Below, in pieces: positions 1-64,000 of a stretch of DNA of 64,000 nucleotides. A program made the translations under genes and the position numbers. The notes below the pieces were generated by a model. It was not told the DNA's origin, did no database searches, and saw only the letters and a list, made by a program, of their open reading frames with translations. Source of the stretch: an uncultured Oscillospiraceae bacterium (GTDB lineage Bacteria; Bacillota; Clostridia; Oscillospirales; Oscillospiraceae). The stretch is taken from contig CANRNU010000001.1 in assembly GCA_947632005.1 (NCBI GenBank), positions 1 through 64,000 on the forward strand, given 5' to 3'. The stretch's first letter is position 1, and each line of letters begins with the position of its first letter.

Positions 1-59
1 CCGCCACAACGTCGAAAGGCTTCTGAAGATGTCAGATCCCCGCAAGCGGGGCTCCTCCA

Positions 60-111
60 TCGGTCAGAAGCCTTTCTTCTTCTCCCCAAAGGGCAAGCGT
101 GCCCTTTGGGG
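60..111 (+). repeat. Hairpin repeat, copy 1
   Basis: The unit starts TCGGTCAGAAGCCTTTCTT and ends in a perfect 12-bp stem, CCCCAAAGGGCA / TGCCCTTTGGGG (84-95 and 100-111), with loop AGCG. A reverse copy of the head (GAAAGGCTTCTGA) lies at 14-26, so the heads form an inverted repeat around the small hairpin at 38-51. It could be an interspersed intergenic element or a remnant terminator; there is no T run after the stem. Confidence 0.8.
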
Positions 112-163
112 GCCCCGATGTTTTTCAAAAGACGATGCGGACTGGCTTGCCGGTCTCCGTTCG

Positions 164-215
164 TCGGTCAGAAGCCTTTCTTTTTCGCCCCAAAGGGCAG
201 GTGTGCCCTTTGGGG
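164..215 (+). repeat. Hairpin repeat, copy 2
   Basis: This is the second copy, 104 bp downstream of the first. Head and 12-bp stem are identical (188-199 and 204-215); the loop differs (GGTG instead of AGCG). Conserved arms with a varied loop suggest that the stem is what is kept. Confidence 0.8.
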
Positions 216-323
216 GCACCAAGAGAAAAGCCCGCTTTGCTGGACGCTCGCGGGGACACGAAGAACAAGGCCGCTTCACTGGGCTCCTGTGGGGGCCGCG
301 CAATAAGGTAGAGGAGATTTGAT

Positions 324-2225
324 ATGGACACCTGGCTGGAGAGCGTATACAGCGACGGGACGGCGATGTTCGTGAGCGCGCCGTCTCCCAGGATCGGTCA
401 GACGGTGCGCATCCGTCTGCGAATGTATGAGGGCGCGGCGGTGCGCCATGTGCTGCTGCGGTATCTGCGAAACGGGCTGGAGCGCATCGCGGAGGCGGCG
501 CCGGTCCGAAAGGCCCGGGGCCTCGTCTGGTACGAGGCGGAAATGCCCGTGACGGAGGGACGGATGCAGTACCAGTTTTATCTGGTCTGCGATGATGTGA
601 TCTACTATTACACCCAGCGTGGGATCACCACTTATCTTCCCGACCACACCTGTGACTTTGTGCTGCTGGCAGACTATGTGCAGCCGGCCTGGGTGAAGGA
701 AGCGGTATTTTATCAGATATTCCCGGAGCGGTTCTGCAACGGCGACCCGTCCAACGACGTGCAGCCGGGGGAGTACAGCCAGGAGGGTCACCCCGTCATC
801 AAACGGGAGAACTGGACCGATACGCCCCTGACCTATCAGGAGGGCTTTTGTCTGGATTTCCATGGGGGCGACCTGGAGGGCGTCCGGCAGAAGATACCCT
901 ATCTCAAGGAGCTGGGCGTCACGGCCCTGTACCTGAACCCCATCTTTCTGGCCCCGTCGGTACACAAATACGACTGCGCGGACTACTTCCACGTGGACCC
1001 GCACTTCGGCGGCGACGAGGCTCTGGCGGACCTGAGCAAAGACCTGCACGCAAACGGCATGAAGCTCATCCTGGACATCTCCATCAATCACACCGGGGCC
1101 AATCACCGCTGGTTCAACCGGGACGGGATGTTCTTTGACGTCTCCGAGGGCGCCTATCATGATCCCACAGCGCCGGAGCGTGGGTATTATTTCTTCGGGC
1201 CTGGCAACGCCTACCACGGCTGGGCGGGCAACGCCAATCTGCCCACATTGAACTATACCTCCCAGGCGCTGCGGGATGTGATCTACCGTGCTGAGGGCTC
1301 CGTGCTGAAAAAGTGGCTGAAGCCGCCTTACAGCATCGACGGCTGGCGCTTCGACGTGGCGGACACCTTCGCCCGGAACGATGAAGTGCAGCTTGCCCAT
1401 GAGCTCTGGCCGGAGATATGCCGGAGCATCCGGGAGGAGGATCCCCAGGCGTACATCCTGGCGGAGGACTGGGGGGACTGCGCCGGGTATCTGCAGGGGG
1501 ATGCCTGGGACTCGCCCATGAATTATTATGGCTGCGGTCGGCCCATCCGGCAGTTTTTCGGCCAGCCGGACCTGTTCATGAGCCGGGACCCCCGGCTGCG
1601 GGACGTGCCCTACCGGATGACGGCCCGGGACCTGGAGGCCAGGGTGATGCAGCATCTGGCCAAGCTGCCCTGGGTCATGTGGGAGAACCAGTTCAACCTC
1701 TTCGACAGCCACGATACCAGCCGCCTGCACAACGACCCGGCCATCTCGGCCATGGCCTGGCGGGGCGCGGTGTACTTCCAGTTCATCCTGACCGGCGCGG
1801 CCAGCATCTACTATGGGGACGAGGCCGCCATCGACGGCGTCCTAGGCTCCAACGAGGGCTGCCGCTATCCCATGCCCTGGGACAAGGACTTCCGGCAGGG
1901 GGAACAGTACCGGCTCTATCACACCATGGCCTGCTTGAAGAGGGCCCATCCGGCCTTGTCAAAGGGTGGGATGAAGTTTTTGTATGCGGACGGCTATACC
2001 GCCGCCATTGCCAGGTTCACGGAGGATGAGGCGTTCGTGGCGGTGATATCTGCGGAGAAGGAGCCGGCCCGCGTCCGCCTGCCCCTGGGCGCGATCGGCG
2101 CGGCGGGCCTTGCGGCGGAGGACGTGATGGGGGAAAAGCTGGACTGGCGTCCCCTGGACGAAAACAGCGTGGAGCTCGCGGTCCCGGAAGGAACATGTTA
2201 CTTTGTCGAATGTGAAATGAAGTAA
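324..2225 (+). CDS. GH13 alpha-amylase family enzyme (neopullulanase / cyclomaltodextrinase type)
   Basis: A 633-residue glycoside hydrolase of family 13. The first 120 residues look like the N-terminal beta domain of subfamily 20 enzymes, followed by the catalytic barrel and a C-terminal beta domain. The three catalytic acids can be read: Asp344 in GWRFDVAD (nucleophile), Glu381 in ILAEDW (acid/base) and Asp464 in the SHD motif (transition-state Asp). There is no signal peptide, so it should act inside the cell on imported maltodextrins or cyclodextrins. ATG at 324 follows GAGGAG with 7-nt spacing. It stands alone and ends at a hairpin terminator. Family is certain; exact substrate is not. 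Confidence 0.93.
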   Translation: MDTWLESVYSDGTAMFVSAPSPRIGQTVRIRLRMYEGAAVRHVLLRYLRNGLERIAEAAPVRKARGLVWYEAEMPVTEGRMQYQFYLVCDDVIYYYTQRGITTYLPDHTCDFVLLADYVQPAWVKEAVFYQIFPERFCNGDPSNDVQPGEYSQEGHPVIKRENWTDTPLTYQEGFCLDFHGGDLEGVRQKIPYLKELGVTALYLNPIFLAPSVHKYDCADYFHVDPHFGGDEALADLSKDLHANGMKLILDISINHTGANHRWFNRDGMFFDVSEGAYHDPTAPERGYYFFGPGNAYHGWAGNANLPTLNYTSQALRDVIYRAEGSVLKKWLKPPYSIDGWRFDVADTFARNDEVQLAHELWPEICRSIREEDPQAYILAEDWGDCAGYLQGDAWDSPMNYYGCGRPIRQFFGQPDLFMSRDPRLRDVPYRMTARDLEARVMQHLAKLPWVMWENQFNLFDSHDTSRLHNDPAISAMAWRGAVYFQFILTGAASIYYGDEAAIDGVLGSNEGCRYPMPWDKDFRQGEQYRLYHTMACLKRAHPALSKGGMKFLYADGYTAAIARFTEDEAFVAVISAEKEPARVRLPLGAIGAAGLAAEDVMGEKLDWRPLDENSVELAVPEGTCYFVECEMK

Positions 2226-2227
2226 AG

Positions 2228-2270
2228 AAACAGGGACATGACACACCGATGGGTGGTCATGCCCCTGTTT
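2228..2270. terminator. Bidirectional terminator after the amylase and TfoX-like genes
   Basis: A 15-bp stem (2228-2242 with 2256-2270) with one A/C mismatch, loop of 13 nt, A residues on one side and T residues on the other. It sits between the converging genes ending at 2225 (+) and 2296 (-). Confidence 0.75.
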
Positions 2271-2295
2271 TCTGGCGCGGCAGATGGGAAGTTGC

Positions 2296-2616
2296 CTATT
2301 TCTTCTTTTTCGGTTTTGGCGCTGGCAATTCCTCATACATGGCGTTGAATAAACCTGTCAAAAACTCTCTGTTGTCAACTTCGTCTACCAACAACATCTC
2401 TTTTGCACCCTCATAGGGGGGTTCATAGGTCGCTGTTGGCATATAGCTGATGGCTGCTTTGATTGGTTTTACAAGCAACCTGTCATCATAGATACCGCCT
2501 ACGGTCTTGCCGCGGTAATAGATGACAAATTCCCCCATCATAGCCCGATATGTGATTTCATCCAATTCGGACAACTGCCCTAAAATAAATTCTAAATATT
2601 CTTTACTCGACGCCAC
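2296..2616 (-). CDS. TfoX N-terminal domain protein
   Basis: A 106-residue single-domain protein matching the TfoX N-terminal family; the typical core YRAMMGEFVIYYRGK is at about residues 23-37. In gammaproteobacteria full-length TfoX regulates competence, but stand-alone N-terminal domains in Firmicutes have no settled role. The C-terminus is a lysine/proline tail (PKPKKKK). The gene is visibly more AT-rich than its neighbours, which hints at later acquisition. It stands alone, with an AT-rich upstream spacer at 2617-2712. Confidence 0.85.
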   Translation of the reverse strand: MASSKEYLEFILGQLSELDEITYRAMMGEFVIYYRGKTVGGIYDDRLLVKPIKAAISYMPTATYEPPYEGAKEMLLVDEVDNREFLTGLFNAMYEELPAPKPKKKK

Positions 2617-2712
2617 GATTCCACCTCAAATGCCGATTTGTCAAACTTGCAAATCCTTCCGAAATAACAGCGCACAGGCCCGGCGACCCGCCAGGGGGCG
2701 TTTTGCAGCGTC

Positions 2713-3432
2713 TCAGTCCAGGGACATCTCGCCGCCCTCTTCGCAGAGCTGCTCCATGATGCCGTCGTGGATGATATAGGCCTCGCCGTACAGCGTCTCC
2801 TGTCCGTCTTTGGACAGGACATAGCTGCCGTCCGGCAGGACCAAGAAGGCCCGGCCCATGCTGTCCGGCAGGGCGATGCCGTCAAACAGGTCCAAGCCGT
2901 CCAGACTCTCGCCCGCGATGGTATTGAAGTGGGGGATGATATTGATATCCGTCAGCCCCAAGCCGGGCAGGAACCGCTCATAGTCCGGGTCCACGGCCTC
3001 GCCCTCCAGCTCCGGGTGGGCATAGACAGTCCCGGCGCTGTTCATGCTCCCGGCGCTGATGCCCATGAGCACGCCGTCGAAGCCGGCCAGCATGTCCTTC
3101 AGGCCGAGCTCACGGAAGAACCAGTTCTGGGTGGGCACATGGCCGCCCGCCAGGATGATGAACTGGGCGTTTTTCACAAGCACCGCTGCGTCCTCAGCGT
3201 TCCGGCCGTCCAGCACCTCGTATTCAGAAAAGGCGAAGCCGGCCCTTTCCAGGCCCTCGGCCGTACTGGCTGCATAAAGGTCTGTCTTTTCCCAGTCCTC
3301 CGGGTCGGAGCAGACATACAGCGCCCGGCAGGGGTAGGGCACGGCCAGATGGAGCCGGTGGATGAAGCCGTTGGCGGGATTCAGGTCCAGTGTATCGGGG
3401 ACCATAGGGGAGCTGGTGAAAAAACAGGTCAT
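2713..3432 (-). CDS. Peptidase E-like (S51 family) type 1 glutamine amidotransferase fold protein
   Basis: A 239-residue cytosolic protein of the dipeptidase E / S51 family, which cleaves Asp-X dipeptides in characterised members. Ser126 in GISAGS is the expected nucleophile and His168 in IPHF a likely partner. The C-terminal part (VLPDGSYVLSKDG) fits the family's final beta region. A single gene transcribed from an extended -10 promoter at 3469-3474; the ATG at 3432 has only a weak AAAGTGAG ribosome binding site. It diverges from the GH112 gene. Family is clear; substrate is inferred. Confidence 0.85.
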   Translation of the reverse strand: MTCFFTSSPMVPDTLDLNPANGFIHRLHLAVPYPCRALYVCSDPEDWEKTDLYAASTAEGLERAGFAFSEYEVLDGRNAEDAAVLVKNAQFIILAGGHVPTQNWFFRELGLKDMLAGFDGVLMGISAGSMNSAGTVYAHPELEGEAVDPDYERFLPGLGLTDINIIPHFNTIAGESLDGLDLFDGIALPDSMGRAFLVLPDGSYVLSKDGQETLYGEAYIIHDGIMEQLCEEGGEMSLD

Positions 3433-3468
3433 GACATATTCTCACTTTCTTGGGGTATTTCTGCGTGC

Positions 3469-3474
3469 ATTATA
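3469..3474 (-). promoter_or_regulatory. Extended -10 promoter of the peptidase E-like gene
   Basis: On the minus strand the sequence reads TTTGCTATAATG: a perfect TATAAT with the TGn extension and no good -35. The start site would be near 3462, giving a leader of about 30 nt. Confidence 0.6.
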
Positions 3475-3497
3475 GCAAATTCCTGGTAAAATTTCTA

Positions 3498-3525
3498 TTG
3501 CTTTCATAAAACATTCATATATACT
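3498..3525 (+). promoter_or_regulatory. Candidate promoter of the GH112 operon
   Basis: TTGCTT, 16-nt spacer, TATACT, in an AT-rich stretch about 50 nt upstream of the GH112 start codon. It is back to back with the peptidase E promoter. Confidence 0.5.
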
Positions 3526-3575
3526 TAAAATCAGTGAACAGCCTGGCGGCTTGACGATGTAAAGGGGGCCGAAGC

Positions 3576-5747
3576 ATGCCTGAAAAGAGAGGAAGAGTCA
3601 CCATTCCCACCGACATGGACGTGGTGCCGGAGACGTTGGAGATCATGGAGCGCTGGGGGGCGGACGCCGTCCGGGACTGTGACGGCACGGATTTTCCCGA
3701 GGCGCTCAAGGGCGTGGATGCGAAGATCTATTCCACCTATTATACCACCCGCAAGGACAACGCCTGGGCCAAAGCCAACCCGGACGAGGTCCAGCAATGC
3801 TACATCATGACCGGCTTCCACACCGCCCAGGAGGGACCGCTTGCCATTTCCCTGATGCAGGGGATAAGCCCGGAGCTCATGGCGGTCAATGACCGGGACG
3901 ACATCCGCCGCTGGTGGGAGGTCATGGACAGGACCCTGGGGGAACCCCTGCGTCCGGAGGATTGGCGCTATGAGAGCGATACAGGCTGCGTGGTCATCGA
4001 ACGGCCGGAAGCCTTCCACGACTATACGGTGAGCTTTCTCGCCTATCTCATCTGGGACCCGGTGCACATGTACAACGCCGTCACCAACGGCTGGAAGGAT
4101 TTTGAACACCAGATCACCTTCGACGTGCGTCAGCCCAAGACCCACGCCTTTTCCCTGGACCGTCTGCGGCGGTTCCTGGAGGACCACCCCTATGTGGACG
4201 TGGTCCGCTATACCACGTTTTTCCATCAGTTCACCCTGGTCTTTGACGAGCTGAAGCGGGAAAAGTATGTGGACTGGTACGGCTATTCTGCCTCCGTGAG
4301 CCCCTATATCCTGGAGAGGTTCGAGAGGGAGGCGGGATATCCCTTCCGTCCGGAGTACATCATCGACCAGGGGTATTACAACAACCAGTACCGGGTGCCC
4401 AGCAGGGAATACAAGGATTTCATGGCCTTTCAGCGGCGGGAGGTGGCGGCCCTGGCCAAGGAGCTGGTGGACATCACCCACGAGTACGGCAAAGAGGCCA
4501 TGATGTTCCTGGGGGACCACTGGATCGGCACGGAGCCCTACATGGAGGAGTTCGCCTCCATCGGCCTGGACGCGGTGGTGGGCAGCGTGGGGAACGGCTC
4601 CACCCTGCGGCTCATCTCCGACATCCCCGGGGTGAAGTATACGGAGGGGCGGTTTCTGCCCTATTTCTTCCCGGACACCTTCCATCCCGGCGGCGACCCG
4701 GTGCGGGAGGCGAAGGAGAATTGGGTGACGGCCCGGCGGGCTATTCTGCGCAAGCCCATCGACCGCATCGGCTACGGGGGATATCTGAAACTGGCCTGCG
4801 GATTTCCCGAATTCATCGACTATGTGCAGAGCGTCTGTGACGAGTTCCGGGAGCTGTATGACAACATTGGCAGCGGGGGAAGACCTTGGAGCTGCAAGAC
4901 CGTGGCGGTGCTGAACGCCTGGGGAAAGGCCCGGTCCTGGGGCTGTCACATGGTCCACCACGCTTTGTACCATAAGCAGAACTATTCCTATGCGGGCATC
5001 ATTGAAGCACTCTCCGGCGCGCCCTATGACGTGCGGTTTTTGAGCTTCGACGACATCCTGGCGGACCCGGCCGTTCTGGACGGAGTCGATGTGCTCCTGA
5101 ACATCGGCGACGGCGACACGGCCCACACCGGCGGCGCGGTCTGGGAGGATGGGCGCATCTCCGCTGCGGTGAAGCGCTTCGTCTGGAACGGCGGGGGCTT
5201 CATCGGCGTGGGGGAGCCCTCCGGGCACCAGTATCAGGGCCGGTATATCCAGCTTGCCGGGGTGCTGGGCGTGGAGAAGGAGACAGGCTTTACCCTGAAT
5301 TATGATAAGTACAACTGGGACGAGCACCCGGACCACTTCATCCTGGCGGATGCGGAGGGCCCGGTGGACTTCGGCGAGGGGAAAAAGAGCATGTACGCGC
5401 TGCCCGGCGCGGAGGTGCTCGTCCAGCGGGACCGGGAGGTCCAGCTGGCTGTCAACGGCTTTGGAAAGGGCCGGGCGGTGTACATCTCCGGCCTGCCGTA
5501 TTCCTTCCGGAACAGCCGTCTCCTCCACCGGGCGGTGCTGTGGAGCGCCCACGGGGAGGGGGAACTGGAGAAATGGTTCTCCGCCAACGTGGATACCGAG
5601 GTCCACGCCTATCCGGACAGCGGTCGGTACTGCGTGGTGAACAACGCCGCCGCGCCCCGGCAGACCACCGTCTTCACGGATGGCGCGTCGTTCCCTCTGC
5701 GCCTGGACGCCGGCGAGATCCGCTGGTTTGAGGTGAAAAGCCTATGA
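3576..5747 (+). CDS. lnbP: 1,3-beta-galactosyl-N-acetylhexosamine phosphorylase (GH112)
   Basis: A 723-residue cytosolic phosphorylase of family GH112. Characterised members split galacto-N-biose (mucin core) or lacto-N-biose (milk oligosaccharides) with phosphate to galactose 1-phosphate and the free N-acetylhexosamine. The start RGRVTIPTDMD and the segment FLGDHWIGTEPY are family signatures; Asp314 in the latter aligns with the catalytic Asp of the bifidobacterial enzyme. The C-terminal beta domain is complete, so the length is normal. AAAGGGGG precedes the ATG. It overlaps the HAD gene by 4 nt (ATGA). No transporter or kinase for the products is nearby. Confidence 0.95.
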   Translation: MPEKRGRVTIPTDMDVVPETLEIMERWGADAVRDCDGTDFPEALKGVDAKIYSTYYTTRKDNAWAKANPDEVQQCYIMTGFHTAQEGPLAISLMQGISPELMAVNDRDDIRRWWEVMDRTLGEPLRPEDWRYESDTGCVVIERPEAFHDYTVSFLAYLIWDPVHMYNAVTNGWKDFEHQITFDVRQPKTHAFSLDRLRRFLEDHPYVDVVRYTTFFHQFTLVFDELKREKYVDWYGYSASVSPYILERFEREAGYPFRPEYIIDQGYYNNQYRVPSREYKDFMAFQRREVAALAKELVDITHEYGKEAMMFLGDHWIGTEPYMEEFASIGLDAVVGSVGNGSTLRLISDIPGVKYTEGRFLPYFFPDTFHPGGDPVREAKENWVTARRAILRKPIDRIGYGGYLKLACGFPEFIDYVQSVCDEFRELYDNIGSGGRPWSCKTVAVLNAWGKARSWGCHMVHHALYHKQNYSYAGIIEALSGAPYDVRFLSFDDILADPAVLDGVDVLLNIGDGDTAHTGGAVWEDGRISAAVKRFVWNGGGFIGVGEPSGHQYQGRYIQLAGVLGVEKETGFTLNYDKYNWDEHPDHFILADAEGPVDFGEGKKSMYALPGAEVLVQRDREVQLAVNGFGKGRAVYISGLPYSFRNSRLLHRAVLWSAHGEGELEKWFSANVDTEVHAYPDSGRYCVVNNAAAPRQTTVFTDGASFPLRLDAGEIRWFEVKSL

Positions 5748-6388
5748 CGGTCATCTGGGATTGGAACGGCACGCTCCTGGACGACGTCCAGGTGTGTCTG
5801 GGGGTGATGAACGGCATCCTGGCCCGCCGCGGTCTTCCGCCGCTCAGCCTGGAGCGGTACCGGGAGATATTCGCCTTTCCGGTGAAGGACTATTACGGCC
5901 TGGCGGGGCTGGACGTGTCCGGGGACAGGTTTTTTGCCCTGGCGGAGGAATTCATGACCGGCTACCGGGCCGCCTCCAAACGGTGCGCACTGATGCCCGG
6001 CGCGGCGGAGGTGCTGGCCGCTCTGGACGGCATGGGCCTTTCCCAGGTGCTGGCATCCGCCTCCCGGCAGGACGATCTGGAGCGGCAGCTGGCGGAGCAG
6101 GGCCTGACCGGGCGCTTTCAGGCGGTGCTGGGGATGGGCGACGACCTGGGAGGCGGCAAGGCAGGGCTTGCCGCCGGGTACATCCGGAAAAACGGTATAG
6201 CGCCAGACAGCGTATATTTCGTGGGGGACACGGCCCACGACTGGGAGACCGCTGAGAGCGTGGGCGCCCGGTGCGTGCTGATCGCCGCCGGACACCAGAG
6301 CCGGGCCAGGCTGACGGCAGCGGAGGCCGCTGTATTGGACGATATCCGGCAGCTTCCCGCCTTTCTGGCGGCAAAGATACAACAGTGA
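5744..6388 (+). CDS. HAD-superfamily hydrolase, phosphoglycolate phosphatase-like
   Basis: A 214-residue HAD phosphatase. Motif I is DWNGTLLDD near the N-terminus, with Asn in place of the usual second Asp, a form common in this Clostridia subgroup. Motif II is the Ser in LASAS, motif III lies around GGGKAG and motif IV is GDTAHDWETA. The helical cap is between residues 15 and 85. The start codon overlaps the GH112 stop, so the two are translationally coupled; it may dephosphorylate a sugar phosphate made downstream of the phosphorylase, but the substrate cannot be read from the sequence. Confidence 0.88.
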   Translation: MTVIWDWNGTLLDDVQVCLGVMNGILARRGLPPLSLERYREIFAFPVKDYYGLAGLDVSGDRFFALAEEFMTGYRAASKRCALMPGAAEVLAALDGMGLSQVLASASRQDDLERQLAEQGLTGRFQAVLGMGDDLGGGKAGLAAGYIRKNGIAPDSVYFVGDTAHDWETAESVGARCVLIAAGHQSRARLTAAEAAVLDDIRQLPAFLAAKIQQ

Positions 6389-6403
6389 CAGGGGGAGAGC
6401 ATC

Positions 6404-7243
6404 ATGGAATTTTGGAAGATGAACGGCGCCGGGAACGATTTTATCGTTCTGAACGACATGGAAAGACGCATCCCGGATGGGCGGCTGGGGTACCTGGCGA
6501 AGACCTTGTGTGAGCGGCGGCTGTCCATCGGCGCGGATGGGCTCATGGTGGTGCGCCCGGCAGAGCAGGACGGCGACTACCGGATGGTGTTTTATAACTC
6601 TGACGGCAGCGAAGGGGAGATGTGCGGCAACGGCGCCCGGTGTATTTGCCGCTACGGTTATGAAAACGGCCTGGCAGGCCAGACACAGCGCGTGGAGACC
6701 ATGTCCGGCACGGTGACGGGCCTGCGGGTGGACCGGAGGCAGTACCGGGTCCGGCTCAACGATCCCAGCGTGATGGAGCTGGACCATCCCATCCAGGTGG
6801 ACGGCACGGTCTATCCCTGCGCCTATGTGGAGCTGGGCGTTCCCGGCCTGCCTCACGCGGCGGTGCCTGTGAAGGACCTGGCGGAGGCCGATGAGACCGC
6901 GCTCCGGGAGCTTGGCCGGAAGATGCGCTTTCACCCATCGTTTCCCAAGGGGGCCAATGTGAATTTCTATGAGATCGTGGGCCGGGACCATGTATTCGAG
7001 CGGACCTTCGAGCGGGGGGTGGAGGACTTTACCTATGCCTGCGGCACCGGGACCGGCTCGGTGGCAGCGGTGCTGACGCTGCTGGGCGAGGTCAGCGGAG
7101 AGCATGTGCAGGTGGATATGACCGGCGGCACGCTATATATCGACGTGTACCGGACCGGTGAGCGCATCACGGACCTATTCCTCACAGGTCCCACGAACAT
7201 CGTCTGCAAGGGCACCGTTACCGACGAGGAACTGAAGATTTAG
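6404..7243 (+). CDS. dapF: Diaminopimelate epimerase
   Basis: A 279-residue enzyme that converts LL- to meso-diaminopimelate for lysine and peptidoglycan. The start MEFWKMNGAGNDF is typical. The two catalytic cysteines are visible in MCGNGARC and ACGTGTGS. The ribosome binding site is GGGGGAG. It follows the HAD gene by 15 nt and is the last gene of the GH112 operon, an unusual partner for a cell-wall gene. The bidirectional terminator at 7247-7281 follows directly. Confidence 0.97.
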   Translation: MEFWKMNGAGNDFIVLNDMERRIPDGRLGYLAKTLCERRLSIGADGLMVVRPAEQDGDYRMVFYNSDGSEGEMCGNGARCICRYGYENGLAGQTQRVETMSGTVTGLRVDRRQYRVRLNDPSVMELDHPIQVDGTVYPCAYVELGVPGLPHAAVPVKDLAEADETALRELGRKMRFHPSFPKGANVNFYEIVGRDHVFERTFERGVEDFTYACGTGTGSVAAVLTLLGEVSGEHVQVDMTGGTLYIDVYRTGERITDLFLTGPTNIVCKGTVTDEELKI

Positions 7244-7246
7244 GCA

Positions 7247-7281
7247 GCAAAAAAGCAAGTCCTGAGGACTTGCTTTTTTGC
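7247..7281. terminator. Bidirectional terminator between dapF and dut
   Basis: A perfect 16-bp stem (7247-7262 with 7266-7281), 3-nt loop TGA, with A runs on the left arm and T runs on the right. It serves both converging genes. Confidence 0.92.
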
Positions 7282-7282
7282 T

Positions 7283-7693
7283 TTATGCTCCCGTACTGCC
7301 AAAGCCGCCAGCGCCGCGCTCGGTGTCCTCCAGACAGTCCGCCAGCTCCAGCTCCGGCGTCAGGATGGGCAGGATCACCAGCTGGGTGATCTTCATCCCC
7401 GGCTCGATGGTCACGGCGTCGGTCCCGTGGTTATAGAGCTTGGCTACGATGGGGCCGGTATAGCCCGCGTCGATGACGCCCTCGCACAGGATGTTCTTCT
7501 TTACGTTCAGGCCGCTCTTGCTCTTGAGCATCCCCACATAGCCCGCCGGGATGGCTGCATGGACGCCAGTATCAAACACGCCGCTGCCCCCGGGGGGGAT
7601 GGTGACCGCCGTCCGGGCGTACAGGTCCAGTCCGGCGTCTGTGGCATGGGCCCGGGTGGGCATATAAGCGCCGTCGTCAAGGGTTATTCTCAT
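7283..7693 (-). CDS. dut: dUTP diphosphatase
   Basis: A 136-residue trimeric dUTPase that removes dUTP and supplies dUMP. All five motifs are present: DAGLDLYA (I), SKSGLN (II), GVIDAGYTGPI (III), GMKITQLV (IV) and RGAGGFGSTG (V). The ribosome binding site GGGAGG overlaps the end of the upstream DHHW gene (15-nt gap), so dut is the last gene of the xerD-MBOAT-DHHW-dut unit. Confidence 0.97.
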   Translation of the reverse strand: MRITLDDGAYMPTRAHATDAGLDLYARTAVTIPPGGSGVFDTGVHAAIPAGYVGMLKSKSGLNVKKNILCEGVIDAGYTGPIVAKLYNHGTDAVTIEPGMKITQLVILPILTPELELADCLEDTERGAGGFGSTGA

Positions 7694-7708
7694 GGTCAGA
7701 TCCTCCCA

Positions 7709-8842
7709 TCAGGACAGAATACCGGGGTCCAGCAAAAACAGGTTCCGGTCGGTGGAGAAGTTGTCGACGCTGTAGAGCACCAGTATGCAGTCGAAGCCGT
7801 TCTCCTGGGCGTACGGGACCAGCGGGTCCCGGTAATACCGCAGGTCGATAAGGTCGATGCGGGAGAAATCCTCCAGCAGGAAAGGGGCCAGGCTGTCCGA
7901 ATAGGAGTCCCGGACGAGCAGGAGGGAGGGACCGTCGTGCCCGGTCCTGATAGACCGCAGAGAGGTGTTGCCCCCCAGGAACATGGAGTACTTGTCCTTC
8001 ACATCCAGGAAGTCTGTGTTATACAGCGGCCCTTCCACTGGCGGGTCCTTGCTCATGTCCAGCACCGTGACGGAGCCGTCGTCCGGCACAAAGGTCTCCA
8101 TCGTGTCCGGCCTGACCCAGGAGAAGCCGGAGGAGGAGTATGTGGTGCCATAAAAGCTCTCAGACACCGTCTGACGGTCATAGGAGGCCAGGGAAGGGGC
8201 GGGGAGGTCCATGGCCCTGCACAGCGCCTCGTAGCCGTAAAAGGCGCCCAGGCTCGTCCAGTGATGGTCGGTGCGATAGTAGATATACTCATCCGCATGC
8301 TCCCGCAGAGCGGAGGCGAGGTCGATGTTCGTGGCGTTGCTCTCGCCGTAGGCCCGGTCGATGACGGCCTGTTGGCTGTCGGACGGGGCATTTTCCGGCA
8401 GGAGATAGGAGCAGATCTCCGCCGCACCGGGGATGAGGCCAAAATAGACAGGGATATCGGTACCCTCTGTCAAGGCGTTGAGATACCCCACATTCCGGTC
8501 GATATCCGCATCGGAGGGGGCGTCAAAATCGGAGATGATGGTGTCGTTTCCGCAGTAATAGACCCCGTTGTTCTCCTTCTTGCCAACCAGCAGCTCACAC
8601 CGGGCCTTCAATGCCGTCCAGGCGTCCCGGAAGGGGAACTGGTCGGTGGTGTATTTTTCAAAGTCCGCCGTGAAATCCCCCTCTGCCAGGGCATCCAGAG
8701 AGAAGGAGGGGAGAGCTTGGAGGTATCGATTCTCCTGCTGGGAGAATTCCGTATCCGGCAAAATGGGCAGCAGCAGGGCAAAGGCCCCGATGAAAGCCAG
8801 AAACACGGCGACGATGGCGATGTTGGCAGCCTTTTTCTTCAT
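7709..8842 (-). CDS. DHHW family protein, AlgJ/AlgX-like partner of the MBOAT acyltransferase
   Basis: A 377-residue protein with one N-terminal membrane anchor (about residues 8-30) and an extracellular SGNH-like domain. The family motif is at RTDHHWTSLGAF, and the second motif VRDSYSDSLAPFL carries the expected Asp-Ser. Such proteins work with MBOAT proteins to place acetyl groups on surface polysaccharides. It begins 9 nt after the MBOAT gene. The polymer modified is not known here. Confidence 0.9.
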   Translation of the reverse strand: MKKKAANIAIVAVFLAFIGAFALLLPILPDTEFSQQENRYLQALPSFSLDALAEGDFTADFEKYTTDQFPFRDAWTALKARCELLVGKKENNGVYYCGNDTIISDFDAPSDADIDRNVGYLNALTEGTDIPVYFGLIPGAAEICSYLLPENAPSDSQQAVIDRAYGESNATNIDLASALREHADEYIYYRTDHHWTSLGAFYGYEALCRAMDLPAPSLASYDRQTVSESFYGTTYSSSGFSWVRPDTMETFVPDDGSVTVLDMSKDPPVEGPLYNTDFLDVKDKYSMFLGGNTSLRSIRTGHDGPSLLLVRDSYSDSLAPFLLEDFSRIDLIDLRYYRDPLVPYAQENGFDCILVLYSVDNFSTDRNLFLLDPGILS

Positions 8843-8851
8843 ATCCTCACC

Positions 8852-10246
8852 TCAAAACCGGAAGTAAAGGAAGGGGTTATAGGTGGAATCCACCAGATAG
8901 GCGGTGGACACGACCAGCACCAGCAGGATGAGCACCGGCACCAATCCGGCCCGGAGCTTTTCCGGGAGACGGCGGAATATGCCGCGCCCGACAGGCAGGC
9001 TGGCAAAGCACCCGATCAGGAGCACCGCGCCAAAACCCGCCAGGTAATAGAGGTCACGGCCCGCGCAGAAGCCGGCCTGTCCAAAACCATACATGGCCCG
9101 GAAGAACACCAGTGTCTGGTCCACGCTGGTCTGCTGGAAGATGACCCAGCCGGAGACCGCCACCAGCAGGGTGTAGATGTGGCCGATGGCGGGGACCTTT
9201 TTCAGCTGCTTGAGCAGGAACATCTTCTCCAGGATCAGGAAGAAGGCATAATAGAGCCCCCAGAACAGGAAGGTCCAGCTGGCCCCGTGCCAAAGGCCCG
9301 TCAGGGCCCAGACGATCAGCAGGTTGAGCATCTGCCGGGGAAGCCCCTTCCGGTTGCCGCCCAGGGGGAAGTATACATAGTCCCGGAACCAGGTGCCCAG
9401 ACTGATGTGCCAGCGCCGCCAGAACTCCGTGACCGACTTGGAGATATAGGGATAGTTAAAGTTCTCCAAAAACTCGAAGCCCAGCATCTTGCCCAGGCCG
9501 ATGGCCATATCGGAATAGCCGGAGAAGTCGAAGTAGATCTGCAGGGAGAAGGCGATGGCGGCCAGCCAGCTTCCCACAAAAGTGAGCTCACCCGGGGAGG
9601 AATTGGCATATACATCCCAGAGCTGGCCCACATTGTTGGCGATGAGGACCTTTTTTCCCAGACCCACGATGAACCGCTGCACCCCCTGGGCGAACTGGTC
9701 CAGGTTCTCATGGCGCTCGTCCAGCTGCCGGGCGATGTCCTTGTAGCGGACGATGGGGCCCGCGATGAGCTGGGGGAACAGCGCCACGAAGGTGCCGAAC
9801 TTGATGAAGTTTTTTTGCACATATCCGTCGCCCCGGTATACGTCGATGGGGTAGCTCATGCTTTGGAAGGTATAAAAGGAGATGCCGATGGGGAGTGTCA
9901 GACCCAGGGTGGGAATGTCCACGCCGGGGATGGCGCTGAGGGTCTCCGCCGCCAGGTCGAAGTATTTGAAGAAGAACAGCATCGCCAGGTTGAGCACCGT
10001 GTTGACGATGAGCACCCGCCTGGCTTTCTTCCGTTCATCGGCGTATTTTCCGATGAGCAGGCCGCTTGCGTAGTTCAGGCAGATGGAGAAGATCATCAAA
10101 AAGATATACACCGGTTCGCCCCAGCCGTAGAACACCAGGTTCACCGCAAACAGCCACACATTGCGCCAGCGGGAGGGGACGATATAGTATACTGCCAGCA
10201 CGATGGGCAGGTAGATGAACATGAACAGAATACTGGAGAATACCAT
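8852..10246 (-). CDS. MBOAT family O-acyltransferase (AlgI-like)
   Basis: A 464-residue polytopic membrane protein of the AlgI/DltB type. Signatures include YPIDVYRGD, FWRRWHISLGTWFRDY and the active-site His in LTGLWHGASW. It should move acyl groups across the membrane for the DHHW protein encoded next. It follows the recombinase gene by 6 nt. Length and hydrophobic pattern are complete. Confidence 0.95.
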   Translation of the reverse strand: MVFSSILFMFIYLPIVLAVYYIVPSRWRNVWLFAVNLVFYGWGEPVYIFLMIFSICLNYASGLLIGKYADERKKARRVLIVNTVLNLAMLFFFKYFDLAAETLSAIPGVDIPTLGLTLPIGISFYTFQSMSYPIDVYRGDGYVQKNFIKFGTFVALFPQLIAGPIVRYKDIARQLDERHENLDQFAQGVQRFIVGLGKKVLIANNVGQLWDVYANSSPGELTFVGSWLAAIAFSLQIYFDFSGYSDMAIGLGKMLGFEFLENFNYPYISKSVTEFWRRWHISLGTWFRDYVYFPLGGNRKGLPRQMLNLLIVWALTGLWHGASWTFLFWGLYYAFFLILEKMFLLKQLKKVPAIGHIYTLLVAVSGWVIFQQTSVDQTLVFFRAMYGFGQAGFCAGRDLYYLAGFGAVLLIGCFASLPVGRGIFRRLPEKLRAGLVPVLILLVLVVSTAYLVDSTYNPFLYFRF

Positions 10247-10252
10247 AGGGGG

Positions 10253-11233
10253 CTAGTCCTCCGAATCGTCGTTGGTGGGTTCAAATTTTGCCAGGGGATT
10301 GGCCGCGGCGGCCTTTTTCAGCTCGGCATTGGCGATGTGGGTGTAGATCTGGGTGGTATTGAGGTTCTCGTGGCCCAGGACCTCCTGGAGCGTGCGCACG
10401 TCCACGCCGTTTTGCAGCATGAGGGTGGCGGCGGTGTGGCGCAGCTTGTGCGGGGAGATGTGACTGGCGTCCAGGCCGGCTTTGAGCAAGGTCTTTCGGA
10501 CCATCACCTGGATGGCGTCCACGCTCATCCGTTTCCGGCGGGAGGAGAGGAACACCGCGTTCTTGTCTGTGGTGGCGATGTCCTTGCGGATGACGAGCCA
10601 GGCGTTCAGCGCCTGGGCGCTGGCGTCATTGAGATAGACCACCCGCTCCTTGCTGCCTTTGCCGTGGATGAGCAGGCTGTCGGCACGGATGTCCGTCAGA
10701 TTCAGACCTACCATCTCCGATATCCGCAGCCCGCAGTTGAGGAACAGGCACAAAATGCAATAGTCCCGCTCTTTATTCTTCCCGTCTACGGCGGAGAGGA
10801 GCCGCTGGCTTTCCTCCAGGGTCAGATAGTGGGGGAGGGTCTTCTGGAGCTTGGGGGTGTCCAGGTCCTGGACCGGGTCCGTGGTGAGCTGCTTCGTCTT
10901 GACGGTCAGGTACCGATAGAATCCCTTCAGGCTCGTGATCATCCGGGCCCGGCTGGCGGCGTTCAGCTCCCGGTCCCGGGACAGGTAGGCCAGAAAGTCA
11001 TAGACCTCTGTCAGCGTCACCTTGCCGTAAAAGTCCAGGTCGGCCCTGCGGATGTCCACGTCTTCCAGGGCCGTGTCCCGGGGGACCAGGTCCCGGGAAA
11101 TATACAGATACCGTGTGAACGTGCGCAGGTCCATGAAATATGAATCGACTGTTTTTTCCGATTGGCCCTTGATGGTGTCGTGATACACTAAAAATTCCCG
11201 CAGCACCTGGGGCGCCTCATCCCGATAGCTCAT
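10253..11233 (-). CDS. Tyrosine recombinase, XerC/XerD-like
   Basis: A 326-residue site-specific recombinase with an N-terminal SAM-like DNA-binding domain and the catalytic domain. The first Arg is in CGLRISEMVG, followed by HKLRHTAATLM, the His of VLGHENLNTT and the Tyr nucleophile in QIYTHI. An earlier in-frame ATG exists at 11254, but the start site predicted from the promoter at 11259-11287 falls on it, while the second ATG (11233) has GGAGGT at 8-nt spacing; I chose the latter. Chromosome-dimer resolution is the likely job because no mobile element surrounds it, but it heads an operon with O-acetylation genes. Confidence 0.88.
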   Translation of the reverse strand: MSYRDEAPQVLREFLVYHDTIKGQSEKTVDSYFMDLRTFTRYLYISRDLVPRDTALEDVDIRRADLDFYGKVTLTEVYDFLAYLSRDRELNAASRARMITSLKGFYRYLTVKTKQLTTDPVQDLDTPKLQKTLPHYLTLEESQRLLSAVDGKNKERDYCILCLFLNCGLRISEMVGLNLTDIRADSLLIHGKGSKERVVYLNDASAQALNAWLVIRKDIATTDKNAVFLSSRRKRMSVDAIQVMVRKTLLKAGLDASHISPHKLRHTAATLMLQNGVDVRTLQEVLGHENLNTTQIYTHIANAELKKAAAANPLAKFEPTNDDSED

Positions 11234-11258
11234 TGGCAGCGACCTCCAAACCATGCCA

Positions 11259-11287
11259 ATGATACCAGAGGAGGGACGGCTTGTCCA
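11259..11287 (-). promoter_or_regulatory. Sigma-A-type promoter of the recombinase operon
   Basis: Reads TGGACA, 17-nt spacer, TATCAT on the minus strand. The predicted start is near 11252, leaving a short leader with GGAGGT before the ATG at 11233. Confidence 0.7.
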
Positions 11288-11304
11288 TTGGCAAAATACA
11301 CAAG

Positions 11305-11336
11305 AAATTCGGCATAATTAATATTATGCCGAATTT
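11305..11336. terminator. AT-rich perfect inverted repeat after the DUF6873-like gene
   Basis: A perfect 14-bp stem (11305-11318 with 11323-11336), loop TAAT, 9 bp past the stop of the gene ending at 11346 and 18 bp upstream of the recombinase -35. There is no proper T run, so it may be a weak terminator or an operator for the recombinase promoter. Confidence 0.5.
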
Positions 11337-11345
11337 AGGGGAGGG

Positions 11346-12036
11346 TCAAACGGAAATCGCCCCGCCGATATCGAATATTGGGCCGTCTGTGAGAAATATG
11401 TGCTTTTGACCGTGGTCCGCCAGAAAACGGAAAATGCGTTCTCTGTCCGGATGCTTGTCCAGCGTTCCGGTAAACGCCAGCGTATCATCACGTATTTTCA
11501 ATGACGCGCCGCCGATGAATCCATATTCGAATCCTTCCAGGGCGATGTGTCCCGGCGCGATGTCTAGCACGTCCATCCCCGCCGCTTTCGCGGCTCTGGA
11601 GACGCCGGCGTCCGCTGTGATGATGGAATGGTCATCTACGATGGCTGCGGCGCATCTGGCATAGCCCTGGGAAACTGTCACCGGAATGCCGTCCAGAATG
11701 TCCAGCACAGCCGGGTCGACCGTCCTGGGATTGTAGATCGTGTATCTCCCTGTCCGGCACACGCACAGCCCCGCGTCCCGGGGATATTCCGCGCCCTGTT
11801 CCCGGGAGCGGCTGACTGAGTATCCCCCCATTAGTTAAATAGTTAACGATATCTGCTGACCAAAGCCTCTCCGCGATGACGGCCCGCTTTCCGCAGACGA
11901 AAACACTCAGGTCCGCGTGGCCGCGAAGCCGCGGGTCCAGTGCGGGACCGTCGGGTATCCAGAAGACGTCTATCCCTTGCGCCCCAATGCTTTGAGCCAA
12001 TTTTGACTGGTACCTCCTCCCTATCAGAAGGCTCAC
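11346..12036 (-). pseudogene. DUF6873 / GME-fold-like protein gene, frameshifted
   Basis: Two overlapping frames together make one protein of about 230 residues. The first part runs from a GTG at 12036 (or a TTG slightly downstream, behind GGAGG) to the run of six G on the minus strand at about 11826-11831. The second part continues in another frame through YPRDAGLCVCRTGRY and GYARCAAAIV to GPIFDIGGAISV. Removing one G from the run joins them cleanly. The family resembles DUF6873 proteins of Clostridia, of unknown function. It overlaps radA by 4 nt. The break may be real, a phase-variable tract or an assembly error. Confidence 0.72.
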
Positions 12037-13382
12037 AGCGTCTTCTCCACCGCCTCCCGGAGAGTCTTCACGCGGATCAGTTCAAGTCCTTTCGGTACCT
12101 TCAATTCTCCCCGGACCCGGGAGGGGATCACGCACTGTTCAAAGCCCAGGCGCGCTATCTCGGAAAGGCGCAGGTCCAGCGCCTGGACGGAGCGTATCTC
12201 GCCGGTCAGGCCCACCTCCCCCACTGCGGCCAGCTTGTCCGGCAGGGGCGCGTCCCGAAAGCTGGAGGCGATGGCGAGGCACGCGGCCAGATCGGCGGCA
12301 GGCTCGTCCAGGGTGAGACCGCCCACCACATTCATATAGGCGTCGCAGCTGTTCACATTCATGCCGCCGCGCTTTTCCAGCACGGCCAGCAACAGATAGA
12401 GCCGGTTATAGTCAAAGCCGTTGGAGGTGCGCCGGGCGGCGGAGAAGCCGGTAGGCGTCACCAGGGCCTGGACCTCCGCCAGGATGGGGCGGCTGCCCTC
12501 CATCACACAGGCCACGCAGGTGCCGGGCACGCCGGAAGGCCGGCCGGCCAGCATGACCTCCGAGGGGTTCGGCACCTCCCGCAGTCCCTCCCGGCGCATC
12601 TCGAACACGCCGATCTCATTGGTGGAGCCGAACCGGTTCTTTTCCGCCCGAAGGATGCGGTAGCTGAGAGAGCCGTCACCCTCAAAGTACAGCACACAGT
12701 CCACCATGTGCTCCAGCACCTTGGGGCCGGCAATGGCTCCCTCTTTGTTCACGTGCCCCACCACAAAGGCGGTGAATCCGGAGGTCTTGGCCAGCTGCAT
12801 GATCTCCATGGCGCATTGTTTCACCTGTCCAACGCTGCCGGGCGCGGTGTTCAGGCTGGGGTCGTACACGGTCTGGACCGAGTCGATGATGACGATCTCC
12901 GGAGCGAGGTCCTCGATGGCGGCAATGACGTCGTTGATATCGGTGCCGGCCAGCACATGCAGGGCGTCTCGGGCCACCCCCAGCCGCTGGGCCCGCATCT
13001 TGAGCTGGTGCTCGCTCTCCTCGCCGGTGACGTATAGGATGGTCTCGTCGGGGGCGATGGAGCCGCATGCCTGGAGAAGCAAGGTGGATTTGCCGATGCC
13101 CGGCGCGCCGCCGAACAGGACGATGGAGCCCCGGACGGCGCCGCCACCCAGCACCCGGTCCAGTTCCCCGATGCCGGTGGAGAACCGAAGTTCGTCTCGG
13201 TCGTCCAGTTCTATCAGCTTCTTCGGCATGGCCCGGCGGACCGGCCGGATCTTTTCCGCGGCCTTCGGGGCTGCCGGGGCCTCCGTCAGGGTGTTCCAGG
13301 CCCGGCAGCTGGGGCACTGGCCCTGCCAGCGGGAGGTCTCATATCCGCAGGCGGAACAAAAAAATACCGTTTTCTCTTTCAT
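12033..13382 (-). CDS. radA: DNA repair protein RadA
   Basis: A 449-residue RecA-like branch-migration ATPase. An N-terminal four-cysteine zinc finger (CSACGYETSRWQGQCPSC) is followed by Walker A GAPGIGKST, the RadA-specific KNRFGS motif and the C-terminal Lon-like domain (GGLTLDEPAADLA). The ATG at 13382 is chosen because the zinc finger starts there; it overlaps the cwlD stop by 4 nt. The upstream in-frame extension is cwlD sequence. Confidence 0.96.
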   Translation of the reverse strand: MKEKTVFFCSACGYETSRWQGQCPSCRAWNTLTEAPAAPKAAEKIRPVRRAMPKKLIELDDRDELRFSTGIGELDRVLGGGAVRGSIVLFGGAPGIGKSTLLLQACGSIAPDETILYVTGEESEHQLKMRAQRLGVARDALHVLAGTDINDVIAAIEDLAPEIVIIDSVQTVYDPSLNTAPGSVGQVKQCAMEIMQLAKTSGFTAFVVGHVNKEGAIAGPKVLEHMVDCVLYFEGDGSLSYRILRAEKNRFGSTNEIGVFEMRREGLREVPNPSEVMLAGRPSGVPGTCVACVMEGSRPILAEVQALVTPTGFSAARRTSNGFDYNRLYLLLAVLEKRGGMNVNSCDAYMNVVGGLTLDEPAADLAACLAIASSFRDAPLPDKLAAVGEVGLTGEIRSVQALDLRLSEIARLGFEQCVIPSRVRGELKVPKGLELIRVKTLREAVEKTL

Positions 13383-14077
13383 GTGGCTGCTCCTCGTATG
13401 TATTGCAGATAGCTCGCCAGCAGCACCGCTGCCAGCTTCATGCGGTATCCACCGCTTTGGAGATTTCCCAGGTCGTCCGGATTGGACAGAAAGCCGCACT
13501 CCACCAGCACGGCGGTACAGTGTGCGTTCTTCATGAGATACACGCCCGTATCCACCTTCGACGCCATCCGGCGGTTATCCGGACACAGCTGCTCCGTGAG
13601 GTTCACCTGGGCGATCTCCGCCAGGGCGTCGCTGCCGGGGACGGCGCCGTAAAAGACCTGGATGCCATGGGGCGCCGTGGCGGGATAGTTGTTCTGGTGG
13701 ATGCTCAGGAGCACGGCGCCAGGGGTGTTGTTCACCAGCCCCACCCGGGCGTGCTGGTCCGCGATCTTCTTCTGGGCGATGGAATCCGCGTCCGCGGGAT
13801 AGGCGATGTCCTTCCCGGTCCGGGTCATGACTGTCTCCGCACCCCAAAACCTGGCCAGCGCCTCCAGACGCAGGGCGATATCCAGGTTGATATCGCTCTC
13901 CAGCGTCCCGTCGGCTGCCACAGCGCCCCCGTCGGCGCCTCCATGGCCCGCGTCGATGATGAGCACAGGCGGCGGCGCCGGGGCTTCGGTCTCGGCGGAC
14001 CGGGACTGCTGCACCAGTGCCGCAACGGCCAGCAGCACCGCTGCCGCCAGCGGATACCACCACTTGATCTTTCCCAT
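13379..14077 (-). CDS. cwlD: N-acetylmuramoyl-L-alanine amidase CwlD
   Basis: A 232-residue amidase_3 protein. It begins MGKIKWWYP with one membrane segment (about residues 6-22), then the amidase domain with the zinc-binding IDAGHGGADGGA motif, a His in LLSIHQN and the catalytic Glu in LVECGFLSN. In spore formers CwlD removes peptide side chains so that muramic lactam forms in the cortex. The ATG at 14077 follows GAGGTGG. It heads the cwlD-radA-DUF6873 unit. Confidence 0.9.
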   Translation of the reverse strand: MGKIKWWYPLAAAVLLAVAALVQQSRSAETEAPAPPPVLIIDAGHGGADGGAVAADGTLESDINLDIALRLEALARFWGAETVMTRTGKDIAYPADADSIAQKKIADQHARVGLVNNTPGAVLLSIHQNNYPATAPHGIQVFYGAVPGSDALAEIAQVNLTEQLCPDNRRMASKVDTGVYLMKNAHCTAVLVECGFLSNPDDLGNLQSGGYRMKLAAVLLASYLQYIRGAAT

Positions 14078-14155
14078 CAGCACCACCTCGGTGCAATCTA
14101 TGCGGCGGCTGGGACGGGTATGCGTAAGGAAAAAGGGCATAACGACCGTATGGCC

Positions 14156-14185
14156 ATTATACCCCGAACGCACGGCAATGCGCAA
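14156..14185 (-). promoter_or_regulatory. Candidate promoter of the cwlD-radA unit
   Basis: Reads TTGCGC, 18-nt spacer, TATAAT on the minus strand, about 80 nt upstream of the cwlD start. The form is sigma-A-like, which fits the vegetative radA gene. Confidence 0.55.
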
Positions 14186-14191
14186 TATTTT

Positions 14192-15661
14192 TCAGATCAC
14201 GATGCAAATGAGACTGTAGCCGCCGTCATTGACCAGCCGCTGGATGGTGGACTGCAGGCGCTTGCGGATGTTGGGCGGCATACGCTGCAGCTTGCTGGTC
14301 AGCCCCTCTTCCGCGATGTCATAGAGGGATTTTCCAAAGATGTTGGACTCCCAGATGCGGTTGATGTCCCCGTCGAAGCCCTGCAGGAGGAAGCTCACGA
14401 TCTGCTCCGATGCCTTCTCCCCTCCCACCGCCGGGGAGACCTCGGTCTCCACTTGGGTGCGGAACAGGTGGATGGCGGGAGCGCTGGCCTTCAGGCGCAC
14501 ACTGTACCGCCCGCCTTTGCTGATGATCTGGGGTTCCTGTAGCTCCATCTCCTCCGGGCCGGGCATGATGATGCCGTAACCGGTCTCCCGGGCCTGGGCC
14601 AGGGCCTGATGGACATGGTCATACTCCGTTTTTACGCTCTTCAGACTCCGCAGTAGCTCCATCAGGTCCCCGTCGTCCCGGATGTCAAACCCGGACTGCT
14701 CGCTGATGGTCTGGTAGTACAGGGACTGCTCCAACTCGATGACGGCGGTGGCCGTGCCGCTGCCGGCCTGGGCGGAGGAGATACGCGCGGCGCTGATGAG
14801 CTCGCTTTGGGATAGGCTCTCCACGCAGGCGTAGGCGTCCTGCAGGGCATCCATATTCTTTCCGGCGGTCAGGAGCATGTCGTACAGCGTCTTTTTCAGC
14901 TCGCAGTCCTCCGGCAATGCCTCTGCCCAGGTGGGCAGCCAAAGGCTCAGCTCATTCAGCGGGAACTGGAACAGCACCGCCTTCATGACCGCGTGAATGT
15001 CCGCATCCGTGAGCTCCTGGCAGTTGAGCGCCACACAGGGGATCTTGTACCGCTCGGACAGCTCCGCCGCCAGGGCCGTGGCCGCGGCCCCCTCCGGGTC
15101 GGCGCTGTTGACCACCACGGCAAAAGGCTTGCCGATGTCCACAAGCTCCCGGATGACACGTTCTTCCGCTTGGAGATAGTTCTCCCGGGGTATCTCCCCG
15201 AAGCTGCCGTCGGTGGTGATAACGAGGCCGATGGTGGAGTGCTCGGCGATGACCTTTCGAGTCCCCTCCTCCGCCGCCTGGGTCATGGGGATCTCATGGT
15301 CGTACCAGGGTGTGGTGACCAGGCGTTCTGCGCCGTCCTCATACAGGCCCTCCACCCCAGGCACAATATAGCCCACACAGTCGATGAGCCGCACCTTGGC
15401 GTTGGTGCCGCCCATGGAGATATCCACGGCCTCCTCCGGCACGAACTTCGGCTCGGCGGTCATGATGGTCCGGCCGGAGCCGGACTGGGGCAGCTCGTCG
15501 CGGGCCCGTTCCTTTCGGTACATGTTTTCAATGTTGGGGATGACCTGGGTCTCCATGAACCGCTTGATAAAGGTCGATTTCCCCGTCCGCACCGGCCCGA
15601 CGACGCCCAGATAGATGTCGCCGTCCGTCCTGCGGGCAATATCCTCATAGATGCTGTCCAC
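14192..15661 (-). CDS. spoIVA: Stage IV sporulation protein A
   Basis: A 489-residue ATPase that polymerises on the forespore surface and forms the coat basement layer. Walker A is GPVRTGKST at residues 22-30, and the family-typical C-terminal end is intact. An upstream in-frame TTG (15676) exists, but GTG at 15661 has GGAGGG with 7-nt spacing and gives the normal SpoIVA N-terminus, so I start there. It lies downstream of vegetative trmK-nif3; a sigma-E-like promoter nested in a hairpin hiding its ribosome binding site lies just upstream. A sipL-like partner is at 58280-59782. Confidence 0.97.
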   Translation of the reverse strand: MDSIYEDIARRTDGDIYLGVVGPVRTGKSTFIKRFMETQVIPNIENMYRKERARDELPQSGSGRTIMTAEPKFVPEEAVDISMGGTNAKVRLIDCVGYIVPGVEGLYEDGAERLVTTPWYDHEIPMTQAAEEGTRKVIAEHSTIGLVITTDGSFGEIPRENYLQAEERVIRELVDIGKPFAVVVNSADPEGAAATALAAELSERYKIPCVALNCQELTDADIHAVMKAVLFQFPLNELSLWLPTWAEALPEDCELKKTLYDMLLTAGKNMDALQDAYACVESLSQSELISAARISSAQAGSGTATAVIELEQSLYYQTISEQSGFDIRDDGDLMELLRSLKSVKTEYDHVHQALAQARETGYGIIMPGPEEMELQEPQIISKGGRYSVRLKASAPAIHLFRTQVETEVSPAVGGEKASEQIVSFLLQGFDGDINRIWESNIFGKSLYDIAEEGLTSKLQRMPPNIRKRLQSTIQRLVNDGGYSLICIVI

Positions 15662-15666
15662 AACGT

Positions 15667-15710
15667 ATCCCTCCAAGGCATGTTTGCTTAAGCATACGCC
15701 CTGGAGGGAT
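15667..15710 (-). promoter_or_regulatory. Hairpin hiding the spoIVA ribosome binding site
   Basis: On the minus strand ATCCCTCCA (15702-15710) is perfectly complementary to TGGAGGGAT (15667-15675), which contains the ribosome binding site. The 5-prime arm lies between the -35 and -10 of the sigma-E-like promoter, so only RNA read through from nif3 contains it. A 10-bp palindrome, TGCTTAAGCA, lies in the loop (15685-15694). Confidence 0.65.
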
Positions 15711-15720
15711 GGTTTATGAC
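15691..15720 (-). promoter_or_regulatory. Sigma-E-like promoter of spoIVA
   Basis: GTCATAAA, 14-nt spacer, CGTATGCT. The -35 matches the sigma-E consensus well and the -10 partly. The predicted start is near 15684, giving a leader of about 23 nt. Confidence 0.55.
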
Positions 15721-15724
15721 AGAT

Positions 15725-16492
15725 TTAATAAAACTGCGCCGTCTGACGGTGGACCTGAGAGATACGCACATCCACGCCGGGAAAGGCGCCGCGAAGCCAC
15801 TCCGTCAGCACCGGGACCACCACGTTTTCCGTGCAGAAATGGTCGGCGTCGATGAGGTTGACGCCGAGCCATGCGGCCTCCAGGAACTGGCTGTATTTCA
15901 CATCCGCAGTCACCAGGGTGTCGCATCCCGCCGACGCGGCCAGGCCGATGTCACCGCCGCCGGAGCCGCCGCACACCGCCAGATGCTTCACCAGGCGGCC
16001 CGCGTCGTGATAGCGCAGGCCATTGACGCCCAGCGCCTGCTTCACAAAGGGCAAAAACCGGTCGAACGGCACTTCCTCCGGCAGCTGACCGATACGCCCG
16101 ATGCCGGTCTCGGGCTCCAGGGCCGCCTCCGCATCGGCGCCCAGCGCGGCCATCAGCGCGTCGTTTACGCCGCCTGCCGCCGCATCCAGGTTGGTGTGCA
16201 TGCAGATGGCGGCAATGCCCCTCTCTGCCAGAGACAGGACCCGGCTGCCGTTATGGTCGCCGTCCGTGACGGACTTCAGCTCAAAGAAGATGGGGTGATG
16301 ACTTACGATCAGTTCCGCCCCCAGATCCGCCGCCTCCGCAATGACCGGCTCTGTCACGTCCAGCGCCGTCACGATCCGAGTGACTGTCCGGTCCTGCCGG
16401 CCCACCAGCAGTCCCACATTGTCAAAGTCCATCTTGGACGCCACCGGGGCCTTCTCATTCAAGAACGCGAAAACGTCATGTACAGTCGGCAT
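15725..16492 (-). CDS. Nif3-like dinuclear metal centre protein
   Basis: A 255-residue member of the Nif3/YqfO family, which forms toroidal hexamers with two bound metals. Metal ligands are visible in IVSHHPIFF and in MHTNLDAA, and the C-terminal His/Glu pair lies in DADHFCTEN. The ATG at 16492 has a strong AAAGGAGG and lies 17 nt inside trmK; the same trmK-nif3 pairing is known in Bacillus. The cellular function of the family is unsettled. Confidence 0.93.
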   Translation of the reverse strand: MPTVHDVFAFLNEKAPVASKMDFDNVGLLVGRQDRTVTRIVTALDVTEPVIAEAADLGAELIVSHHPIFFELKSVTDGDHNGSRVLSLAERGIAAICMHTNLDAAAGGVNDALMAALGADAEAALEPETGIGRIGQLPEEVPFDRFLPFVKQALGVNGLRYHDAGRLVKHLAVCGGSGGGDIGLAASAGCDTLVTADVKYSQFLEAAWLGVNLIDADHFCTENVVVPVLTEWLRGAFPGVDVRISQVHRQTAQFY

Positions 16493-17147
16493 GGCAAAAC
16501 CTCCTTTTGATATCGTCATAGTCTGCCAGCAGCGCCGCGGCCTCGCCGTCATAGGGCGCGGCCTTGGCCGTCCGGGCGCGGGCATCTTCCAAATATTTCA
16601 AGAAAAGCGGGTCCCCGCCTATCTGTGCCAGCCGGCCCAGATGCAGCTCCGCTTCCGAATAGGCCGGGGACGGCCCCCCTGCTGCGGTCAGGATGGGATA
16701 GATGCGCCCGGCGTCCTCCACAAGCTTCTCCGTACGGATGCTGAAGCCATTCCCGATGAGCCAGCGGCGAAGGTCTCCCCTCTTGCTCTGAGGCTCCAGG
16801 ATGAGGAGCGTCCCCGCCCCGGTCCAGGACGCGGCGGCCAGGATGGAGATCATGGTCTCCCCGCCCATCCCGGCCAGGATGACCGTGTCCCCATCCTCGG
16901 GGCCGATGCCGGTCAGGCCGTCGGTCTGCAGGAGTCTGACGCGGTCTCCGGTGCCGGTCCTTTTAACCAGTGCGGCGGCGCTCTTCAGGGGGCCCGGGCG
17001 GATGTCCGAGGCCAGAGCGCGCCGGGCACGCCCGGATTGGACCAGCCAGACCGGGACCATGGCATGATCGGTGCCCACATCGATGACGGAGGCGCCCAGG
17101 GGGACCAGCCCGGCCACTGCCGCGAGCCGCGGTGAAAGATGTATCAT
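16476..17147 (-). CDS. trmK: tRNA (adenine(22)-N1)-methyltransferase
   Basis: A 223-residue SAM-dependent methyltransferase for A22 of tRNA. The SAM site is VIDVGTDHAMVP and the catalytic loop region is LAGMGGETM. No ribosome binding site precedes the ATG; instead the T-rich tail of a terminator ends 4 nt before it, so its own promoter is unclear. It overlaps nif3 by 17 nt. Confidence 0.93.
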   Translation of the reverse strand: MIHLSPRLAAVAGLVPLGASVIDVGTDHAMVPVWLVQSGRARRALASDIRPGPLKSAAALVKRTGTGDRVRLLQTDGLTGIGPEDGDTVILAGMGGETMISILAAASWTGAGTLLILEPQSKRGDLRRWLIGNGFSIRTEKLVEDAGRIYPILTAAGGPSPAYSEAELHLGRLAQIGGDPLFLKYLEDARARTAKAAPYDGEAAALLADYDDIKRRFCHADCT

Positions 17148-17151
17148 GGCA

Positions 17152-17184
17152 AAATAAAAAAGACGGCGGGTCTCACCCGCCGTC
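17152..17184 (-). terminator. Terminator of the DUF1858 gene
   Basis: A perfect 10-bp GC-rich stem, GACGGCGGGT / ACCCGCCGTC (17162-17171 and 17175-17184), followed on the minus strand by a TTTTTTATTTT tract that ends just before the trmK start codon. Confidence 0.88.
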
Positions 17185-17192
17185 CTTTGGTC

Positions 17193-17399
17193 TCAGGCGT
17201 GGGCGGCAATGAAGTCGTTGACTTCCTTCACGAAGGGCTCGACTTCGACGCCGTGGGCCCGGCAGGCCTGCTCCACGCTCTCCCCCGTGGCAAAGGCGCA
17301 GCCCAGGCAGTGCATGCCGATGCGCTGGAACAGGGGCTGGGTCATGGGGGCGTTGACCATGATATCGTATACGATGGTATCTTTGGTGATCTGATACAT
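17193..17399 (-). CDS. DUF1858 domain protein
   Basis: A 68-residue protein matching DUF1858. The core is MHCLGCAFATGESVEQAC with a CxxC pair and a further Cys, typical of small proteins tied to redox or hybrid-cluster systems. The ribosome binding site is AGGAGG. It is a single-gene unit with a strong promoter (17435-17463) and its own terminator. The function is not established. Confidence 0.9.
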   Translation of the reverse strand: MYQITKDTIVYDIMVNAPMTQPLFQRIGMHCLGCAFATGESVEQACRAHGVEVEPFVKEVNDFIAAHA

Positions 17400-17434
17400 T
17401 TTATAAACCTCCTAAACTCGTTCACGATGACCTT

Positions 17435-17463
17435 ATTATATGCGCCGCCGCAGCAGATTTCAA
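17435..17463 (-). promoter_or_regulatory. Sigma-A promoter of the DUF1858 gene
   Basis: TTGAAA, 17-nt spacer, TATAAT on the minus strand, about 30 nt upstream of the AGGAGG site. Confidence 0.82.
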
Positions 17464-17467
17464 CATA

Positions 17468-17502
17468 AAAATAGAGGAAGCGCCTAGTGCTTCCTCTATT
17501 TT
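17468..17502 (-). terminator. Terminator of the zinc ribbon gene
   Basis: A perfect 14-bp stem (17468-17481 with 17489-17502), loop of 7 nt, T run on the minus-strand exit side. It lies 20 nt past the stop at 17522. Confidence 0.82.
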
Positions 17503-17521
17503 CGACGGTTTGACAAAAATA

Positions 17522-17803
17522 TCAAAGCTCGCCGGCGCGCATCTTGGCGAAGCACTCACTGCAGTACACAGGGCGATCGCTCTTGGGTTCAAAGGGGACG
17601 CGGGCCTCGCCGCCACAGGCCGCGCAGACAGCGGTGAAGAACTCCCGGGGACCGCGGGCAGCGGCCTTGCGGGCGTCACGGCAGGCCTTGCAGCGCTGGG
17701 GCTCATTCTGGAAGCCGCGCTCTGCATAAAACTCCTGCTCACCGGCGGTGAACACGAACTCCTGTCCGCATTCCTTGCATACAAGGGTCTTGTCTTCGTA
17801 CAT
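17522..17803 (-). CDS. Zinc-ribbon domain protein
   Basis: A 93-residue protein with several CxxC pairs: CKEC, CKAC, CAAC and CSEC, giving two treble-clef or ribbon zinc sites. The middle contains FYAERGF, as in the probable zinc-ribbon domain family found in Clostridia. The ribosome binding site is AGAGAGG. It follows sigH by 63 nt and shares its transcript or has a weak promoter of its own. The function is unknown, perhaps RNA or protein binding. Confidence 0.88.
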   Translation of the reverse strand: MYEDKTLVCKECGQEFVFTAGEQEFYAERGFQNEPQRCKACRDARKAAARGPREFFTAVCAACGGEARVPFEPKSDRPVYCSECFAKMRAGEL

Positions 17804-17866
17804 TTTGGTTCCTCTCTTTTGATAGTTTTCCCATATCGGGCAGTATATTGCGAGCAGCTTGCGCTG

Positions 17867-18469
17867 TTATCGCCTGAGGACAGCTTTGGCCAGCTTGCGC
17901 CGTATGCGCTGTACAGCATTATCCACGGCCTTCACGTCACGACCGGCGATGGCTGCTATTTCCCCGTAGGAAAGGCCATCCAAATACAGCTGAAGTATCT
18001 CAGCCTCCAGTTTTGACAAGCACCGTGAATAGGTGGAAATAAATTCTTTTTCGGTCTCTCTGGCTAGAACCTGCTCCTCGGGACTGCGCTGATAATAGTG
18101 GGTACCTAGGGCCTGGGATTCATCTGAGAGGACATCGTCTAAGGGTACGCCGTCGTTGAGCGGCGCGTTCTTCATACGTTGAGCACTGCGGACAGCAGAC
18201 TTGATACGGTTATGGATACAGGTCTGGGCATAGGTTTTGAAGGAAGCGCCTTTGTCCACGTCATATTCCCGGATCGCGGACAGAAGGCCGATCATCCCTT
18301 CCTGAAGCAAGTCCTCACTGTCGCCACCGATCAGAAAGTACGGTCGGGCGCACATTCGGACTTCACGAACATAACGCTCCGCCAGGGCCTCTTCCGCCCC
18401 GTCGGCGTGCGTTTTCGCAAGAGCCTGCAGCTCTTCATCCGATTTATTTGTGTAGATACGATTATACAC
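17867..18469 (-). CDS. sigH: RNA polymerase sigma factor SigH (Spo0H type)
   Basis: A 200-residue sigma-70 family factor like the transition-state SigH of spore formers, which starts the sporulation programme. Region 2 contains GGDSEDLLQEGMIGL and region 4 ends VDNAVQRIRRKLAK. The start is a GTG at 18469 without any ribosome binding site; a strong -10 ends only 5 nt before it, so the mRNA is probably leaderless. No other start codon fits the family N-terminus. Confidence 0.93.
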   Translation of the reverse strand: MYNRIYTNKSDEELQALAKTHADGAEEALAERYVREVRMCARPYFLIGGDSEDLLQEGMIGLLSAIREYDVDKGASFKTYAQTCIHNRIKSAVRSAQRMKNAPLNDGVPLDDVLSDESQALGTHYYQRSPEEQVLARETEKEFISTYSRCLSKLEAEILQLYLDGLSYGEIAAIAGRDVKAVDNAVQRIRRKLAKAVLRR

Positions 18470-18474
18470 CAGTC

Positions 18475-18502
18475 ATTATAGCGCTTTAAAACAAGAAGTC
18501 AA
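18475..18502 (-). promoter_or_regulatory. Sigma-A promoter of sigH
   Basis: TTGACT, 16-nt spacer, TATAAT on the minus strand. The predicted start coincides with the GTG start codon. Confidence 0.82.
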
Positions 18503-18503
18503 G

Positions 18504-18521
18504 CATTTTTTACAAAAAATG
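18504..18521. promoter_or_regulatory. AT-rich dyad upstream of the sigH promoter
   Basis: CATTTTTT-AC-AAAAAATG, a perfect 8-bp dyad touching the -35. It could be an operator for a transition-state regulator, or part of the ruvB terminator region; the remaining gap to 18584 is AT-rich and shows nothing else clear. Confidence 0.4.
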
Positions 18522-18584
18522 TAGTGTTTTCCAGGTAAAATTTGACATATCCCGTAGGAAGATAAAAAAGATACAGACAAACGC

Positions 18585-19625
18585 TCAAATCTCCAGCTTT
18601 TGTTGGCCCAAATACTCGATACCCAGGTGTTCGTAAGCTTTTTGGGTGACGCAGCGGCCCCGAAGAGTACGGGTCAAAAAGCCCTGCTGGAGCAAAAATG
18701 GCTCATAGACATCCTCCAGCGTGACGGCCTCCTCGTTGATGGTGGCCGCCAGTGCCTCCAGACCCACCGGTCCGCCGTTGTAGAGCTCGATGATGCTGCG
18801 GAGCATCCGCCGGTCTACGTTGTCCAGGCCCGCCTTGTCCACTTCCAGGCGGCTCAGGGCCTCGTCGGCGATGGGCTTGGTGATGACGCCCTCCCCTTTC
18901 ACCTGGGCAAAGTCCCGGACCCGCCGGAGCATCCGGTTGGCGATACGGGGCGTGCCGCGGCTGCGGGAGGCGATCTCCGTGGCGCCTCCGGGCTCGATCT
19001 CCACCCCCAGGATGCCGGCGCTGCGCTCGATGATGCGCCGCAGGTCCTCGGTGCTGTAGAGCTCCAGCCGCAGCACCACGCCGAACCGGTCCCGGAGCGG
19101 CGCGGACAGCTGTCCGGACCGGGTGGTGGCGCCGATGAGCGTAAAGTGCGGCAGGTCCAGCCGGATGGAGTTGGCAGAGGGCCCCTTTCCCAGGATGATG
19201 TCGATGGCGTAGTCCTCCATGGCGGGGTACAGGATCTCCTCCACGGACCGGTTCAGACGGTGGATCTCATCCAGGAACAGGATGTCGTTTTCCTGCAGGT
19301 TGGTCAAAAGCGCCACCAGGTCTCCGGGCTTTTCGATGGCAGGGCCGGAGGTAATGCGCATATTGACGCCCATCTCGTTGGCGATGACCCCGGCCAGAGT
19401 GGTTTTGCCCAGACCCGGGGGGCCATGGAGCAGCACGTGGTCCAAAGGCTCGTTCCGGAGCTTTGCCGCCTGGATGAACACGGCCAGATTCTCCTTTGCC
19501 TTCTCCTGGCCGGTGTAGTCCTCCAGACGCTTGGGCCGCAGAGAGGCCTCCGTCACATCCTCCGGCTGGAAGCTGGCGGTGGTCAGGACCTCTTCCGGTC
19601 CGTCGGCGGAAAAGTTGATACTCAT
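18585..19625 (-). CDS. ruvB: Holliday junction branch migration helicase RuvB
   Basis: A 346-residue AAA+ motor that drives Holliday junction migration with RuvA. Walker A is GPPGLGKTT, Walker [10 protein letters not shown], followed by the winged-helix C-terminus. It is the last gene of the rimP-ruvB unit, 13 nt after ruvA. Confidence 0.98.
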
Positions 19626-19638
19626 AGGCTCTCCCCTC

Positions 19639-20247
19639 TTACTGCATCATGTTGCGCAGCGCGGCGCGGATGGCGTCCTCCAGGCTCAGAGCTTCCAGAT
19701 CGAGGCCCTTGAGGGCGGCGGCACACTCCGTCCGGCTGTAGCCCAGCACGGTCAGGGCACTGGTGACGTCCGCCAGCTTCGTGCCGTCGGCGGACGGGGC
19801 CGCCGACGCCGCGGGCACAACGCCTGCGGACACCAAGCCGTCTGCCTGCTTGCCCATCTTATCCTTCAATTCCAAAATGATACGCTGTGCCAGGCGCTTG
19901 CCAACGCCCTGGGCGGCGGTCAGCGCCTTCTCGTCGTCGTTGAGCACCGCCAGACACACCCGCTCCGGGGTGTTGGCGGACAAGATGGCCAAAGCGGCCT
20001 TTGGCCCCACGCCGGACACGGAGATGAGCATCTCGAAGCAGCGCTTCTCCCCCAGCGTGGCAAAGCCGTACAGATCAAAGGCGTCCTCCCGGACCTGTTC
20101 GCAGATGTAGAGCTTCGCCTTATCGCCCCGGTGGAGCTGCCCCACGGTATAGGCCGTGGTATTGACGGCAAAGCCCACGCCGCCGCATTCCACGACGGCC
20201 AGACCCGGTTCCAGGTCTGTGACAGTACCGCTCAAATGGTAGAACAT
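19639..20247 (-). CDS. ruvA: Holliday junction branch migration protein RuvA
   Basis: A 202-residue junction-binding protein with an N-terminal OB fold, central helix-hairpin-helix motifs ([20 protein letters not shown]) and a C-terminal three-helix RuvB-binding domain behind an Ala/Ser/Pro linker. It overlaps ruvC by 16 nt. Confidence 0.97.
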
Positions 20248-20747
20248 GTGTTTTCCTCCCCTTCCGCCGTCAGGCGGCTGGTCATGCTCCGGGCGTGGCA
20301 GATGGCCAAGGCCAGGGCGTCCGCGGCGTCGTCCGGCTTGGGCGGCGTCTTCATGTTCAAAAGACGCTGGACCATGTAAATGACCTGGCCTTTTTTCGCG
20401 TTCCCGTACCCCACCACCGCCTGCTTCACCTGCATGGGGGTATATTCATAGACAGGTACGCCGCTGCGGTAGGCGCTCAGCAGGATGACGCCCCGTCCGT
20501 GAGCCACGGCGATGCCCGTGGTGATGTTCTTGGAGAAGAACAGCTCCTCCACGGAGATGGCCTCCGGCGCGAAGGTCACGATCAGCTCGTTCAGGTCGTT
20601 GTAGATCATGTCCAGCCGGGGGGACAGGGCCGTATTGTGGGGCGTGGTGATGGCCCCGCAGGCCACATAGGTGTTCTTTCCCTTCTCCGCGTCGATGACG
20701 CCGAAGCCCACCGTGCCGATGCCCGGGTCGATGCCCAGTATCCTCAT
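20232..20747 (-). CDS. ruvC: Crossover junction endodeoxyribonuclease RuvC
   Basis: A 171-residue resolvase. The acidic catalytic residues are Asp7 in GIDPGIGTVG, the Glu in SVEELFF and the Asp pair in KPDDAADAL. It overlaps ribF by 4 nt and ruvA by 16 nt, so the three ruv genes are translated together. Confidence 0.97.
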   Translation of the reverse strand: MRILGIDPGIGTVGFGVIDAEKGKNTYVACGAITTPHNTALSPRLDMIYNDLNELIVTFAPEAISVEELFFSKNITTGIAVAHGRGVILLSAYRSGVPVYEYTPMQVKQAVVGYGNAKKGQVIYMVQRLLNMKTPPKPDDAADALALAICHARSMTSRLTAEGEENTCSTI

Positions 20748-21655
20748 GGGGCACCTCCCTCCTGCGCCCGGAAATAGTTCCGTGTGTCCTCGATATCCCG
20801 CTGGATCTGGGCTGCCAGCTCTGTTTGTGAGGGGAATCTGGTCTCATCCCGCAGAAAGGACAGAAAGTCGATGCGCACCCGCTGTCCGTACAGCTCCCCG
20901 TGAAAATCCAGCAGATTCGTCTCCACGGTGATGTGGCTGTCCCCCTGGAAGGTGGGCCGGACGCCCACGTTGGTTACCGCCGGACAGGGCCCGCCGGGGA
21001 GCCACGCCCGGGTGGCGTAGACCCCGTGCCGGGGCACGATCACCCCAGCCGGGATGGGGAAATTGATGGTGGGGATGCCCATGCGGCGGCCCCGCTGGTA
21101 GCCGTGGACCACCGTGTCGGAGACAGAATAGGGATGGCCCAGGAACCGGGCGGCCCGCCCCATGTCCCCTTCCGCCACCAGACCGCGGATATACGTAGAG
21201 CTGACTACGACGCCGTCCAGCCTGACCTGCTCCACGATATCCCAGCCGACGCCGTGGCCATCGCACCAGTCCGCGATGCGCTCCGCCGTGCCGAGACCAC
21301 GCCAGCCGCAGGAGAAGTCGCGGCCCATCACCAAGTGGACCGCCCCCATGTCCTCCGTCACGGAACGGATGAAATCCTCCCAGGGAGTCTGCATGAATTC
21401 CCTGTCGAAGTGCAGGAACGTCACGTCTTCGATGCCGCCGGCGCGCTGGATAAGCTCCCAGCGGTTGTCCATGCTCTCCAGCAAGGGCACCTCTACCCCA
21501 TGCACAAAGCTGTCCGGGTGGGCGTCAAAGGTGATGACCGCGGCGGTCGTGCCGGACTGGGCGGCCCGTTCCCTGGCCTTCTGCATCAGCGCCTGATGCC
21601 CCAGATGGACCCCGTCAAAAAATCCCAGGGCCGCCACGCGTTTGATATCATCCAT
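20744..21655 (-). CDS. ribF: Bifunctional riboflavin kinase / FAD synthetase
   Basis: A 303-residue enzyme making FMN and FAD. The N-terminal adenylyltransferase domain begins ALGFFDGVHLGHQAL; the C-terminal flavokinase domain contains GYQRGRRMGIPTINF. It overlaps truB by 8 nt, and the truB-ribF order is usual in Firmicutes. Confidence 0.97.
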   Translation of the reverse strand: MDDIKRVAALGFFDGVHLGHQALMQKARERAAQSGTTAAVITFDAHPDSFVHGVEVPLLESMDNRWELIQRAGGIEDVTFLHFDREFMQTPWEDFIRSVTEDMGAVHLVMGRDFSCGWRGLGTAERIADWCDGHGVGWDIVEQVRLDGVVVSSTYIRGLVAEGDMGRAARFLGHPYSVSDTVVHGYQRGRRMGIPTINFPIPAGVIVPRHGVYATRAWLPGGPCPAVTNVGVRPTFQGDSHITVETNLLDFHGELYGQRVRIDFLSFLRDETRFPSQTELAAQIQRDIEDTRNYFRAQEGGAP

Positions 21656-22349
21656 CGTTCTCTCCTCCCGGAACGATGAGCTCCAGCGGCAGGATGAACT
21701 TCTCCGGATCGGACCGTATCTCCTCCAGGGTATGGGCCTGCTCGATGGTGAATCTCCCGGCCCGGACCCGCCGCAGCGCGCTCATGCATCCGCCGCAGCC
21801 CAGGGCCGCGCCGATGTCCGCGCAGAGGGTGCGGATATAGGTGCCCTTGGAGCACGCGATCTCCAGGCCCCAGTCCCCCGCTTCATCCTGGTCGGTGACC
21901 GTCAGCCGGTGGATGGTGACGGGCCGGGGGTCCCGGGGGACGTCTCCGCCCCGCCGGGCGATCTCATAGAGCTTTTTGCCCCGTATCTTGATGGCGGAGT
22001 ACATGGGCGGCAGCTGCATGATCGGGCCCCGGAAGGCCTCCAGCACCGCCTCGAGCTGCTCGCGCGTCCGGGTCTGACCGTTATGTTCCAGCACCGTTCC
22101 CCAGATGTCCTGGGTGTCTGTGACCGTCCCCAGCCGGAGGCGGGCGATGTATTCCTTCGTATCGTTCTCCGCATACTTTGCGGCCTTGGTCCCCTTGCCG
22201 GTCAGGACTACCAGAAGGCCCGTGGCGTTGGGGTCCAGAGTACCGGTATGGCCGATGTGCTTTTCGTGGAGCACGCCCCGCAGGTGGGCGCACACATCCA
22301 TGCTCGTCCACTCCGCCGGCTTATCCACCAGCAAGATGCCATCCATCAA
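21648..22349 (-). CDS. truB: tRNA pseudouridine(55) synthase
   Basis: A 233-residue pseudouridine synthase for U55 of tRNA. The catalytic Asp is in HTGTLDPNATG. The family usually has about 300 residues with a C-terminal PUA-like domain; here the protein stops shortly after the catalytic domain, so it is a short form. It overlaps nrnA by 4 nt. Confidence 0.96.
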   Translation of the reverse strand: MMDGILLVDKPAEWTSMDVCAHLRGVLHEKHIGHTGTLDPNATGLLVVLTGKGTKAAKYAENDTKEYIARLRLGTVTDTQDIWGTVLEHNGQTRTREQLEAVLEAFRGPIMQLPPMYSAIKIRGKKLYEIARRGGDVPRDPRPVTIHRLTVTDQDEAGDWGLEIACSKGTYIRTLCADIGAALGCGGCMSALRRVRAGRFTIEQAHTLEEIRSDPEKFILPLELIVPGGENDG

Positions 22350-23296
22350 AGCGCCTCCAGGATGTCCCAGACGATGGTGTCCCGGGTCTCGTCCGGGTCG
22401 GAATGGACCGTGCAGCCCGCGGCCATTTTATGGCCGCCGCCTCCGTGCAGGGCGCAGATGGCGGCAGAGTCGAAGTCCTCTCCGCTGCGAAGGCTCACCT
22501 TGCACAGGCCCGGCTCCAGTTCCCGGATGGTCACAGCCACCCGGTTGCCGGCCACGCGGCCTGCCAGGGACGCCAGGTCGTCGCAGTCGTCCTCCGTGGC
22601 GCCGCTTTTTTCCATCATCTCCAGCGTGATGGTGGCCACTGTCACGCAGTCCTTCTCCCCGTAGCGCTTCATGCCGGTATAGATCATCCCTTCCAACATC
22701 AGTCGGGAATAGGAGAACGTCCGGAACAGGAGCTTATTGAGCCGCTTGTACTCCGCCCCCGCGTCGATGAGCTCCGCCGCCGCCCGGTGGGTGTCCGCCC
22801 TGGTGTTGGCATAGACGAAGCAGCCGCAGTCGGTGCTCACAGCGATGTAGAGAAGGTCCGCGGTGGTCTTGTCCGGCGTGCCGAAGGCCAGCTTGGCCAG
22901 TTCCAGGATGATCTCGCCGCAGGAAGCCTTGTCCGGGTCGCACAGCAGCCTCCTGGCATACTGGGCGTTGGTGGGATGGTGGTCGATGCACAGGTCGATC
23001 TGACCATTGCCGGGAAATCCCTCCGGAAACAGGTTTTCCGACGCCAGGTCTACCGCCACGATGTGCTCGGGAACAAAATCTGCCGGGGCCAGGTAGGGGT
23101 CCATAAACAGAGAGTAGGTGGCGGTGATCTGGGGATTGTCATACAGCCACGCGGTCTTCCCCAGCCGGCGGAGGATATGACAAAGGGCGGCGGCACTTCC
23201 GAGTGTGTCGCCGTCCGGGCGGATATGCGTCAGGAGCAGATATCCGTCGTTTTCTTTCAGGTATGCAAGGCAGTCATTGAGGGTCATTGTCGTCAT
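22346..23296 (-). CDS. nrnA: DHH/DHHA1 phosphoesterase, NrnA-like
   Basis: A 316-residue nanoRNase / pAp phosphatase of the DHH family. Motifs are HIRPDGDTLGS, the Asp in VAVDLASE, CIDHHPTN and the DHHA1 signature GGGGHKMAAG. It overlaps rbfA by 23 nt; an alternative start lies 3 codons in. It degrades very short RNAs and pAp in characterised homologues. Confidence 0.94.
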   Translation of the reverse strand: MTTMTLNDCLAYLKENDGYLLLTHIRPDGDTLGSAAALCHILRRLGKTAWLYDNPQITATYSLFMDPYLAPADFVPEHIVAVDLASENLFPEGFPGNGQIDLCIDHHPTNAQYARRLLCDPDKASCGEIILELAKLAFGTPDKTTADLLYIAVSTDCGCFVYANTRADTHRAAAELIDAGAEYKRLNKLLFRTFSYSRLMLEGMIYTGMKRYGEKDCVTVATITLEMMEKSGATEDDCDDLASLAGRVAGNRVAVTIRELEPGLCKVSLRSGEDFDSAAICALHGGGGHKMAAGCTVHSDPDETRDTIVWDILEAL

Positions 23297-23642
23297 GTTG
23301 AATGTCCAAGTCGTTGATGAGTTGATTGATATAGGCGCCGTGGGCGATGGAATCGTCCAGGACGAAGGTCAGCTCCGGGGTATAGCGCAGATCAAGGCTG
23401 TGGCCCAGCTCCCGGCGCAGGTAGCCGGAGACGGACTTCAGGCCTTTCACCAGCTGCTTCTCGTCCACCTGTCCCAGCACGCTCAGATACACCTTGCAGT
23501 GGCGCAGGTCAGCCGTGGTGTCGGTGTGGGTCACGGTGAGCATGGCCCCCTGATCGACCCGGGGGTCCTTCACCTGGCGCAGCTTCTCTGCCAGGACCCG
23601 GCGGATGTCGTCGTTGATACGGTCGATATGGTGACTAGGCAT
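23274..23642 (-). CDS. rbfA: 30S ribosome-binding factor A
   Basis: A 122-residue KH-like factor for late 16S rRNA processing. The N-terminus IDRINDDIRRVLAEKL and the C-terminal LRYTPELTFVLDDS are typical. It overlaps infB by 8 nt, the standard infB-rbfA order. Confidence 0.96.
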   Translation of the reverse strand: MPSHHIDRINDDIRRVLAEKLRQVKDPRVDQGAMLTVTHTDTTADLRHCKVYLSVLGQVDEKQLVKGLKSVSGYLRRELGHSLDLRYTPELTFVLDDSIAHGAYINQLINDLDIQHDDNDPQ

Positions 23643-25968
23643 TGATCTGCTCCATCACAAAGCACTCGATGACATCCTGTTCTTTGATGTCGTTGAATTT
23701 CTCCACCTGCATGCCGCACTCGTACCCGGCGGCCACCTCCCGCACGTCGTCCTTGAACCGGCGCAGAGAGGCCAAGTTGCCCTCGTAGACCACCACATTG
23801 TCCCGCAGGACCCGGACCTGACAGCTTCTCTGGATCTTGCCGTCCAGCACATAGCAGCCGCAGACGGTGCCCACTTTGGAGACCTTGTAGGTCTGGCGTA
23901 CTTCGGCGTGGCCGATGATCTTCTCTGTGAACTTGGGGGCGAGCATGCCCTTCATGGCGGCCTCGATCTCATTGATGCAGTCATAGATGACCCGGTACAG
24001 CCGGATATCCACATCAGACCGGGCGGCGCTGTCCCGGGCGGCGTTCTCAGGCCGTACGTTGAAGCCCACGATCACCGCGTCGGAGGTGGAGGCCAGCATC
24101 ACGTCGGACTCGTTGATGGCGCCCACGGCACAGTGGATGACCCGCACGCGCACTTCCTCGTTGGAGAGCTTTTCCAAAGAAGCCTTCACCGCCTCGGCGC
24201 TGCCCTTCACATCGGCCTTGACGATGATGTTGAAATCCTTCATCTCGCCCTCCTGGATGCGGGCGAACAGATCGTCCAGGGAGACCTTCTTGGGGGCGGT
24301 ATTGGCAGCCAGCTTCGCTTTGGCCTTGCGCTCCTCCACCAGTTCCCGGGCCATGCGCTCGTCGGCCACGGCGTTGAAGGTGTCGCCCGCGTTGGGCACT
24401 TCGCTCATGCCGGCGATCTCCACGGGGATGGAGGGACCGGCCTCGGTGACCCGCTGGCCCTTGTCGTTGATCATGGTGCGGACCCGGCCCACCGCCGTGC
24501 CGGCGATGATCACATCGCCCTGCTTCAGGGTGCCGTTCTGTACCAGGACGGTCATGATGGGACCGCGGCCCTTGTCCAGTCTGGCCTCGATGACGGTGCC
24601 GCTGGCGGCCCGGTTGGGGTTGGCCTGCAATCCCAGCATCTCGGTCTGCAGGGCCAGCATCTCCAGAAGGTCGTCGATGCCCTGGCCGGTCTTGGCAGAG
24701 ATGGGGCACACGATGGTGTCGCCGCCCCATTCCTCGGGGACCAGATCATATTCGGTCAGTTCCTGCTTCACCCGGTCCGGGTTGGCGCCGGGCATATCCA
24801 TCTTGTTGATGGCCACCACGATGGGGATGTTAGCGGCCTTGGCGTGGTTGATGGACTCCACGGTCTGGGGCTTGATGCCCTCCGTGGCGGCCACCACCAG
24901 AATGGCAACATCCGTCACCATGGCGCCGCGGGCGCGCATGGAGGTGAACGCCTCATGGCCCGGGGTGTCCAGGAACGTGACGGGGCTGCCGTTGATGTCC
25001 ACGATATAAGCGCCGATGGCCTGGGTGATGCCGCCGGCCTCCCCTGCGGCCACCTTCGTGTGCCGGATGTAGTCCAGCAGCGAGGTCTTGCCGTGGTCCA
25101 CGTGGCCCATGACCACCACCACGGGTGCACGGGGGGTCAGCTCTTCTTCCGTATCCACATGGTCGTCGATGAGCCGTTCCTCCACGGTCACGACCACCTC
25201 ATGCTCGATCTTGCAGTTGAACTCCATGGCCACCAGGGCCGCGGTATCATAGTCGATGATGTCGGGCAGGCTCGCCATGACGCCCAGCTTGATGAGCTTG
25301 CGGACCACCTCCGCGCCGCTCTTCTTCATCCGCACGGCCAGCTCCTGCACGGAGATCTCGTCGGGGATCTGTACCCGGGTGGGAGCCTTCTTGGCGATCT
25401 CGAACTGGAGCCGCTGCATCTTATCCCGCTCCTCCTGCCGGCGCTTGGCGCTGGCGGCGGCGGAGTTCTGGCGCTGCTTGTTCCGGGAGCCGATCTTCTC
25501 CTTCCCCCGTTTCATCTTCTCGGCCTTATCCCCGGCCATGCGGTCGAAGCGCTCGTCGTATTTGGACAGGTTGGTATTGGCGGTACCCCGGGTGTCCACC
25601 ACCTTCTTTTGGGGCATCTGCTTGGGCACATGGGGCTTGTCGGGCTTGGGCTGCCTGGGCTGCGCGGCGGAAGCGGTCGGTTGCGCCGCGGTCTTGTCCC
25701 CGGTCGGCTTTCCCTTGGCGGGGGCCTGCGCGGGTTCCTTCTTCTCCGCCTCCGCCTTGGCTGCGTCGGCGAACACGTCCGCGATGCTCTCCATCTGGTT
25801 GTGCTGGGTGAGATACTCAAAAATGATGCTGAGCTCCTCGTCCTCCAGGACCTGCATATGGTTCTTGGGGGTCGTGGCATACTCAGAAAGTATCTCGGTG
25901 ATGACCTTGGAGGTGACGCCGAAGTCCTTTGCCACCTCATGCACACGATATTTCACCAAACTGCTCAT
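23635..25968 (-). CDS. infB: Translation initiation factor IF-2
   Basis: A 777-residue GTPase that places initiator tRNA on the 30S subunit. An N-terminal IF2N domain is followed by a charged, Ala/Pro/Lys-rich linker (about residues 75-180), a second IF2N and the G domain with GHVDHGKTS, DTPGHE and NKMD, then the domains binding fMet-tRNA. Start ATG at 25968 overlaps the L7Ae-like gene by 4 nt. Confidence 0.98.
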   Translation of the reverse strand: MSSLVKYRVHEVAKDFGVTSKVITEILSEYATTPKNHMQVLEDEELSIIFEYLTQHNQMESIADVFADAAKAEAEKKEPAQAPAKGKPTGDKTAAQPTASAAQPRQPKPDKPHVPKQMPQKKVVDTRGTANTNLSKYDERFDRMAGDKAEKMKRGKEKIGSRNKQRQNSAAASAKRRQEERDKMQRLQFEIAKKAPTRVQIPDEISVQELAVRMKKSGAEVVRKLIKLGVMASLPDIIDYDTAALVAMEFNCKIEHEVVVTVEERLIDDHVDTEEELTPRAPVVVVMGHVDHGKTSLLDYIRHTKVAAGEAGGITQAIGAYIVDINGSPVTFLDTPGHEAFTSMRARGAMVTDVAILVVAATEGIKPQTVESINHAKAANIPIVVAINKMDMPGANPDRVKQELTEYDLVPEEWGGDTIVCPISAKTGQGIDDLLEMLALQTEMLGLQANPNRAASGTVIEARLDKGRGPIMTVLVQNGTLKQGDVIIAGTAVGRVRTMINDKGQRVTEAGPSIPVEIAGMSEVPNAGDTFNAVADERMARELVEERKAKAKLAANTAPKKVSLDDLFARIQEGEMKDFNIIVKADVKGSAEAVKASLEKLSNEEVRVRVIHCAVGAINESDVMLASTSDAVIVGFNVRPENAARDSAARSDVDIRLYRVIYDCINEIEAAMKGMLAPKFTEKIIGHAEVRQTYKVSKVGTVCGCYVLDGKIQRSCQVRVLRDNVVVYEGNLASLRRFKDDVREVAAGYECGMQVEKFNDIKEQDVIECFVMEQINA

Positions 25969-26297
25969 ACTCGCTCCTCCTGTTCTCCTGGTTGCGATCC
26001 AGCGGCCGCCGCAAACGCCCGCGCCAGGCCCTCGTCGCAGATGAGCGCGAGGGCAACGGGCGTGCCCCGTCCAATGGCCCCGGCGATCTGCCGCTTCGTA
26101 TAGGCCGTATAGAAAAGGTCCGCTCTTCCGCCGGCGGTCATGGCCCTGGCGCGCTCCAGGGTATTCCCCGACGCGTCAGCCGCTGCCGCCAGCAGTCCTC
26201 CCCTGTGTCTTTTCAGTTCCTTGGCACAGTCCTCCGCGCCGGTCCTGAGCTTTCCGGCCCGGGCGGCCAGGCCCAGATATCCCAGGGCCTTATCCAT
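25965..26297 (-). CDS. L7Ae-family ribosomal protein (YlxQ-like)
   Basis: A 110-residue RNA-binding protein of the L7Ae/L30e family, normally found between rnpM and infB. The start MDKALGYLGLAARAGKL is typical; the ATG at 26297 lies 8 nt inside rnpM. Homologues bind kink-turn RNA. The longer frame upstream is rnpM sequence read in another frame. Confidence 0.92.
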   Translation of the reverse strand: MDKALGYLGLAARAGKLRTGAEDCAKELKRHRGGLLAAAADASGNTLERARAMTAGGRADLFYTAYTKRQIAGAIGRGTPVALALICDEGLARAFAAAAGSQPGEQEERV

Positions 26298-26553
26298 CTG
26301 CCGCCTCGATGGCCGCCTCCAGGGCGGCATAGGTCTCCGGGCTGATGGACACCGACAGCACCCGTTCCAGCGCCCGGCTTTTCCGGGCCTTTGCCAGACA
26401 GGACGCCTTCCGGCAGATGTACGCGCCGCGCCCGGGGGTCTTCCCCTTCGCGTCCGCCACGATGTCGCCCGCAGGTGTGCGGACGATCCGTATCAGGTCT
26501 TTTTTCGCGGTGTGCTCCCGGCACCCCACGCACATCCGCACCGGCTCGGCCAT
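26290..26553 (-). CDS. rnpM: RNase P modulator RnpM (YlxR family)
   Basis: An 87-residue YlxR-family protein with the CVGCRE start and GRGAYIC core. In Bacillus it binds RNase P RNA and modulates its activity; rnpB itself lies at 57112-57460 in this window. It sits between nusA (4-nt gap) and the L7Ae gene. Confidence 0.93.
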   Translation of the reverse strand: MAEPVRMCVGCREHTAKKDLIRIVRTPAGDIVADAKGKTPGRGAYICRKASCLAKARKSRALERVLSVSISPETYAALEAAIEAADG

Positions 26554-26557
26554 CGTA

Positions 26558-27610
26558 TCAGTCCTCGCTCTCGGGCTTGATGTCGATCTTGATGCCGGTC
26601 AGCTTGGCCGCCAGACGGGCGTTCTGCCCCTCCTTGCCGATGGCAAGGCTCAGCTGGTTGTCCGGCACGATGACCCGGCAGGATTTTCCTTCCTCATCCA
26701 TATATACGTTCAGCACCTCCGCCGGGGACAGGGCCGCGGCCACATATTCCTCGGGGATCTCGCTGTATTTGACGATGTCGATCTTTTCGCCGCCCAGTTC
26801 ATCCACGATGCTGGACACACGGCCGCCCCGGGGGCCGACGCAGGCGCCGATAGGGTCCACGTCCGCCGCCGTGCTCCAAACGGCCATCTTGGTCCGGGAG
26901 CCGGCCTCCCGGGCGATGCTCATGATCTCCACGGTGCCGTCGGCGATCTCGGGCACCTCCAGCTCAAACAGCCGCTTGACCAGCACCGGATGGGTCCGGC
27001 TGATGAGCACCTGGGGCCCCCGGGAGGACTTGCGCACTTCGATCACATAGACCTTCAGCCGCTGCCCCTCCACCAGGACCTCGTCCCGTATCTGCTCGTT
27101 GACGCTGAGAAGCGCGTCCGTATACTCCGCGTTGGAGCTGATCTTCATGGAAACATTGCCGGTCCGCGGGTCGATGCGGGCCACCTCGCCGGTGAGGATC
27201 TCGTGCTCATGGCTGGTGAACTCGTCATAGATCAGGCCGCGCTCTGCCTCGCGGATCCCCTGGATGATGACCTGCTTGGCGTTCTGTGCGGCGATGCGGC
27301 CCAGCTCCCTGGTGTTCACAGGGACCTTGATCTGGCCGCCGACCTTGGCGCGCTTGGAGATCTTGTGGGCCTGCTCCAGGGTCATCTCCACGGCGGGATT
27401 CTCCACTTCCTCCACCACGTTGGTGACCACATACATCTCGATCTTCTTCTTATCCTCGTCAAGCTCCACCACCACGTTGTCCGCCGCGTCCGGATTGTCC
27501 TTCCGGAAGGCGGCCAGCATGGCCTGGTTGATCTTGTCGTACATGTATTCTCTGGGAATGCCCTTCTCTCTCTCCAGATCCTCAATGGCCGCAAAGAATT
27601 CAGCGTTCAT
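26558..27610 (-). CDS. nusA: Transcription termination/antitermination protein NusA
   Basis: A 350-residue NusA of the short Firmicute type: N-terminal RNA polymerase-binding domain, S1 domain and two KH domains, without the C-terminal acidic repeats of enterobacteria. The KH signature is CVGPRGGRVSSIVDEL. In Bacillus NusA controls its own operon through a leader terminator, and a matching hairpin is present at 28121-28146. Confidence 0.97.
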   Translation of the reverse strand: MNAEFFAAIEDLEREKGIPREYMYDKINQAMLAAFRKDNPDAADNVVVELDEDKKKIEMYVVTNVVEEVENPAVEMTLEQAHKISKRAKVGGQIKVPVNTRELGRIAAQNAKQVIIQGIREAERGLIYDEFTSHEHEILTGEVARIDPRTGNVSMKISSNAEYTDALLSVNEQIRDEVLVEGQRLKVYVIEVRKSSRGPQVLISRTHPVLVKRLFELEVPEIADGTVEIMSIAREAGSRTKMAVWSTAADVDPIGACVGPRGGRVSSIVDELGGEKIDIVKYSEIPEEYVAAALSPAEVLNVYMDEEGKSCRVIVPDNQLSLAIGKEGQNARLAAKLTGIKIDIKPESED

Positions 27611-27626
27611 TTTCTCTTGTCCTCCG

Positions 27627-28082
27627 TTATATTTCCATGCGCAGCCGCACGCTGGCGATCTGTTTCTTTGTGAACCGGCGCTCCTCCTGGCCGGAGCCGA
27701 TGGTCACATCTCCGTCCTCGTAGGCCAGGAGCTTTCCCACCCACTGCTTGGCGCCGTCCGCGGCGCTGTAGAGCTTGACCTCCACGTTGGCGCCCATGAA
27801 CCGCGCAAAGTCGGACGGCCTCTTCAGTGCCCGCTCACAGCCGGCGGAACTGACCTCGAAGATATAGCTGTCCGGCACCGGATCGGCCTCGTCCAGGATA
27901 GGGTCCATGGCCCGGGAGACCCGTTCGCAGCCGTCCAGGTCCACCCCGTCCGGTCCGTCCAGATACAGCCGCAGATACCGCTGACCGCCCTCGGTCACAT
28001 ACTCCACGTCCCACAGCTCATATCCGCTGTTTTCCACCACCGGCAGCGCCAGGTCCCACACTGTCTTTTCGATACGATTCAT
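27627..28082 (-). CDS. rimP: Ribosome maturation factor RimP
   Basis: A 151-residue 30S maturation factor. The core LRLYLDGPDGVDLDGCERVSR region and the ISSAG-like VSSAGCERAL motif identify it. It is the first gene of the 9.5-kb rimP-ruvB unit and follows a leader of about 85 nt containing a weak terminator. Confidence 0.95.
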   Translation of the reverse strand: MNRIEKTVWDLALPVVENSGYELWDVEYVTEGGQRYLRLYLDGPDGVDLDGCERVSRAMDPILDEADPVPDSYIFEVSSAGCERALKRPSDFARFMGANVEVKLYSAADGAKQWVGKLLAYEDGDVTIGSGQEERRFTKKQIASVRLRMEI

Positions 28083-28120
28083 ACAGATATTCCAGTTTCT
28101 TCCAAATTCTTTTTCATCAA

Positions 28121-28146
28121 GAAAAAGAGTGGGACACTACCCACTC
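28121..28146 (-). terminator. Leader attenuator of the rimP-nusA operon
   Basis: On the minus strand GAGTGGG-TAGTGT-CCCACTC is followed by TTTTTCTT. The stem has only 7 bp, so it should be a weak terminator of the NusA-dependent kind. It lies between the promoter (28174-28202) and the rimP start. In Bacillus such a leader terminator mediates NusA autoregulation; here this is inferred. Confidence 0.7.
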
Positions 28147-28173
28147 CAGGAAATCAAGCCATCAACCGCTATG

Positions 28174-28202
28174 AATATACCACATATGGTTACATAAATC
28201 AA
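28174..28202 (-). promoter_or_regulatory. Sigma-A promoter of the rimP-ruvB operon
   Basis: TTGATT, 17-nt spacer, TATATT on the minus strand. Initiation is expected near 28167. Confidence 0.75.
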
Positions 28203-28270
28203 GAGCTTTTTCAATTCTTTACTAATATTTGTGTCCCGCGGCGGCTGATCCCACCATATTTTGTCCGGAT

Positions 28271-28957
28271 TCAGCCGTCAAGACGGCCCCGGAGCTTTTC
28301 CAGGGCCTTTTTTTCGATACGCGATACATAGGAGCGGGAGATGCCGATGATCTTGGCCACCTCCCGCTGGGGCATGGGCGGCTGGCCGCTGAGGCCGTAG
28401 CGCAGGCGGATGACCTCCGCCTCCCGGCCCTCGAGGGCCGTATCCACGGCCCTGCGCACCTGTTCCACAGCCTCCCGCCGGGACAGCTCCTCCAGCATAT
28501 CCTGGTCACAGGAGATGGTGTCCTGCAGGGCGAGCCCCTCCCCCTCGCCGTCTGTGTCCAGCGCATCGGACAGGGACACGTCCCCAGCCGATTTCTTCTG
28601 GCCGCGAAAGTGCATGAGGATCTCGTTTTCAATGCATTTGGACGCGTAGGTCGCCAGGCGCACGCCCTTGTCCGGACGGTAGGTGGACACGCCCTTGATA
28701 AGGCCAATGGTGCCGATGGACACCAGGTCCTCCGCGTCGGCGCTGGTGGTGTAGTATTTCTTGATGATGTGCATCACCAGGCGCAGATTGTGTTCTATCA
28801 GTACGTTTCTGGCCTCCATATCCCCCTGGAGGGCCCGCTGGATATACTCCTGCTCCTCCTGTGCCTTCAGCGGTCGGGGGAAGGACGAGGCGTTGTCCCC
28901 CAGCCGGAGCATCAGCATGGCGCTGGACACCAGGAGCATGAATGTCGCGGAAAGCAT
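28271..28957 (-). CDS. sigK: RNA polymerase sporulation sigma factor SigK
   Basis: A 228-residue late mother-cell sigma factor. The first 20 or so residues are hydrophobic (MLSATFMLLVSSAMLML), matching the inhibitory pro-sequence removed by SpoIVFB, followed by FPRPLKAQEE as in pro-SigK. Regions 2 and 4 are complete in one open frame, with no skin-type interruption. ATG at 28957 has AGAGGTG at about 9-nt spacing; a GTG at 28969 is the alternative. A CATAGTCT box 22 nt upstream could be a -10, but no matching -35 was found. Confidence 0.93.
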   Translation of the reverse strand: MLSATFMLLVSSAMLMLRLGDNASSFPRPLKAQEEQEYIQRALQGDMEARNVLIEHNLRLVMHIIKKYYTTSADAEDLVSIGTIGLIKGVSTYRPDKGVRLATYASKCIENEILMHFRGQKKSAGDVSLSDALDTDGEGEGLALQDTISCDQDMLEELSRREAVEQVRRAVDTALEGREAEVIRLRYGLSGQPPMPQREVAKIIGISRSYVSRIEKKALEKLRGRLDG

Positions 28958-29023
28958 AGCCCATATCACCTCTCAAGGCAGACTATGCCGGGACCGTTTG
29001 TCCTGATTCGGCTTTTTGCGCGC

Positions 29024-30523
29024 CTATTTCGTCTCCCAGTCTCTGGCCCGCTCGACCGCTCTGTGCCATCCGGTTATGAGCCGGGCGGCCTGCTCCGGGT
29101 CCATGACAGGTTCAAACTGGCGCTGTGTCCGCCGCAGATCGCGCACCTGGTCCATGCTTGTCCAGATGCCCGCCGCCAGACCTGCCAGGAATGCCGCGCC
29201 CAGCGCTGTGGTCTCCACGGTCTCAGGCCGGTCGATGGGTTTTTGGAGCATATCCGCTTGGAACTGCATGAGAAAGTCCGATACGGACGCGCCGCCATCC
29301 ACCCGCAGCACATCCATCCTATACCCGGCGTCCGACTCCATCAGATCCAGCAGATCTGCCACCTGATAGGCGATGCCCTCCAGCACCGCCCGGCAGAGAT
29401 GGGCCCGCTTGGTGCCCCGGGTGACGCCCAGGACCGCGCCGCGGGCGTAGGGGTCCCACCAGGGCGCACCCAGCCCCGTGAAGGCGCTGACCAGGTATAC
29501 CCCGCCGGTATCGGCTACCTGCTCGGCCAGGATATCGCACTCATGGGCCGTGGAGATGAGCTCCAGCTCGTCCCGCAGCCATTGGATGGAAGAGCCGGCG
29601 TTGAATACGCTTCCCTCCACCGCATAAGAGGTCTTGCCGGCCACCTGCCATGCCACGCTGGTGAGAAGGCCGTTCCGGCTCCTGGGGGACGTCTCCCCCA
29701 CGTTCATCAGCGTGAAGCAGCCGGTGCCGTAGGTGTTTTTTGCCTGACCGGGCTGGATGCAGCCCTGTCCCAGAAGGGCCGCCTGCTGGTCGCCTGCCGC
29801 GCCGCAGATGGGGATGCCCTCCAGCTGTTCCAGGCCCGGTATGCCCTTTCGGATACGACCGAATTCCCCGGAGTTGGGCATGACCTGGGGCAGCATCGAC
29901 ATGGGGATATCCAGGACCTTGCACAGCTCCTCATCCCAGCACATGTGGTCGATGTCAAAGAGCATGGTGCGGGAGGCATTGGAGGGGTCCGTCACATGCG
30001 CGCCCGTCAGGTTCCATATGAGCCAGGTGTCCACCGTCCCGAACAGGAGCTTTCCCTGCTCTGCCCGGGCCCGTGCGCCAGGGACGTTGTCCAGGATCCA
30101 TTTGATCTTGGTCCCGGAAAAATAGGGGTCCGGCACCAGACCCGTCGTGCGGAGGATCTGGTCTTTCATGCCCATATCCACCAGATGGCGGACGGTGGGC
30201 GCCGTGCGGCGGCACTGCCAGACGATGGCGTTATAGACCGGCTGGCCCGTCTCCCGGTCCCAGACGATGGCGGTCTCCCGCTGGTTGGTGATGCCGATGC
30301 CCGCGATGTCCGCTCCGGCCAGGCCGGATCTCTCAAAGGCCGCGCCTAAAGCGTGGAACTGTGTGCCTGTGATGTCCTGGGGGTCATGCTCCACCCAGCC
30401 GGGCTTGGGGTAGTGCTGCTCAAAGGGATACTGCGCCTGGGAGACGATATTCCCCGCCGCATCGAAGATAATGGCCCGGGAGCTGGTCGTTCCCTGGTCC
30501 AGCGCGATCACATAACCGTTCAT
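29024..30523 (-). CDS. glpK: Glycerol kinase
   Basis: A 499-residue FGGY-family kinase making glycerol 3-phosphate. The start MNGYVIALDQGTTSSRA and the segments GTGCFTLMNVG and ALGAAFLAGLA are diagnostic. The ATG at 30523 follows GAGGAGG. No glycerol facilitator or glpA-type dehydrogenase is adjacent. No T-run terminator separates it from sigK downstream. Confidence 0.97.
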   Translation of the reverse strand: MNGYVIALDQGTTSSRAIIFDAAGNIVSQAQYPFEQHYPKPGWVEHDPQDITGTQFHALGAAFERSGLAGADIAGIGITNQRETAIVWDRETGQPVYNAIVWQCRRTAPTVRHLVDMGMKDQILRTTGLVPDPYFSGTKIKWILDNVPGARARAEQGKLLFGTVDTWLIWNLTGAHVTDPSNASRTMLFDIDHMCWDEELCKVLDIPMSMLPQVMPNSGEFGRIRKGIPGLEQLEGIPICGAAGDQQAALLGQGCIQPGQAKNTYGTGCFTLMNVGETSPRSRNGLLTSVAWQVAGKTSYAVEGSVFNAGSSIQWLRDELELISTAHECDILAEQVADTGGVYLVSAFTGLGAPWWDPYARGAVLGVTRGTKRAHLCRAVLEGIAYQVADLLDLMESDAGYRMDVLRVDGGASVSDFLMQFQADMLQKPIDRPETVETTALGAAFLAGLAAGIWTSMDQVRDLRRTQRQFEPVMDPEQAARLITGWHRAVERARDWETK

Positions 30524-30537
30524 GGCTTGCCTCCTCA

Positions 30538-30566
30538 TTGACGAATGGGTGTGGATACAGTACAAT
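30538..30566 (+). promoter_or_regulatory. Sigma-A promoter of the hydrolase gene
   Basis: TTGACG, 17-nt spacer, TACAAT. The predicted start is near 30573, giving a leader of about 32 nt. Confidence 0.75.
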
Positions 30567-30576
30567 ATCTTCTGAA

Positions 30577-30582
30577 ATTATA
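30577..30582 (-). promoter_or_regulatory. Extended -10 promoter of glpK
   Basis: Reads GTGCTATAATT on the minus strand: TATAAT with the TGn extension and a poor -35. Its start region overlaps the divergent hydrolase promoter, so the two may interfere. Confidence 0.6.
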
Positions 30583-30604
30583 GCACGCAGGGCGGTGGAT
30601 TGCT

Positions 30605-31534
30605 ATGGTCAAAACAAGTGATTTTGCATTTCTCTCCAGCGATGGTCACCACCAGATCGCCTGCACGGTCTGGGAACCGGAGGGACCGGTCCGCGGGACG
30701 GTGCAGCTCGTTCACGGTGTAGCGGAGTATATCGGCCGGTATCACGATTACGCTTGTTTCCTGGCGGAGCATGGCTATGCGGTGGCCGGGGACGACCATC
30801 TGGGGCACGGACGGACGGCTGTGGATGAATCGGAGCTGGGCTGGCTGGCCGAAGCTGACGGCTGGGAGCACATGGTGAGGGACGAAAAGAAACTTCGGGA
30901 TATTCTGCAGAAGCGGTTTCCCGGCGCGCCGGCGGTCCTGTTTGGCCACAGCATGGGCAGCTTCATCGCACGGGACTATCTCATGCGCTGGCCCGGAGAC
31001 CACACAGCATGCGTTCTGTCCGGCACGGGCCATCAGCCGGCGCCGGTATGCGTCTTTGGAAAGGCCCTTTCTCGCCTGGTGGCGCGTACCCGCGGCGGCA
31101 AGCATCGGAGCCCCCTCCTTCAGAAGCTCGCCTTTGGCAGCTACCTGAAGCGCGTCAAGGACCCCATCGGGGCCAATGACTGGATATGCCGGGACGAAAC
31201 TGTCATCCGGGCCTATGACGCGGATCCGCGCTGCGGCTATACCGCCACGGCGGGACTGATGGGCGACATGATGACGGGCCTGGGCATCATCGGGAGCCAA
31301 AAGCGCATGGGACAGATGGACAAGGCTCTGCCGGTGCTGTTTATCGCCGGCAGCGACGACCCGGTGGGCGGTTATGGCAAGGGCGTGGGGACGGTGGCAG
31401 ACCGGTTCCGCAGAGCGGGCATGACCGATGTGACGGTAAAGCTCTACGACGGCTTCCGCCATGAGGTGTTGAACGAGCTGGGAAAAGAGACGGTCTGGAA
31501 CGACACCCTGCAATGGTTTGAAGAAAAGATATGA
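30605..31534 (+). CDS. Alpha/beta hydrolase, monoacylglycerol lipase-like
   Basis: A 309-residue serine hydrolase of the serine aminopeptidase S33 / lysophospholipase group. The nucleophile elbow is FGHSMGSF, the oxyanion region VHGVAEYIGRY, the acid Asp is in AGSDDPVG and the His in GFRHEVLNE near the C-terminus. No signal peptide. It diverges from glpK, which would fit a lipase releasing glycerol for the kinase, but that link is inferred. Confidence 0.9.
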   Translation: MVKTSDFAFLSSDGHHQIACTVWEPEGPVRGTVQLVHGVAEYIGRYHDYACFLAEHGYAVAGDDHLGHGRTAVDESELGWLAEADGWEHMVRDEKKLRDILQKRFPGAPAVLFGHSMGSFIARDYLMRWPGDHTACVLSGTGHQPAPVCVFGKALSRLVARTRGGKHRSPLLQKLAFGSYLKRVKDPIGANDWICRDETVIRAYDADPRCGYTATAGLMGDMMTGLGIIGSQKRMGQMDKALPVLFIAGSDDPVGGYGKGVGTVADRFRRAGMTDVTVKLYDGFRHEVLNELGKETVWNDTLQWFEEKI

Positions 31535-31535
31535 G

Positions 31536-31564
31536 AAAACCAGGAGGCCGTGCCTCCTGGTTTT
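31536..31564. terminator. Bidirectional terminator between the hydrolase gene and mreB
   Basis: A perfect 13-bp stem (31536-31548 with 31552-31564), 3-nt loop CGT, A run on the left and a TTTTTT run on the right. Confidence 0.9.
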
Positions 31565-32596
31565 TTATGCGCGCATCTGGCGTCTGCGGGCCAGGTTGAT
31601 CATGCCCTCCTGCATATCGTTCAGGTTCTGGAGCATCCGGCCGGCGCCGTAGGCAGTGCAGCTGAGGGCGTCGTCCACCAGCACGGCCTCGATGCCGGTC
31701 TCGTCGGTGATGAGCTTGTCAAGCCCCCAGATCTGGCTGCCGCCGCCGGAGAGGATGATGCCATTTTCGGACACGTCCGCTACCAGCTCCGGAAGGGTCT
31801 GCTCCAGCACCAGGTGAATGGCCTCCATGAGCCGGGCCATGGGCTCCTCCAGCGCCTCTGCCATATCCGTGGAGCTGACCGTCACGCTCCGGGGCAGGCC
31901 CGTCACCAGACAGCGACCCTTGACCTCTTCATAGGACACCTCAGGCCGGGGATAGACGCAGCCGATGGACAGCTTCAGTTCCTCTGCTGTTCGGTTGCCG
32001 ATGAGGAGATTGTGCTTTTTGCGGATAAAACGGACGATGGCGTCGTCAAAGGCCTCGCCGGCCGTTTTGATGGATTCGCTCTCCACCACGCCGCCCAGGC
32101 TGACCACCGCCACCTCCGTGGTGCCGCTGCCGATGTCCACGATCATATGGCCGTCGGCCTTGCTGATGTCGATGCCGGCGCCCACAGCCGTGGCCAGCGA
32201 GGCCTCCGCCAGGTACACCTTTCTGGCGCCGGCCTCAATGGCCGCGTCGATGAGCGCGCGCTCCTCCACGCCGGTGATGCTGCCGGGCACGCAGATGAGC
32301 ACCCGCGGCTTGAACAGGCTGAAGGAAGTGATGCGGCCGATGAACTCCTTCAGCATCCGGGCGGTCATATCATAGTCGGAGATGACGCCTGCCACGATGG
32401 GACTGATGGGCACGATGTTGGCAGGGGTCCGCCCCAGCATCTTCTTGGCCTCCTCGCCGATCTTCAAAAGCCGGCCATTGGTGCTGTCCATGGCCACCAG
32501 GGACGACTCCCGCAGGCGGATGCCCCTGCCCCGGACGTACATCAGCGTGGTCATGGTGCCAAGGTCGATGGCGATGTCTCTCTCAAAAAACAGCAT
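31565..32596 (-). CDS. MreB/Mbl-like rod shape-determining protein
   Basis: A 343-residue actin homologue. It begins with the membrane-associated MLFFERDIAIDLGT; phosphate-binding loops are IAIDLGTMTT and IVDIGSGTTEVAV, and the adenosine motif is ILSGGGSQIWG. No mreC or mreD follows, so it is an orphan Mbl/MreBH-type copy. It ends at a terminator shared with the hydrolase gene. The 68-nt upstream gap has no clear promoter. Confidence 0.95.
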   Translation of the reverse strand: MLFFERDIAIDLGTMTTLMYVRGRGIRLRESSLVAMDSTNGRLLKIGEEAKKMLGRTPANIVPISPIVAGVISDYDMTARMLKEFIGRITSFSLFKPRVLICVPGSITGVEERALIDAAIEAGARKVYLAEASLATAVGAGIDISKADGHMIVDIGSGTTEVAVVSLGGVVESESIKTAGEAFDDAIVRFIRKKHNLLIGNRTAEELKLSIGCVYPRPEVSYEEVKGRCLVTGLPRSVTVSSTDMAEALEEPMARLMEAIHLVLEQTLPELVADVSENGIILSGGGSQIWGLDKLITDETGIEAVLVDDALSCTAYGAGRMLQNLNDMQEGMINLARRRQMRA

Positions 32597-32664
32597 TGCG
32601 GTTCCTCCCGTCGGTTAAAACCTGCGATTTACAATCATCGGTCAAATTTGTTATCTGAACAGAT

Positions 32665-34509
32665 TCAGAGCAACTCCAGCACCCCAAACGCATTGGAAAT
32701 CTCTGCCTGGAGGGCAGCCCAGTGCATCCTGAGGATATCGTAGTAGTTTTTGTCCTTTTTCAGGAAGTTGGTGGCAGTAAGCGTAGAGTCATAGTTACTG
32801 GCAATGGAATAGCTGGTGATACCGGCGTTAATGATGGCAATAAACAGCTTGTCCAGCACGGAATCGTACAAGTCCTTATCGGCGAACACATGCGGAGGCA
32901 TGATGTAATTAAACCCCTCAATGCGGGTGAAAATGCTGTTCAGCGTATCCCCGGAAGAATCGGAGCGGGCGGCTGCGAATACTTCATGCATGTCCTGATC
33001 CGTAAGGTTTTGCTGACGATAGCGGGAGGCAAAAGCCGTAAAGGCAAGGCAGATCGTGCGGGCGTTATGGGCAAACGAGATGCGTGTGCCGGCGTCTGGC
33101 ATAGTGGCGTTTTCCCGGTCAAAGCGCTGTTGGAAGACTTTTCTGAAATAGTTGTCAATGTACAGAAGCTCTTTGCATATTCCCGCGATCTGGGCCTGGT
33201 CCCCGTTAAACACAGGATCATAGTACTTGCTCAGATAAAGGGACGACGGCTTTGCCCGGCTGGCGCAGGGAGCCTGAAATATGGCCGCCAGGCAGAGCTT
33301 ACCGATTTCAACGAGGTCTGTATTGAGGTAAGGCGTTCGATACGCAGAGGGCACAACCTCGCCCCGTTTCGTCTGGTAGAAGACGCCGACCTCCCGCATG
33401 GCCTGTGCAAAGCGAACCTGCTCGGGGGAGTTTGCCTTCAGGTCCACAGACTTGATTGCCTTCTGGGAGTTTGTTGCTTTTGCGATCTCCAGGCTGAACG
33501 CGTTCTTCTCATCCTCAGAACCGCCGGGCGTTTCAATGATCTTGCACGGAAGATACAGATCGCTGGAATCGTTGATGTATGCGCTCTTGTGCAGCATATA
33601 TGTGGTCTGTCCGCCGTTAACGATGGAAAAGTTGCGCATCTTTACTTCTTTTCCGTCAATCTCAAACTGTTCACAGATGATGGTGATGCCGTTGTTCTTG
33701 AGCCAGAATGCCTCCGGATTGGTGGCGATGGTCTCAGCAATCCCCTTGTCGATCTCCCTGCCGGCGATGTGATATCGAAGATTTCGGGAAAGGAGGTTTG
33801 TGTTGTGCTGGGCATACAGCTGCTTGATGGAGTACGCGGACACATTCACAATGGCGGCGTTTTCTCCGTATAGCAGATAGTTGTCCGCCTCGTCGATGCG
33901 GATTTTTCCGCTCTCCACCGTTGGCCGCCGGGATTCGGATTCCTTGATCTCCTCAACAATATCGCTGCCGAACAGGATGGATATCTCAAACATCGAAGAA
34001 TCCGCAAATTGCTCCCGAAACTTCCGGGTGATTATGTCCCGCCGGATACCGTTTTGGGGAGCGCTGGTGTAGAAAACAAAGTGGATTTTCGACTCGTTCC
34101 CCACCTCCGAGTTCAGCGTCAGAAACCGGCGCTGCACCGTCGTGTTCACCTGCTCATAATGCCCCCGGATCATATCCTTGTAGAACAGGGCCATTTTCAG
34201 CATGGCGTTCAAAACGTCCTCATACGATATCTCTCTGTAGAATTTCGACTGCCCGATGACAAGGTCGGCCCCATCCGAATTTGGGTCGCTGAGAAGAATG
34301 TCCACCCCTCCGTCATACTGCCCGTCGACAATGATGTCCACATAGTCCGCTTCATTCAGAACAAGCGCCGGATTCTTGTAGAAATTGGACTTTACGCACA
34401 GCGCAGAAAAGACATATTCATCCGAGCGGCTGCGAAGCAGCGCAGAGTTCTCTTTCAGGGATTTGATCTTGCTCACAATAAAGTCGTAAGCTCTAGTATC
34501 AGTTGGCAT
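32665..34509 (-). CDS. AIPR family protein (phage abortive-infection type)
   Basis: A 614-residue member of the AIPR family, known from abortive infection and phage resistance loci. The central block with NNGITIICEQ and IVNGGQTTYML is the family core. Near the N-terminus Asp70 (YDGGVDILL) and QSK at 87-89 (LVIGQSKF) form a PD-(D/E)xK-like nuclease pattern. ATG at 34509 follows GAGGAGAG; the longer frame upstream runs through comF. The gene is clearly less GC-rich than its neighbours and stands between comF and mreB, suggesting lateral gain. No methylase or partner gene is present. Confidence 0.88.
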   Translation of the reverse strand: MPTDTRAYDFIVSKIKSLKENSALLRSRSDEYVFSALCVKSNFYKNPALVLNEADYVDIIVDGQYDGGVDILLSDPNSDGADLVIGQSKFYREISYEDVLNAMLKMALFYKDMIRGHYEQVNTTVQRRFLTLNSEVGNESKIHFVFYTSAPQNGIRRDIITRKFREQFADSSMFEISILFGSDIVEEIKESESRRPTVESGKIRIDEADNYLLYGENAAIVNVSAYSIKQLYAQHNTNLLSRNLRYHIAGREIDKGIAETIATNPEAFWLKNNGITIICEQFEIDGKEVKMRNFSIVNGGQTTYMLHKSAYINDSSDLYLPCKIIETPGGSEDEKNAFSLEIAKATNSQKAIKSVDLKANSPEQVRFAQAMREVGVFYQTKRGEVVPSAYRTPYLNTDLVEIGKLCLAAIFQAPCASRAKPSSLYLSKYYDPVFNGDQAQIAGICKELLYIDNYFRKVFQQRFDRENATMPDAGTRISFAHNARTICLAFTAFASRYRQQNLTDQDMHEVFAAARSDSSGDTLNSIFTRIEGFNYIMPPHVFADKDLYDSVLDKLFIAIINAGITSYSIASNYDSTLTATNFLKKDKNYYDILRMHWAALQAEISNAFGVLELL

Positions 34510-34574
34510 GGTACTGTCTCTCCTCTGTTTCTCTGGCACAGTTCTGTTGCCCTGCGATATAAAAAGCAGATCCT

Positions 34575-35231
34575 CTATCTGGTGGTGGCAAGGGTGGCGC
34601 ACCGCACGTCCTCCGCGCCTGCCAGCAGCAGGGTCTTGGCGCACTCGGAGAGCGTGGCGCCGGTGGTCACGATATCATCGATGAGCAAAATGCGCTTGCC
34701 GCGGATGAGCTCCGGGTCGGTGACCCGATAGGCCCCGGCGATGTTGGCCCGGCGCTTTTCCGGCTCGCCGGTGAGGGACTGGGGCTGGATGCCCCGCCTC
34801 TTTCGCAGGACGCAGACCGGTTCGCGCATGAGCCGCTTTCCTGCGTTCCGGGCCAGCAGCTCCGCCTGATCGTACCCGCGGCTCCGCCGGCGTCCCGGGT
34901 CCAGCGGCACCCAGGAGAGGATGTCGTATTCCCCTTCCAGGTCCTCGTAGATGGATGCGGCCAGAAGCTCTCCGAACACTGGCGCGTAGGCCTGAACGCC
35001 GTTGAATTTATAGCGGTGGATGGCATCCCGCACGTCGTTTTCATAGTAGAGCGCGGAGACGCACTCGGAGAAGAAGTCTCCCTTCCGCCGGCCGCCGTTT
35101 TCCGTTTTGGGCAGGGCCGCGGCGCACTTATCGCAGATCCTGGGCGGCCCGGGCGGCAGAAAATCCCGGCACATGACGCATCTGGCGGGATAGATCAAGT
35201 CCAGCAGCCATTCGGTGAGCTTATGTACCAT
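34575..35231 (-). CDS. comF: ComF family protein (phosphoribosyltransferase fold)
   Basis: A 218-residue protein with an N-terminal zinc ribbon (CVMCRDFLPPGPPRICDKC) and a phosphoribosyltransferase fold with the PRPP loop LLIDDIVTTGAT. In competent bacteria ComFC takes part in processing incoming single-stranded DNA. ATG at 35231 overlaps recD2 by 11 nt. Confidence 0.94.
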   Translation of the reverse strand: MVHKLTEWLLDLIYPARCVMCRDFLPPGPPRICDKCAAALPKTENGGRRKGDFFSECVSALYYENDVRDAIHRYKFNGVQAYAPVFGELLAASIYEDLEGEYDILSWVPLDPGRRRSRGYDQAELLARNAGKRLMREPVCVLRKRRGIQPQSLTGEPEKRRANIAGAYRVTDPELIRGKRILLIDDIVTTGATLSECAKTLLLAGAEDVRCATLATTR

Positions 35232-37431
35232 CGGCCATGCGGATGCGCAGTCCGCTGTATCGCTTGGCGCGCCTGGCATTCTCCGTCATGGCGCGGATTA
35301 CCTCGTCGTCTCCCACGATCACCAAAAGCTCTGCAGCCCGGGTGACGGCGGTATACAAAAGGCTCCTGTACATGAGCTGGGGCGCGGTCCGCACCGCGGA
35401 GAGCACCACCGCCCGGTATTCGCTGCCCTGGGACTTGTGGACCGTGGCGGCCCAGGCGTGGTCCAGCTCGCTGGCCTGCTCAAAGACATATTCCGCCCGC
35501 CGGCCGTCAAAATCCACGGTGAACGCCTCCGCAGCCGGGTCGATGTCCGACAGGTAGCCGATGTCCCCGTTAAAGACGCCGTAGCCGCTCTCCAGCGTCT
35601 CGGTCTTCCAGAGGACGTCGTAATCGTTCCGGACCTGCATGACCCGGTCACCCACCCGGAAGGTCCGCCCCCCAAAGACGAACTCCGGCTTCCCTGCCGA
35701 AGGCGGATTGAGGGCCTGCTGCAGGCGGCGGTTCAGTTCCTCTGTGCCCGCCGGACCCTTGCGGGTAGGGCTCAGGACCTGGATCTGCCCGGGCTGGATG
35801 CCCATGTTCCGGGGAAGCCGCTCCTGGCACAGGCTCACGATGGTCTCCGCCGCGCTGTCCGCCTCCCGGCGGCGCAAGAAGTAAAATCCTGCCGTATTGG
35901 CCCGCAGGTCGGGGACCTGGCCCCGGTTGATCTGGTGAGCGCTCAGCACGATGCGGCTCTCCAGCTTCTGCCGGAAGATCTCCGTCAGGCGCACGGTCTC
36001 CGCCGCGCCGCTGCGGATGACGTCCCGAAACACGGCGCCAGGGCCCACGGAGGGAAGCTGGTCCGCATCCCCCACCAGCACCAGCCGGCAGGACGGTCCG
36101 ATGGCCGACAGCACAGCCTGCATCAAGGTCATATCCACCATGGAACACTCGTCCAGGACGAGCGCGTCACAGCGGAGGTGGTCGCTTTCATTCTTTCGGA
36201 AGACCGTGCTGTCCGTCTCCGGGGAAAAACTGGCCTCCAAGAGCCGGTGGATGGTGGAGGCGTCCCGGCCGGTCAGGTCGCCGAGGCGCTTGGCCGCCTG
36301 CCCTGTGGGGGCCGCCAGCATGGTCTCCAGCCCCATGGCGTCGAACAGGGCCAGCACCGCCCGGACCGAGGTGGTCTTGCCGGTGCCGGGGCCGCCGGTG
36401 ATGACCACCAGCTGCCGGGATACGGCGGCGTCCAGGGTCTTCCGCTGCAGCGGCGCGAAGCGGATGCCCTGCTCTGCCTCCAGCTTTTCGATGACCCGCT
36501 CAACGCTCACATGGGGGGCGTCATAGACCATCCCCGCCATTTCCCGCAGCCGCCGGGCCACATAGGTCTCCGCCTCATACAGGCGGGCGGGATAACAGGC
36601 GTAGGCGTTGGAGACCTGCTCGCAGACCACGTCGCCGGAGTCCAGCAGGATGTCCAGCCCCTCCCCGATCTGCTCCGGCTCCACGCCGATGAGCTGGGCA
36701 GTGGCGGTGGTGAGCTTGTCCACCGGCAGGAAGCAGTGGCCGTTGTCGGCGTTGTGGCGCAGCTCGTAGAGAAGGGCCGCGGCCACGCGCTCCGGCGCAT
36801 CCGCATCCACCCCGTTGGCCAGGGCCAGGGCGTCCGCCTCCGCAAAAGAAGCGCCTACCTGGACACTGGAGAGGATATAGGGGTTCTCCTCCACCTTCTC
36901 CATGGCCTCGTCTCCATAACAGCGGTACAGCCGCAGAGCCAGCACCGGCGGCAGCCCGGCGCCGCCAAGAAATTCCATCAGGGTCCGCATGCCGGTCTGA
37001 TGCCGGAAGGCCGCGCTCATCTCCTCCGCCTTCTTGAGGCTCACGCCCCGGAGGGTGGCCAGCTTTTCCGGATGATCCCGCAGCACGTTCAAGGCGTCAT
37101 CCCCGAATTTTCCCACGATCAGCGCCGCTGTGGCCGGGCCGATGCCCTTGATGACCCGGCTGGATAAGTAGTCGAATATGGCCGCCGCGCCGGTGGGCAT
37201 GGTCCGCTCCGTGTGAACGGCCTTGAACTGCTCTCCATGGGTGGCGTGGCGGGTCCAGCTGCCCCAGATGGTCATGCTCTCTCCCGGTGCGGCCATGGGG
37301 ATGCAGCCCACCACGATGGCCTGGGAGCCATCATCCACGTCCAGGCGCAGGACCGTGTAGCCGTCGTCCTCGTCCAGGAATATGACGGAGGCCACCTGCC
37401 CCTCCAGTTTTTCCAGTTCCTGCTCCCCCAT
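35221..37431 (-). CDS. recD2: ATP-dependent RecD-like DNA helicase RecD2
   Basis: A 736-residue 5-prime to 3-prime helicase of superfamily 1B. An N-terminal OB domain and helix-hairpin-helix region (IKGIGPATAALIV) precede Walker A GGPGTGKTT, DECSMVDM and the C-terminal motif VHKSQGSEY. ATG at 37431 gives the normal RecD2 N-terminus and lies 2 nt after the preceding stop; the longer upstream frame overlaps the exporter gene. Confidence 0.96.
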   Translation of the reverse strand: MGEQELEKLEGQVASVIFLDEDDGYTVLRLDVDDGSQAIVVGCIPMAAPGESMTIWGSWTRHATHGEQFKAVHTERTMPTGAAAIFDYLSSRVIKGIGPATAALIVGKFGDDALNVLRDHPEKLATLRGVSLKKAEEMSAAFRHQTGMRTLMEFLGGAGLPPVLALRLYRCYGDEAMEKVEENPYILSSVQVGASFAEADALALANGVDADAPERVAAALLYELRHNADNGHCFLPVDKLTTATAQLIGVEPEQIGEGLDILLDSGDVVCEQVSNAYACYPARLYEAETYVARRLREMAGMVYDAPHVSVERVIEKLEAEQGIRFAPLQRKTLDAAVSRQLVVITGGPGTGKTTSVRAVLALFDAMGLETMLAAPTGQAAKRLGDLTGRDASTIHRLLEASFSPETDSTVFRKNESDHLRCDALVLDECSMVDMTLMQAVLSAIGPSCRLVLVGDADQLPSVGPGAVFRDVIRSGAAETVRLTEIFRQKLESRIVLSAHQINRGQVPDLRANTAGFYFLRRREADSAAETIVSLCQERLPRNMGIQPGQIQVLSPTRKGPAGTEELNRRLQQALNPPSAGKPEFVFGGRTFRVGDRVMQVRNDYDVLWKTETLESGYGVFNGDIGYLSDIDPAAEAFTVDFDGRRAEYVFEQASELDHAWAATVHKSQGSEYRAVVLSAVRTAPQLMYRSLLYTAVTRAAELLVIVGDDEVIRAMTENARRAKRYSGLRIRMADGT

Positions 37432-37433
37432 GC

Positions 37434-37925
37434 TCAGAAGAAGAGACGGATGACGCCGGAGGTGGCCAGGGAGATGAGGAGCCCCGCGATCATCACGCCC
37501 AGGATGATGGGCGGCAGCGCCCGCTTCATGCGCATGTTCAAAAGCGACGCGATGAGCGCGCCGGTCCACGCTCCGGTACCCGGCAGAGGCACCGCCACGA
37601 ACAGCAGCAGGCCCCAGAACTGGGTCCTCTGCACGCGCTCCGCCTTCTTGCCCCCGCCCTTTTTCTCCAGCCAGGCCACGAATCGCCGGGCCCGCTCGGA
37701 TTTGGTCCGCAGCCAGTCCATCAACGTCCGCACAAAGGCGATGATAAACGGCGTCGGCAGGATGTTGCCGGCCATGCTGATGACAGCCGCCTGCCACACG
37801 GGAAGCCCCATCCCTACGCCGACGGGAATGGCGCCTCTCAGCTCCACCACAGGGAGCATGGAGACGAGGAAGGTGGCCAATGCCTGGCCGGCGCCCATAT
37901 CCGCGATGTATTGTGCTATATCCAT
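37434..37925 (-). CDS. Small multidrug export protein family (COG2426)
   Basis: A 163-residue polytopic membrane protein. The signature VELRGAIPVGVGMGLP is followed by WGLLLFVAVPLPGTGAWTG, both typical of the family; about four membrane segments. ATG at 37925 follows TAGGAG, and it lies 7 nt after uvrA. The transport role is by family name only. Confidence 0.92.
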   Translation of the reverse strand: MDIAQYIADMGAGQALATFLVSMLPVVELRGAIPVGVGMGLPVWQAAVISMAGNILPTPFIIAFVRTLMDWLRTKSERARRFVAWLEKKGGGKKAERVQRTQFWGLLLFVAVPLPGTGAWTGALIASLLNMRMKRALPPIILGVMIAGLLISLATSGVIRLFF

Positions 37926-37932
37926 AAAGCTC

Positions 37933-40761
<2,829 letters not shown>

Positions 40762-40806
40762 TGCTTATGTTTCCTCGCTCCACTCGCTCAAATGGCTCAA
40801 CAATTT

Positions 40807-40836
40807 ATTATACACTGAAACAGGCGTGAATTACAA
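40807..40836 (-). promoter_or_regulatory. Sigma-A promoter of uvrA
   Basis: TTGTAA, 18-nt spacer, TATAAT on the minus strand. The leader of about 40 nt contains a short direct repeat of GAGCGAG. Confidence 0.7.
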
Positions 40837-40851
40837 TCCAAAACTGCAAAT

Positions 40852-41820
40852 TTAACCGTCTGTTAAAAAAGACGAACGCGCCGGCTCCGGCCGAGGCTCC
40901 AGCTGTTCCAGGACCTCGCCGGTGAGGGCCAGAAAGTCCGGCCACCTCTTCGTCTTGGCCAGGGGCTTTTGGTATGCCTCCCCATCCTGGAAGCTCTCCA
41001 GCATCAGCGTCCAGATGGCCTTCATCCGGTGGATGGCGCTGCCCGGACCGCCGAAGGCGGCGCAGTATGCCTCGCAAAGCTGCTCATGAAACCGGCGCAG
41101 CGCAGCCCGGTCCGCCCCGAAGCCCCTCGCCCGGCTGACCAGCGCCGGGTCCGACACCAGCCCGCGTCCGATCATGATGGCCGCGAGGCCGGGAAAACGG
41201 GCCTCGATGGCCCGGATGTCCGCCGCGGAGCGCACATCACCGTTGTAGCAGACCGGCGCGCGGCTGGCCGAGAGAGCGTCCGCAAAGACGTCCAGATGGA
41301 CCGTGCCGCCGTACATCTCCCTCTTCGTCCGGGGGTGGATGATGAGCTGGGAGATGGGATAGTCGTTGTATATCGCGAGGATGGCCCCAAATTCCTCCGG
41401 GTCCCCCAGGCCAAGCCTGGTCTTGATGGACACCCGGACTGGCGCGGCTTCAAAAATGCCGTCCAGCAGCCGCCGGAGACCGTCCCGGTCTCCCAGCAGG
41501 CCTGCCCCCTTCCCCTTGGCTGTCACCGTGCCGGAGGGGCAGCCCACGTTCAGGTCCACTTCCTCATATCCCATATCCGCCAGAGCGCCTGCCGCCCAAA
41601 GAAAGTCCCCGGGGCTCTTCGTCAGGAGCTGGGGCACCAGCGCCACGCCGGCGTTGTTCTCCGGCAGCACCTGTCTCAGCTCCCGGGGCGGGAAGATGTG
41701 GTTTTGGGTCGGGCTCAGAAAGGGCGTGAAGTACCGGTCCACACCCGGGAAAAACCGCCGGTGCAGCCGGCGGTAAATGTGATCTGTGATGCCCTCCAGA
41801 GGCGCGAAAATCAGTTCCAT
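40852..41820 (-). CDS. dus: tRNA-dihydrouridine synthase
   Basis: A 322-residue FMN-dependent enzyme reducing uridines in tRNA. The FMN and active-site segment is [20 protein letters not shown] with the catalytic Cys, and the phosphate site is [11 protein letters not shown]. The start ATG at 41820 fits the family N-terminus ([12 protein letters not shown]). No ribosome binding site lies at a useful distance, and the -10 ends 7 nt before the ATG, so the mRNA is probably leaderless. Confidence 0.94.
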
Positions 41821-41827
41821 GGGCCGT

Positions 41828-41856
41828 ATTGTAGCATATCTCCCGGGAAGTCGCAA
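41828..41856 (-). promoter_or_regulatory. Extended -10 promoter of dus, leaderless
   Basis: TTGCGA, 17-nt spacer, TACAAT, with the TGn extension (TGCTACAAT). The predicted start is at 41821, one base before the ATG. Confidence 0.78.
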
Positions 41857-41860
41857 GGGC

Positions 41861-41889
41861 TTGTAAACATCGCCGGCGTATGGTACTAT
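41861..41889 (+). promoter_or_regulatory. Sigma-A promoter of the AlkZ-like gene
   Basis: TTGTAA, 17-nt spacer, TACTAT. It is back to back with the dus promoter; the two -35 boxes are 4 bp apart. Confidence 0.7.
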
Positions 41890-41920
41890 CTTGTCAGTTT
41901 CCGAGAGGAGCCGAGGCGTT

Positions 41921-42603
41921 ATGATACGAGAGATACATTCGGAAAAGGACATGGAGCGGCTGGTGCTGGAATGGGGCTTTCTCCCCTTTTTCAAAAACGA
42001 CATCCCCGGCTTCTCCATCGAGGAGCACACGCCCCGGAGCTGTGGTACGACAGCGAGAGCGGCGATTGGGCCCCCTGGGACTGGAAGGGCCCGGTGGCCC
42101 GGACCGGGACCAGCATATATGGCAAGCTCTTCTGGAAGAAAGCGGGGTTCGTGAGCATGGAGTGGTTCCCGGACTTTGCCAACTACCGCCGGGACGGCTA
42201 TGACTTCGATGCCCGGTTCGACGACGGCCTGGCCTCCTACAAGGACAAGGAGCTCTATGACGCCATCCAGCGCCGCGGCTCCCTGCAGACCGGTCAGCTC
42301 AAAAAGCTCTGCGGCTACGGGGGCAAGGACGGCAAAAAGGGCTATGAGACCTGCATCACCCGCCTGCAGATGCAGACCTACATCAGCGTGGCGGATTTCG
42401 ACTATGCCACCGATAAGCACGGCATCCCCTACGGCTGGGGCATCGCCCGGTATGCCACGCCGGAGAGCCGCCTGGGCTATGAAGCGGTCACCGCCGCCTA
42501 TGCCCGGTCTCCGGAGGCGTCCCTCCGCCGGATGCTGGCGTATCTTCAAAAGCGCCTGCCCCGCGCCAGCGAAAAGCAGCTTCTGAAATTCCTGTCCCTG
42601 TGA
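41921..42603 (+). pseudogene. AlkZ-related protein gene, frameshifted
   Basis: ATG at 41921 behind GAGGAG starts MIREIHSEKDMERLV; after IEEHTP the frame is lost at the C4 run at 42032-42035, and the continuation from PELWYDSES to LLKFLSL is in the next frame. One more C joins the halves into about 227 residues. The long part contains WFPDFANYRRDGYDF and a winged-helix-like region as in AlkZ-related proteins of Clostridia. The promoter and ribosome binding site look intact, so the break may be recent or a sequence error. Confidence 0.7.
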
Positions 42604-42608
42604 CAAAA

Positions 42609-42645
42609 GATCCCCCGCCCCGCGGCATGTGCGGGACGGGGGATC
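42609..42645. terminator. Terminator between the AlkZ-like and kinase genes
   Basis: A 15-bp GC-rich stem (42609-42623 with 42631-42645) with one C/A mismatch, in the gap between converging genes. Flanking T runs are weak. Confidence 0.7.
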
Positions 42646-42658
42646 TGACATGTTTGTC

Positions 42659-44548
42659 TCACGATACCGCCGGGACCAGAGCCTCCGAAGGGGCCGGCAG
42701 ACCGTCGGCGGACGGGAAAACAAGCTCCGCCTTAAAAAGGTCGCCGTCCAGGGTGAGGCACAGCTGGCCGCCCATGAGCTCCGTAAGGCTCCGGGCGATG
42801 GAGAGGCCAAGGCCGCTGCCCTCCGTGCTCCGGGAGCTGTCCCCCCGGACGAAGCGCTCCATCAGCTCCTCCGCCGGGATGTCCAGGGGCGCGCGGGAGG
42901 TGTTTTTCAGGGCGATGACCGTCTTTCCATCTGCCTCCGTCAGGTCGAAATAGGCCCTGGTGCCCGGCTGGGCATACTTGATGATATTGGTGATAAAGTT
43001 GTCCAGCACCCGTCCCAGGAGCCGTCCGTCCGCCAGGATGACCGTCTCCTGTTCCGGCGTATGGACCACGGGGGTGATATCGGCCTCTGCCAGGCGCTCG
43101 GCATACTCCCCCACCGCCTGTTCCAGCAGCTCCCGCACATCCAACAGCTCCGCGTGCACCGGCATGACGCCGCTGGCGGCCTTGGATGCCTCTATCACGT
43201 CCTCCGTCAGCTTCTTCAGCTTGGCGCTGTGCTTGTCCAGGATGTCCAGGTATTCCTGCCGGACCTCCGGCGTCAGGTCTCCTTGCTTGAGAAGCTCCAC
43301 ATAGTTGATGATGGAGGTCAGGGGCGTTTTCAGATCGTGGCTCACGTTGGTAATGAGCTCGGTCTTCATCCGCTCGCTGCGAAGGCGCTCCTCCACCGCC
43401 CGGGCCATGCCGTCGCCGATGCTGTTCAGGTCCCGGCCCAGCTTTCGCCAGATGAAGTGCAGCTTCCGCTCATTCACTTTATAGGAGAGGTCCCCCGAGG
43501 CCAGGGCCTCAGAGGCGCTCCGGATGCGCTCCTGTTCCCGGTTCCAGCGGATGAACAGGAGAAAAGCGAGCACATCGAACCCAAGCAGGCAGAGGAAGAT
43601 GCGCCCCATATCGTAACCAAATATGCTGTATGTGACATATAAGCCGCGCAGGCCGTAGTATGAGATGAGAAAGCTGAGAAGGAAAAATACATGCACACCG
43701 AAGACGATGACCGCCAGGGTCACGGGCTTCAGCTTTTCCACCGCCCGGTGCAGAAGCAGCCGCTTCGTAAATTCTCCCGCCGCCAGCTGATTGGACAGGA
43801 TGAGGATCAAAAGCCCCCAGTACAGGCAGGAGAATACGGTGCGGAACATGCTCTCATACAGTCCCAGCTGCTCCAGAATGGCCTGTATATTGAAGCCCAG
43901 GGAGATGTATAAAAACGAGCTGGCCAGCACCGTCACAACGTAAAGGCCCACCACGGCCCCGTCGAAGGGCAGCCTTCCCAGCACGGTGACGGTCCCCTTC
44001 TTCCCCAGCCGGACGGCGCCGGCGGCGTCAACGGCAAGGACTCCTGCGGCCAGCAGGATCAGGACGATGCCCAGCGGCAGGAACATCCTCCGCAGGGGAA
44101 ACAGCTCTTCAAAGACGTAATACTCCCGGTAGCAGCCCCCGTAGGGCTGGACCGGCAGATTCACATATCCGGACAGACAGTAGGTCTGTTCCTCTTCTTC
44201 CGTCTCCAGGTCGGTCACGAAATGGGAAGCCTCCGTGGTCGTGTCCGCATAGGTCCTGCCGGTATCCTTCCTCTCAATGACATAGGAAAACGCGTCGCCG
44301 GCATATCTTCCCAGAGTCTCGTCTTTCGGGTCGCCCAGCCATAACAGGTTCTTGGCCACATAGGCCAGCGCATCCGAGACATAGCTGTACGCCATTCTGG
44401 TGTCCGCAAAGGTGAAGCCCTCCCCGAACCAGCCGTCCTCCAGCATGGCTCTGTAGAGATACACGCTCATGATCCCCCCGGCGGAGAAAAGGAAAAACAG
44501 GGCCAGCGCCAACAGCCTGACCCACAGCTTTTCCACCAAGGCTTTCAA
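42659..44548 (-). CDS. Membrane sensor histidine kinase
   Basis: A 629-residue two-component sensor. A first membrane segment (about 11-31) and an extracytoplasmic stretch of 120 residues precede a block of further membrane segments (155-335). The phosphorylated His404 is in NVSHDLKTPLTS, then N-box DNFITNIIKYA, and the ATP lid region EGSGLGLSIA. It starts 7 nt after the response regulator gene. The ligand cannot be deduced; the layout resembles kinases answering envelope stress. Confidence 0.93.
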   Translation of the reverse strand: MKALVEKLWVRLLALALFFLFSAGGIMSVYLYRAMLEDGWFGEGFTFADTRMAYSYVSDALAYVAKNLLWLGDPKDETLGRYAGDAFSYVIERKDTGRTYADTTTEASHFVTDLETEEEEQTYCLSGYVNLPVQPYGGCYREYYVFEELFPLRRMFLPLGIVLILLAAGVLAVDAAGAVRLGKKGTVTVLGRLPFDGAVVGLYVVTVLASSFLYISLGFNIQAILEQLGLYESMFRTVFSCLYWGLLILILSNQLAAGEFTKRLLLHRAVEKLKPVTLAVIVFGVHVFFLLSFLISYYGLRGLYVTYSIFGYDMGRIFLCLLGFDVLAFLLFIRWNREQERIRSASEALASGDLSYKVNERKLHFIWRKLGRDLNSIGDGMARAVEERLRSERMKTELITNVSHDLKTPLTSIINYVELLKQGDLTPEVRQEYLDILDKHSAKLKKLTEDVIEASKAASGVMPVHAELLDVRELLEQAVGEYAERLAEADITPVVHTPEQETVILADGRLLGRVLDNFITNIIKYAQPGTRAYFDLTEADGKTVIALKNTSRAPLDIPAEELMERFVRGDSSRSTEGSGLGLSIARSLTELMGGQLCLTLDGDLFKAELVFPSADGLPAPSEALVPAVS

Positions 44549-44555
44549 CCTGGCC

Positions 44556-45239
44556 TCACCCCTCGATCTTGTAACCTTTGCCCCAGACGACCTTCAAGTA
44601 CCGCGGTTCCGCCGGGTCGATCTCCAGCTTCTCCCGCAGATGACGGATATGTACGGCCACGGTGCCCTCCGCGCCCACGGGCTTGTCCTTCCACACCAGG
44701 CGGTATATCTCCCGGCTGGAAAACACCTTGCCGGGATTTTCCATGAACAGCTTCAGGATGTCGTACTCCTTGGGCGTGATGGTGACCTCCTCCCCGGACA
44801 CATAGACGTTTTTCGTGTCCTCGTCCAGGGCGATGTCGCCGATCAGCAGGCTGCTCGGCCGTTCCAGGCCGTCTGCTCTGACAGAGCGGCGGAGGATGGC
44901 CCGCACCCGGGCCAGGACTTCCTTGGTGTTGAAGGGCTTCGTCACATAGTCGTCGGCCCCCAGTTCCAGGCCCATGATTTTGTCCTCGTCCTCGCTTTTG
45001 GCGGTGAGCAGGATCACCGGGACGGTGCTCTCCCGGCGAAGAACAGCCAGTACCGTCACCCCGTCCATGTCTGGCATCATGATATCCAAAAGGATCAGGT
45101 GTACATCTTCCCGCCCCACTATGTCCAGTGCTTCCTGCCCGTCGGCGGCCTCCAGGACCCGATAACCGGCCCCGGTGAGATGGATGCGCAGCGCCCGGCG
45201 GATGTCCGGATCGTCGTCGCAAATGAGAACATTGTACAT
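44556..45239 (-). CDS. OmpR-family response regulator
   Basis: A 227-residue regulator with a receiver domain (acidic pocket CDDD at 8-10, phosphoacceptor Asp52 in LLDIMMPD, Lys in TKPF) and a C-terminal winged helix ending YLKVVWGKGYKI. ATG at 45239 gives the usual N-terminus. It forms a two-gene unit with the kinase. A direct repeat at 45300-45318 is a plausible binding site for itself. Confidence 0.95.
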   Translation of the reverse strand: MYNVLICDDDPDIRRALRIHLTGAGYRVLEAADGQEALDIVGREDVHLILLDIMMPDMDGVTVLAVLRRESTVPVILLTAKSEDEDKIMGLELGADDYVTKPFNTKEVLARVRAILRRSVRADGLERPSSLLIGDIALDEDTKNVYVSGEEVTITPKEYDILKLFMENPGKVFSSREIYRLVWKDKPVGAEGTVAVHIRHLREKLEIDPAEPRYLKVVWGKGYKIEG

Positions 45240-45299
45240 ACGATCCCTCCTCTCTCTGTTTCCATAGTAACACAAGTTACAAAAAGATGAAAGGGATAG

Positions 45300-45318
45300 T
45301 TTCTTAATTTTTTCTTAA
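45300..45318. promoter_or_regulatory. Direct repeat upstream of the response regulator gene
   Basis: TTTCTTAA occurs twice with an 11-bp period (45300-45307 and 45311-45318), the spacing expected for a dimer of an OmpR-type regulator on one face of DNA. It lies about 60 bp upstream of the regulator start. Autoregulation is inferred. Confidence 0.5.
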
Positions 45319-45331
45319 GATTACAAAAAAT

Positions 45332-45360
45332 GACGCCCCGGATACAAAATCCGGGGCGTC
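45332..45360 (-). terminator. Terminator of the fba-ATPase unit
   Basis: A perfect 11-bp GC-rich stem (45332-45342 with 45350-45360), followed on the minus strand by ATTTTTT. It lies 15 nt past the ATPase stop. Confidence 0.88.
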
Positions 45361-45375
45361 TGTGGTGGTATTCTG

Positions 45376-47076
45376 TTACTTATCCGGGATCACCGGTTCC
45401 CGCATCAGGAAGGCGCGCAGGGAGTTGAGCACAGCCAGAAGGGCCACGCCCACGTCCGCGAACACGGCCAGCCACAGCGGACAGGTGCCGAACATATCCA
45501 ATACCAGAATGATGATCTTGAACGACAGGGCGAACAGGATGTTCTGCCAGACGATGGACCGGGTATGCCGGGCCGCGCTCATGGCCGTCACCACCTTGGA
45601 CGGGGCCGCGCCCATGATGACCACGTCCGCCGCCTGGATGGCGGCGTCAGACTTGGCCCCGTGGAGGGACACGCCTACGTCTGCCTGTCGGATGCAGTCG
45701 CCGCTGGTCTCCGCGTCACCCACGAACATGAGGGTGCCCCGGCGGAGCTGACGGTTTTGTATCTCCTTTACCACGGCCACCTTCTCAGAGGCCGGGAGGT
45801 CGGGATAAAACTCGTCGATGCCCACCTGCCGGGCGAACTTCTCCGCGGCGGCGGCGCTGTCGTCGGTGAGCATGGCCACTTCCTTGTTCCGGTCCCAGGA
45901 GAGGACCGTCACCGTGCCGGGCACATCGGGCTTGGCCACGCTGCCGAAGGCCACCCGGCCGGCGTACTGGCCGTCGATGGCGAGGTAGACGCACTCCTCC
46001 TCCGAGACATCCAGGCCGGGGTCCACGCTGTGCGCCTTGAGGAAGTCCAGGGAGCCCAGAACGATCTGGACCCCGTCCACCTCCACCGTGATGCCGAAGG
46101 TGTCCTCTTCCTGGTGAAAGCTCTGGATGAGCTCGATGTAGATGACGCCCTTATAGGCGGCCTTGATAGCCTCGGCATACGGGCTGTCGGAGTAAGCGCA
46201 GGCATGGGCAGCGATGCGCAGGAACACATCCGCGTCCATTCTCTCGCTCTTGATGGAGACCACCCGCAGCCCTGTCCCCTCCAGGGCGCCGGTCTTGTCA
46301 AAGACCACCGCCCGGACACGGGAGACGTCGTCCATGGCACAGGTATTCTTGAAGAGGATGCCCTGCCTGGTGGCGCCGCCGATGCCCGCAAAGTAGCTCA
46401 GGGGGACGGAGATGACGATGGCGCAGGGGCAGGCAATGACCATCAGCACCAAGGCCCGGTATATGCCCTCCCTCACGGTGATGTGCAACACCAGCGGGGA
46501 CACCGCGGCGATGACCACCGCGATGCCCAGTACCACCGGCGTGTAGATGCGTGCAAAATGGGTGATAAATTCTTCCGTCCGGCCTTTTGGCCCCCTATCG
46601 GAGCGCACGTCTGCCAGGACGGCGCTGGCCTCCGGGGAGCGGTTTTCCATCAGCCCTTCGATGTTCTGCCGCACCTTTGCCACGGCGCAGCCCTGAAACA
46701 GCTCGCCCAGCTGGTAGAGGATCATGACACTGGCGCCCTCGCCGGCCTCACGGATGATGACGGAGGCGATGGCGACCACGCTCATGAGCAGGCTCTCATC
46801 GAACAGGCGTTTGTGAAAGATGTTAGCCACCGCGCGGATGAACACGTCATATCCGGCGCACAGGATCGCCAGGATGAACAGCACCAGGCTCAGCCACGGC
46901 AGCAGCTCCTCGGCCACCAGCCCGCCCACGAACAGCACCGCCGACGCAATGAGCCGCCAGACCATCACCGTATCGAAGCCGTGATGCTCGTGGTGATGCT
47001 CCTCCATGCAGCTGTCGCAGGTGCAGTCGTGGCCGTGACCGGCGACGGCTTCTTTTATCTCCCGAATAAAACCCAT
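45376..47076 (-). CDS. Degenerate heavy-metal P1B-type ATPase lacking the actuator domain
   Basis: A 566-residue P1B ATPase relative with a metal-binding His/Cys N-terminus (residues 13-32), no HMA domain and an intact CPC metal site (216-218). The segment between residues about 155 and 163 should hold an actuator domain of about 90 residues with TGE; it is absent. Phosphorylation Asp260 remains but DKTGT is DKTGA, SEHP is SDSP (296-299), MLTGD is MLTDD (402-406) and GDGxND is GDAETSGD (453-460). It therefore cannot pump by the usual cycle. The open frame is intact, so it is probably a functional non-pump. It starts 6 nt after fba. Confidence 0.88.
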   Translation of the reverse strand: MGFIREIKEAVAGHGHDCTCDSCMEEHHHEHHGFDTVMVWRLIASAVLFVGGLVAEELLPWLSLVLFILAILCAGYDVFIRAVANIFHKRLFDESLLMSVVAIASVIIREAGEGASVMILYQLGELFQGCAVAKVRQNIEGLMENRSPEASAVLADVRSDRGPKGRTEEFITHFARIYTPVVLGIAVVIAAVSPLVLHITVREGIYRALVLMVIACPCAIVISVPLSYFAGIGGATRQGILFKNTCAMDDVSRVRAVVFDKTGALEGTGLRVVSIKSERMDADVFLRIAAHACAYSDSPYAEAIKAAYKGVIYIELIQSFHQEEDTFGITVEVDGVQIVLGSLDFLKAHSVDPGLDVSEEECVYLAIDGQYAGRVAFGSVAKPDVPGTVTVLSWDRNKEVAMLTDDSAAAAEKFARQVGIDEFYPDLPASEKVAVVKEIQNRQLRRGTLMFVGDAETSGDCIRQADVGVSLHGAKSDAAIQAADVVIMGAAPSKVVTAMSAARHTRSIVWQNILFALSFKIIILVLDMFGTCPLWLAVFADVGVALLAVLNSLRAFLMREPVIPDK

Positions 47077-47082
47077 GCAGGA

Positions 47083-48051
47083 TCAGGCCTTGCCGGCGCA
47101 GCCCAGCACGTCCACCAGCTTATGGCGCACCAGTTCCTTGATGTTGGCGCGGGCGGGCTTCAGGTACTCACGGGGGTCGAACTTGTCGGGATGCTCGTCG
47201 AAGAACTGACGGATGGTGCCGGTCATGGCCAGACGCAGGTCGGAGTCAATGTTAATCTTGCACACGGAGAGGCTGGCGGCCTTGCGCAGCTGCTCCTCGG
47301 GGATGCCGACGGCGTCGGGCATCTTGCCGCCGTGGGAGTTGATCATCTTCACATACTCCTGGGGCACGGAAGAAGAGCCGTGCAGCACGATGGGGAAGCC
47401 GGGCAGACGGCGGGAGACCTCTTCCAGCACGTCGAAGCGCAGAGGAGGCGGCACCAGGATGCCCTTCTCGTTGCGGGTGCACTGGGCAGCGGTGAACTTA
47501 TAGGCGCCGTGGCTGGTGCCGATGGCGATGGCCAGGCTGTCGCATCCGGTCTTGGTGACGAACTCCTCCACCTCTTCAGGGTGCGTGTAGGAGGAATCCT
47601 CGGCGGAGACCTTCACCTCATCCTCTACGCCGGCCAGGGTGCCCAGCTCCGCCTCCACGACCACGCCGTGGTCATGGGCATACTCCACCACCTTGCGGGT
47701 GATCTCGATATTCTCGGCGAAGGGCTTGGAGGAGGCGTCGATCATGACGGAGGTGAAGCCGCCGTCGATGCAGCTCTTACAGGTCTCAAAGTCGGGGCCA
47801 TGGTCCAGATGCAGCACCACAGGGATGTCCGGGCACTCGGCAACGGCGGCCTCTACCAGCTTCACCAGATAGGTGTGGTTGGCATAGGCGCGGGCGCCCT
47901 TGGACACCTGCAGGATGACGGGAGCGTGCTCTTCCCGGCAGGCCTCGGTGATGCCCTGGACGATCTCCATGTTGTTGACGTTGAAGGCGCCGATGGCGTA
48001 GCCGCCGTCATAGGCCTTCTTGAACATTTCGGTGGAAGTTACGAGAGGCAT
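47083..48051 (-). CDS. fba: Class II fructose-bisphosphate aldolase
   Basis: A 322-residue zinc-dependent aldolase of glycolysis. Zinc ligands and active-site residues lie in VLHLDHGPDFETC, VEAELGTLAG and SLAIAIGTSHG, and the phosphate loop is VLHGSSSVP. The ribosome binding site is AAAGGAG. It diverges from pfp, the preceding glycolytic step, through overlapping promoters, and is followed closely by the degenerate ATPase. Confidence 0.97.
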   Translation of the reverse strand: MPLVTSTEMFKKAYDGGYAIGAFNVNNMEIVQGITEACREEHAPVILQVSKGARAYANHTYLVKLVEAAVAECPDIPVVLHLDHGPDFETCKSCIDGGFTSVMIDASSKPFAENIEITRKVVEYAHDHGVVVEAELGTLAGVEDEVKVSAEDSSYTHPEEVEEFVTKTGCDSLAIAIGTSHGAYKFTAAQCTRNEKGILVPPPLRFDVLEEVSRRLPGFPIVLHGSSSVPQEYVKMINSHGGKMPDAVGIPEEQLRKAASLSVCKINIDSDLRLAMTGTIRQFFDEHPDKFDPREYLKPARANIKELVRHKLVDVLGCAGKA

Positions 48052-48090
48052 AGTTAGATTGCTCCTTTACAATATTTTTCGATGGTCTTT

Positions 48091-48119
48091 ATTTTACCGC
48101 ACATTCGTGCTATAATCAA
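48091..48119 (-). promoter_or_regulatory. Sigma-A promoter of fba
   Basis: TTGATT, 17-nt spacer, TAAAAT on the minus strand. Its -35 (48114-48119) overlaps the -10 of the pfp promoter. Confidence 0.75.
48111..48116 (+). promoter_or_regulatory. Extended -10 promoter of pfp
   Basis: Reads GTGCTATAATC: TATAAT with the TGn extension; the -35 region (TTTATT) is poor. The predicted start is near 48123. Confidence 0.7.
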
Positions 48120-48160
48120 CAAAAACATGAAAAACATTTTATTTTGGAGGATATACAATC

Positions 48161-49402
48161 ATGGCAGAAAAACTTGTTGGCGCCTGCATCATCGGCCAGT
48201 CCGGCGGTCCCACGTCCGTCATCAACGCCAGTGCCTACGGAGCCATCAGCGCGGCTTTGGCCGCGGAGGAGATCACCCAGGTCCTGGGCGCCGATCACGG
48301 CATCACCGGCGTGCTGAGCGACAAGCTCTACGACATGGGGCAGGAAGATCCCCAGGAGCTGGCCTATCTGAAGAACACCCCCGCCTCCGAGCTGGGCTCC
48401 TGCCGCTATAAGCTGGCCGAGCCCGAGACGGATGACACCGACTATAAGCGCATCCTGGAGGTCTTCCAGAAGCACAATGTCCGTTACTTCTTCTACAACG
48501 GCGGCAACGACTCCATGGACACCTGCGACAAGATCAGCCGCTTTATGGCCAAGTCCGGCTGGGAGTGCCGGGTCATGGGCATCCCCAAGACCATCGACAA
48601 CGACCTCTGGGGCACCGACCACTGCCCCGGCTTCGCCTCCGCGGCCAAGTATATCGCCACCAGCGCCATGGAGGTGTCCAAGGACGGACGCGTCTATCCC
48701 ACCGGTCAGGTGACCATCATGGAGATCATGGGCCGCCACGCCGGATGGCTGGCCGCCTCCGCCGCGCTGGCCACCCACTTTGGCGCCGGTCCCGACCTGG
48801 TGTACCTGCCCGAGGTGGACTTCGACCAGGAGGCGTTCCTGAACGATGTGGAGCGCATCTATAAACAGAAGCGCACCTGCCTGGTAGCCGTGTCCGAGGG
48901 TCTGCACTATGCTGACGGCACCTTCGTGTCCGAGGCCAAGACCAGCGCCACCGACGGCTTTGGCCACGCCCAGCTGGGCGGTCTGGCCTCCCGTCTGGCC
49001 GAGATGGTCAAAGAGCGCACCGGCGCCAAGGTCCGTCCCATCGAGCTGAGCCTGCTGCAGCGCTGCGGCGCGCACCTGGCCTCCGCCACCGACCTGGAGG
49101 AAGCCGAGATGGCCGGCCGCAAGGCGGTGGAGGCCGCCGTCGCCGGCGAGACCGGTAAGATGGTCGCCTTTGAGCGCAGCTACGACAAGATCGGGCAGTA
49201 TGTCTGCAACTATGTCCTCCTGCCCCTGACCTCCGTGGCCAACGCGGAGAAGAAGGTCCCCATGGAGTGGATCACCCCGGAGCACAACTTCGTCACCGAC
49301 GATTTCATCGACTACCTGCTGCCCCTCATCCAGGGCGAGCCGGAGCGTCCCACGGAGAACTCCATGCCCCGCTATGCCAAGCTCAAGAAGGTCCTGGCGT
49401 AA
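48161..49402 (+). CDS. pfp: 6-phosphofructokinase, pyrophosphate-dependent type
   Basis: A 413-residue phosphofructokinase. The motif GGNDSMDT (Asp where ATP enzymes have Gly) and Lys in IPKTIDND point to PPi rather than ATP as phosphate donor. The substrate loop is MGRHAGWLA. The ribosome binding site is GGAGG. It pairs with fba on the other strand. The nearest T-run terminator is the hairpin at 49727, which also carries the ribosome binding site of cotJ. Confidence 0.94.
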   Translation: MAEKLVGACIIGQSGGPTSVINASAYGAISAALAAEEITQVLGADHGITGVLSDKLYDMGQEDPQELAYLKNTPASELGSCRYKLAEPETDDTDYKRILEVFQKHNVRYFFYNGGNDSMDTCDKISRFMAKSGWECRVMGIPKTIDNDLWGTDHCPGFASAAKYIATSAMEVSKDGRVYPTGQVTIMEIMGRHAGWLAASAALATHFGAGPDLVYLPEVDFDQEAFLNDVERIYKQKRTCLVAVSEGLHYADGTFVSEAKTSATDGFGHAQLGGLASRLAEMVKERTGAKVRPIELSLLQRCGAHLASATDLEEAEMAGRKAVEAAVAGETGKMVAFERSYDKIGQYVCNYVLLPLTSVANAEKKVPMEWITPEHNFVTDDFIDYLLPLIQGEPERPTENSMPRYAKLKKVLA

Positions 49403-49685
49403 AGCGCTTCCCTGTCTCGTCCTCTGCGTCGGGCTTCTGGCCGGATGCTCATGGAGAGATGGTATGGAGACCCTTCGATGGGCGCTTGAGGACACATCAG
49501 ATCATGCCGCTGCTGTTCCGGGGACTCCTTCCCCGGAGCCGGCAGCGGCTGTTTCTGCGGCTCCCCGTCCTGCTGCTGTGCCTTCGTCACAAGCGGAAAA
49601 TGGACATCGCGCAAATGATCCTCGGATCATTTGCTGTCAAACGTGTCGTTTGGCGGCAAAAACCTTCGTTTTCGCCTTGCGATAA
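49374..49685 (+). CDS. Doubtful lipoprotein-like ORF
   Basis: A 103-codon frame that begins inside the end of pfp. It reads as a lipoprotein signal (KALPCLVLCVGLLAGC, lipobox LAGC at about residues 22-25), then a Pro/Ala-rich linker. There is no good ribosome binding site, and the last 25 codons run through a hairpin (49611-49634) and look non-coding. It may be a remnant or a chance frame. Confidence 0.22.
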   Translation: MPSSRRSWRKALPCLVLCVGLLAGCSWRDGMETLRWALEDTSDHAAAVPGTPSPEPAAAVSAAPRPAAVPSSQAENGHRANDPRIICCQTCRLAAKTFVFALR

Positions 49686-49726
49686 TCATTATACCCTTGG
49701 CATGACCGCCCGCGATAACAACACGC
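49403..49726. other. Intergenic region between pfp and cotJ
   Basis: No secure gene. It holds the end of the doubtful lipoprotein-like frame, a perfect 10-bp hairpin with loop CTCG (49611-49634), a smaller hairpin CAAACG-TGT-CGTTTG just after it, and an AT-richer stretch before the cotJ hairpin. The length suggests either an untranslated tail of pfp or a decayed gene. Confidence 0.5.
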
Positions 49727-49744
49727 TCCCCCTTTGCATAGTAT
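49718..49744 (+). promoter_or_regulatory. Sigma-K-like promoter of cotJ
   Basis: AAC at 49717-49719, then 17 nt, then CATAGTAT (49737-49744). This fits the sigma-K pattern AC-N17-CATAnnnT. The predicted start is near 49751, inside the hairpin. Confidence 0.5.
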
Positions 49745-49770
49745 GACATGCAAAGGGGGAAATTTTTTTG
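49727..49770 (+). terminator. Terminator hairpin that carries the cotJ ribosome binding site
   Basis: A perfect 13-bp stem, TCCCCCTTTGCAT (49727-49739) with ATGCAAAGGGGGA (49748-49760), followed by AATTTTTTT. It is a textbook terminator for read-through from pfp. Its 3-prime arm is also the AAAGGGGG ribosome binding site of cotJ, and the T run ends in the TTG start codon. Confidence 0.85.
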
Positions 49771-50214
49771 CAGAACAACGATACCTGTACCTATAAAGAA
49801 GGGCCTCTGCCCTCCTGCGCGCCGCTGGCTGTGCCCATGCTGGCCGCCCAGCAGAGCAGCGCGCCGGCCTATGACAGCGCGGACGCCCTGGCCAAGGGCA
49901 CGCTGTTCCCCGGCCTGGACCTGCCCTTCATGGATTATATCGCCAATGGCCCGGTAGAGAACACGCCGCTGGCGGAACTGATGGCCTTGGATTTCGTCTG
50001 CCAGGAGCTGGCGCTGTATCTGGACACCCACCCCGGCGACAAGGAGGCCTTCAAGACCTGGAAGAGCTTCAGCGCTCTGGCAAAAGAGGGCCGCAAGCGC
50101 TATGTAGAGATGTGCGGGCCTGTGACCCGCGCGGACACGGCTATGTTCGACTCCTGGGTCTGGCCCGAGGACCCCTGGCCCTGGAATGCGGGCGGAAAGG
50201 GTGGTAAAAAGTAA
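49768..50214 (+). CDS. CotJA-CotJB fusion spore coat protein
   Basis: A 148-residue coat protein joining two usually separate proteins. Residues about 15-60 (LPSCAPLAVP, then GTLFPGLDLPFM) match CotJA; residues about 68-140 (MALDFVCQELALYLDTHPGD and EDPWPWN) match CotJB. The start is TTG at 49768 behind AAAGGGGG with 7-nt spacing; no later ATG keeps the CotJA part. Its stop overlaps the CotJC start (TAATG). Expressed in the mother cell if the sigma-K-like promoter is real. Confidence 0.88.
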   Translation: MQNNDTCTYKEGPLPSCAPLAVPMLAAQQSSAPAYDSADALAKGTLFPGLDLPFMDYIANGPVENTPLAELMALDFVCQELALYLDTHPGDKEAFKTWKSFSALAKEGRKRYVEMCGPVTRADTAMFDSWVWPEDPWPWNAGGKGGKK

Positions 50215-50816
50215 TGTTCGTATATGAAAAAAAGCTCCAATATCCCGTCCGCATCAAAACTCCAAATCCCGCCATGGCCAAGTATATCATCAGCCAGTAC
50301 GGCGGGCCGGACGGCGAGCTGTCCGCCTCCCTGCGGTACCTGAGCCAGCGGTATTCCATGCCCTATGAGCAGGTCAAGGCCGTCCTGACCGACATCGGCG
50401 TGGAGGAACTGGCCCACCTGGAGATCGTGGGTACCGTCATCCATCAGCTGACCCGGAACATGTCCGTGGACCAGGTGGAAAAGGCCGGCTTCCAGGACTA
50501 CTTCGTGGACCACACCGCCGGCATCTACGCCCAGGCGGCCGGCGGCTGGCCCTACAGCGCCGCCACCTTCCAGGTGAAGGGCGACGTGATCGCCGACCTG
50601 GCCGAGGACATGGGCGCGGAGCAAAAGGCTCGGGTGACCTATGACAACATCCTGCGCATGGCGGACGATCCGGATGTGATCGACGTGATGCGGTTCCTGC
50701 GGGAGCGGGAAGTGGTCCATTTCCAGCGGTTCGGCGAGGCCATGGGCATCGCCACGGCTAAGATGGACCAGCGCAACGTGTACGCCGTCAATCCGGCGTT
50801 CGACAAGAAGAAGTAA
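50214..50816 (+). CDS. cotJC: CotJC, manganese catalase-family spore coat protein
   Basis: A 200-residue ferritin-like di-metal protein of the Mn-catalase family. Metal-ligand motifs are the Glu and His of VEELAHLEIVG and REREVVHFQRF. It starts within the stop of the CotJA-CotJB gene. In Bacillus the cotJ operon makes inner coat proteins; catalase activity in the coat is possible. Confidence 0.95.
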   Translation: MFVYEKKLQYPVRIKTPNPAMAKYIISQYGGPDGELSASLRYLSQRYSMPYEQVKAVLTDIGVEELAHLEIVGTVIHQLTRNMSVDQVEKAGFQDYFVDHTAGIYAQAAGGWPYSAATFQVKGDVIADLAEDMGAEQKARVTYDNILRMADDPDVIDVMRFLREREVVHFQRFGEAMGIATAKMDQRNVYAVNPAFDKKK

Positions 50817-50832
50817 GTCATTTCCATGCAAA

Positions 50833-50856
50833 ACCGGCTGGGTCTCCCCAGCCGGT
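50833..50856. terminator. Bidirectional terminator between cotJC and ligA
   Basis: A perfect 10-bp stem ACCGGCTGGG / CCCAGCCGGT, loop TCTC. T content after the stem is modest on both sides. Confidence 0.75.
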
Positions 50857-50868
50857 CGTTATTATCCT

Positions 50869-52842
50869 TCAGTCCTTGATAAGTTCGGCGAACTCGTCCT
50901 CCGTGATGACGGGGATGCCCAGCGCCTCCGCTTTGGTGAGCTTGGAACCGGGATTGGCCCCGACCAGCACATAGGAGGTCTTTTTGGAAACCGAGCCGGA
51001 GGTCTTGCCGCCGAAGCGTTCAATGATCTCCTCCGCCTCGGACCGGGTGTACTTCTCCAGGGCGCCGGTCAGCACGAACGTCTTTCCCGCGAAGCGGGTA
51101 TCCGCGATCTCCTCGGTGCTCTCAAAGGAGACGCCCGCCTCCCGCAGCAGCTGTATCTGGTGCCGGCTCTGTTCACTGGCGAACCATTCCGTCAGGTACC
51201 GGGCCGTGATGGGCCCCACGTCGTCGATGACCGTGAGCTCCTCCTCTGTGGCCGCCATGAGCTCGTCCAGCGTGGCAAAATGCCGGGCCAGGACCTTGGC
51301 CGCCTTGGCTCCCACCTGCCGGATGCCGAAGGCGCACAGCAGCCGCCCCAGGCCGCGGGTCTTGCTGTCGGCGATGTTGGCAAGGAGATTCTCCGCGGAC
51401 TTCTTCCCCATCCGCTCCACCGCCGCCACGGACTGGGGCTCCAGATAATACAGCTCCGCCGGGGTGTGGATGAGCTCCGCCTTATCCAGGGCCTCCACCA
51501 CCGCCGGGCCCAGACCGTCGATGTCCATGGCGTCCTTGGAGGCAAAGTGGACGATGTTCCGCAGCCGCTGGGCCGGGCACTCCGCGCCGGTGCAGCGGAT
51601 GGCGGCCCCGTCCTCGTCCCGGACCACCGGCGCGCCGCAGGCAGGACAGACAGTGGGAAAGCGAAATACCCCCTCGCTGTCTTTTTTGACCACCTCCAGC
51701 ACCTCGGGGATGATCTCCCCTGCCTTCTGCACCAGCACCGTGTCCCCCACGTTCACACCCAGGTTTTCGATGAAGTCCTGGTTGTGAAGGGTGGCGTTGG
51801 TGACGGTGGTCCCGGCCAGACGGATGGACTCGATGACCGCCTTTGGCGTCAGCACGCCGGTCCGGCCCACCTGGATGAGGATGTCCACCACCCGGCTGGG
51901 CTTCTTCTCCGGCGGGTACTTATAGGCCACCGCCCAGCGGGGATATTTGGCGGTGCTGCCCAGGGCCTCCCGCTGGGACAGGCCGTTGAGTTTCACCACC
52001 GCCCCGTCGATGTCGAAGGGATAGTTCTCACGGCCCTCGCCGATGGCCGTGATGGCGTCCGCACACGCCTGAGGCGTTTTGCACAGGGTGTGGGCCACCA
52101 CGGGAAAGCCCATGGCTGCCATGGCCTCCAGGGTCTCGTAATGGGTCTGGTAGGTCACGCCCTCGGCCAGCTGGATGTTGAAGCAGATGATGTCCAGCAT
52201 CCGCTGGGCACATATGGCCGGGTCCTGCTGGCGGAGAGACCCCGCGGCGGCGTTCCGGGGGTTGGCAAGCAGGGGCAGTCCCTCCACCTCCCGCTGGGCG
52301 TTGATGGTGTTGAACGTGTCATGGGACATATAGACCTCGCCGCGGACGATGATGCGGCTGGGGGCGTTTTTCAGCTTTTTCGGCAGGCTCCGGATGGTCC
52401 GGAGGTTCTCCGTCACGTCCTCCCCCACCGCGCCGTTTCCCCGGGTCGCGCCCTGGTAGAGCACGCCGTTCCGGTACTCCACCGCCACGGACAGGCCGTC
52501 GATCTTGGGCTCGGTCACATACTCGTGCTCCTCCGGCACAGAGGCGTCCATCTTCTCTACGAAAGCGGTCACCTCCTCGAAGGAGAACACGTCCTGCAGA
52601 CTCTCCAGCGGCACCGGATGCTCCACAGGCGAGAACGCCTCGCTCACATGACCGCCCACATGCTGGGTGGGCGAGTCGGGCCGTATCCACGCCGGATGCT
52701 CCGCCTCTATGCGCTTGAGCTCGTTGTTCATCCGGTCGTATTCAAAATCCGACACCAGGGGCGCGTCGTTGTCGTAATAGGCCACAGACAGGGCCAGGAG
52801 CTTTTCTACCAGTTCGTTGTACGCCTCGATCGTGTATTCCAT
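50869..52842 (-). CDS. ligA: NAD-dependent DNA ligase
   Basis: A 657-residue ligase. Order: Ia domain, adenylation domain with the Lys of EPKIDGLS, OB fold, four-Cys zinc finger (CPACGAPVV), helix-hairpin-helix block and a C-terminal BRCT domain. It begins 3 nt after yunB with GGAGAG, so vegetative expression of this essential gene probably depends on read-through from the murD unit. Confidence 0.98.
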   Translation of the reverse strand: MEYTIEAYNELVEKLLALSVAYYDNDAPLVSDFEYDRMNNELKRIEAEHPAWIRPDSPTQHVGGHVSEAFSPVEHPVPLESLQDVFSFEEVTAFVEKMDASVPEEHEYVTEPKIDGLSVAVEYRNGVLYQGATRGNGAVGEDVTENLRTIRSLPKKLKNAPSRIIVRGEVYMSHDTFNTINAQREVEGLPLLANPRNAAAGSLRQQDPAICAQRMLDIICFNIQLAEGVTYQTHYETLEAMAAMGFPVVAHTLCKTPQACADAITAIGEGRENYPFDIDGAVVKLNGLSQREALGSTAKYPRWAVAYKYPPEKKPSRVVDILIQVGRTGVLTPKAVIESIRLAGTTVTNATLHNQDFIENLGVNVGDTVLVQKAGEIIPEVLEVVKKDSEGVFRFPTVCPACGAPVVRDEDGAAIRCTGAECPAQRLRNIVHFASKDAMDIDGLGPAVVEALDKAELIHTPAELYYLEPQSVAAVERMGKKSAENLLANIADSKTRGLGRLLCAFGIRQVGAKAAKVLARHFATLDELMAATEEELTVIDDVGPITARYLTEWFASEQSRHQIQLLREAGVSFESTEEIADTRFAGKTFVLTGALEKYTRSEAEEIIERFGGKTSGSVSKKTSYVLVGANPGSKLTKAEALGIPVITEDEFAELIKD

Positions 52843-52845
52843 GGT

Positions 52846-53505
52846 TCATCTCTCCAAGTTCATATAGCTGCTGGGCACCTGGCCCACGATGACAGTCTCC
52901 GATACCAGGATCTCTGTCTGCACCGACGTGTCCATGGTCTGCCATGGCAGCATGCATGACAGCTGGATGTCTAGGTCCAGGAAGAGCTGGTGGCGGGTCT
53001 GGTTGATGCCCGCGCTGGTGATCTCACTGCGAAAGCTCGCCGTGCTGGAGGTGAGCACCGTCACATGCACCGTGAGAGAGGGCCCCCGGTTCATGAGAAG
53101 CGCGCTGCCGAACAGGTTGGCCAGGGGGATTTCCACGGCTGCCGTTCCCTGCTCTGTGGCAGCCACGGCCCGGGACAGCACCTCAGCCGACAGGGTGTTG
53201 ATGGCCGTCACATCGGCGCTGACCGCCGACACGCCGCCGCTGCCGTCGTGCTCCAGCACCACCAGGCTGTCCGCCCCGAACCGGCTGTCCGCCATCACAT
53301 CCTTGACGATCTGGTTGACCTGCACCACCACCTGGTCTCTGGCGGCGGATATGGCATAATCCGTGATCATACGGCGCAGCGCCGACCCCAGAAAAACGGT
53401 GATGAGCACGGCTGCTGCCGCCAGCAGCGCGCACAGCGTCAGCCTGGCAGAGCGCCGGGCATCCGGGTCCAGTCCTGCCCGCCTTGGCCACCGTCTTGCC
53501 GGCAT
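52846..53505 (-). CDS. yunB: Sporulation protein YunB
   Basis: A 219-residue protein with one N-terminal membrane segment (about 20-42) and an extracytoplasmic domain; the core contains IPLANLFGSALLMNRGP, typical of YunB. In Bacillus it is made in the mother cell under sigma-E. ATG at 53505 follows AAGGGGGTGG. It lies between the second M42 peptidase gene and ligA on the same strand. A sigma-E-like promoter and a hairpin around the ribosome binding site precede it. Confidence 0.92.
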   Translation of the reverse strand: MPARRWPRRAGLDPDARRSARLTLCALLAAAAVLITVFLGSALRRMITDYAISAARDQVVVQVNQIVKDVMADSRFGADSLVVLEHDGSGGVSAVSADVTAINTLSAEVLSRAVAATEQGTAAVEIPLANLFGSALLMNRGPSLTVHVTVLTSSTASFRSEITSAGINQTRHQLFLDLDIQLSCMLPWQTMDTSVQTEILVSETVIVGQVPSSYMNLER

Positions 53506-53513
53506 ACCACCAC

Positions 53514-53525
53514 CCCCTTACGGGG
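53514..53525 (-). promoter_or_regulatory. GNRA-type hairpin at the yunB ribosome binding site
   Basis: On the minus strand CCCC-GTAA-GGGG forms a short hairpin with a GNRA loop, the GGGG being part of the ribosome binding site. The predicted start of the sigma-E-like promoter falls in the loop, so the sporulation mRNA would lack the CCCC arm. Confidence 0.5.
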
Positions 53526-53555
53526 AACATATGCCGGAAAGCCAGCCCGTATGAC
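53526..53555 (-). promoter_or_regulatory. Sigma-E-like promoter of yunB
   Basis: GTCATACG, 14-nt spacer, CATATGTT on the minus strand, close to the sigma-E consensus. The predicted start is near 53519, giving a leader of about 14 nt. Confidence 0.68.
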
Positions 53556-53556
53556 G

Positions 53557-54579
53557 TTATTCTGCCATATTCTCCAAAAAGAGCCTGGCCAGCTTATACT
53601 GGTCCTCGCACTCGCTGATCTTGGCCACGCTGGCCGGGGAATGGATGTTCCGCACCGGTACGGACAGAGCTGCGGTCTGCACGCCGATCCCGCTGCGCTG
53701 GATGGAGGAGCCATCCGTGCCGCCGGCAATGGCGGTCTTCGTCTGCCAGGGGATGCCGTTGTCCCCGGCCAGCCGGCCCAGAAGCCGGCACAGTTCCCGG
53801 TCATAGATGGTCTGCCGGTCCATGAATGGGATCGCGATGCCCTGTCCCAGGGCGCAGACCCTCTCGGCTCCCTCCCGGCCCGGCAGGTCGGCTGCGGTGG
53901 TGGTCTCCAGCACCAGGGCCACATCCGGTTCGATGTTCTCCGCCGCGATGGCAGAGCCCCGGCAGCCCACCTCCTCCTGGACCGTGAAGGCAAACCAGCA
54001 GTCACAGGGCAGTTCGCCCTCCAAGAGCTCCAGCATCGCCGCGCAGCCCACCCGGTCGTCGATGGCCTTGGCCTTCACATAGCCGTCTCCAAAGCGGACC
54101 ACTGTGTCGTCAAAGGCAGCCAGGTCGCCGATGGCGACCGCCTCTTCCGCTTCCTCCCGGCTCCCTGCGCCGATGTCGATATACATCTCCCGCATGGCCG
54201 GCACGGTCTTTCTTTGTTCCTGGGTGGTCAGGTGGACGGCCTTGCAGCCCACCACCCCCAGCACCCGCTGCGGTCCCACATGCACCCGCTTGCCCAGCAG
54301 AACCCGCCGGTCGATGCCGCCGGCCTGGTCGAACCGCAGATATCCCTCGGCGGTGATGTCGGTGACGATGAGCCCCACCTCATCCATGTGAGCGCAGAGC
54401 AGGACCCGCCGTTCCGGGGCCTTCGCGCCCCGTTTGAAGACCATCAGGTTCCCCATGGGGTCGGTGCGTATCTCGTCCGCGTATGGCATGACCCGTTCCA
54501 GGATATAGTCCCGGACCTCATCCTCGCCGCCGGAGACGCCGTCCAGACAGCACAGGGTCTCCATTGTGTCCAGCATCAT
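53557..54579 (-). CDS. M42 family metallopeptidase (first copy)
   Basis: A 340-residue aminopeptidase of the M42 family, which forms large tetrahedral complexes. Metal ligands and the catalytic Glu are in CAHMDEVGLIV, AIDDRVGC and VQEEVGCRG. Start ATG at 54579 with GGAGG; a second ATG follows directly. It lies 2 nt after its paralogue and shares the murD-M42-M42 transcript. Confidence 0.93.
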   Translation of the reverse strand: MMLDTMETLCCLDGVSGGEDEVRDYILERVMPYADEIRTDPMGNLMVFKRGAKAPERRVLLCAHMDEVGLIVTDITAEGYLRFDQAGGIDRRVLLGKRVHVGPQRVLGVVGCKAVHLTTQEQRKTVPAMREMYIDIGAGSREEAEEAVAIGDLAAFDDTVVRFGDGYVKAKAIDDRVGCAAMLELLEGELPCDCWFAFTVQEEVGCRGSAIAAENIEPDVALVLETTTAADLPGREGAERVCALGQGIAIPFMDRQTIYDRELCRLLGRLAGDNGIPWQTKTAIAGGTDGSSIQRSGIGVQTAALSVPVRNIHSPASVAKISECEDQYKLARLFLENMAE

Positions 54580-54581
54580 CG

Positions 54582-55604
54582 TCACACCTCCATACGCTCT
54601 ACATAGGCCGCGAGCAGTTCCACACAGGCAGCCATATCTTCCGTGTCCACGACCTCCACCGGCGTATGCATGTATTTCAGCGGCAGAGATATGAGCGCCG
54701 TCGCAACGCCGGTGCGGGAGATCTGGATCGCCTCGGCGTTGGTACCGCTGTTGCCGCCGGGCTCCGCCTTCCGCTGGCAGGGGATGCCCAGCTCGTCCGC
54801 CAGGGCCAGCAGCTCCATGGCCATGGGCCGGTGGATGTTGGGGCCGATGCTGACAGCTGGACCTTTTCCACACTGGCAGACCACCCGCGGGGCGTCCGGC
54901 GTCCGTCCGTGGGTCACATCCACCACCAGCGCCGCGTGCGGGCGGATCCCCCAGGCCGCCACCTTGGCGCCCCGGTGCCCCACTTCCTCCTGGGTGCTCA
55001 CCAGACAGCACACATCCACCTTGAGCCGGCGCAGGCACAGCTGCTCGAACGCCTTGATGATGACGGCTGCGCAGGCGCGGTCATCCAGAGCCTTGCCGCA
55101 AAGCTGTTCCCCGCCCAGCTCCTCGCAGGCGCTCACATACACCACCGGCGTGCCTGGCGGGACCAGTTTTTCCGCCTGTTCCTGCTCCAGGCCCACGTCA
55201 ATGTAGAGCTTGTCCGCCGGGATGGTCTGTCCCTTCTCCTCCTCGGTGAGCAAATGGGGCGGCAGCGCGGCGATGACGCCGAACAGAGGCGGGTCCGCCA
55301 GCACCCGCACCTCCCGGGCCGGGAGCATCCGCTGGTCCACGCCCCCCAGACTGGCAAAGGACAGAAATCCGTTCTTTGCCCCGGTCACGACCAGACCGAT
55401 CTCATCCATGTGGGCGTCCAGCAGCACCGTCTTCGCCCCGGGCACACCGCAGCGCTTGAAGGCCATCACATTGCCCATCACGTCGGTCCTCACCTCGTCG
55501 GCAAAGGGATGCAGATAGTTGGCAATGTACTCGCACACCGGCTGTTCAAAGCCGGATGGGCCGGCCAGGCCCGACAGCTGCCGGGCCAGTTCTACCAGTT
55601 GCAT
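54582..55604 (-). CDS. M42 family metallopeptidase (second copy)
   Basis: A 340-residue paralogue of the preceding peptidase with the same length and metal motifs: DAHMDEIGLVV, ALDDRACA and STQEEVGHRG. Two adjacent, divergent copies suggest hetero-oligomers or different peptide preferences. It follows murD by 6 nt. Confidence 0.93.
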   Translation of the reverse strand: MQLVELARQLSGLAGPSGFEQPVCEYIANYLHPFADEVRTDVMGNVMAFKRCGVPGAKTVLLDAHMDEIGLVVTGAKNGFLSFASLGGVDQRMLPAREVRVLADPPLFGVIAALPPHLLTEEEKGQTIPADKLYIDVGLEQEQAEKLVPPGTPVVYVSACEELGGEQLCGKALDDRACAAVIIKAFEQLCLRRLKVDVCCLVSTQEEVGHRGAKVAAWGIRPHAALVVDVTHGRTPDAPRVVCQCGKGPAVSIGPNIHRPMAMELLALADELGIPCQRKAEPGGNSGTNAEAIQISRTGVATALISLPLKYMHTPVEVVDTEDMAACVELLAAYVERMEV

Positions 55605-55610
55605 CGCGTA

Positions 55611-56999
55611 TCACTCCATTTCCATCACGATCTTACGGAACAGCTCTCCCCGTTCCTCAAAATTCCGGAATCGGTCAAAGGAGGTGCTTGCCGGGCTCAT
55701 GAGCACCGTGTCCCCCGGCCTGGCCGCCGCCGCGGCCGCTTTTACCGTCTCGGTGAAATCCTCCATAACAAATATCTCCGGTGCGCCGGGCTTATATTCC
55801 GGCGCGGCCTCCACGGCGGCTTTGATCTTTCCCGCCGTCAGACCGGTGAGATAGAGCTTCTTCACATGGCGGCACACGGCGGGGCCCAGCGCGTCGAAGG
55901 GCACGCCCTTGTCCTTGCCTCCCGCCATGAGGATGATCTTCTCCTGAAAACACGCCAGCCCCGCCAGCGTTCTGTCCGGACTGGAGGCAATGGAGTCGTT
56001 GATATACGTCACGCCGTCCTTCACCCGCACGGTCTCCAGCCGGTGGGCCACGCCGGGGAAGGTCCGGGCCGTCTCCGCCATGATCTCCGGGCTCACCATG
56101 CCCCACACAGCCGCGAAGGCGGTCATCATGTTCTCCACGTTGTGCATGCCGGGGACGCGGATATCCGCCGCGGGCATGATCTGGGTCTCTTCGCCGTTCA
56201 CCAGGGCGCAAATCATCCCGTCCGGGCGCAGATACACCCCGGGCGAGACGGCTTCCCTTCTGCTGAACCACCAGACAAAGCTGTTGGCCTCCGCGGCGCA
56301 GGCGGCAGTGACGGCATTGTCCCGGTTCAGGACCAGCCGGGCATTCTGCCGCTGGTTTTTGAATATCTGTTTTTTCGCGTCGATATAATCCTGATAATCC
56401 CTGTGGATGTCCAGATGGTTGGGCGCCATGTTGGTGATGACCGCCACATCCGGCGAACAGTTCATGGAGTGGAGCTGGAAGGAGCTCAGCTCCAGCACGG
56501 CTGCGTCGCCGGGCTGGATCTTATCCACCTCCGCCAACAGCGGATGGCCGATGTTCCCCCCCAGCCAGACCGTCCTTCCCGCGGCCTCCAGGAGCCTGGC
56601 GATGACGGTGGTGGTGGTGGTCTTGCCGTCGGAGCCCGTCACAGCCAGGATGGGACAGGGGCAGAGCTGGAAAAACACTTCCATCTCGCTGGTCACCAGC
56701 GCCCCCCTCTCCGCCGCCCGGGCCAGCTCAGGCCGGAAGGGCAGGATGCTGGGGCTGCGGAAGATGACGTCTCCCTCCAGGCCCTCCAGGTAGTTCTCCC
56801 CCAGATGGAACTTAACGCCCTTTTCGCTGTAGGTCCTGTAAAAATCTCCCAGCGCATCGGGGCCGGACTTATCGTATACAGTGGTGTCGATCCCGGCTCC
56901 GGCCAGCAGCTCCACCAGGGGCCGGTTGGAAAGACCCGCTCCCAGTACGGCTGCCCGTTTTCCCCGGAGGGATGACAAATACTCTTTTAAAGTCAACAT
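55611..56999 (-). CDS. murD: UDP-N-acetylmuramoyl-L-alanine--D-glutamate ligase
   Basis: A 462-residue peptidoglycan precursor ligase. The N-terminal domain binds UDP (GAGLSNRPLVELL), the ATP site is VTGSDGKTTTT, and the C-terminal domain has the GGKDKGVPF motif. ATG at 56999 has GAGGT and lies about 20 nt downstream of the -10. It heads the murD-M42-M42 unit and is not in a dcw cluster here. Confidence 0.96.
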   Translation of the reverse strand: MLTLKEYLSSLRGKRAAVLGAGLSNRPLVELLAGAGIDTTVYDKSGPDALGDFYRTYSEKGVKFHLGENYLEGLEGDVIFRSPSILPFRPELARAAERGALVTSEMEVFFQLCPCPILAVTGSDGKTTTTTVIARLLEAAGRTVWLGGNIGHPLLAEVDKIQPGDAAVLELSSFQLHSMNCSPDVAVITNMAPNHLDIHRDYQDYIDAKKQIFKNQRQNARLVLNRDNAVTAACAAEANSFVWWFSRREAVSPGVYLRPDGMICALVNGEETQIMPAADIRVPGMHNVENMMTAFAAVWGMVSPEIMAETARTFPGVAHRLETVRVKDGVTYINDSIASSPDRTLAGLACFQEKIILMAGGKDKGVPFDALGPAVCRHVKKLYLTGLTAGKIKAAVEAAPEYKPGAPEIFVMEDFTETVKAAAAAARPGDTVLMSPASTSFDRFRNFEERGELFRKIVMEME

Positions 57000-57020
57000 A
57001 TGCACCTCGCGATCAAAGCC

Positions 57021-57049
57021 ATTATAGTACAACATCTTGTGGCTGGCAA
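57021..57049 (-). promoter_or_regulatory. Sigma-A promoter of murD
   Basis: TTGCCA, 17-nt spacer, TATAAT on the minus strand, placed after the rnpB terminator. Confidence 0.8.
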
Positions 57050-57076
57050 GAAACGAATCCCTACAAGAAGGTATAA

Positions 57077-57105
57077 AAAGAGACAGGAATCATTCCTGTC
57101 TCTTT
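57077..57105 (-). terminator. Terminator of rnpB
   Basis: A 13-bp stem (57077-57089 with 57093-57105) followed on the minus strand by TTTTTATAC; it lies just after the 3-prime end of the RNA. Confidence 0.9.
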
Positions 57106-57111
57106 GATAAT

Positions 57112-57460
57112 TGAGTTTTCCTGTAAGCCGGATTCTGTTAAAAATGGCCATCTATCTAGGCGCCGCGTTGCCGCTGCGCTCCAGCCACCTCCCCGGGGAG
57201 ACCGGGCCGGTCTGTGTTCCCCTCCACGGTGTTGCTCCGGATAGAGTTTACAGCAGCGCTCTGTCGCCAGGGCGCCGGGTGGTCTCTTACACCGCCTTTC
57301 CACCCTTACCGCGCAAAGAGCGCGGCGGTCTGTTTCTGTTGCACTCGTCCTGATGTCGCCATCGGCGGGCGTTACCCGTTATCCTTGCCCTATGGAGCCC
57401 GGACTTTCCTCACGCACAGCCTTTCGGCTCATGCCCGCGGCCATTCAGAAAACTCAGTTT
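57112..57460 (-). ncRNA. rnpB: RNase P RNA
   Basis: The catalytic RNA of RNase P. Read on the minus strand it has the universal 5-prime core GAGGAAAGTCCGGGCT (57396-57411) and the 3-prime core ACAGAATCCGGCTTAC (57123-57138); outer ends TGAGTTTTC and GAAAACTCA pair as helix P1. Its length of about 345 nt is normal. It begins about 20 nt after the yebC stop with no separate promoter visible, so it may be processed from a yebC transcript. Its modulator gene rnpM is also in the window. Confidence 0.95.
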
Positions 57461-57476
57461 TGACCTTCCTGGACGC

Positions 57477-58214
57477 TCAGTCCATATTCTCCCAGTTGTG
57501 CCAGACGTTCTGCACGTCGTCGTTGTCCTCGAACACGTCCAGCATCTTCTGCATGTTTTTCCGATCGCCTTCGGCGGTGAGGGTCACATAGGTCTGGGGG
57601 ACCATCTCCTCCTGGGCGGAATCCAGCTTGTAGCCGTGAGCGGTCATATAGTCCGCCACCGCGGCCACGTCCTCCGGCTTGGTATAGAGGGTGAACACGC
57701 CCTCCTCGGTCTCCATATCGTCGGCCCCGGCCTCCATGGCGTCCATGAGCACGGTGTCCTCGTCCAGGTCCCCGTCCTCGTTGTCCACCACGATGACGCC
57801 CTTCCGGTCAAAGGACCAGCTCACGCAGTTGGTGGGGCCCATGTTGCCGTTATATTTGTCGAAGCAGTGACGCACCTCACTGGCGGTGCGGTTGCGGTTA
57901 TCGGTCATGGCCTCCACGATGACGGCCACGCCGCTGGGGCCGTAGCCCTCGTAGGTGACAGACTCAAAGTTGGACGTATCGCCGCTGCCCAGAGCCTTGT
58001 CGATGGTGCGCTTGATGTTGTCGTTGGGCATGTTGGCGGCCTTGGCCTTGGCAATGACGGCGGCCAGACGCATATTGTTCTTCGGGTCGCCGCTGCCGCC
58101 CTCCTTCACCGCCACGATCATCTCACGGGCGATCTTGGTAAAGGCCTGGGCACGCTTGGCGTCGGCAGCGCCTTTTGTCTTCTGTATATTGTGCCATTTG
58201 GAATGTCCGGACAT
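57477..58214 (-). CDS. YebC/PmpR family protein
   Basis: A 245-residue protein of the YebC family, starting MSGHSKWHNIQ. Family members were described as transcription regulators and, more recently, as translation factors easing proline-rich stalls. All three domains are present. The ribosome binding site is CAGGGGGA. A strong promoter lies at 58250-58278. rnpB follows directly. Confidence 0.95.
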   Translation of the reverse strand: MSGHSKWHNIQKTKGAADAKRAQAFTKIAREMIVAVKEGGSGDPKNNMRLAAVIAKAKAANMPNDNIKRTIDKALGSGDTSNFESVTYEGYGPSGVAVIVEAMTDNRNRTASEVRHCFDKYNGNMGPTNCVSWSFDRKGVIVVDNEDGDLDEDTVLMDAMEAGADDMETEEGVFTLYTKPEDVAAVADYMTAHGYKLDSAQEEMVPQTYVTLTAEGDRKNMQKMLDVFEDNDDVQNVWHNWENMD

Positions 58215-58249
58215 GGTAGTTATCCCCCTGTATCGTTACGTTACAGGTC

Positions 58250-58278
58250 ATTGTAACACAATTTTCTTCCAATATCAA
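58250..58278 (-). promoter_or_regulatory. Sigma-A promoter of yebC
   Basis: TTGATA, 17-nt spacer, TACAAT on the minus strand. The leader holds a small hairpin, CCTGTA with TACAGG, next to the ribosome binding site. Confidence 0.8.
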
Positions 58279-58279
58279 C

Positions 58280-59782
58280 CTATCTGGCCTTGGGAATTAA
58301 AAGAAGTCCGGACTGCCGGTCCCCGTTGGCGGCGGCGATGGCCTCCACGGTAGAACGGTATTTCTTGGCAACGGCCCACATGTCCGCGCCCGGGTCCAGC
58401 CGCACCAGCCAGATGGACGGCGCCGCAGGCGCCGCGGCCCAGCCTTCCGCATCCTCCTCCATGCCCGCGACGGCGGCAATGGTCCGGCTCGTGACGGCCA
58501 CGGCGTCCATCTGCAGCACGGCCCGGATGTCCAGCGCGCCGGCTGCTGCCCCGCAGTATACGTCCGCCGCGGTGACAGATACGTTCTGCAGGGCGGTCCC
58601 CTCGGGGAGGTCCGTGGTGAATTCCGCCGCGAGCCTGCACCGGGCTGTGGTACAGCCGCCGTCCTCCTGCTGCAGGACAGCCCGGATGTTCACGGTGGTC
58701 CTGACGGCTGCTTCCTCCACCGTGACGCCGCCCACGGCGGCAGAGACGCACAGCACCTCTCCTGCGCCGCCCATCAGCTCCGCGCTGCCCGTCACCGTCT
58801 GACGCATGGACAGCGGCTGGGCCGCGCTCACCAGGGTCATCTCCTCCGTCCGGCCCATGAGCAGGGTCCGGTTGCTGTAAAGGTCCGCGATGTAGCTGAT
58901 CTGGCGGATCTGGCGGCATACCGCCTGGGCCACCAGATGCAGCTCTGCCTTCAGCTTTCCGTCCGCATCCTGCCGCTCCGGCAGGTCGATATACGCCCCG
59001 GTGAACATCAGCGTTATCCCCGCCGTCACGTCGGCGGCGTCGGTGCCCACCTCCATGATCTGGGAAAACTCCGTCTCATACCGGGCGGACCAGACCTTTC
59101 CCTCCTGGCCGCCCAGCAGCAGCGAGGTCCGGAGCCTGCCCCGGAACACCACCTTGCCGCTGACGTACTTGACATCCTCCAGGCTGGCGTCCACCCGCTG
59201 CATCACGATCCGATCCGGCCCGGTGCAGCCGGCGGGAAGCGGGTACTCGTCCGTCACCACAAAGGTCTTCTCCCGCACGTCTGCCACCGCCGCCATGGCG
59301 GCAGTCTTCGTCAGGATGTGGATGGAAGCGTTCTCCTCTTCCAGTCCCGACGCGATCTCCACGCATCGTTTCTGGTATACGGTGGCCTCACAGTCCACGT
59401 CCGCCCGGACAGACAGCTTCCGGGAGTTGACCATCCGGCCGTCGATGGCCCGGAGCCGCAGCCTGGCCACCGTCTGGCAGTCCTGGTCCGCGCCGGGAGC
59501 GTCCATGCGCACCTCGATGGGCATGACCAGGGATATGCTCTGTATGCCCCCGCCGCCCTCCGGCATATACATCACCGATACGCTCAGCGAGGCGGCAAGC
59601 GCCACCGCTCCCGCCTCGGTCTCCTTGCTTCGCAGCGTGATGACGCCGTCCGCGTCGATGACGGACGCCACGTCGGGCATGGCGTCCGGGACGATGCTCT
59701 CCGCCGTAAAATCCCGGCTCAGGCTCCCGGTCCACACCGGAGCCAGATGCTCGTACTGTTCCTTTTTCAGGGCTGTCTCCAT
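58280..59782 (-). CDS. sipL: SPOCS (DUF3794) and LysM domain protein, SipL-like
   Basis: A 500-residue protein with repeated SPOCS/DUF3794 domains (about 1-440) and a C-terminal LysM-like domain (LVRLDPGADMWAVAKKYRST at about 456-475). This is the layout of Clostridioides SipL, which binds SpoIVA through its LysM domain to assemble the coat; spoIVA is also in this window. ATG at 59782 follows CAAGGAG. A strong sigma-E-like promoter lies just upstream. Orthology to SipL is inferred from architecture. Confidence 0.85.
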   Translation of the reverse strand: METALKKEQYEHLAPVWTGSLSRDFTAESIVPDAMPDVASVIDADGVITLRSKETEAGAVALAASLSVSVMYMPEGGGGIQSISLVMPIEVRMDAPGADQDCQTVARLRLRAIDGRMVNSRKLSVRADVDCEATVYQKRCVEIASGLEEENASIHILTKTAAMAAVADVREKTFVVTDEYPLPAGCTGPDRIVMQRVDASLEDVKYVSGKVVFRGRLRTSLLLGGQEGKVWSARYETEFSQIMEVGTDAADVTAGITLMFTGAYIDLPERQDADGKLKAELHLVAQAVCRQIRQISYIADLYSNRTLLMGRTEEMTLVSAAQPLSMRQTVTGSAELMGGAGEVLCVSAAVGGVTVEEAAVRTTVNIRAVLQQEDGGCTTARCRLAAEFTTDLPEGTALQNVSVTAADVYCGAAAGALDIRAVLQMDAVAVTSRTIAAVAGMEEDAEGWAAAPAAPSIWLVRLDPGADMWAVAKKYRSTVEAIAAANGDRQSGLLLIPKAR

Positions 59783-59793
59783 GTTGCGCTCGC

Positions 59794-59819
59794 TCCTTGC
59801 ATGATTTTCTACGCAAGGA
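59794..59819 (-). promoter_or_regulatory. Hairpin hiding the ribosome binding site of the sipL-like gene
   Basis: TCCTTGC (59813-59819) pairs with GCAAGGA (59794-59800) on the minus strand; the latter contains the ribosome binding site. The 5-prime arm overlaps the -10 and lies upstream of the predicted start (about 59809). Confidence 0.6.
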
Positions 59820-59845
59820 TATGCCTGCCCGGCCCCGGATATGAC
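59816..59845 (-). promoter_or_regulatory. Sigma-E-like promoter of the sipL-like gene
   Basis: GTCATATC, 14-nt spacer, CATATCCT on the minus strand, the best sigma-E match in the window. It begins 4 nt after the stop of the small membrane protein gene. Confidence 0.75.
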
Positions 59846-59849
59846 AGAT

Positions 59850-60002
59850 TCAGCACCGCAGCAGCCAGACACCGCCGCAGACCAGCAGGAGCCCGCAGAC
59901 CAGCCACCAGAACCACGCGGGCAGTATCAGCGCCAGCAAAATGACCGTTCCCACACATACCGCCGCCCAGCCGCAGGCGCTTCCCCGTTTCCGTCTTCGC
60001 AT
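59850..60002 (-). CDS. Small membrane protein, 50 residues
   Basis: A short gene starting MRRRKRGSACGW and ending GGVWLLRC, found by reading the gap between rsgA and the sipL-like gene. A basic N-terminus is followed by two hydrophobic segments (about 13-29 and 31-48) with the motif PAWFWWL between them. The ATG at 60002 has GGGAGG with 8-nt spacing. It is probably a sporulation-associated inner membrane peptide, judged by its promoter and neighbour; no family function is known to me. Confidence 0.75.
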   Translation of the reverse strand: MRRRKRGSACGWAAVCVGTVILLALILPAWFWWLVCGLLLVCGGVWLLRC

Positions 60003-60007
60003 ACAAA

Positions 60008-60047
60008 CCGCCTCCCACCCATTCTATGGGCGGAAGGCGGCAAAGGT
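60008..60047 (-). promoter_or_regulatory. Sigma-K-like promoter inside a ribosome-site hairpin
   Basis: A 15-bp stem with two G-U pairs (60026-60040 with 60008-60022) and a 3-nt loop carries the ribosome binding site GGGAGG in its 3-prime arm. Across the loop lies CATAGAAT (60021-60028), with AC 17 nt upstream (60046-60047), a sigma-K-like pattern; a sigma-E -10 reading is also possible. The predicted start is near 60014-60016. Confidence 0.55.
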
Positions 60048-60048
60048 T

Positions 60049-60939
60049 CTATGGATTCTCTATCTCCCAGCGATTCAGCCTGGAGGACTCCTCGTATAGG
60101 CGCAGATAGGAGTTGTACCGGCTGGGATGGATGTGGCCCTGGCCGACTGCCTGACGCACCGCGCATCCCGGTTCGTTCCGGTGGGTACAGTCGTCGAAGC
60201 GGCATTGGTCCAGACAGGGCCTGAACTCCGGGAACAGGCCCGGCAGTTCCTCCGGCAGGATGGGCGCTTCCGTCTCATCGCCAAAGGAGGCGAAGCCGGG
60301 GGTGTCCGCGATCAGCGTTCCGCCGCCGATGTCGAACAGCTCTACATGGCGGGTGGTATGTCTGCCCCGGCCCAGCTTCTGGCTCACAGCGCCGGTGGGG
60401 ATGGCAAGACCGGGAGCGAGGGCGTTGAGAAGGGAGCTCTTGCCTACGCCGGAATTTCCGGTAAAGCAGCATATCTTCCCTGCCAGCGCCTCCCGCAGTG
60501 CTGCCACGCCTGCACTGGTCACGGCGCTGACGGGAAACACATCATAGCCGGTGCCGGCATATATCTCCCGCAGGCCGTCAGCCGGGTCCAGGTCGCACTT
60601 ATTGATCACGAGCATCACGCCGCAGCGGTTTTTCTCGCAGCGGACCGTGACCCGGTCCGCCAGATAGGGGTCCGTCACCGGCAGCGCGGCGGACAGCAGC
60701 ATGACCAGACTGTCCACATTTGCCACAGCCGGCCGGCCAAAGGCGTTTTTCCGGGGCAGGATCTCGTCAACGGCGCCGGTCCCGTCCGGATTCAGGGCGA
60801 TCCGGACCCGGTCGCCCACCAGAGGCGTGAGCCCGGCCCGGCGAAAACGGCCCCGGGCACGGCACTGGATGAGCGCGCTTTCCGTGCGTACGGAATAAAA
60901 TCCGCTCAGTGCCCGCACGATGACACCTTCCTGGTCCAA
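60049..60939 (-). CDS. rsgA: Ribosome small subunit-dependent GTPase A
   Basis: A 296-residue circularly permuted GTPase for 30S maturation. An OB domain comes first, then G4 NKCD, G1 GNSGVGKSSLLNAL and G3 DTPG, and a C-terminal zinc knuckle (CRFDDCTHRNEPGC). It follows prkC by 4 nt, the normal order in Firmicutes. Confidence 0.97.
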   Translation of the reverse strand: MDQEGVIVRALSGFYSVRTESALIQCRARGRFRRAGLTPLVGDRVRIALNPDGTGAVDEILPRKNAFGRPAVANVDSLVMLLSAALPVTDPYLADRVTVRCEKNRCGVMLVINKCDLDPADGLREIYAGTGYDVFPVSAVTSAGVAALREALAGKICCFTGNSGVGKSSLLNALAPGLAIPTGAVSQKLGRGRHTTRHVELFDIGGGTLIADTPGFASFGDETEAPILPEELPGLFPEFRPCLDQCRFDDCTHRNEPGCAVRQAVGQGHIHPSRYNSYLRLYEESSRLNRWEIENP

Positions 60940-60943
60940 TCCG

Positions 60944-62791
60944 TTACTCCACGGGAGGCGGCGCTTCGCCCTCCGGCGGCGCTACCGCCGCTATGTCGGG
61001 CGTGGGCGTCACGGCGGCGGTCGGACCGCTGCCGATGGTCAGGTAGACCTGGGTGCCGCTGACCACCTGGGTACCCCCTGCGTAGTTCTGGGACAGGACC
61101 TTGCCGCTGTCCTCGACGGAGGAGCTGACATAGGTGATCTGTTCCTCGGTGCAGATCAGGCCCTCTCTCTGCAGAGACAGCAGCGCGGCGGCCTTTTCCT
61201 TCCCCACCAGATCCGGGACATTCGTATAGGTGACCCGGGGACCGGCGCTGACGAACAGCGTGATGGTGCTGCCGCTGACCACAGGCTCACCCGGGGCCGG
61301 GTCAGAGTTGATGACGTAGTTCTCCGTGATGGAGTCGGACGCCTGCAGGGAGATGATCACGTTCATCCCCATGGACTGAAGCTCCACCTGCGCCTCCGTG
61401 AAGGGTTTGTTGACCAAGTCTGCCGGCAGCCGCTCCAGCTGGATGCCGGAACTGACGGTCAGCGTCAGGTCAATGCCGTCGGACACCACCATCCGGCTGG
61501 CGCCAGCCTCCGGCTCCTGCTCCATGATGATGCCCATCCGATGGGTGGGATCTGCCTTGTAGACGATCTTGAGGTTGTAGATCTCCTCCAGCCCCGTGTC
61601 GGAGGAGATATCGTCGATGTTCTTCCCCACGAAGGCGGGCACCTCCACGCGCACAGCGTCGGAGAAGATATCAACGAGCCAATACTGCCATACGAACACG
61701 AAAAGCCCCAGCGCGAAGGCGGTCACCAGGAAAAAGCCCAGCAGCGTACTGATGCTGTTGGCCCGTGCCCGCCGTCGGGCGTACCCCTCCCGGGACAGCT
61801 CGCCCGCCTTGCTGATACGGGGCACGTTCTTCCGCACCACATGGACCTCGTCCCGGATGATGCGCACGGGCTCCCGCCCCGCGTGATCCTCCGGCATGTC
61901 CTCCGCATCGCTGTCCGCGACCGGCGCGGACGTCTGGCCCCGCTCGATGCTCCGGCGGAAATCCTCCAGATCGGAGAGCATCTCGTCCGCCGAGGGGTAG
62001 CGGTCATCGGGCACCGGCTCCATGGCCCGCAGGGTGATGCCCTCCAGCTCCAGGGGGATGTCGGGGTCCAGCTCACTGGGCGCGTCGGGAATGACGGAGT
62101 ACTGCTGCACTGCCACCTGCTCCACCGTCTCCCCGTCAAAGGGCAGACGGCCTGTGAGCATCTCATACATGACCACGCCCAGGGAATAGATGTCGGAACG
62201 GGCGTCCACCGCCTCGCCCCGGGCCTGCTCCGGCGAGATATAGTGCACGCTCCCCAGCGCCTCATCGGCAGCCGCGTCCTCCGCGGACACGTTCTCCTCG
62301 ATCTGGGCGATGCCGAAATCGGCGATCTTGACCGTGCCGTCCCGGGGAAGCATGATGTTCTGGGGCTTGATGTCCATGTGGATGATGCCCCGGCTGTGGG
62401 CATGACTCAGGGCCCTAGCCACCTGGGAGGAGAAATACAGCACCTCCTGCCAGGAGAGCGCGCCCTTCCGCTTCATATACTGCTTCAGGTTGATGCCGTC
62501 CACATACTCCATGACGATGTATTCCGTGTCGCCGGATACCACCACGTCATAGACCGCGCGGATATTGGGATGGCTCAGCATCCCCACCGCCTGATATTCC
62601 TTGCGGAATTGTTTGCGGCTCTCCGCATCCATGGCCACATCGTCCCGCAGGACCTTTACGGCCACATCCCGCTGCAGCTGCTCGTCAAACGCCTTGTACA
62701 CCACGGCCATGCCGCCGATGCCAACGACAGATTCGATCTTATATCGGTCGTCCAGTGTTTTGCCGAGACGCCAGGTGACTTCATTTTCCAT
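60944..62791 (-). CDS. prkC: PASTA-domain serine/threonine kinase PrkC/PknB
   Basis: A 615-residue membrane kinase. The kinase domain (about 15-280) has the ATP Lys46 in VAVKVL and the catalytic Asp140, but the usual HRD is HMD, so it is a non-RD variant. A membrane segment lies at about 330-356, followed by three PASTA repeats that bind peptidoglycan fragments outside, and a Pro-rich end. It is paired with the phosphatase gene 1 nt upstream. Roles include spore germination and wall homeostasis in relatives. Confidence 0.96.
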   Translation of the reverse strand: MENEVTWRLGKTLDDRYKIESVVGIGGMAVVYKAFDEQLQRDVAVKVLRDDVAMDAESRKQFRKEYQAVGMLSHPNIRAVYDVVVSGDTEYIVMEYVDGINLKQYMKRKGALSWQEVLYFSSQVARALSHAHSRGIIHMDIKPQNIMLPRDGTVKIADFGIAQIEENVSAEDAAADEALGSVHYISPEQARGEAVDARSDIYSLGVVMYEMLTGRLPFDGETVEQVAVQQYSVIPDAPSELDPDIPLELEGITLRAMEPVPDDRYPSADEMLSDLEDFRRSIERGQTSAPVADSDAEDMPEDHAGREPVRIIRDEVHVVRKNVPRISKAGELSREGYARRRARANSISTLLGFFLVTAFALGLFVFVWQYWLVDIFSDAVRVEVPAFVGKNIDDISSDTGLEEIYNLKIVYKADPTHRMGIIMEQEPEAGASRMVVSDGIDLTLTVSSGIQLERLPADLVNKPFTEAQVELQSMGMNVIISLQASDSITENYVINSDPAPGEPVVSGSTITLFVSAGPRVTYTNVPDLVGKEKAAALLSLQREGLICTEEQITYVSSSVEDSGKVLSQNYAGGTQVVSGTQVYLTIGSGPTAAVTPTPDIAAVAPPEGEAPPPVE

Positions 62792-62792
62792 A

Positions 62793-63533
62793 TCAGGCGC
62801 CTCCTTTCTTAGGATAGATCACGATGGCGGTCACATTGTCCCGCGCCTCATTTTCGATAGCCTCCCGGACCAGGGTCCGGCAGGCGGATTCCGCGTCGTC
62901 CTCCGCCAGGAGCACACGGTGCAGTTCCGCATCCTCCAGGGCTTTTGTGAGCCCGTCCGAGCAGAGCAGGAACCGGTCTCCCGCCCGGATGGGGACGGTA
63001 AAGGCGTCGCTCTTGACGAACCGCTCGCTGCCCACGGCGCGGGTGATATACTTTCGTCGGGGATGGTGCCGGCCCTGGGCCTGGGTGATCTCCCCCCGGT
63101 CGATCATCTCCTGGACCACCGAGTGGTCCTTGGTGATCTGAACGATGCCGTCCTTGGCGATGCGGTAAGCACGGCTGTCGCCCACATTGACGAAATAGGC
63201 CGTCTCACCCTGCCAGTACCCGGCCACCAGCGTCGTGCCCATGCCGCCGTACTCCTCCGCCTGGCCGGCCAGACGGTAGACCTTGCGGTTGGCTGCATCC
63301 GCGGCCTGGCAGAGGATGTCGGCGGAGTCCTCCCCGTCCGACGCCTCCAGGGCGGCCCGGGCAAAGGCAAAAAACCGTCCCGCCGCCAGATCGCTGGCCA
63401 AAAGGCCGTGGACCTCGCCGCCCATGCCGTCGCACACCACGGCCAGGACCCCGTCCCGGACGGTGCCCACGTTGAAGGAATCCTGATTCTCCGCCCGAAA
63501 ACGGCCCTTGTCGCTCAGTCCAAAGAAATTCAT
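62793..63533 (-). CDS. stp: PP2C-family Ser/Thr phosphatase, PrpC/Stp type
   Basis: A 246-residue metal-dependent phosphatase that reverses PrkC phosphorylation. Motifs include RAENQDSFNVG, VVCDGMGGEVHG and ARDNVTAIVI, which carry the metal-binding Asp residues. Start overlaps rlmN by 4 nt. Confidence 0.97.
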   Translation of the reverse strand: MNFFGLSDKGRFRAENQDSFNVGTVRDGVLAVVCDGMGGEVHGLLASDLAAGRFFAFARAALEASDGEDSADILCQAADAANRKVYRLAGQAEEYGGMGTTLVAGYWQGETAYFVNVGDSRAYRIAKDGIVQITKDHSVVQEMIDRGEITQAQGRHHPRRKYITRAVGSERFVKSDAFTVPIRAGDRFLLCSDGLTKALEDAELHRVLLAEDDAESACRTLVREAIENEARDNVTAIVIYPKKGGA

Positions 63534-64000
63534 GTCTCCCTCATCCGGCCCCGGCGAAGCTGGCCGCAGGCCGCGTCGATATCGCTGCCCATCCGGCGCC
63601 GGACCGTGACGGTCACGCCCCCGGCGGAAAGCGCCTCCGCGAATGTCCGGACCGTCTCCTCGTCGGACGGCTCCAGGCCCCGTTCCGGCACATGGTTGAG
63701 CCGGATCAGGTTCACATGGCTGCCGGTCCCTCTGAGCCGCTTTGCCAGGAGCTTTGCGTGCCAGGGCGTGTCGTTCACACCCCGGACCAGGGCATACTCA
63801 AAGGAGATGCGCCGGCCCGTCACACGGAAATACCGCTCGCAGGCGGCATACAACTCGTCCACCCCGTAGGCGGCGTTCACCGGCATGAGCCTGGACCGGG
63901 TCTCGTCATCCGGGGCGTGGAGCGATACGGACAAAGTCAATTGTAAATGAAGACCGGCCAGTTTGTCAATCGCTTCCACCAAACCACAGGTAGAAAGTGA
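63530..64000 (-). CDS. rlmN: 23S rRNA (adenine(2503)-C2)-methyltransferase, C-terminal part
   Basis: The last 156 residues of the radical SAM enzyme RlmN; the gene continues beyond the window edge and no start is visible. The segment SLSTCGLVEAID matches the conserved middle, LSVSLHAPDDETRSRLMPVN follows, and the C-terminal Cys needed for catalysis lies in SDIDAACGQLRR. It heads the rlmN-stp-prkC-rsgA order. Confidence 0.95.
   Translation of the reverse strand, partial: SLSTCGLVEAIDKLAGLHLQLTLSVSLHAPDDETRSRLMPVNAAYGVDELYAACERYFRVTGRRISFEYALVRGVNDTPWHAKLLAKRLRGTGSHVNLIRLNHVPERGLEPSDEETVRTFAEALSAGGVTVTVRRRMGSDIDAACGQLRRGRMRET

Follow-up and report, generated by a model that had tools for sequence, protein, structure and literature searches.

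Promoter-containing hairpins as probable read-through shields of several sporulation genes in Oscillospiraceae

How a sporulation gene lying close behind a co-directional housekeeping gene might stay silent is the question raised by the window analysed here, the whole stretch from position 1 to 64,000 of CANRNU010000001.1 (GCA_947632005.1; uncultured Oscillospiraceae bacterium). The initial annotation had described hairpins at spoIVA, cotJ, yunB, a sipL-like gene, and a gene for a 50-residue membrane protein, and all five are present by folding. They suggest the following device. A mother-cell sporulation gene would have its promoter squeezed into the short gap after a co-directional gene, with the DNA of the -10 element or preceding spacer complementary to the Shine-Dalgarno (SD) sequence or start codon of the same gene. 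RNA entering from the upstream gene would carry both arms, fold, and hide the ribosome binding site (RBS). RNA initiated by sigma-E or sigma-K would start 3' of the 5' arm, fail to fold, and be translated. The lock would shut on stray RNA only, because the gene's own start signal sits within it. Each hairpin is probably a read-through shield of this kind, which is the best explanation of the data; the model presumes that read-through occurs and predicts a block of translation (or transcription) in cells.

At the window loci, the cost of opening the SD plus start codon was ranked against 300 shuffled upstream sequences. Read-through RNA is closed at all five loci (10-21 kcal/mol), and the predicted sporulation RNA costs 0.7-6.5 kcal/mol. 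Four loci lie far beyond their shuffles and sipL is marginal. When the start is moved between 2 and 8 nt beyond the -10 element, the cost is 7.3 or less at 5/5 loci. The promoters were named by their likeness to the sigma-E and sigma-K consensus sequences. The spoIVA, yunB, and sipL loci have a common sigma-E-like promoter, GTCATA-N16-C(A/G)TAnnnT; cotJ and the 50-residue gene have sigma-K-like promoters that fit their consensus weakly. An Rfam search of the window at gathering score found RNase P RNA only, with no hairpin matching a riboswitch or other family.

The spoIVA locus contains the following features.
14192..15661, minus strand, spoIVA (Pfam), with a GTG start at 15661 set by comparison
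15667..15681, minus strand, hairpin 3' arm with SD GGAGGG (fold, opening cost)
15691..15698, minus strand, sigma-E-like -10 element CGTATGCT (sequence and pattern match)
15696..15710, minus strand, hairpin 5' arm within the promoter spacer and -10 (MFE fold; z -6.65)
15715..15720, minus strand, sigma-E-like -35 element GTCATA (pattern match; consensus)
15725..16585, minus strand, nif3, the co-directional vegetative neighbour (Pfam)
Opening costs 20.2 kcal/mol in the read-through RNA and 4.9 from the predicted start, and the shuffle mean is 9.1 (rank 0).

The yunB locus is less regular.
52846..53505, minus strand, yunB (Pfam)
53499..53506, minus strand, 3' arm TATGCCGG, the start codon and codons 2-3 (sequence, opening cost)
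53526..53533, minus strand, sigma-E-like -10 element CATATGTT (pattern match)
53530..53537, minus strand, 5' arm CCGGCATA (sequence; alternative pairings in the fold)
53550..53555, minus strand, sigma-E-like -35 element (pattern match)
53557..55038, minus strand, M42 peptidase ORF, the co-directional neighbour (Pfam)
The corresponding values are 15.4, 2.6, and 7.3 (rank 0.003). The 3' arm had been described as the RBS at every locus, which holds for spoIVA, cotJ, sipL, and the 50-residue gene; at yunB, where several pairings compete, CCGGCATA pairs with TATGCCGG, which covers chiefly the start codon with codons 2-3 and not the SD.

The cotJ locus carries a terminator-like tract.
48161..49402, plus strand, phosphofructokinase gene, pfp of the initial annotation (Pfam PFK)
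49727..49739, plus strand, hairpin 5' arm (fold; z -5.19)
49737..49745, plus strand, sigma-K-like -10 element CATAGTATG (sequence; consensus)
49748..49760, plus strand, hairpin 3' arm with SD AAAGGGGG (fold, opening cost)
49763..49769, plus strand, T7 tract 3' of the hairpin, with the TTG start codon (49768-49770) at its end (terminator-like score)
49768..50214, plus strand, cotJA-cotJB as a single reading frame (Pfam)
The costs are 20.9, 6.5, and 9.4 (rank 0). The proposed position of cotJ behind pfp is right as to direction, but the cotJ start is 365 nt past the pfp stop in the window; cotJ is close behind pfp in two same-genus genomes.

The sipL-like gene and the 50-residue gene are adjacent.
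58280..59782, minus strand, sipL-like gene with a SPOCS domain (Pfam)
59794..59802, minus strand, sipL hairpin 3' arm with most of SD AAGGAG (fold, opening cost)
59811..59819, minus strand, sipL hairpin 5' arm (fold; z -2.18)
59816..59823, minus strand, sipL sigma-E-like -10 element CATATCCT (pattern match)
59840..59845, minus strand, sipL sigma-E-like -35 element (pattern match)
59850..60002, minus strand, 50-residue membrane protein gene (small genes resembling it occupy this position in 18 family loci, including the window)
60007..60022, minus strand, its hairpin 3' arm with SD GGGAGG (fold, opening cost)
60020..60028, minus strand, its sigma-K-like -10 element CATAGAATG (sequence; consensus)
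60026..60041, minus strand, its hairpin 5' arm (fold; z -5.95)
60049..60939, minus strand, rsgA, the co-directional neighbour of the 50-residue gene (Pfam)
The costs are 18.9, 0.7, and 6.6 for the 50-residue gene (rank 0) and 10.4, 4.2, and 5.7 for sipL (rank 0.043, marginal). Vegetative co-directional genes had been placed upstream throughout, and this is so for nif3-spoIVA, M42-yunB, and rsgA-50-residue gene; sipL follows the 50-residue gene and not rsgA directly. In two further genomes of the genus, the cotJ, 50-residue gene, and sipL leaders reach rank 0.02 or less in 6/6 cases, both sipL leaders at 0.00 of 100 shuffles.

The folding comparison proposed earlier, against shuffles and against other genes, was extended to related Oscillospiraceae and an excess was found. 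Of 100 spoIVA, yunB, and sipL loci that have a sigma-E-like promoter, 57 reach a rank of 0.05, versus 16/210 other genes, one of these 16 being spoIVA itself, leaked into the control set. The three genes differ from the other genes (Mann-Whitney p 3e-22, relatedness of loci uncorrected). At sigma-E scores from 16.5 upward, ranks of 0.05 or less occur in 30/50 spoIVA, 16/23 yunB, and 11/27 sipL loci; at lower scores the counts are 0/14, 2/6, and 1/1. These ranks are based on 60-300 shuffles of loci that are not mutually independent, the scoring of SDs, the promoter weights, and the choice of starts were hand-made, and the yunB, cotJ, and sipL family loci are the 30 best matches per search and not a random draw. 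The 50-residue gene, with similar small genes and their starts chosen by eye, is shielded in 8/18 family loci (Fisher p 1e-4). Such hairpins might arise for nothing in G+C-rich DNA, given SD complementarity and a -10 CATA that is the complement of TATG. This complementarity is indeed built in, and the window sipL alone is near chance. The excess nevertheless survives fixing the promoter motifs in the shuffle (rank 0.05 or less in 28/49 spoIVA and 14/23 yunB loci), comparison with other genes, and arm swapping. With 3/21, sipL is weak when the motifs are fixed. Chance is thus refuted by the controls for spoIVA and yunB, less strongly for sipL, and overall is a very unlikely origin.

Compensatory changes in the arms had also been proposed as a check. 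An alignment of 11 close spoIVA relatives was little informative because the SD arm is invariant, and a swap test was used instead. Native upstream and downstream pieces pair at 11.2 kcal versus 7.1 when swapped between loci for spoIVA (n 40, p 5e-7), 12.9 versus 8.0 for yunB (n 23, p 2e-6), and 8.0 versus 5.8 for sipL (n 27, p 0.003). Swapping arms between loci therefore weakens pairing: the arms co-vary, their sequences differing between lineages with complementarity kept. Fourteen lineage folds were examined, and the differing hairpin sequence includes each gene's own SD or start codon. The arms of the 50-residue gene differ even within one genus. These data also bear on the idea that the inverted repeats, being palindromic and overlapping the promoters, are DNA operators of a regulator bound there. 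A single regulator would have its site conserved, yet the lineage sequences differ and contain the SD or start codon of the gene itself, so that an operator function is hardly to be expected.

The initial annotation placed the transcription start after the 5' arm, and for predicted starts this is borne out at 5/5 window loci. It also holds for 30/30 shielded spoIVA and yunB family loci behind a near co-directional ORF, each with its partner bases 5' of the predicted start; in 27/30 these bases begin past the stop codon of the upstream ORF, at a median of 15 nt. The starts and sigma factors assigned to shielded loci are predictions from sequence; the partner positions argue against a hairpin that also forms in the sporulation transcript and merely dampens translation, as a small hairpin at the RBS does in B. 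subtilis sigG. Some short RNAs do have appreciable structure (yunB L085 11.4 and L102 11.1 kcal). Their mean opening cost, however, is 4.0 for spoIVA, 4.5 for yunB, and 3.2 for sipL versus 4.0 for other genes, far below that of the long RNA, which makes dampening improbable. As a shield reading, then, the earlier proposal keeps its hairpin excess, arm co-variation, and start positions, and loses its generality among sporulation genes and its claim to be without precedent among them.

The neighbourhood of spoIVA was compared between loci, with upstream-gene orientation taken from homology to NIF3 and SipL, and from Pfam for some loci; orientation by ORF length or codon G+C was rejected after failing in G+C-rich loci. 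Shields are present behind nif3 in 16/18 loci and behind the sporulation gene sipL in 0/18. This contrast sits on one branch, so that the tree offers a single independent pair; we rejected it as many independent observations, and L276 runs counter to it, being shielded 113 nt behind a SipL-like match. Among ten further co-directional upstream ORFs checked by Pfam, the loci of six have the shield (histidine phosphatase, GFO/IDH oxidoreductase, response regulator, pantothenate kinase, epimerase, and one without Pfam match) and four lack it (L048, L068, L071, L079), L071 being the spoIVA locus of the cultivable Sporobacter termitidis, at 0.17 and 0.21 in two rankings. The shield is also absent from L064, where an alpha/beta hydrolase gene lies 151 nt upstream. 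A divergent neighbour should call for no shield, yet of six loci whose divergent neighbour is confirmed by Pfam, three reach rank 0.05 (L018, L022, L026); their opening costs are low (4.5, 8.1, and 3.6 kcal), and only L022 qualifies as shielded.

Another reading takes the hairpins for intrinsic terminators that serve the upstream gene and have merged with a sporulation promoter and RBS, RBS hiding being a by-product. The T fraction of the SD-start spacer, 0.24 in controls, speaks for it at spoIVA (shielded 0.44 vs unshielded 0.20; nif3 context 0.50 vs sipL context 0.20), the 50-residue gene (0.46 vs 0.20), and the sigma-E pattern set (0.41 vs 0.22), and the cotJ hairpin is terminator-like by score on both strands. 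There is little or no T excess at yunB (0.34 vs 0.30) and sipL (0.24 vs 0.24), however. A T-rich tail after the stem (at least 4 T in 7) occurs in only 6/28 spoIVA, 3/7 50-residue gene, 2/15 yunB, 0/8 sipL, and 1/9 pattern-set hairpins, and the window spoIVA hairpin has no run of three T behind its stem. Elsewhere the T's pair and extend the stem, such as AAAAA with TTTTT in L360. The same-genus cotJ loci keep the stem and not the T7 tract, which weakens the terminator reading further. Unlike an intrinsic terminator, which some hairpins resemble in a following U-rich stretch, the structures here enclose the promoter in their stem and carry the RBS on the 3' arm, and yunB and sipL are without clear U excess. 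Termination with RBS hiding as a by-product is possible but doubtful. The read-through shield and termination may coexist: the U-rich stretch 3' of the SD arm and before the start codon in spoIVA after nif3 and in the 50-residue gene, and that of the window cotJ, suggest that some hairpins could also terminate transcription. Terminator and shield exclude each other at the 50-residue gene as a tendency only, L168 and L173 carrying both in a crude test. We advance tentatively, with a little more doubt than belief, that Oscillospiraceae have repeatedly evolved a three-in-one insulator whose hairpin holds the promoter, hides the RBS, and terminates where a U tract follows. Such an insulator would let sporulation genes and vegetative genes lie some 60 nt or less apart, a separate terminator being unneeded.

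Related systems are known. According to PMC3014915, T4 gene e (lysozyme), like soc, 49, and I-TevI, has a late promoter in the DNA encoding the 5' strand of a helix that hides the RBS; for gene e, a closed long early RNA and an open late RNA were demonstrated. The Oscillospiraceae loci resemble gene e, as described there, in the predicted promoter inside the helix and, by folding, in the closed long RNA; the short RNA would be open if it begins at the predicted start. The phage case is a demonstrated early/late switch, whereas the present one is predicted, concerns chromosomal sporulation genes behind vegetative neighbours, and has many lineage-specific arms. A proposed precedent among sporulation genes, contrary to the initial annotation, also exists. 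For B. subtilis sigG (spoIIIG), PMC5942855 reports a hairpin of 20 or more bp that was proposed to block translation of read-through RNA and that cannot form in RNA from sigG's own promoter (citing Masuda 1988 and Sun 1991). The likeness, by folding, lies in closed read-through RNA and open own-promoter RNA; sigG is a single gene with a sigma-F/G promoter behind another sporulation operon, whereas the Oscillospiraceae cases comprise several genes in another bacterial family, with sigma-E/K-like promoters, co-varying arms, and vegetative genes upstream. The titles and abstract openings listed in our search of open-licence PMC papers yielded no account of the device as a recurrent sporulation-gene feature. 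The device appears to be a recurrent insulator, a variant of the strategy known from T4 gene e and proposed for sigG. If so, a single-case strategy would be recurrent insulation in a large group of gut spore formers that has been little studied, and would explain the silence of a developmental programme in compact genomes with sporulation genes close behind housekeeping genes. As read-through RNA would be silent, metatranscriptomes judged by RNA level alone would give a false picture of how sporulation genes are expressed. Developmental promoters of uncultured bacteria would become predictable at the sequence level.

That the shield is a general feature of sporulation genes, as had been suggested, is not supported. 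A counterexample in the window is sigK, which is unshielded (rank 0.22) with a co-directional FGGY kinase gene about 60 nt upstream, and the cwlD gene that follows spoIVA is also without a shield (rank 0.87). At cotJ it is found in 4/25 family loci, the window's included (p 0.24), and a phylum sample has it in 4/15 spoIVA loci whose promoter is near, including one from this same family. A scan of the own genome with the sigma-E pattern (gap 15-17) gave 8 matches versus 2 for a reversed control; as a genome-wide test it was dropped for having too few promoters, and two overlapping family-wide pattern sets were therefore used. The shield is not a rule at most sigma-E promoters: outside spoIVA, yunB, and sipL it occurs in 13/52 pattern genes versus 16/210 control genes (p 0.001). 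A near co-directional upstream ORF gives no higher rate among them (3/12 vs 10/40), and the cluster taken for spoIIIAA has the shield in 2/14.

The initial annotation placed, at each of five sporulation genes (spoIVA, cotJ, yunB, a sipL-like gene and a gene for a 50-residue membrane protein), a promoter within a hairpin that would close the translation start in read-through RNA but not in sporulation RNA. All five hairpins, here termed shields, are present in the 64 kb window. The opening free energy of the Shine-Dalgarno (SD) sequence and start codon was computed for upstream-containing RNA, for RNA from the predicted sporulation start, and for RNA with a shuffled upstream part.

Opening free energy at the five window loci (long/short/shuffled RNA, kcal/mol; rank among 300 shuffles of the upstream part)
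spoIVA: 20.2/4.9/9.1; rank 0
cotJ: 20.9/6.5/9.4; rank 0
yunB: 15.4/2.6/7.3; rank 0.003
sipL: 10.4/4.2/5.7; rank 0.043
50-residue gene: 18.9/0.7/6.6; rank 0

With the start placed anywhere from 2 to 8 nt beyond the -10 element, the cost is at most 7.3 kcal at all five loci. The spoIVA, yunB and sipL genes share a sigma-E-like promoter with an identical 16-base gap. As proposed, the ribosome binding site lies in the 3' arm, except at yunB, where the hairpin chiefly hides the start codon.

The window derives from an assembly of 2.32 Mb in 90 contigs that is 77.6% complete, and its G+C content is about 62%. Among loci with a title, those nearest to its spoIVA belong to uncultured Oscillospiraceae, with 89% identity at best. 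Pfam confirms spoIVA, cotJA/B with the Mn-catalase gene (cotJC), yunB and the SPOCS-domain (sipL-like) gene, together with nif3, the phosphofructokinase gene (pfp), the M42 peptidases and rsgA. Two further genes have sigK and cwlD as best NCBIfam matches, cwlD below the curated cut-off. The cwlD gene has no shield and lies behind a sporulation gene, spoIVA, which is consistent with the shield reading; sigK, behind a kinase gene, also has none, contrary to it.

Other features of the window
14134-14165 (-): terminator-like hairpin in the spoIVA/cwlD gap with promoter-like GTATAATGG, then T5
28271-28969 (-): sigK-like gene, uninterrupted, with a GGACAAAC stretch and CATAGTCT directly upstream; an FGGY kinase gene precedes
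32665-34644 (-): AIPR-domain gene, codon G+C below that of its neighbours, adjoining an mreB-like gene
49403-49726: pfp-cotJ stretch of >300 nt, missing from two same-genus genomes, in which the cotJ hairpin comes shortly after pfp
49768-50214: one reading frame holding cotJA and cotJB; a single tblastn stretch covers both in many relatives
57108-57456 (-): RNase P RNA class A
59850-60002: the 50-residue gene; many family genomes (loci L150-L178) have similar small genes, judged by eye, between rsgA and sipL, often followed by a second tiny gene (MKIVVVKSPK-like) not seen in the window

For the family survey, 80 spoIVA loci were fetched (start found in 79), and the 30 best family loci were taken for each of yunB, cotJ and sipL; one yunB locus yielded no start, and a nearby promoter was lacking at two sipL loci. 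The scored set comprises 121 loci with a -10 within 60 nt, the window's counted. Where the sigma-E score is 16.5 or higher, rank 0.05 is reached by 30/50 spoIVA, 16/23 yunB and 11/27 sipL loci, against 16/210 other gene starts (210 of 347 candidates), one of which is spoIVA itself. The expected excess over shuffles and over other genes is found at these three genes. Below 16.5, the counts are 0/14, 2/6 and 1/1, respectively. Built-in complementarity of CATA and TATG is rejected as the cause at spoIVA and yunB, since the excess survives a shuffle with promoter motifs held (28/49 and 14/23 remain); 3/21 remain at sipL, so support for this gene is weak.

Lineages carry different arm sequences, as in loci L027 (CGCCTCCGC/GCGGAGGCG), L038 (CTCCTCCGGC/GCCGGAGGAG) and yunB L107 (TTTTTGCAT/ATGCAAAAA) of related genomes. 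When upstream and downstream pieces are exchanged between loci, closure falls from 11.2 to 7.1 kcal at spoIVA (n=40; ten close kin excluded), from 12.9 to 8.0 kcal at yunB (n=23) and from 8.0 to 5.8 kcal at sipL (n=27). Native pairs thus close better than swapped ones, and the arms co-vary at all three genes.

Shielded spoIVA genes account for 16/18 loci directly behind nif3, 0/18 behind sipL, itself a sporulation gene, and 16/43 elsewhere; the nif3 and sipL contexts are two sides of a single tree branch and so give one contrast only. Ten more co-directional neighbours were scanned, six at shielded and four at unshielded loci. A Pfam-confirmed divergent neighbour is found at six loci (L018, L022, L026, L028, L055 and L065); three reach rank 0.05, with opening costs of 3.6-8.1 kcal, and one (L022) qualifies as shielded.

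Thirty shielded spoIVA and yunB loci follow a co-directional ORF closely, and in every one the predicted start falls after the partner bases, in agreement with the initial annotation. The upstream stop codon precedes the partner bases in 27 of them (median 15 nt), so the helix need not be melted by a ribosome ending the upstream gene. On the modelled folds, this geometry favours a lock on read-through RNA over translational coupling. RNA from the upstream gene would fold and be silent for the sporulation gene, and RNA from the sporulation promoter would escape folding and be translatable.

A subset of the hairpins may have a second role. The T fraction of the SD-start spacer is 0.44 in shielded versus 0.20 in unshielded spoIVA loci (controls 0.24) and 0.46 versus 0.20 for the 50-residue gene; it is hardly raised at yunB (0.34 versus 0.30), and shielded sipL loci show no T excess there. 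In the window, a T7 tract that ends in the start codon follows the cotJ hairpin. Hairpins with such T-rich stretches may be terminators; alternatively, the T's may extend the helix, as seen in same-genus 50-residue leaders.

Such a device is demonstrated for T4 gene e (PMC3014915), whereas the Oscillospiraceae hairpins are predicted from sequence. For Bacillus subtilis sigG, read-through RNA was proposed to be kept from translation by a large hairpin, which cannot form in RNA from the gene's own promoter (PMC5942855); as predicted for the Oscillospiraceae loci, it belongs to read-through RNA only. The claimed novelty is thus preceded by the sigG proposal, but no description of a recurrent read-through hairpin at sporulation genes was found in the open-licence literature searched.

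The shield interpretation is probably largely right in kind, but its scope was drawn too wide. In a phylum sample (70 of 107 spoIVA places examined, 69 with a start), rank 0.05 is reached in 4/15 that have a sigma-E-like promoter nearby, among them L276 from the window's family, and in 2/54 that have none, so the spoIVA shield is mainly a family trait. A strict sigma-E pattern occurs at 82 places in 200 family genomes, versus 17 for the reversed pattern. With a usable start at 64/82 distinct promoters, rank 0.05 is reached in 18/64, or 13/52 without spoIVA, yunB and sipL (p 0.001 against the 16/210 other gene starts); an overlapping earlier pattern set gives 9/25 and 6/18. The 50-residue gene is shielded at 8/18 loci and cotJ at 4/25, the window's counted. 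With 13/52 other sigma-E genes, the cotJ count and an unshielded sigK, the shield is not supported as a general sporulation-gene feature.

Presumed spoIIIAA genes (L195, L222 and cluster 0 of the sigma-E pattern set) have a clear sigma-E-like promoter and mostly no shield; the promoter spacer of several includes GGACA or GGACG. The cotJ, 50-residue and sipL leaders of two same-genus genomes fold as in the window, 6/6 at rank ≤0.02 (100 shuffles). At the 50-residue gene, GCTTCCCATCC pairs with GGATGGGAGGC, arms that differ from the window's; at cotJ the stem is retained, close behind the pfp stop.
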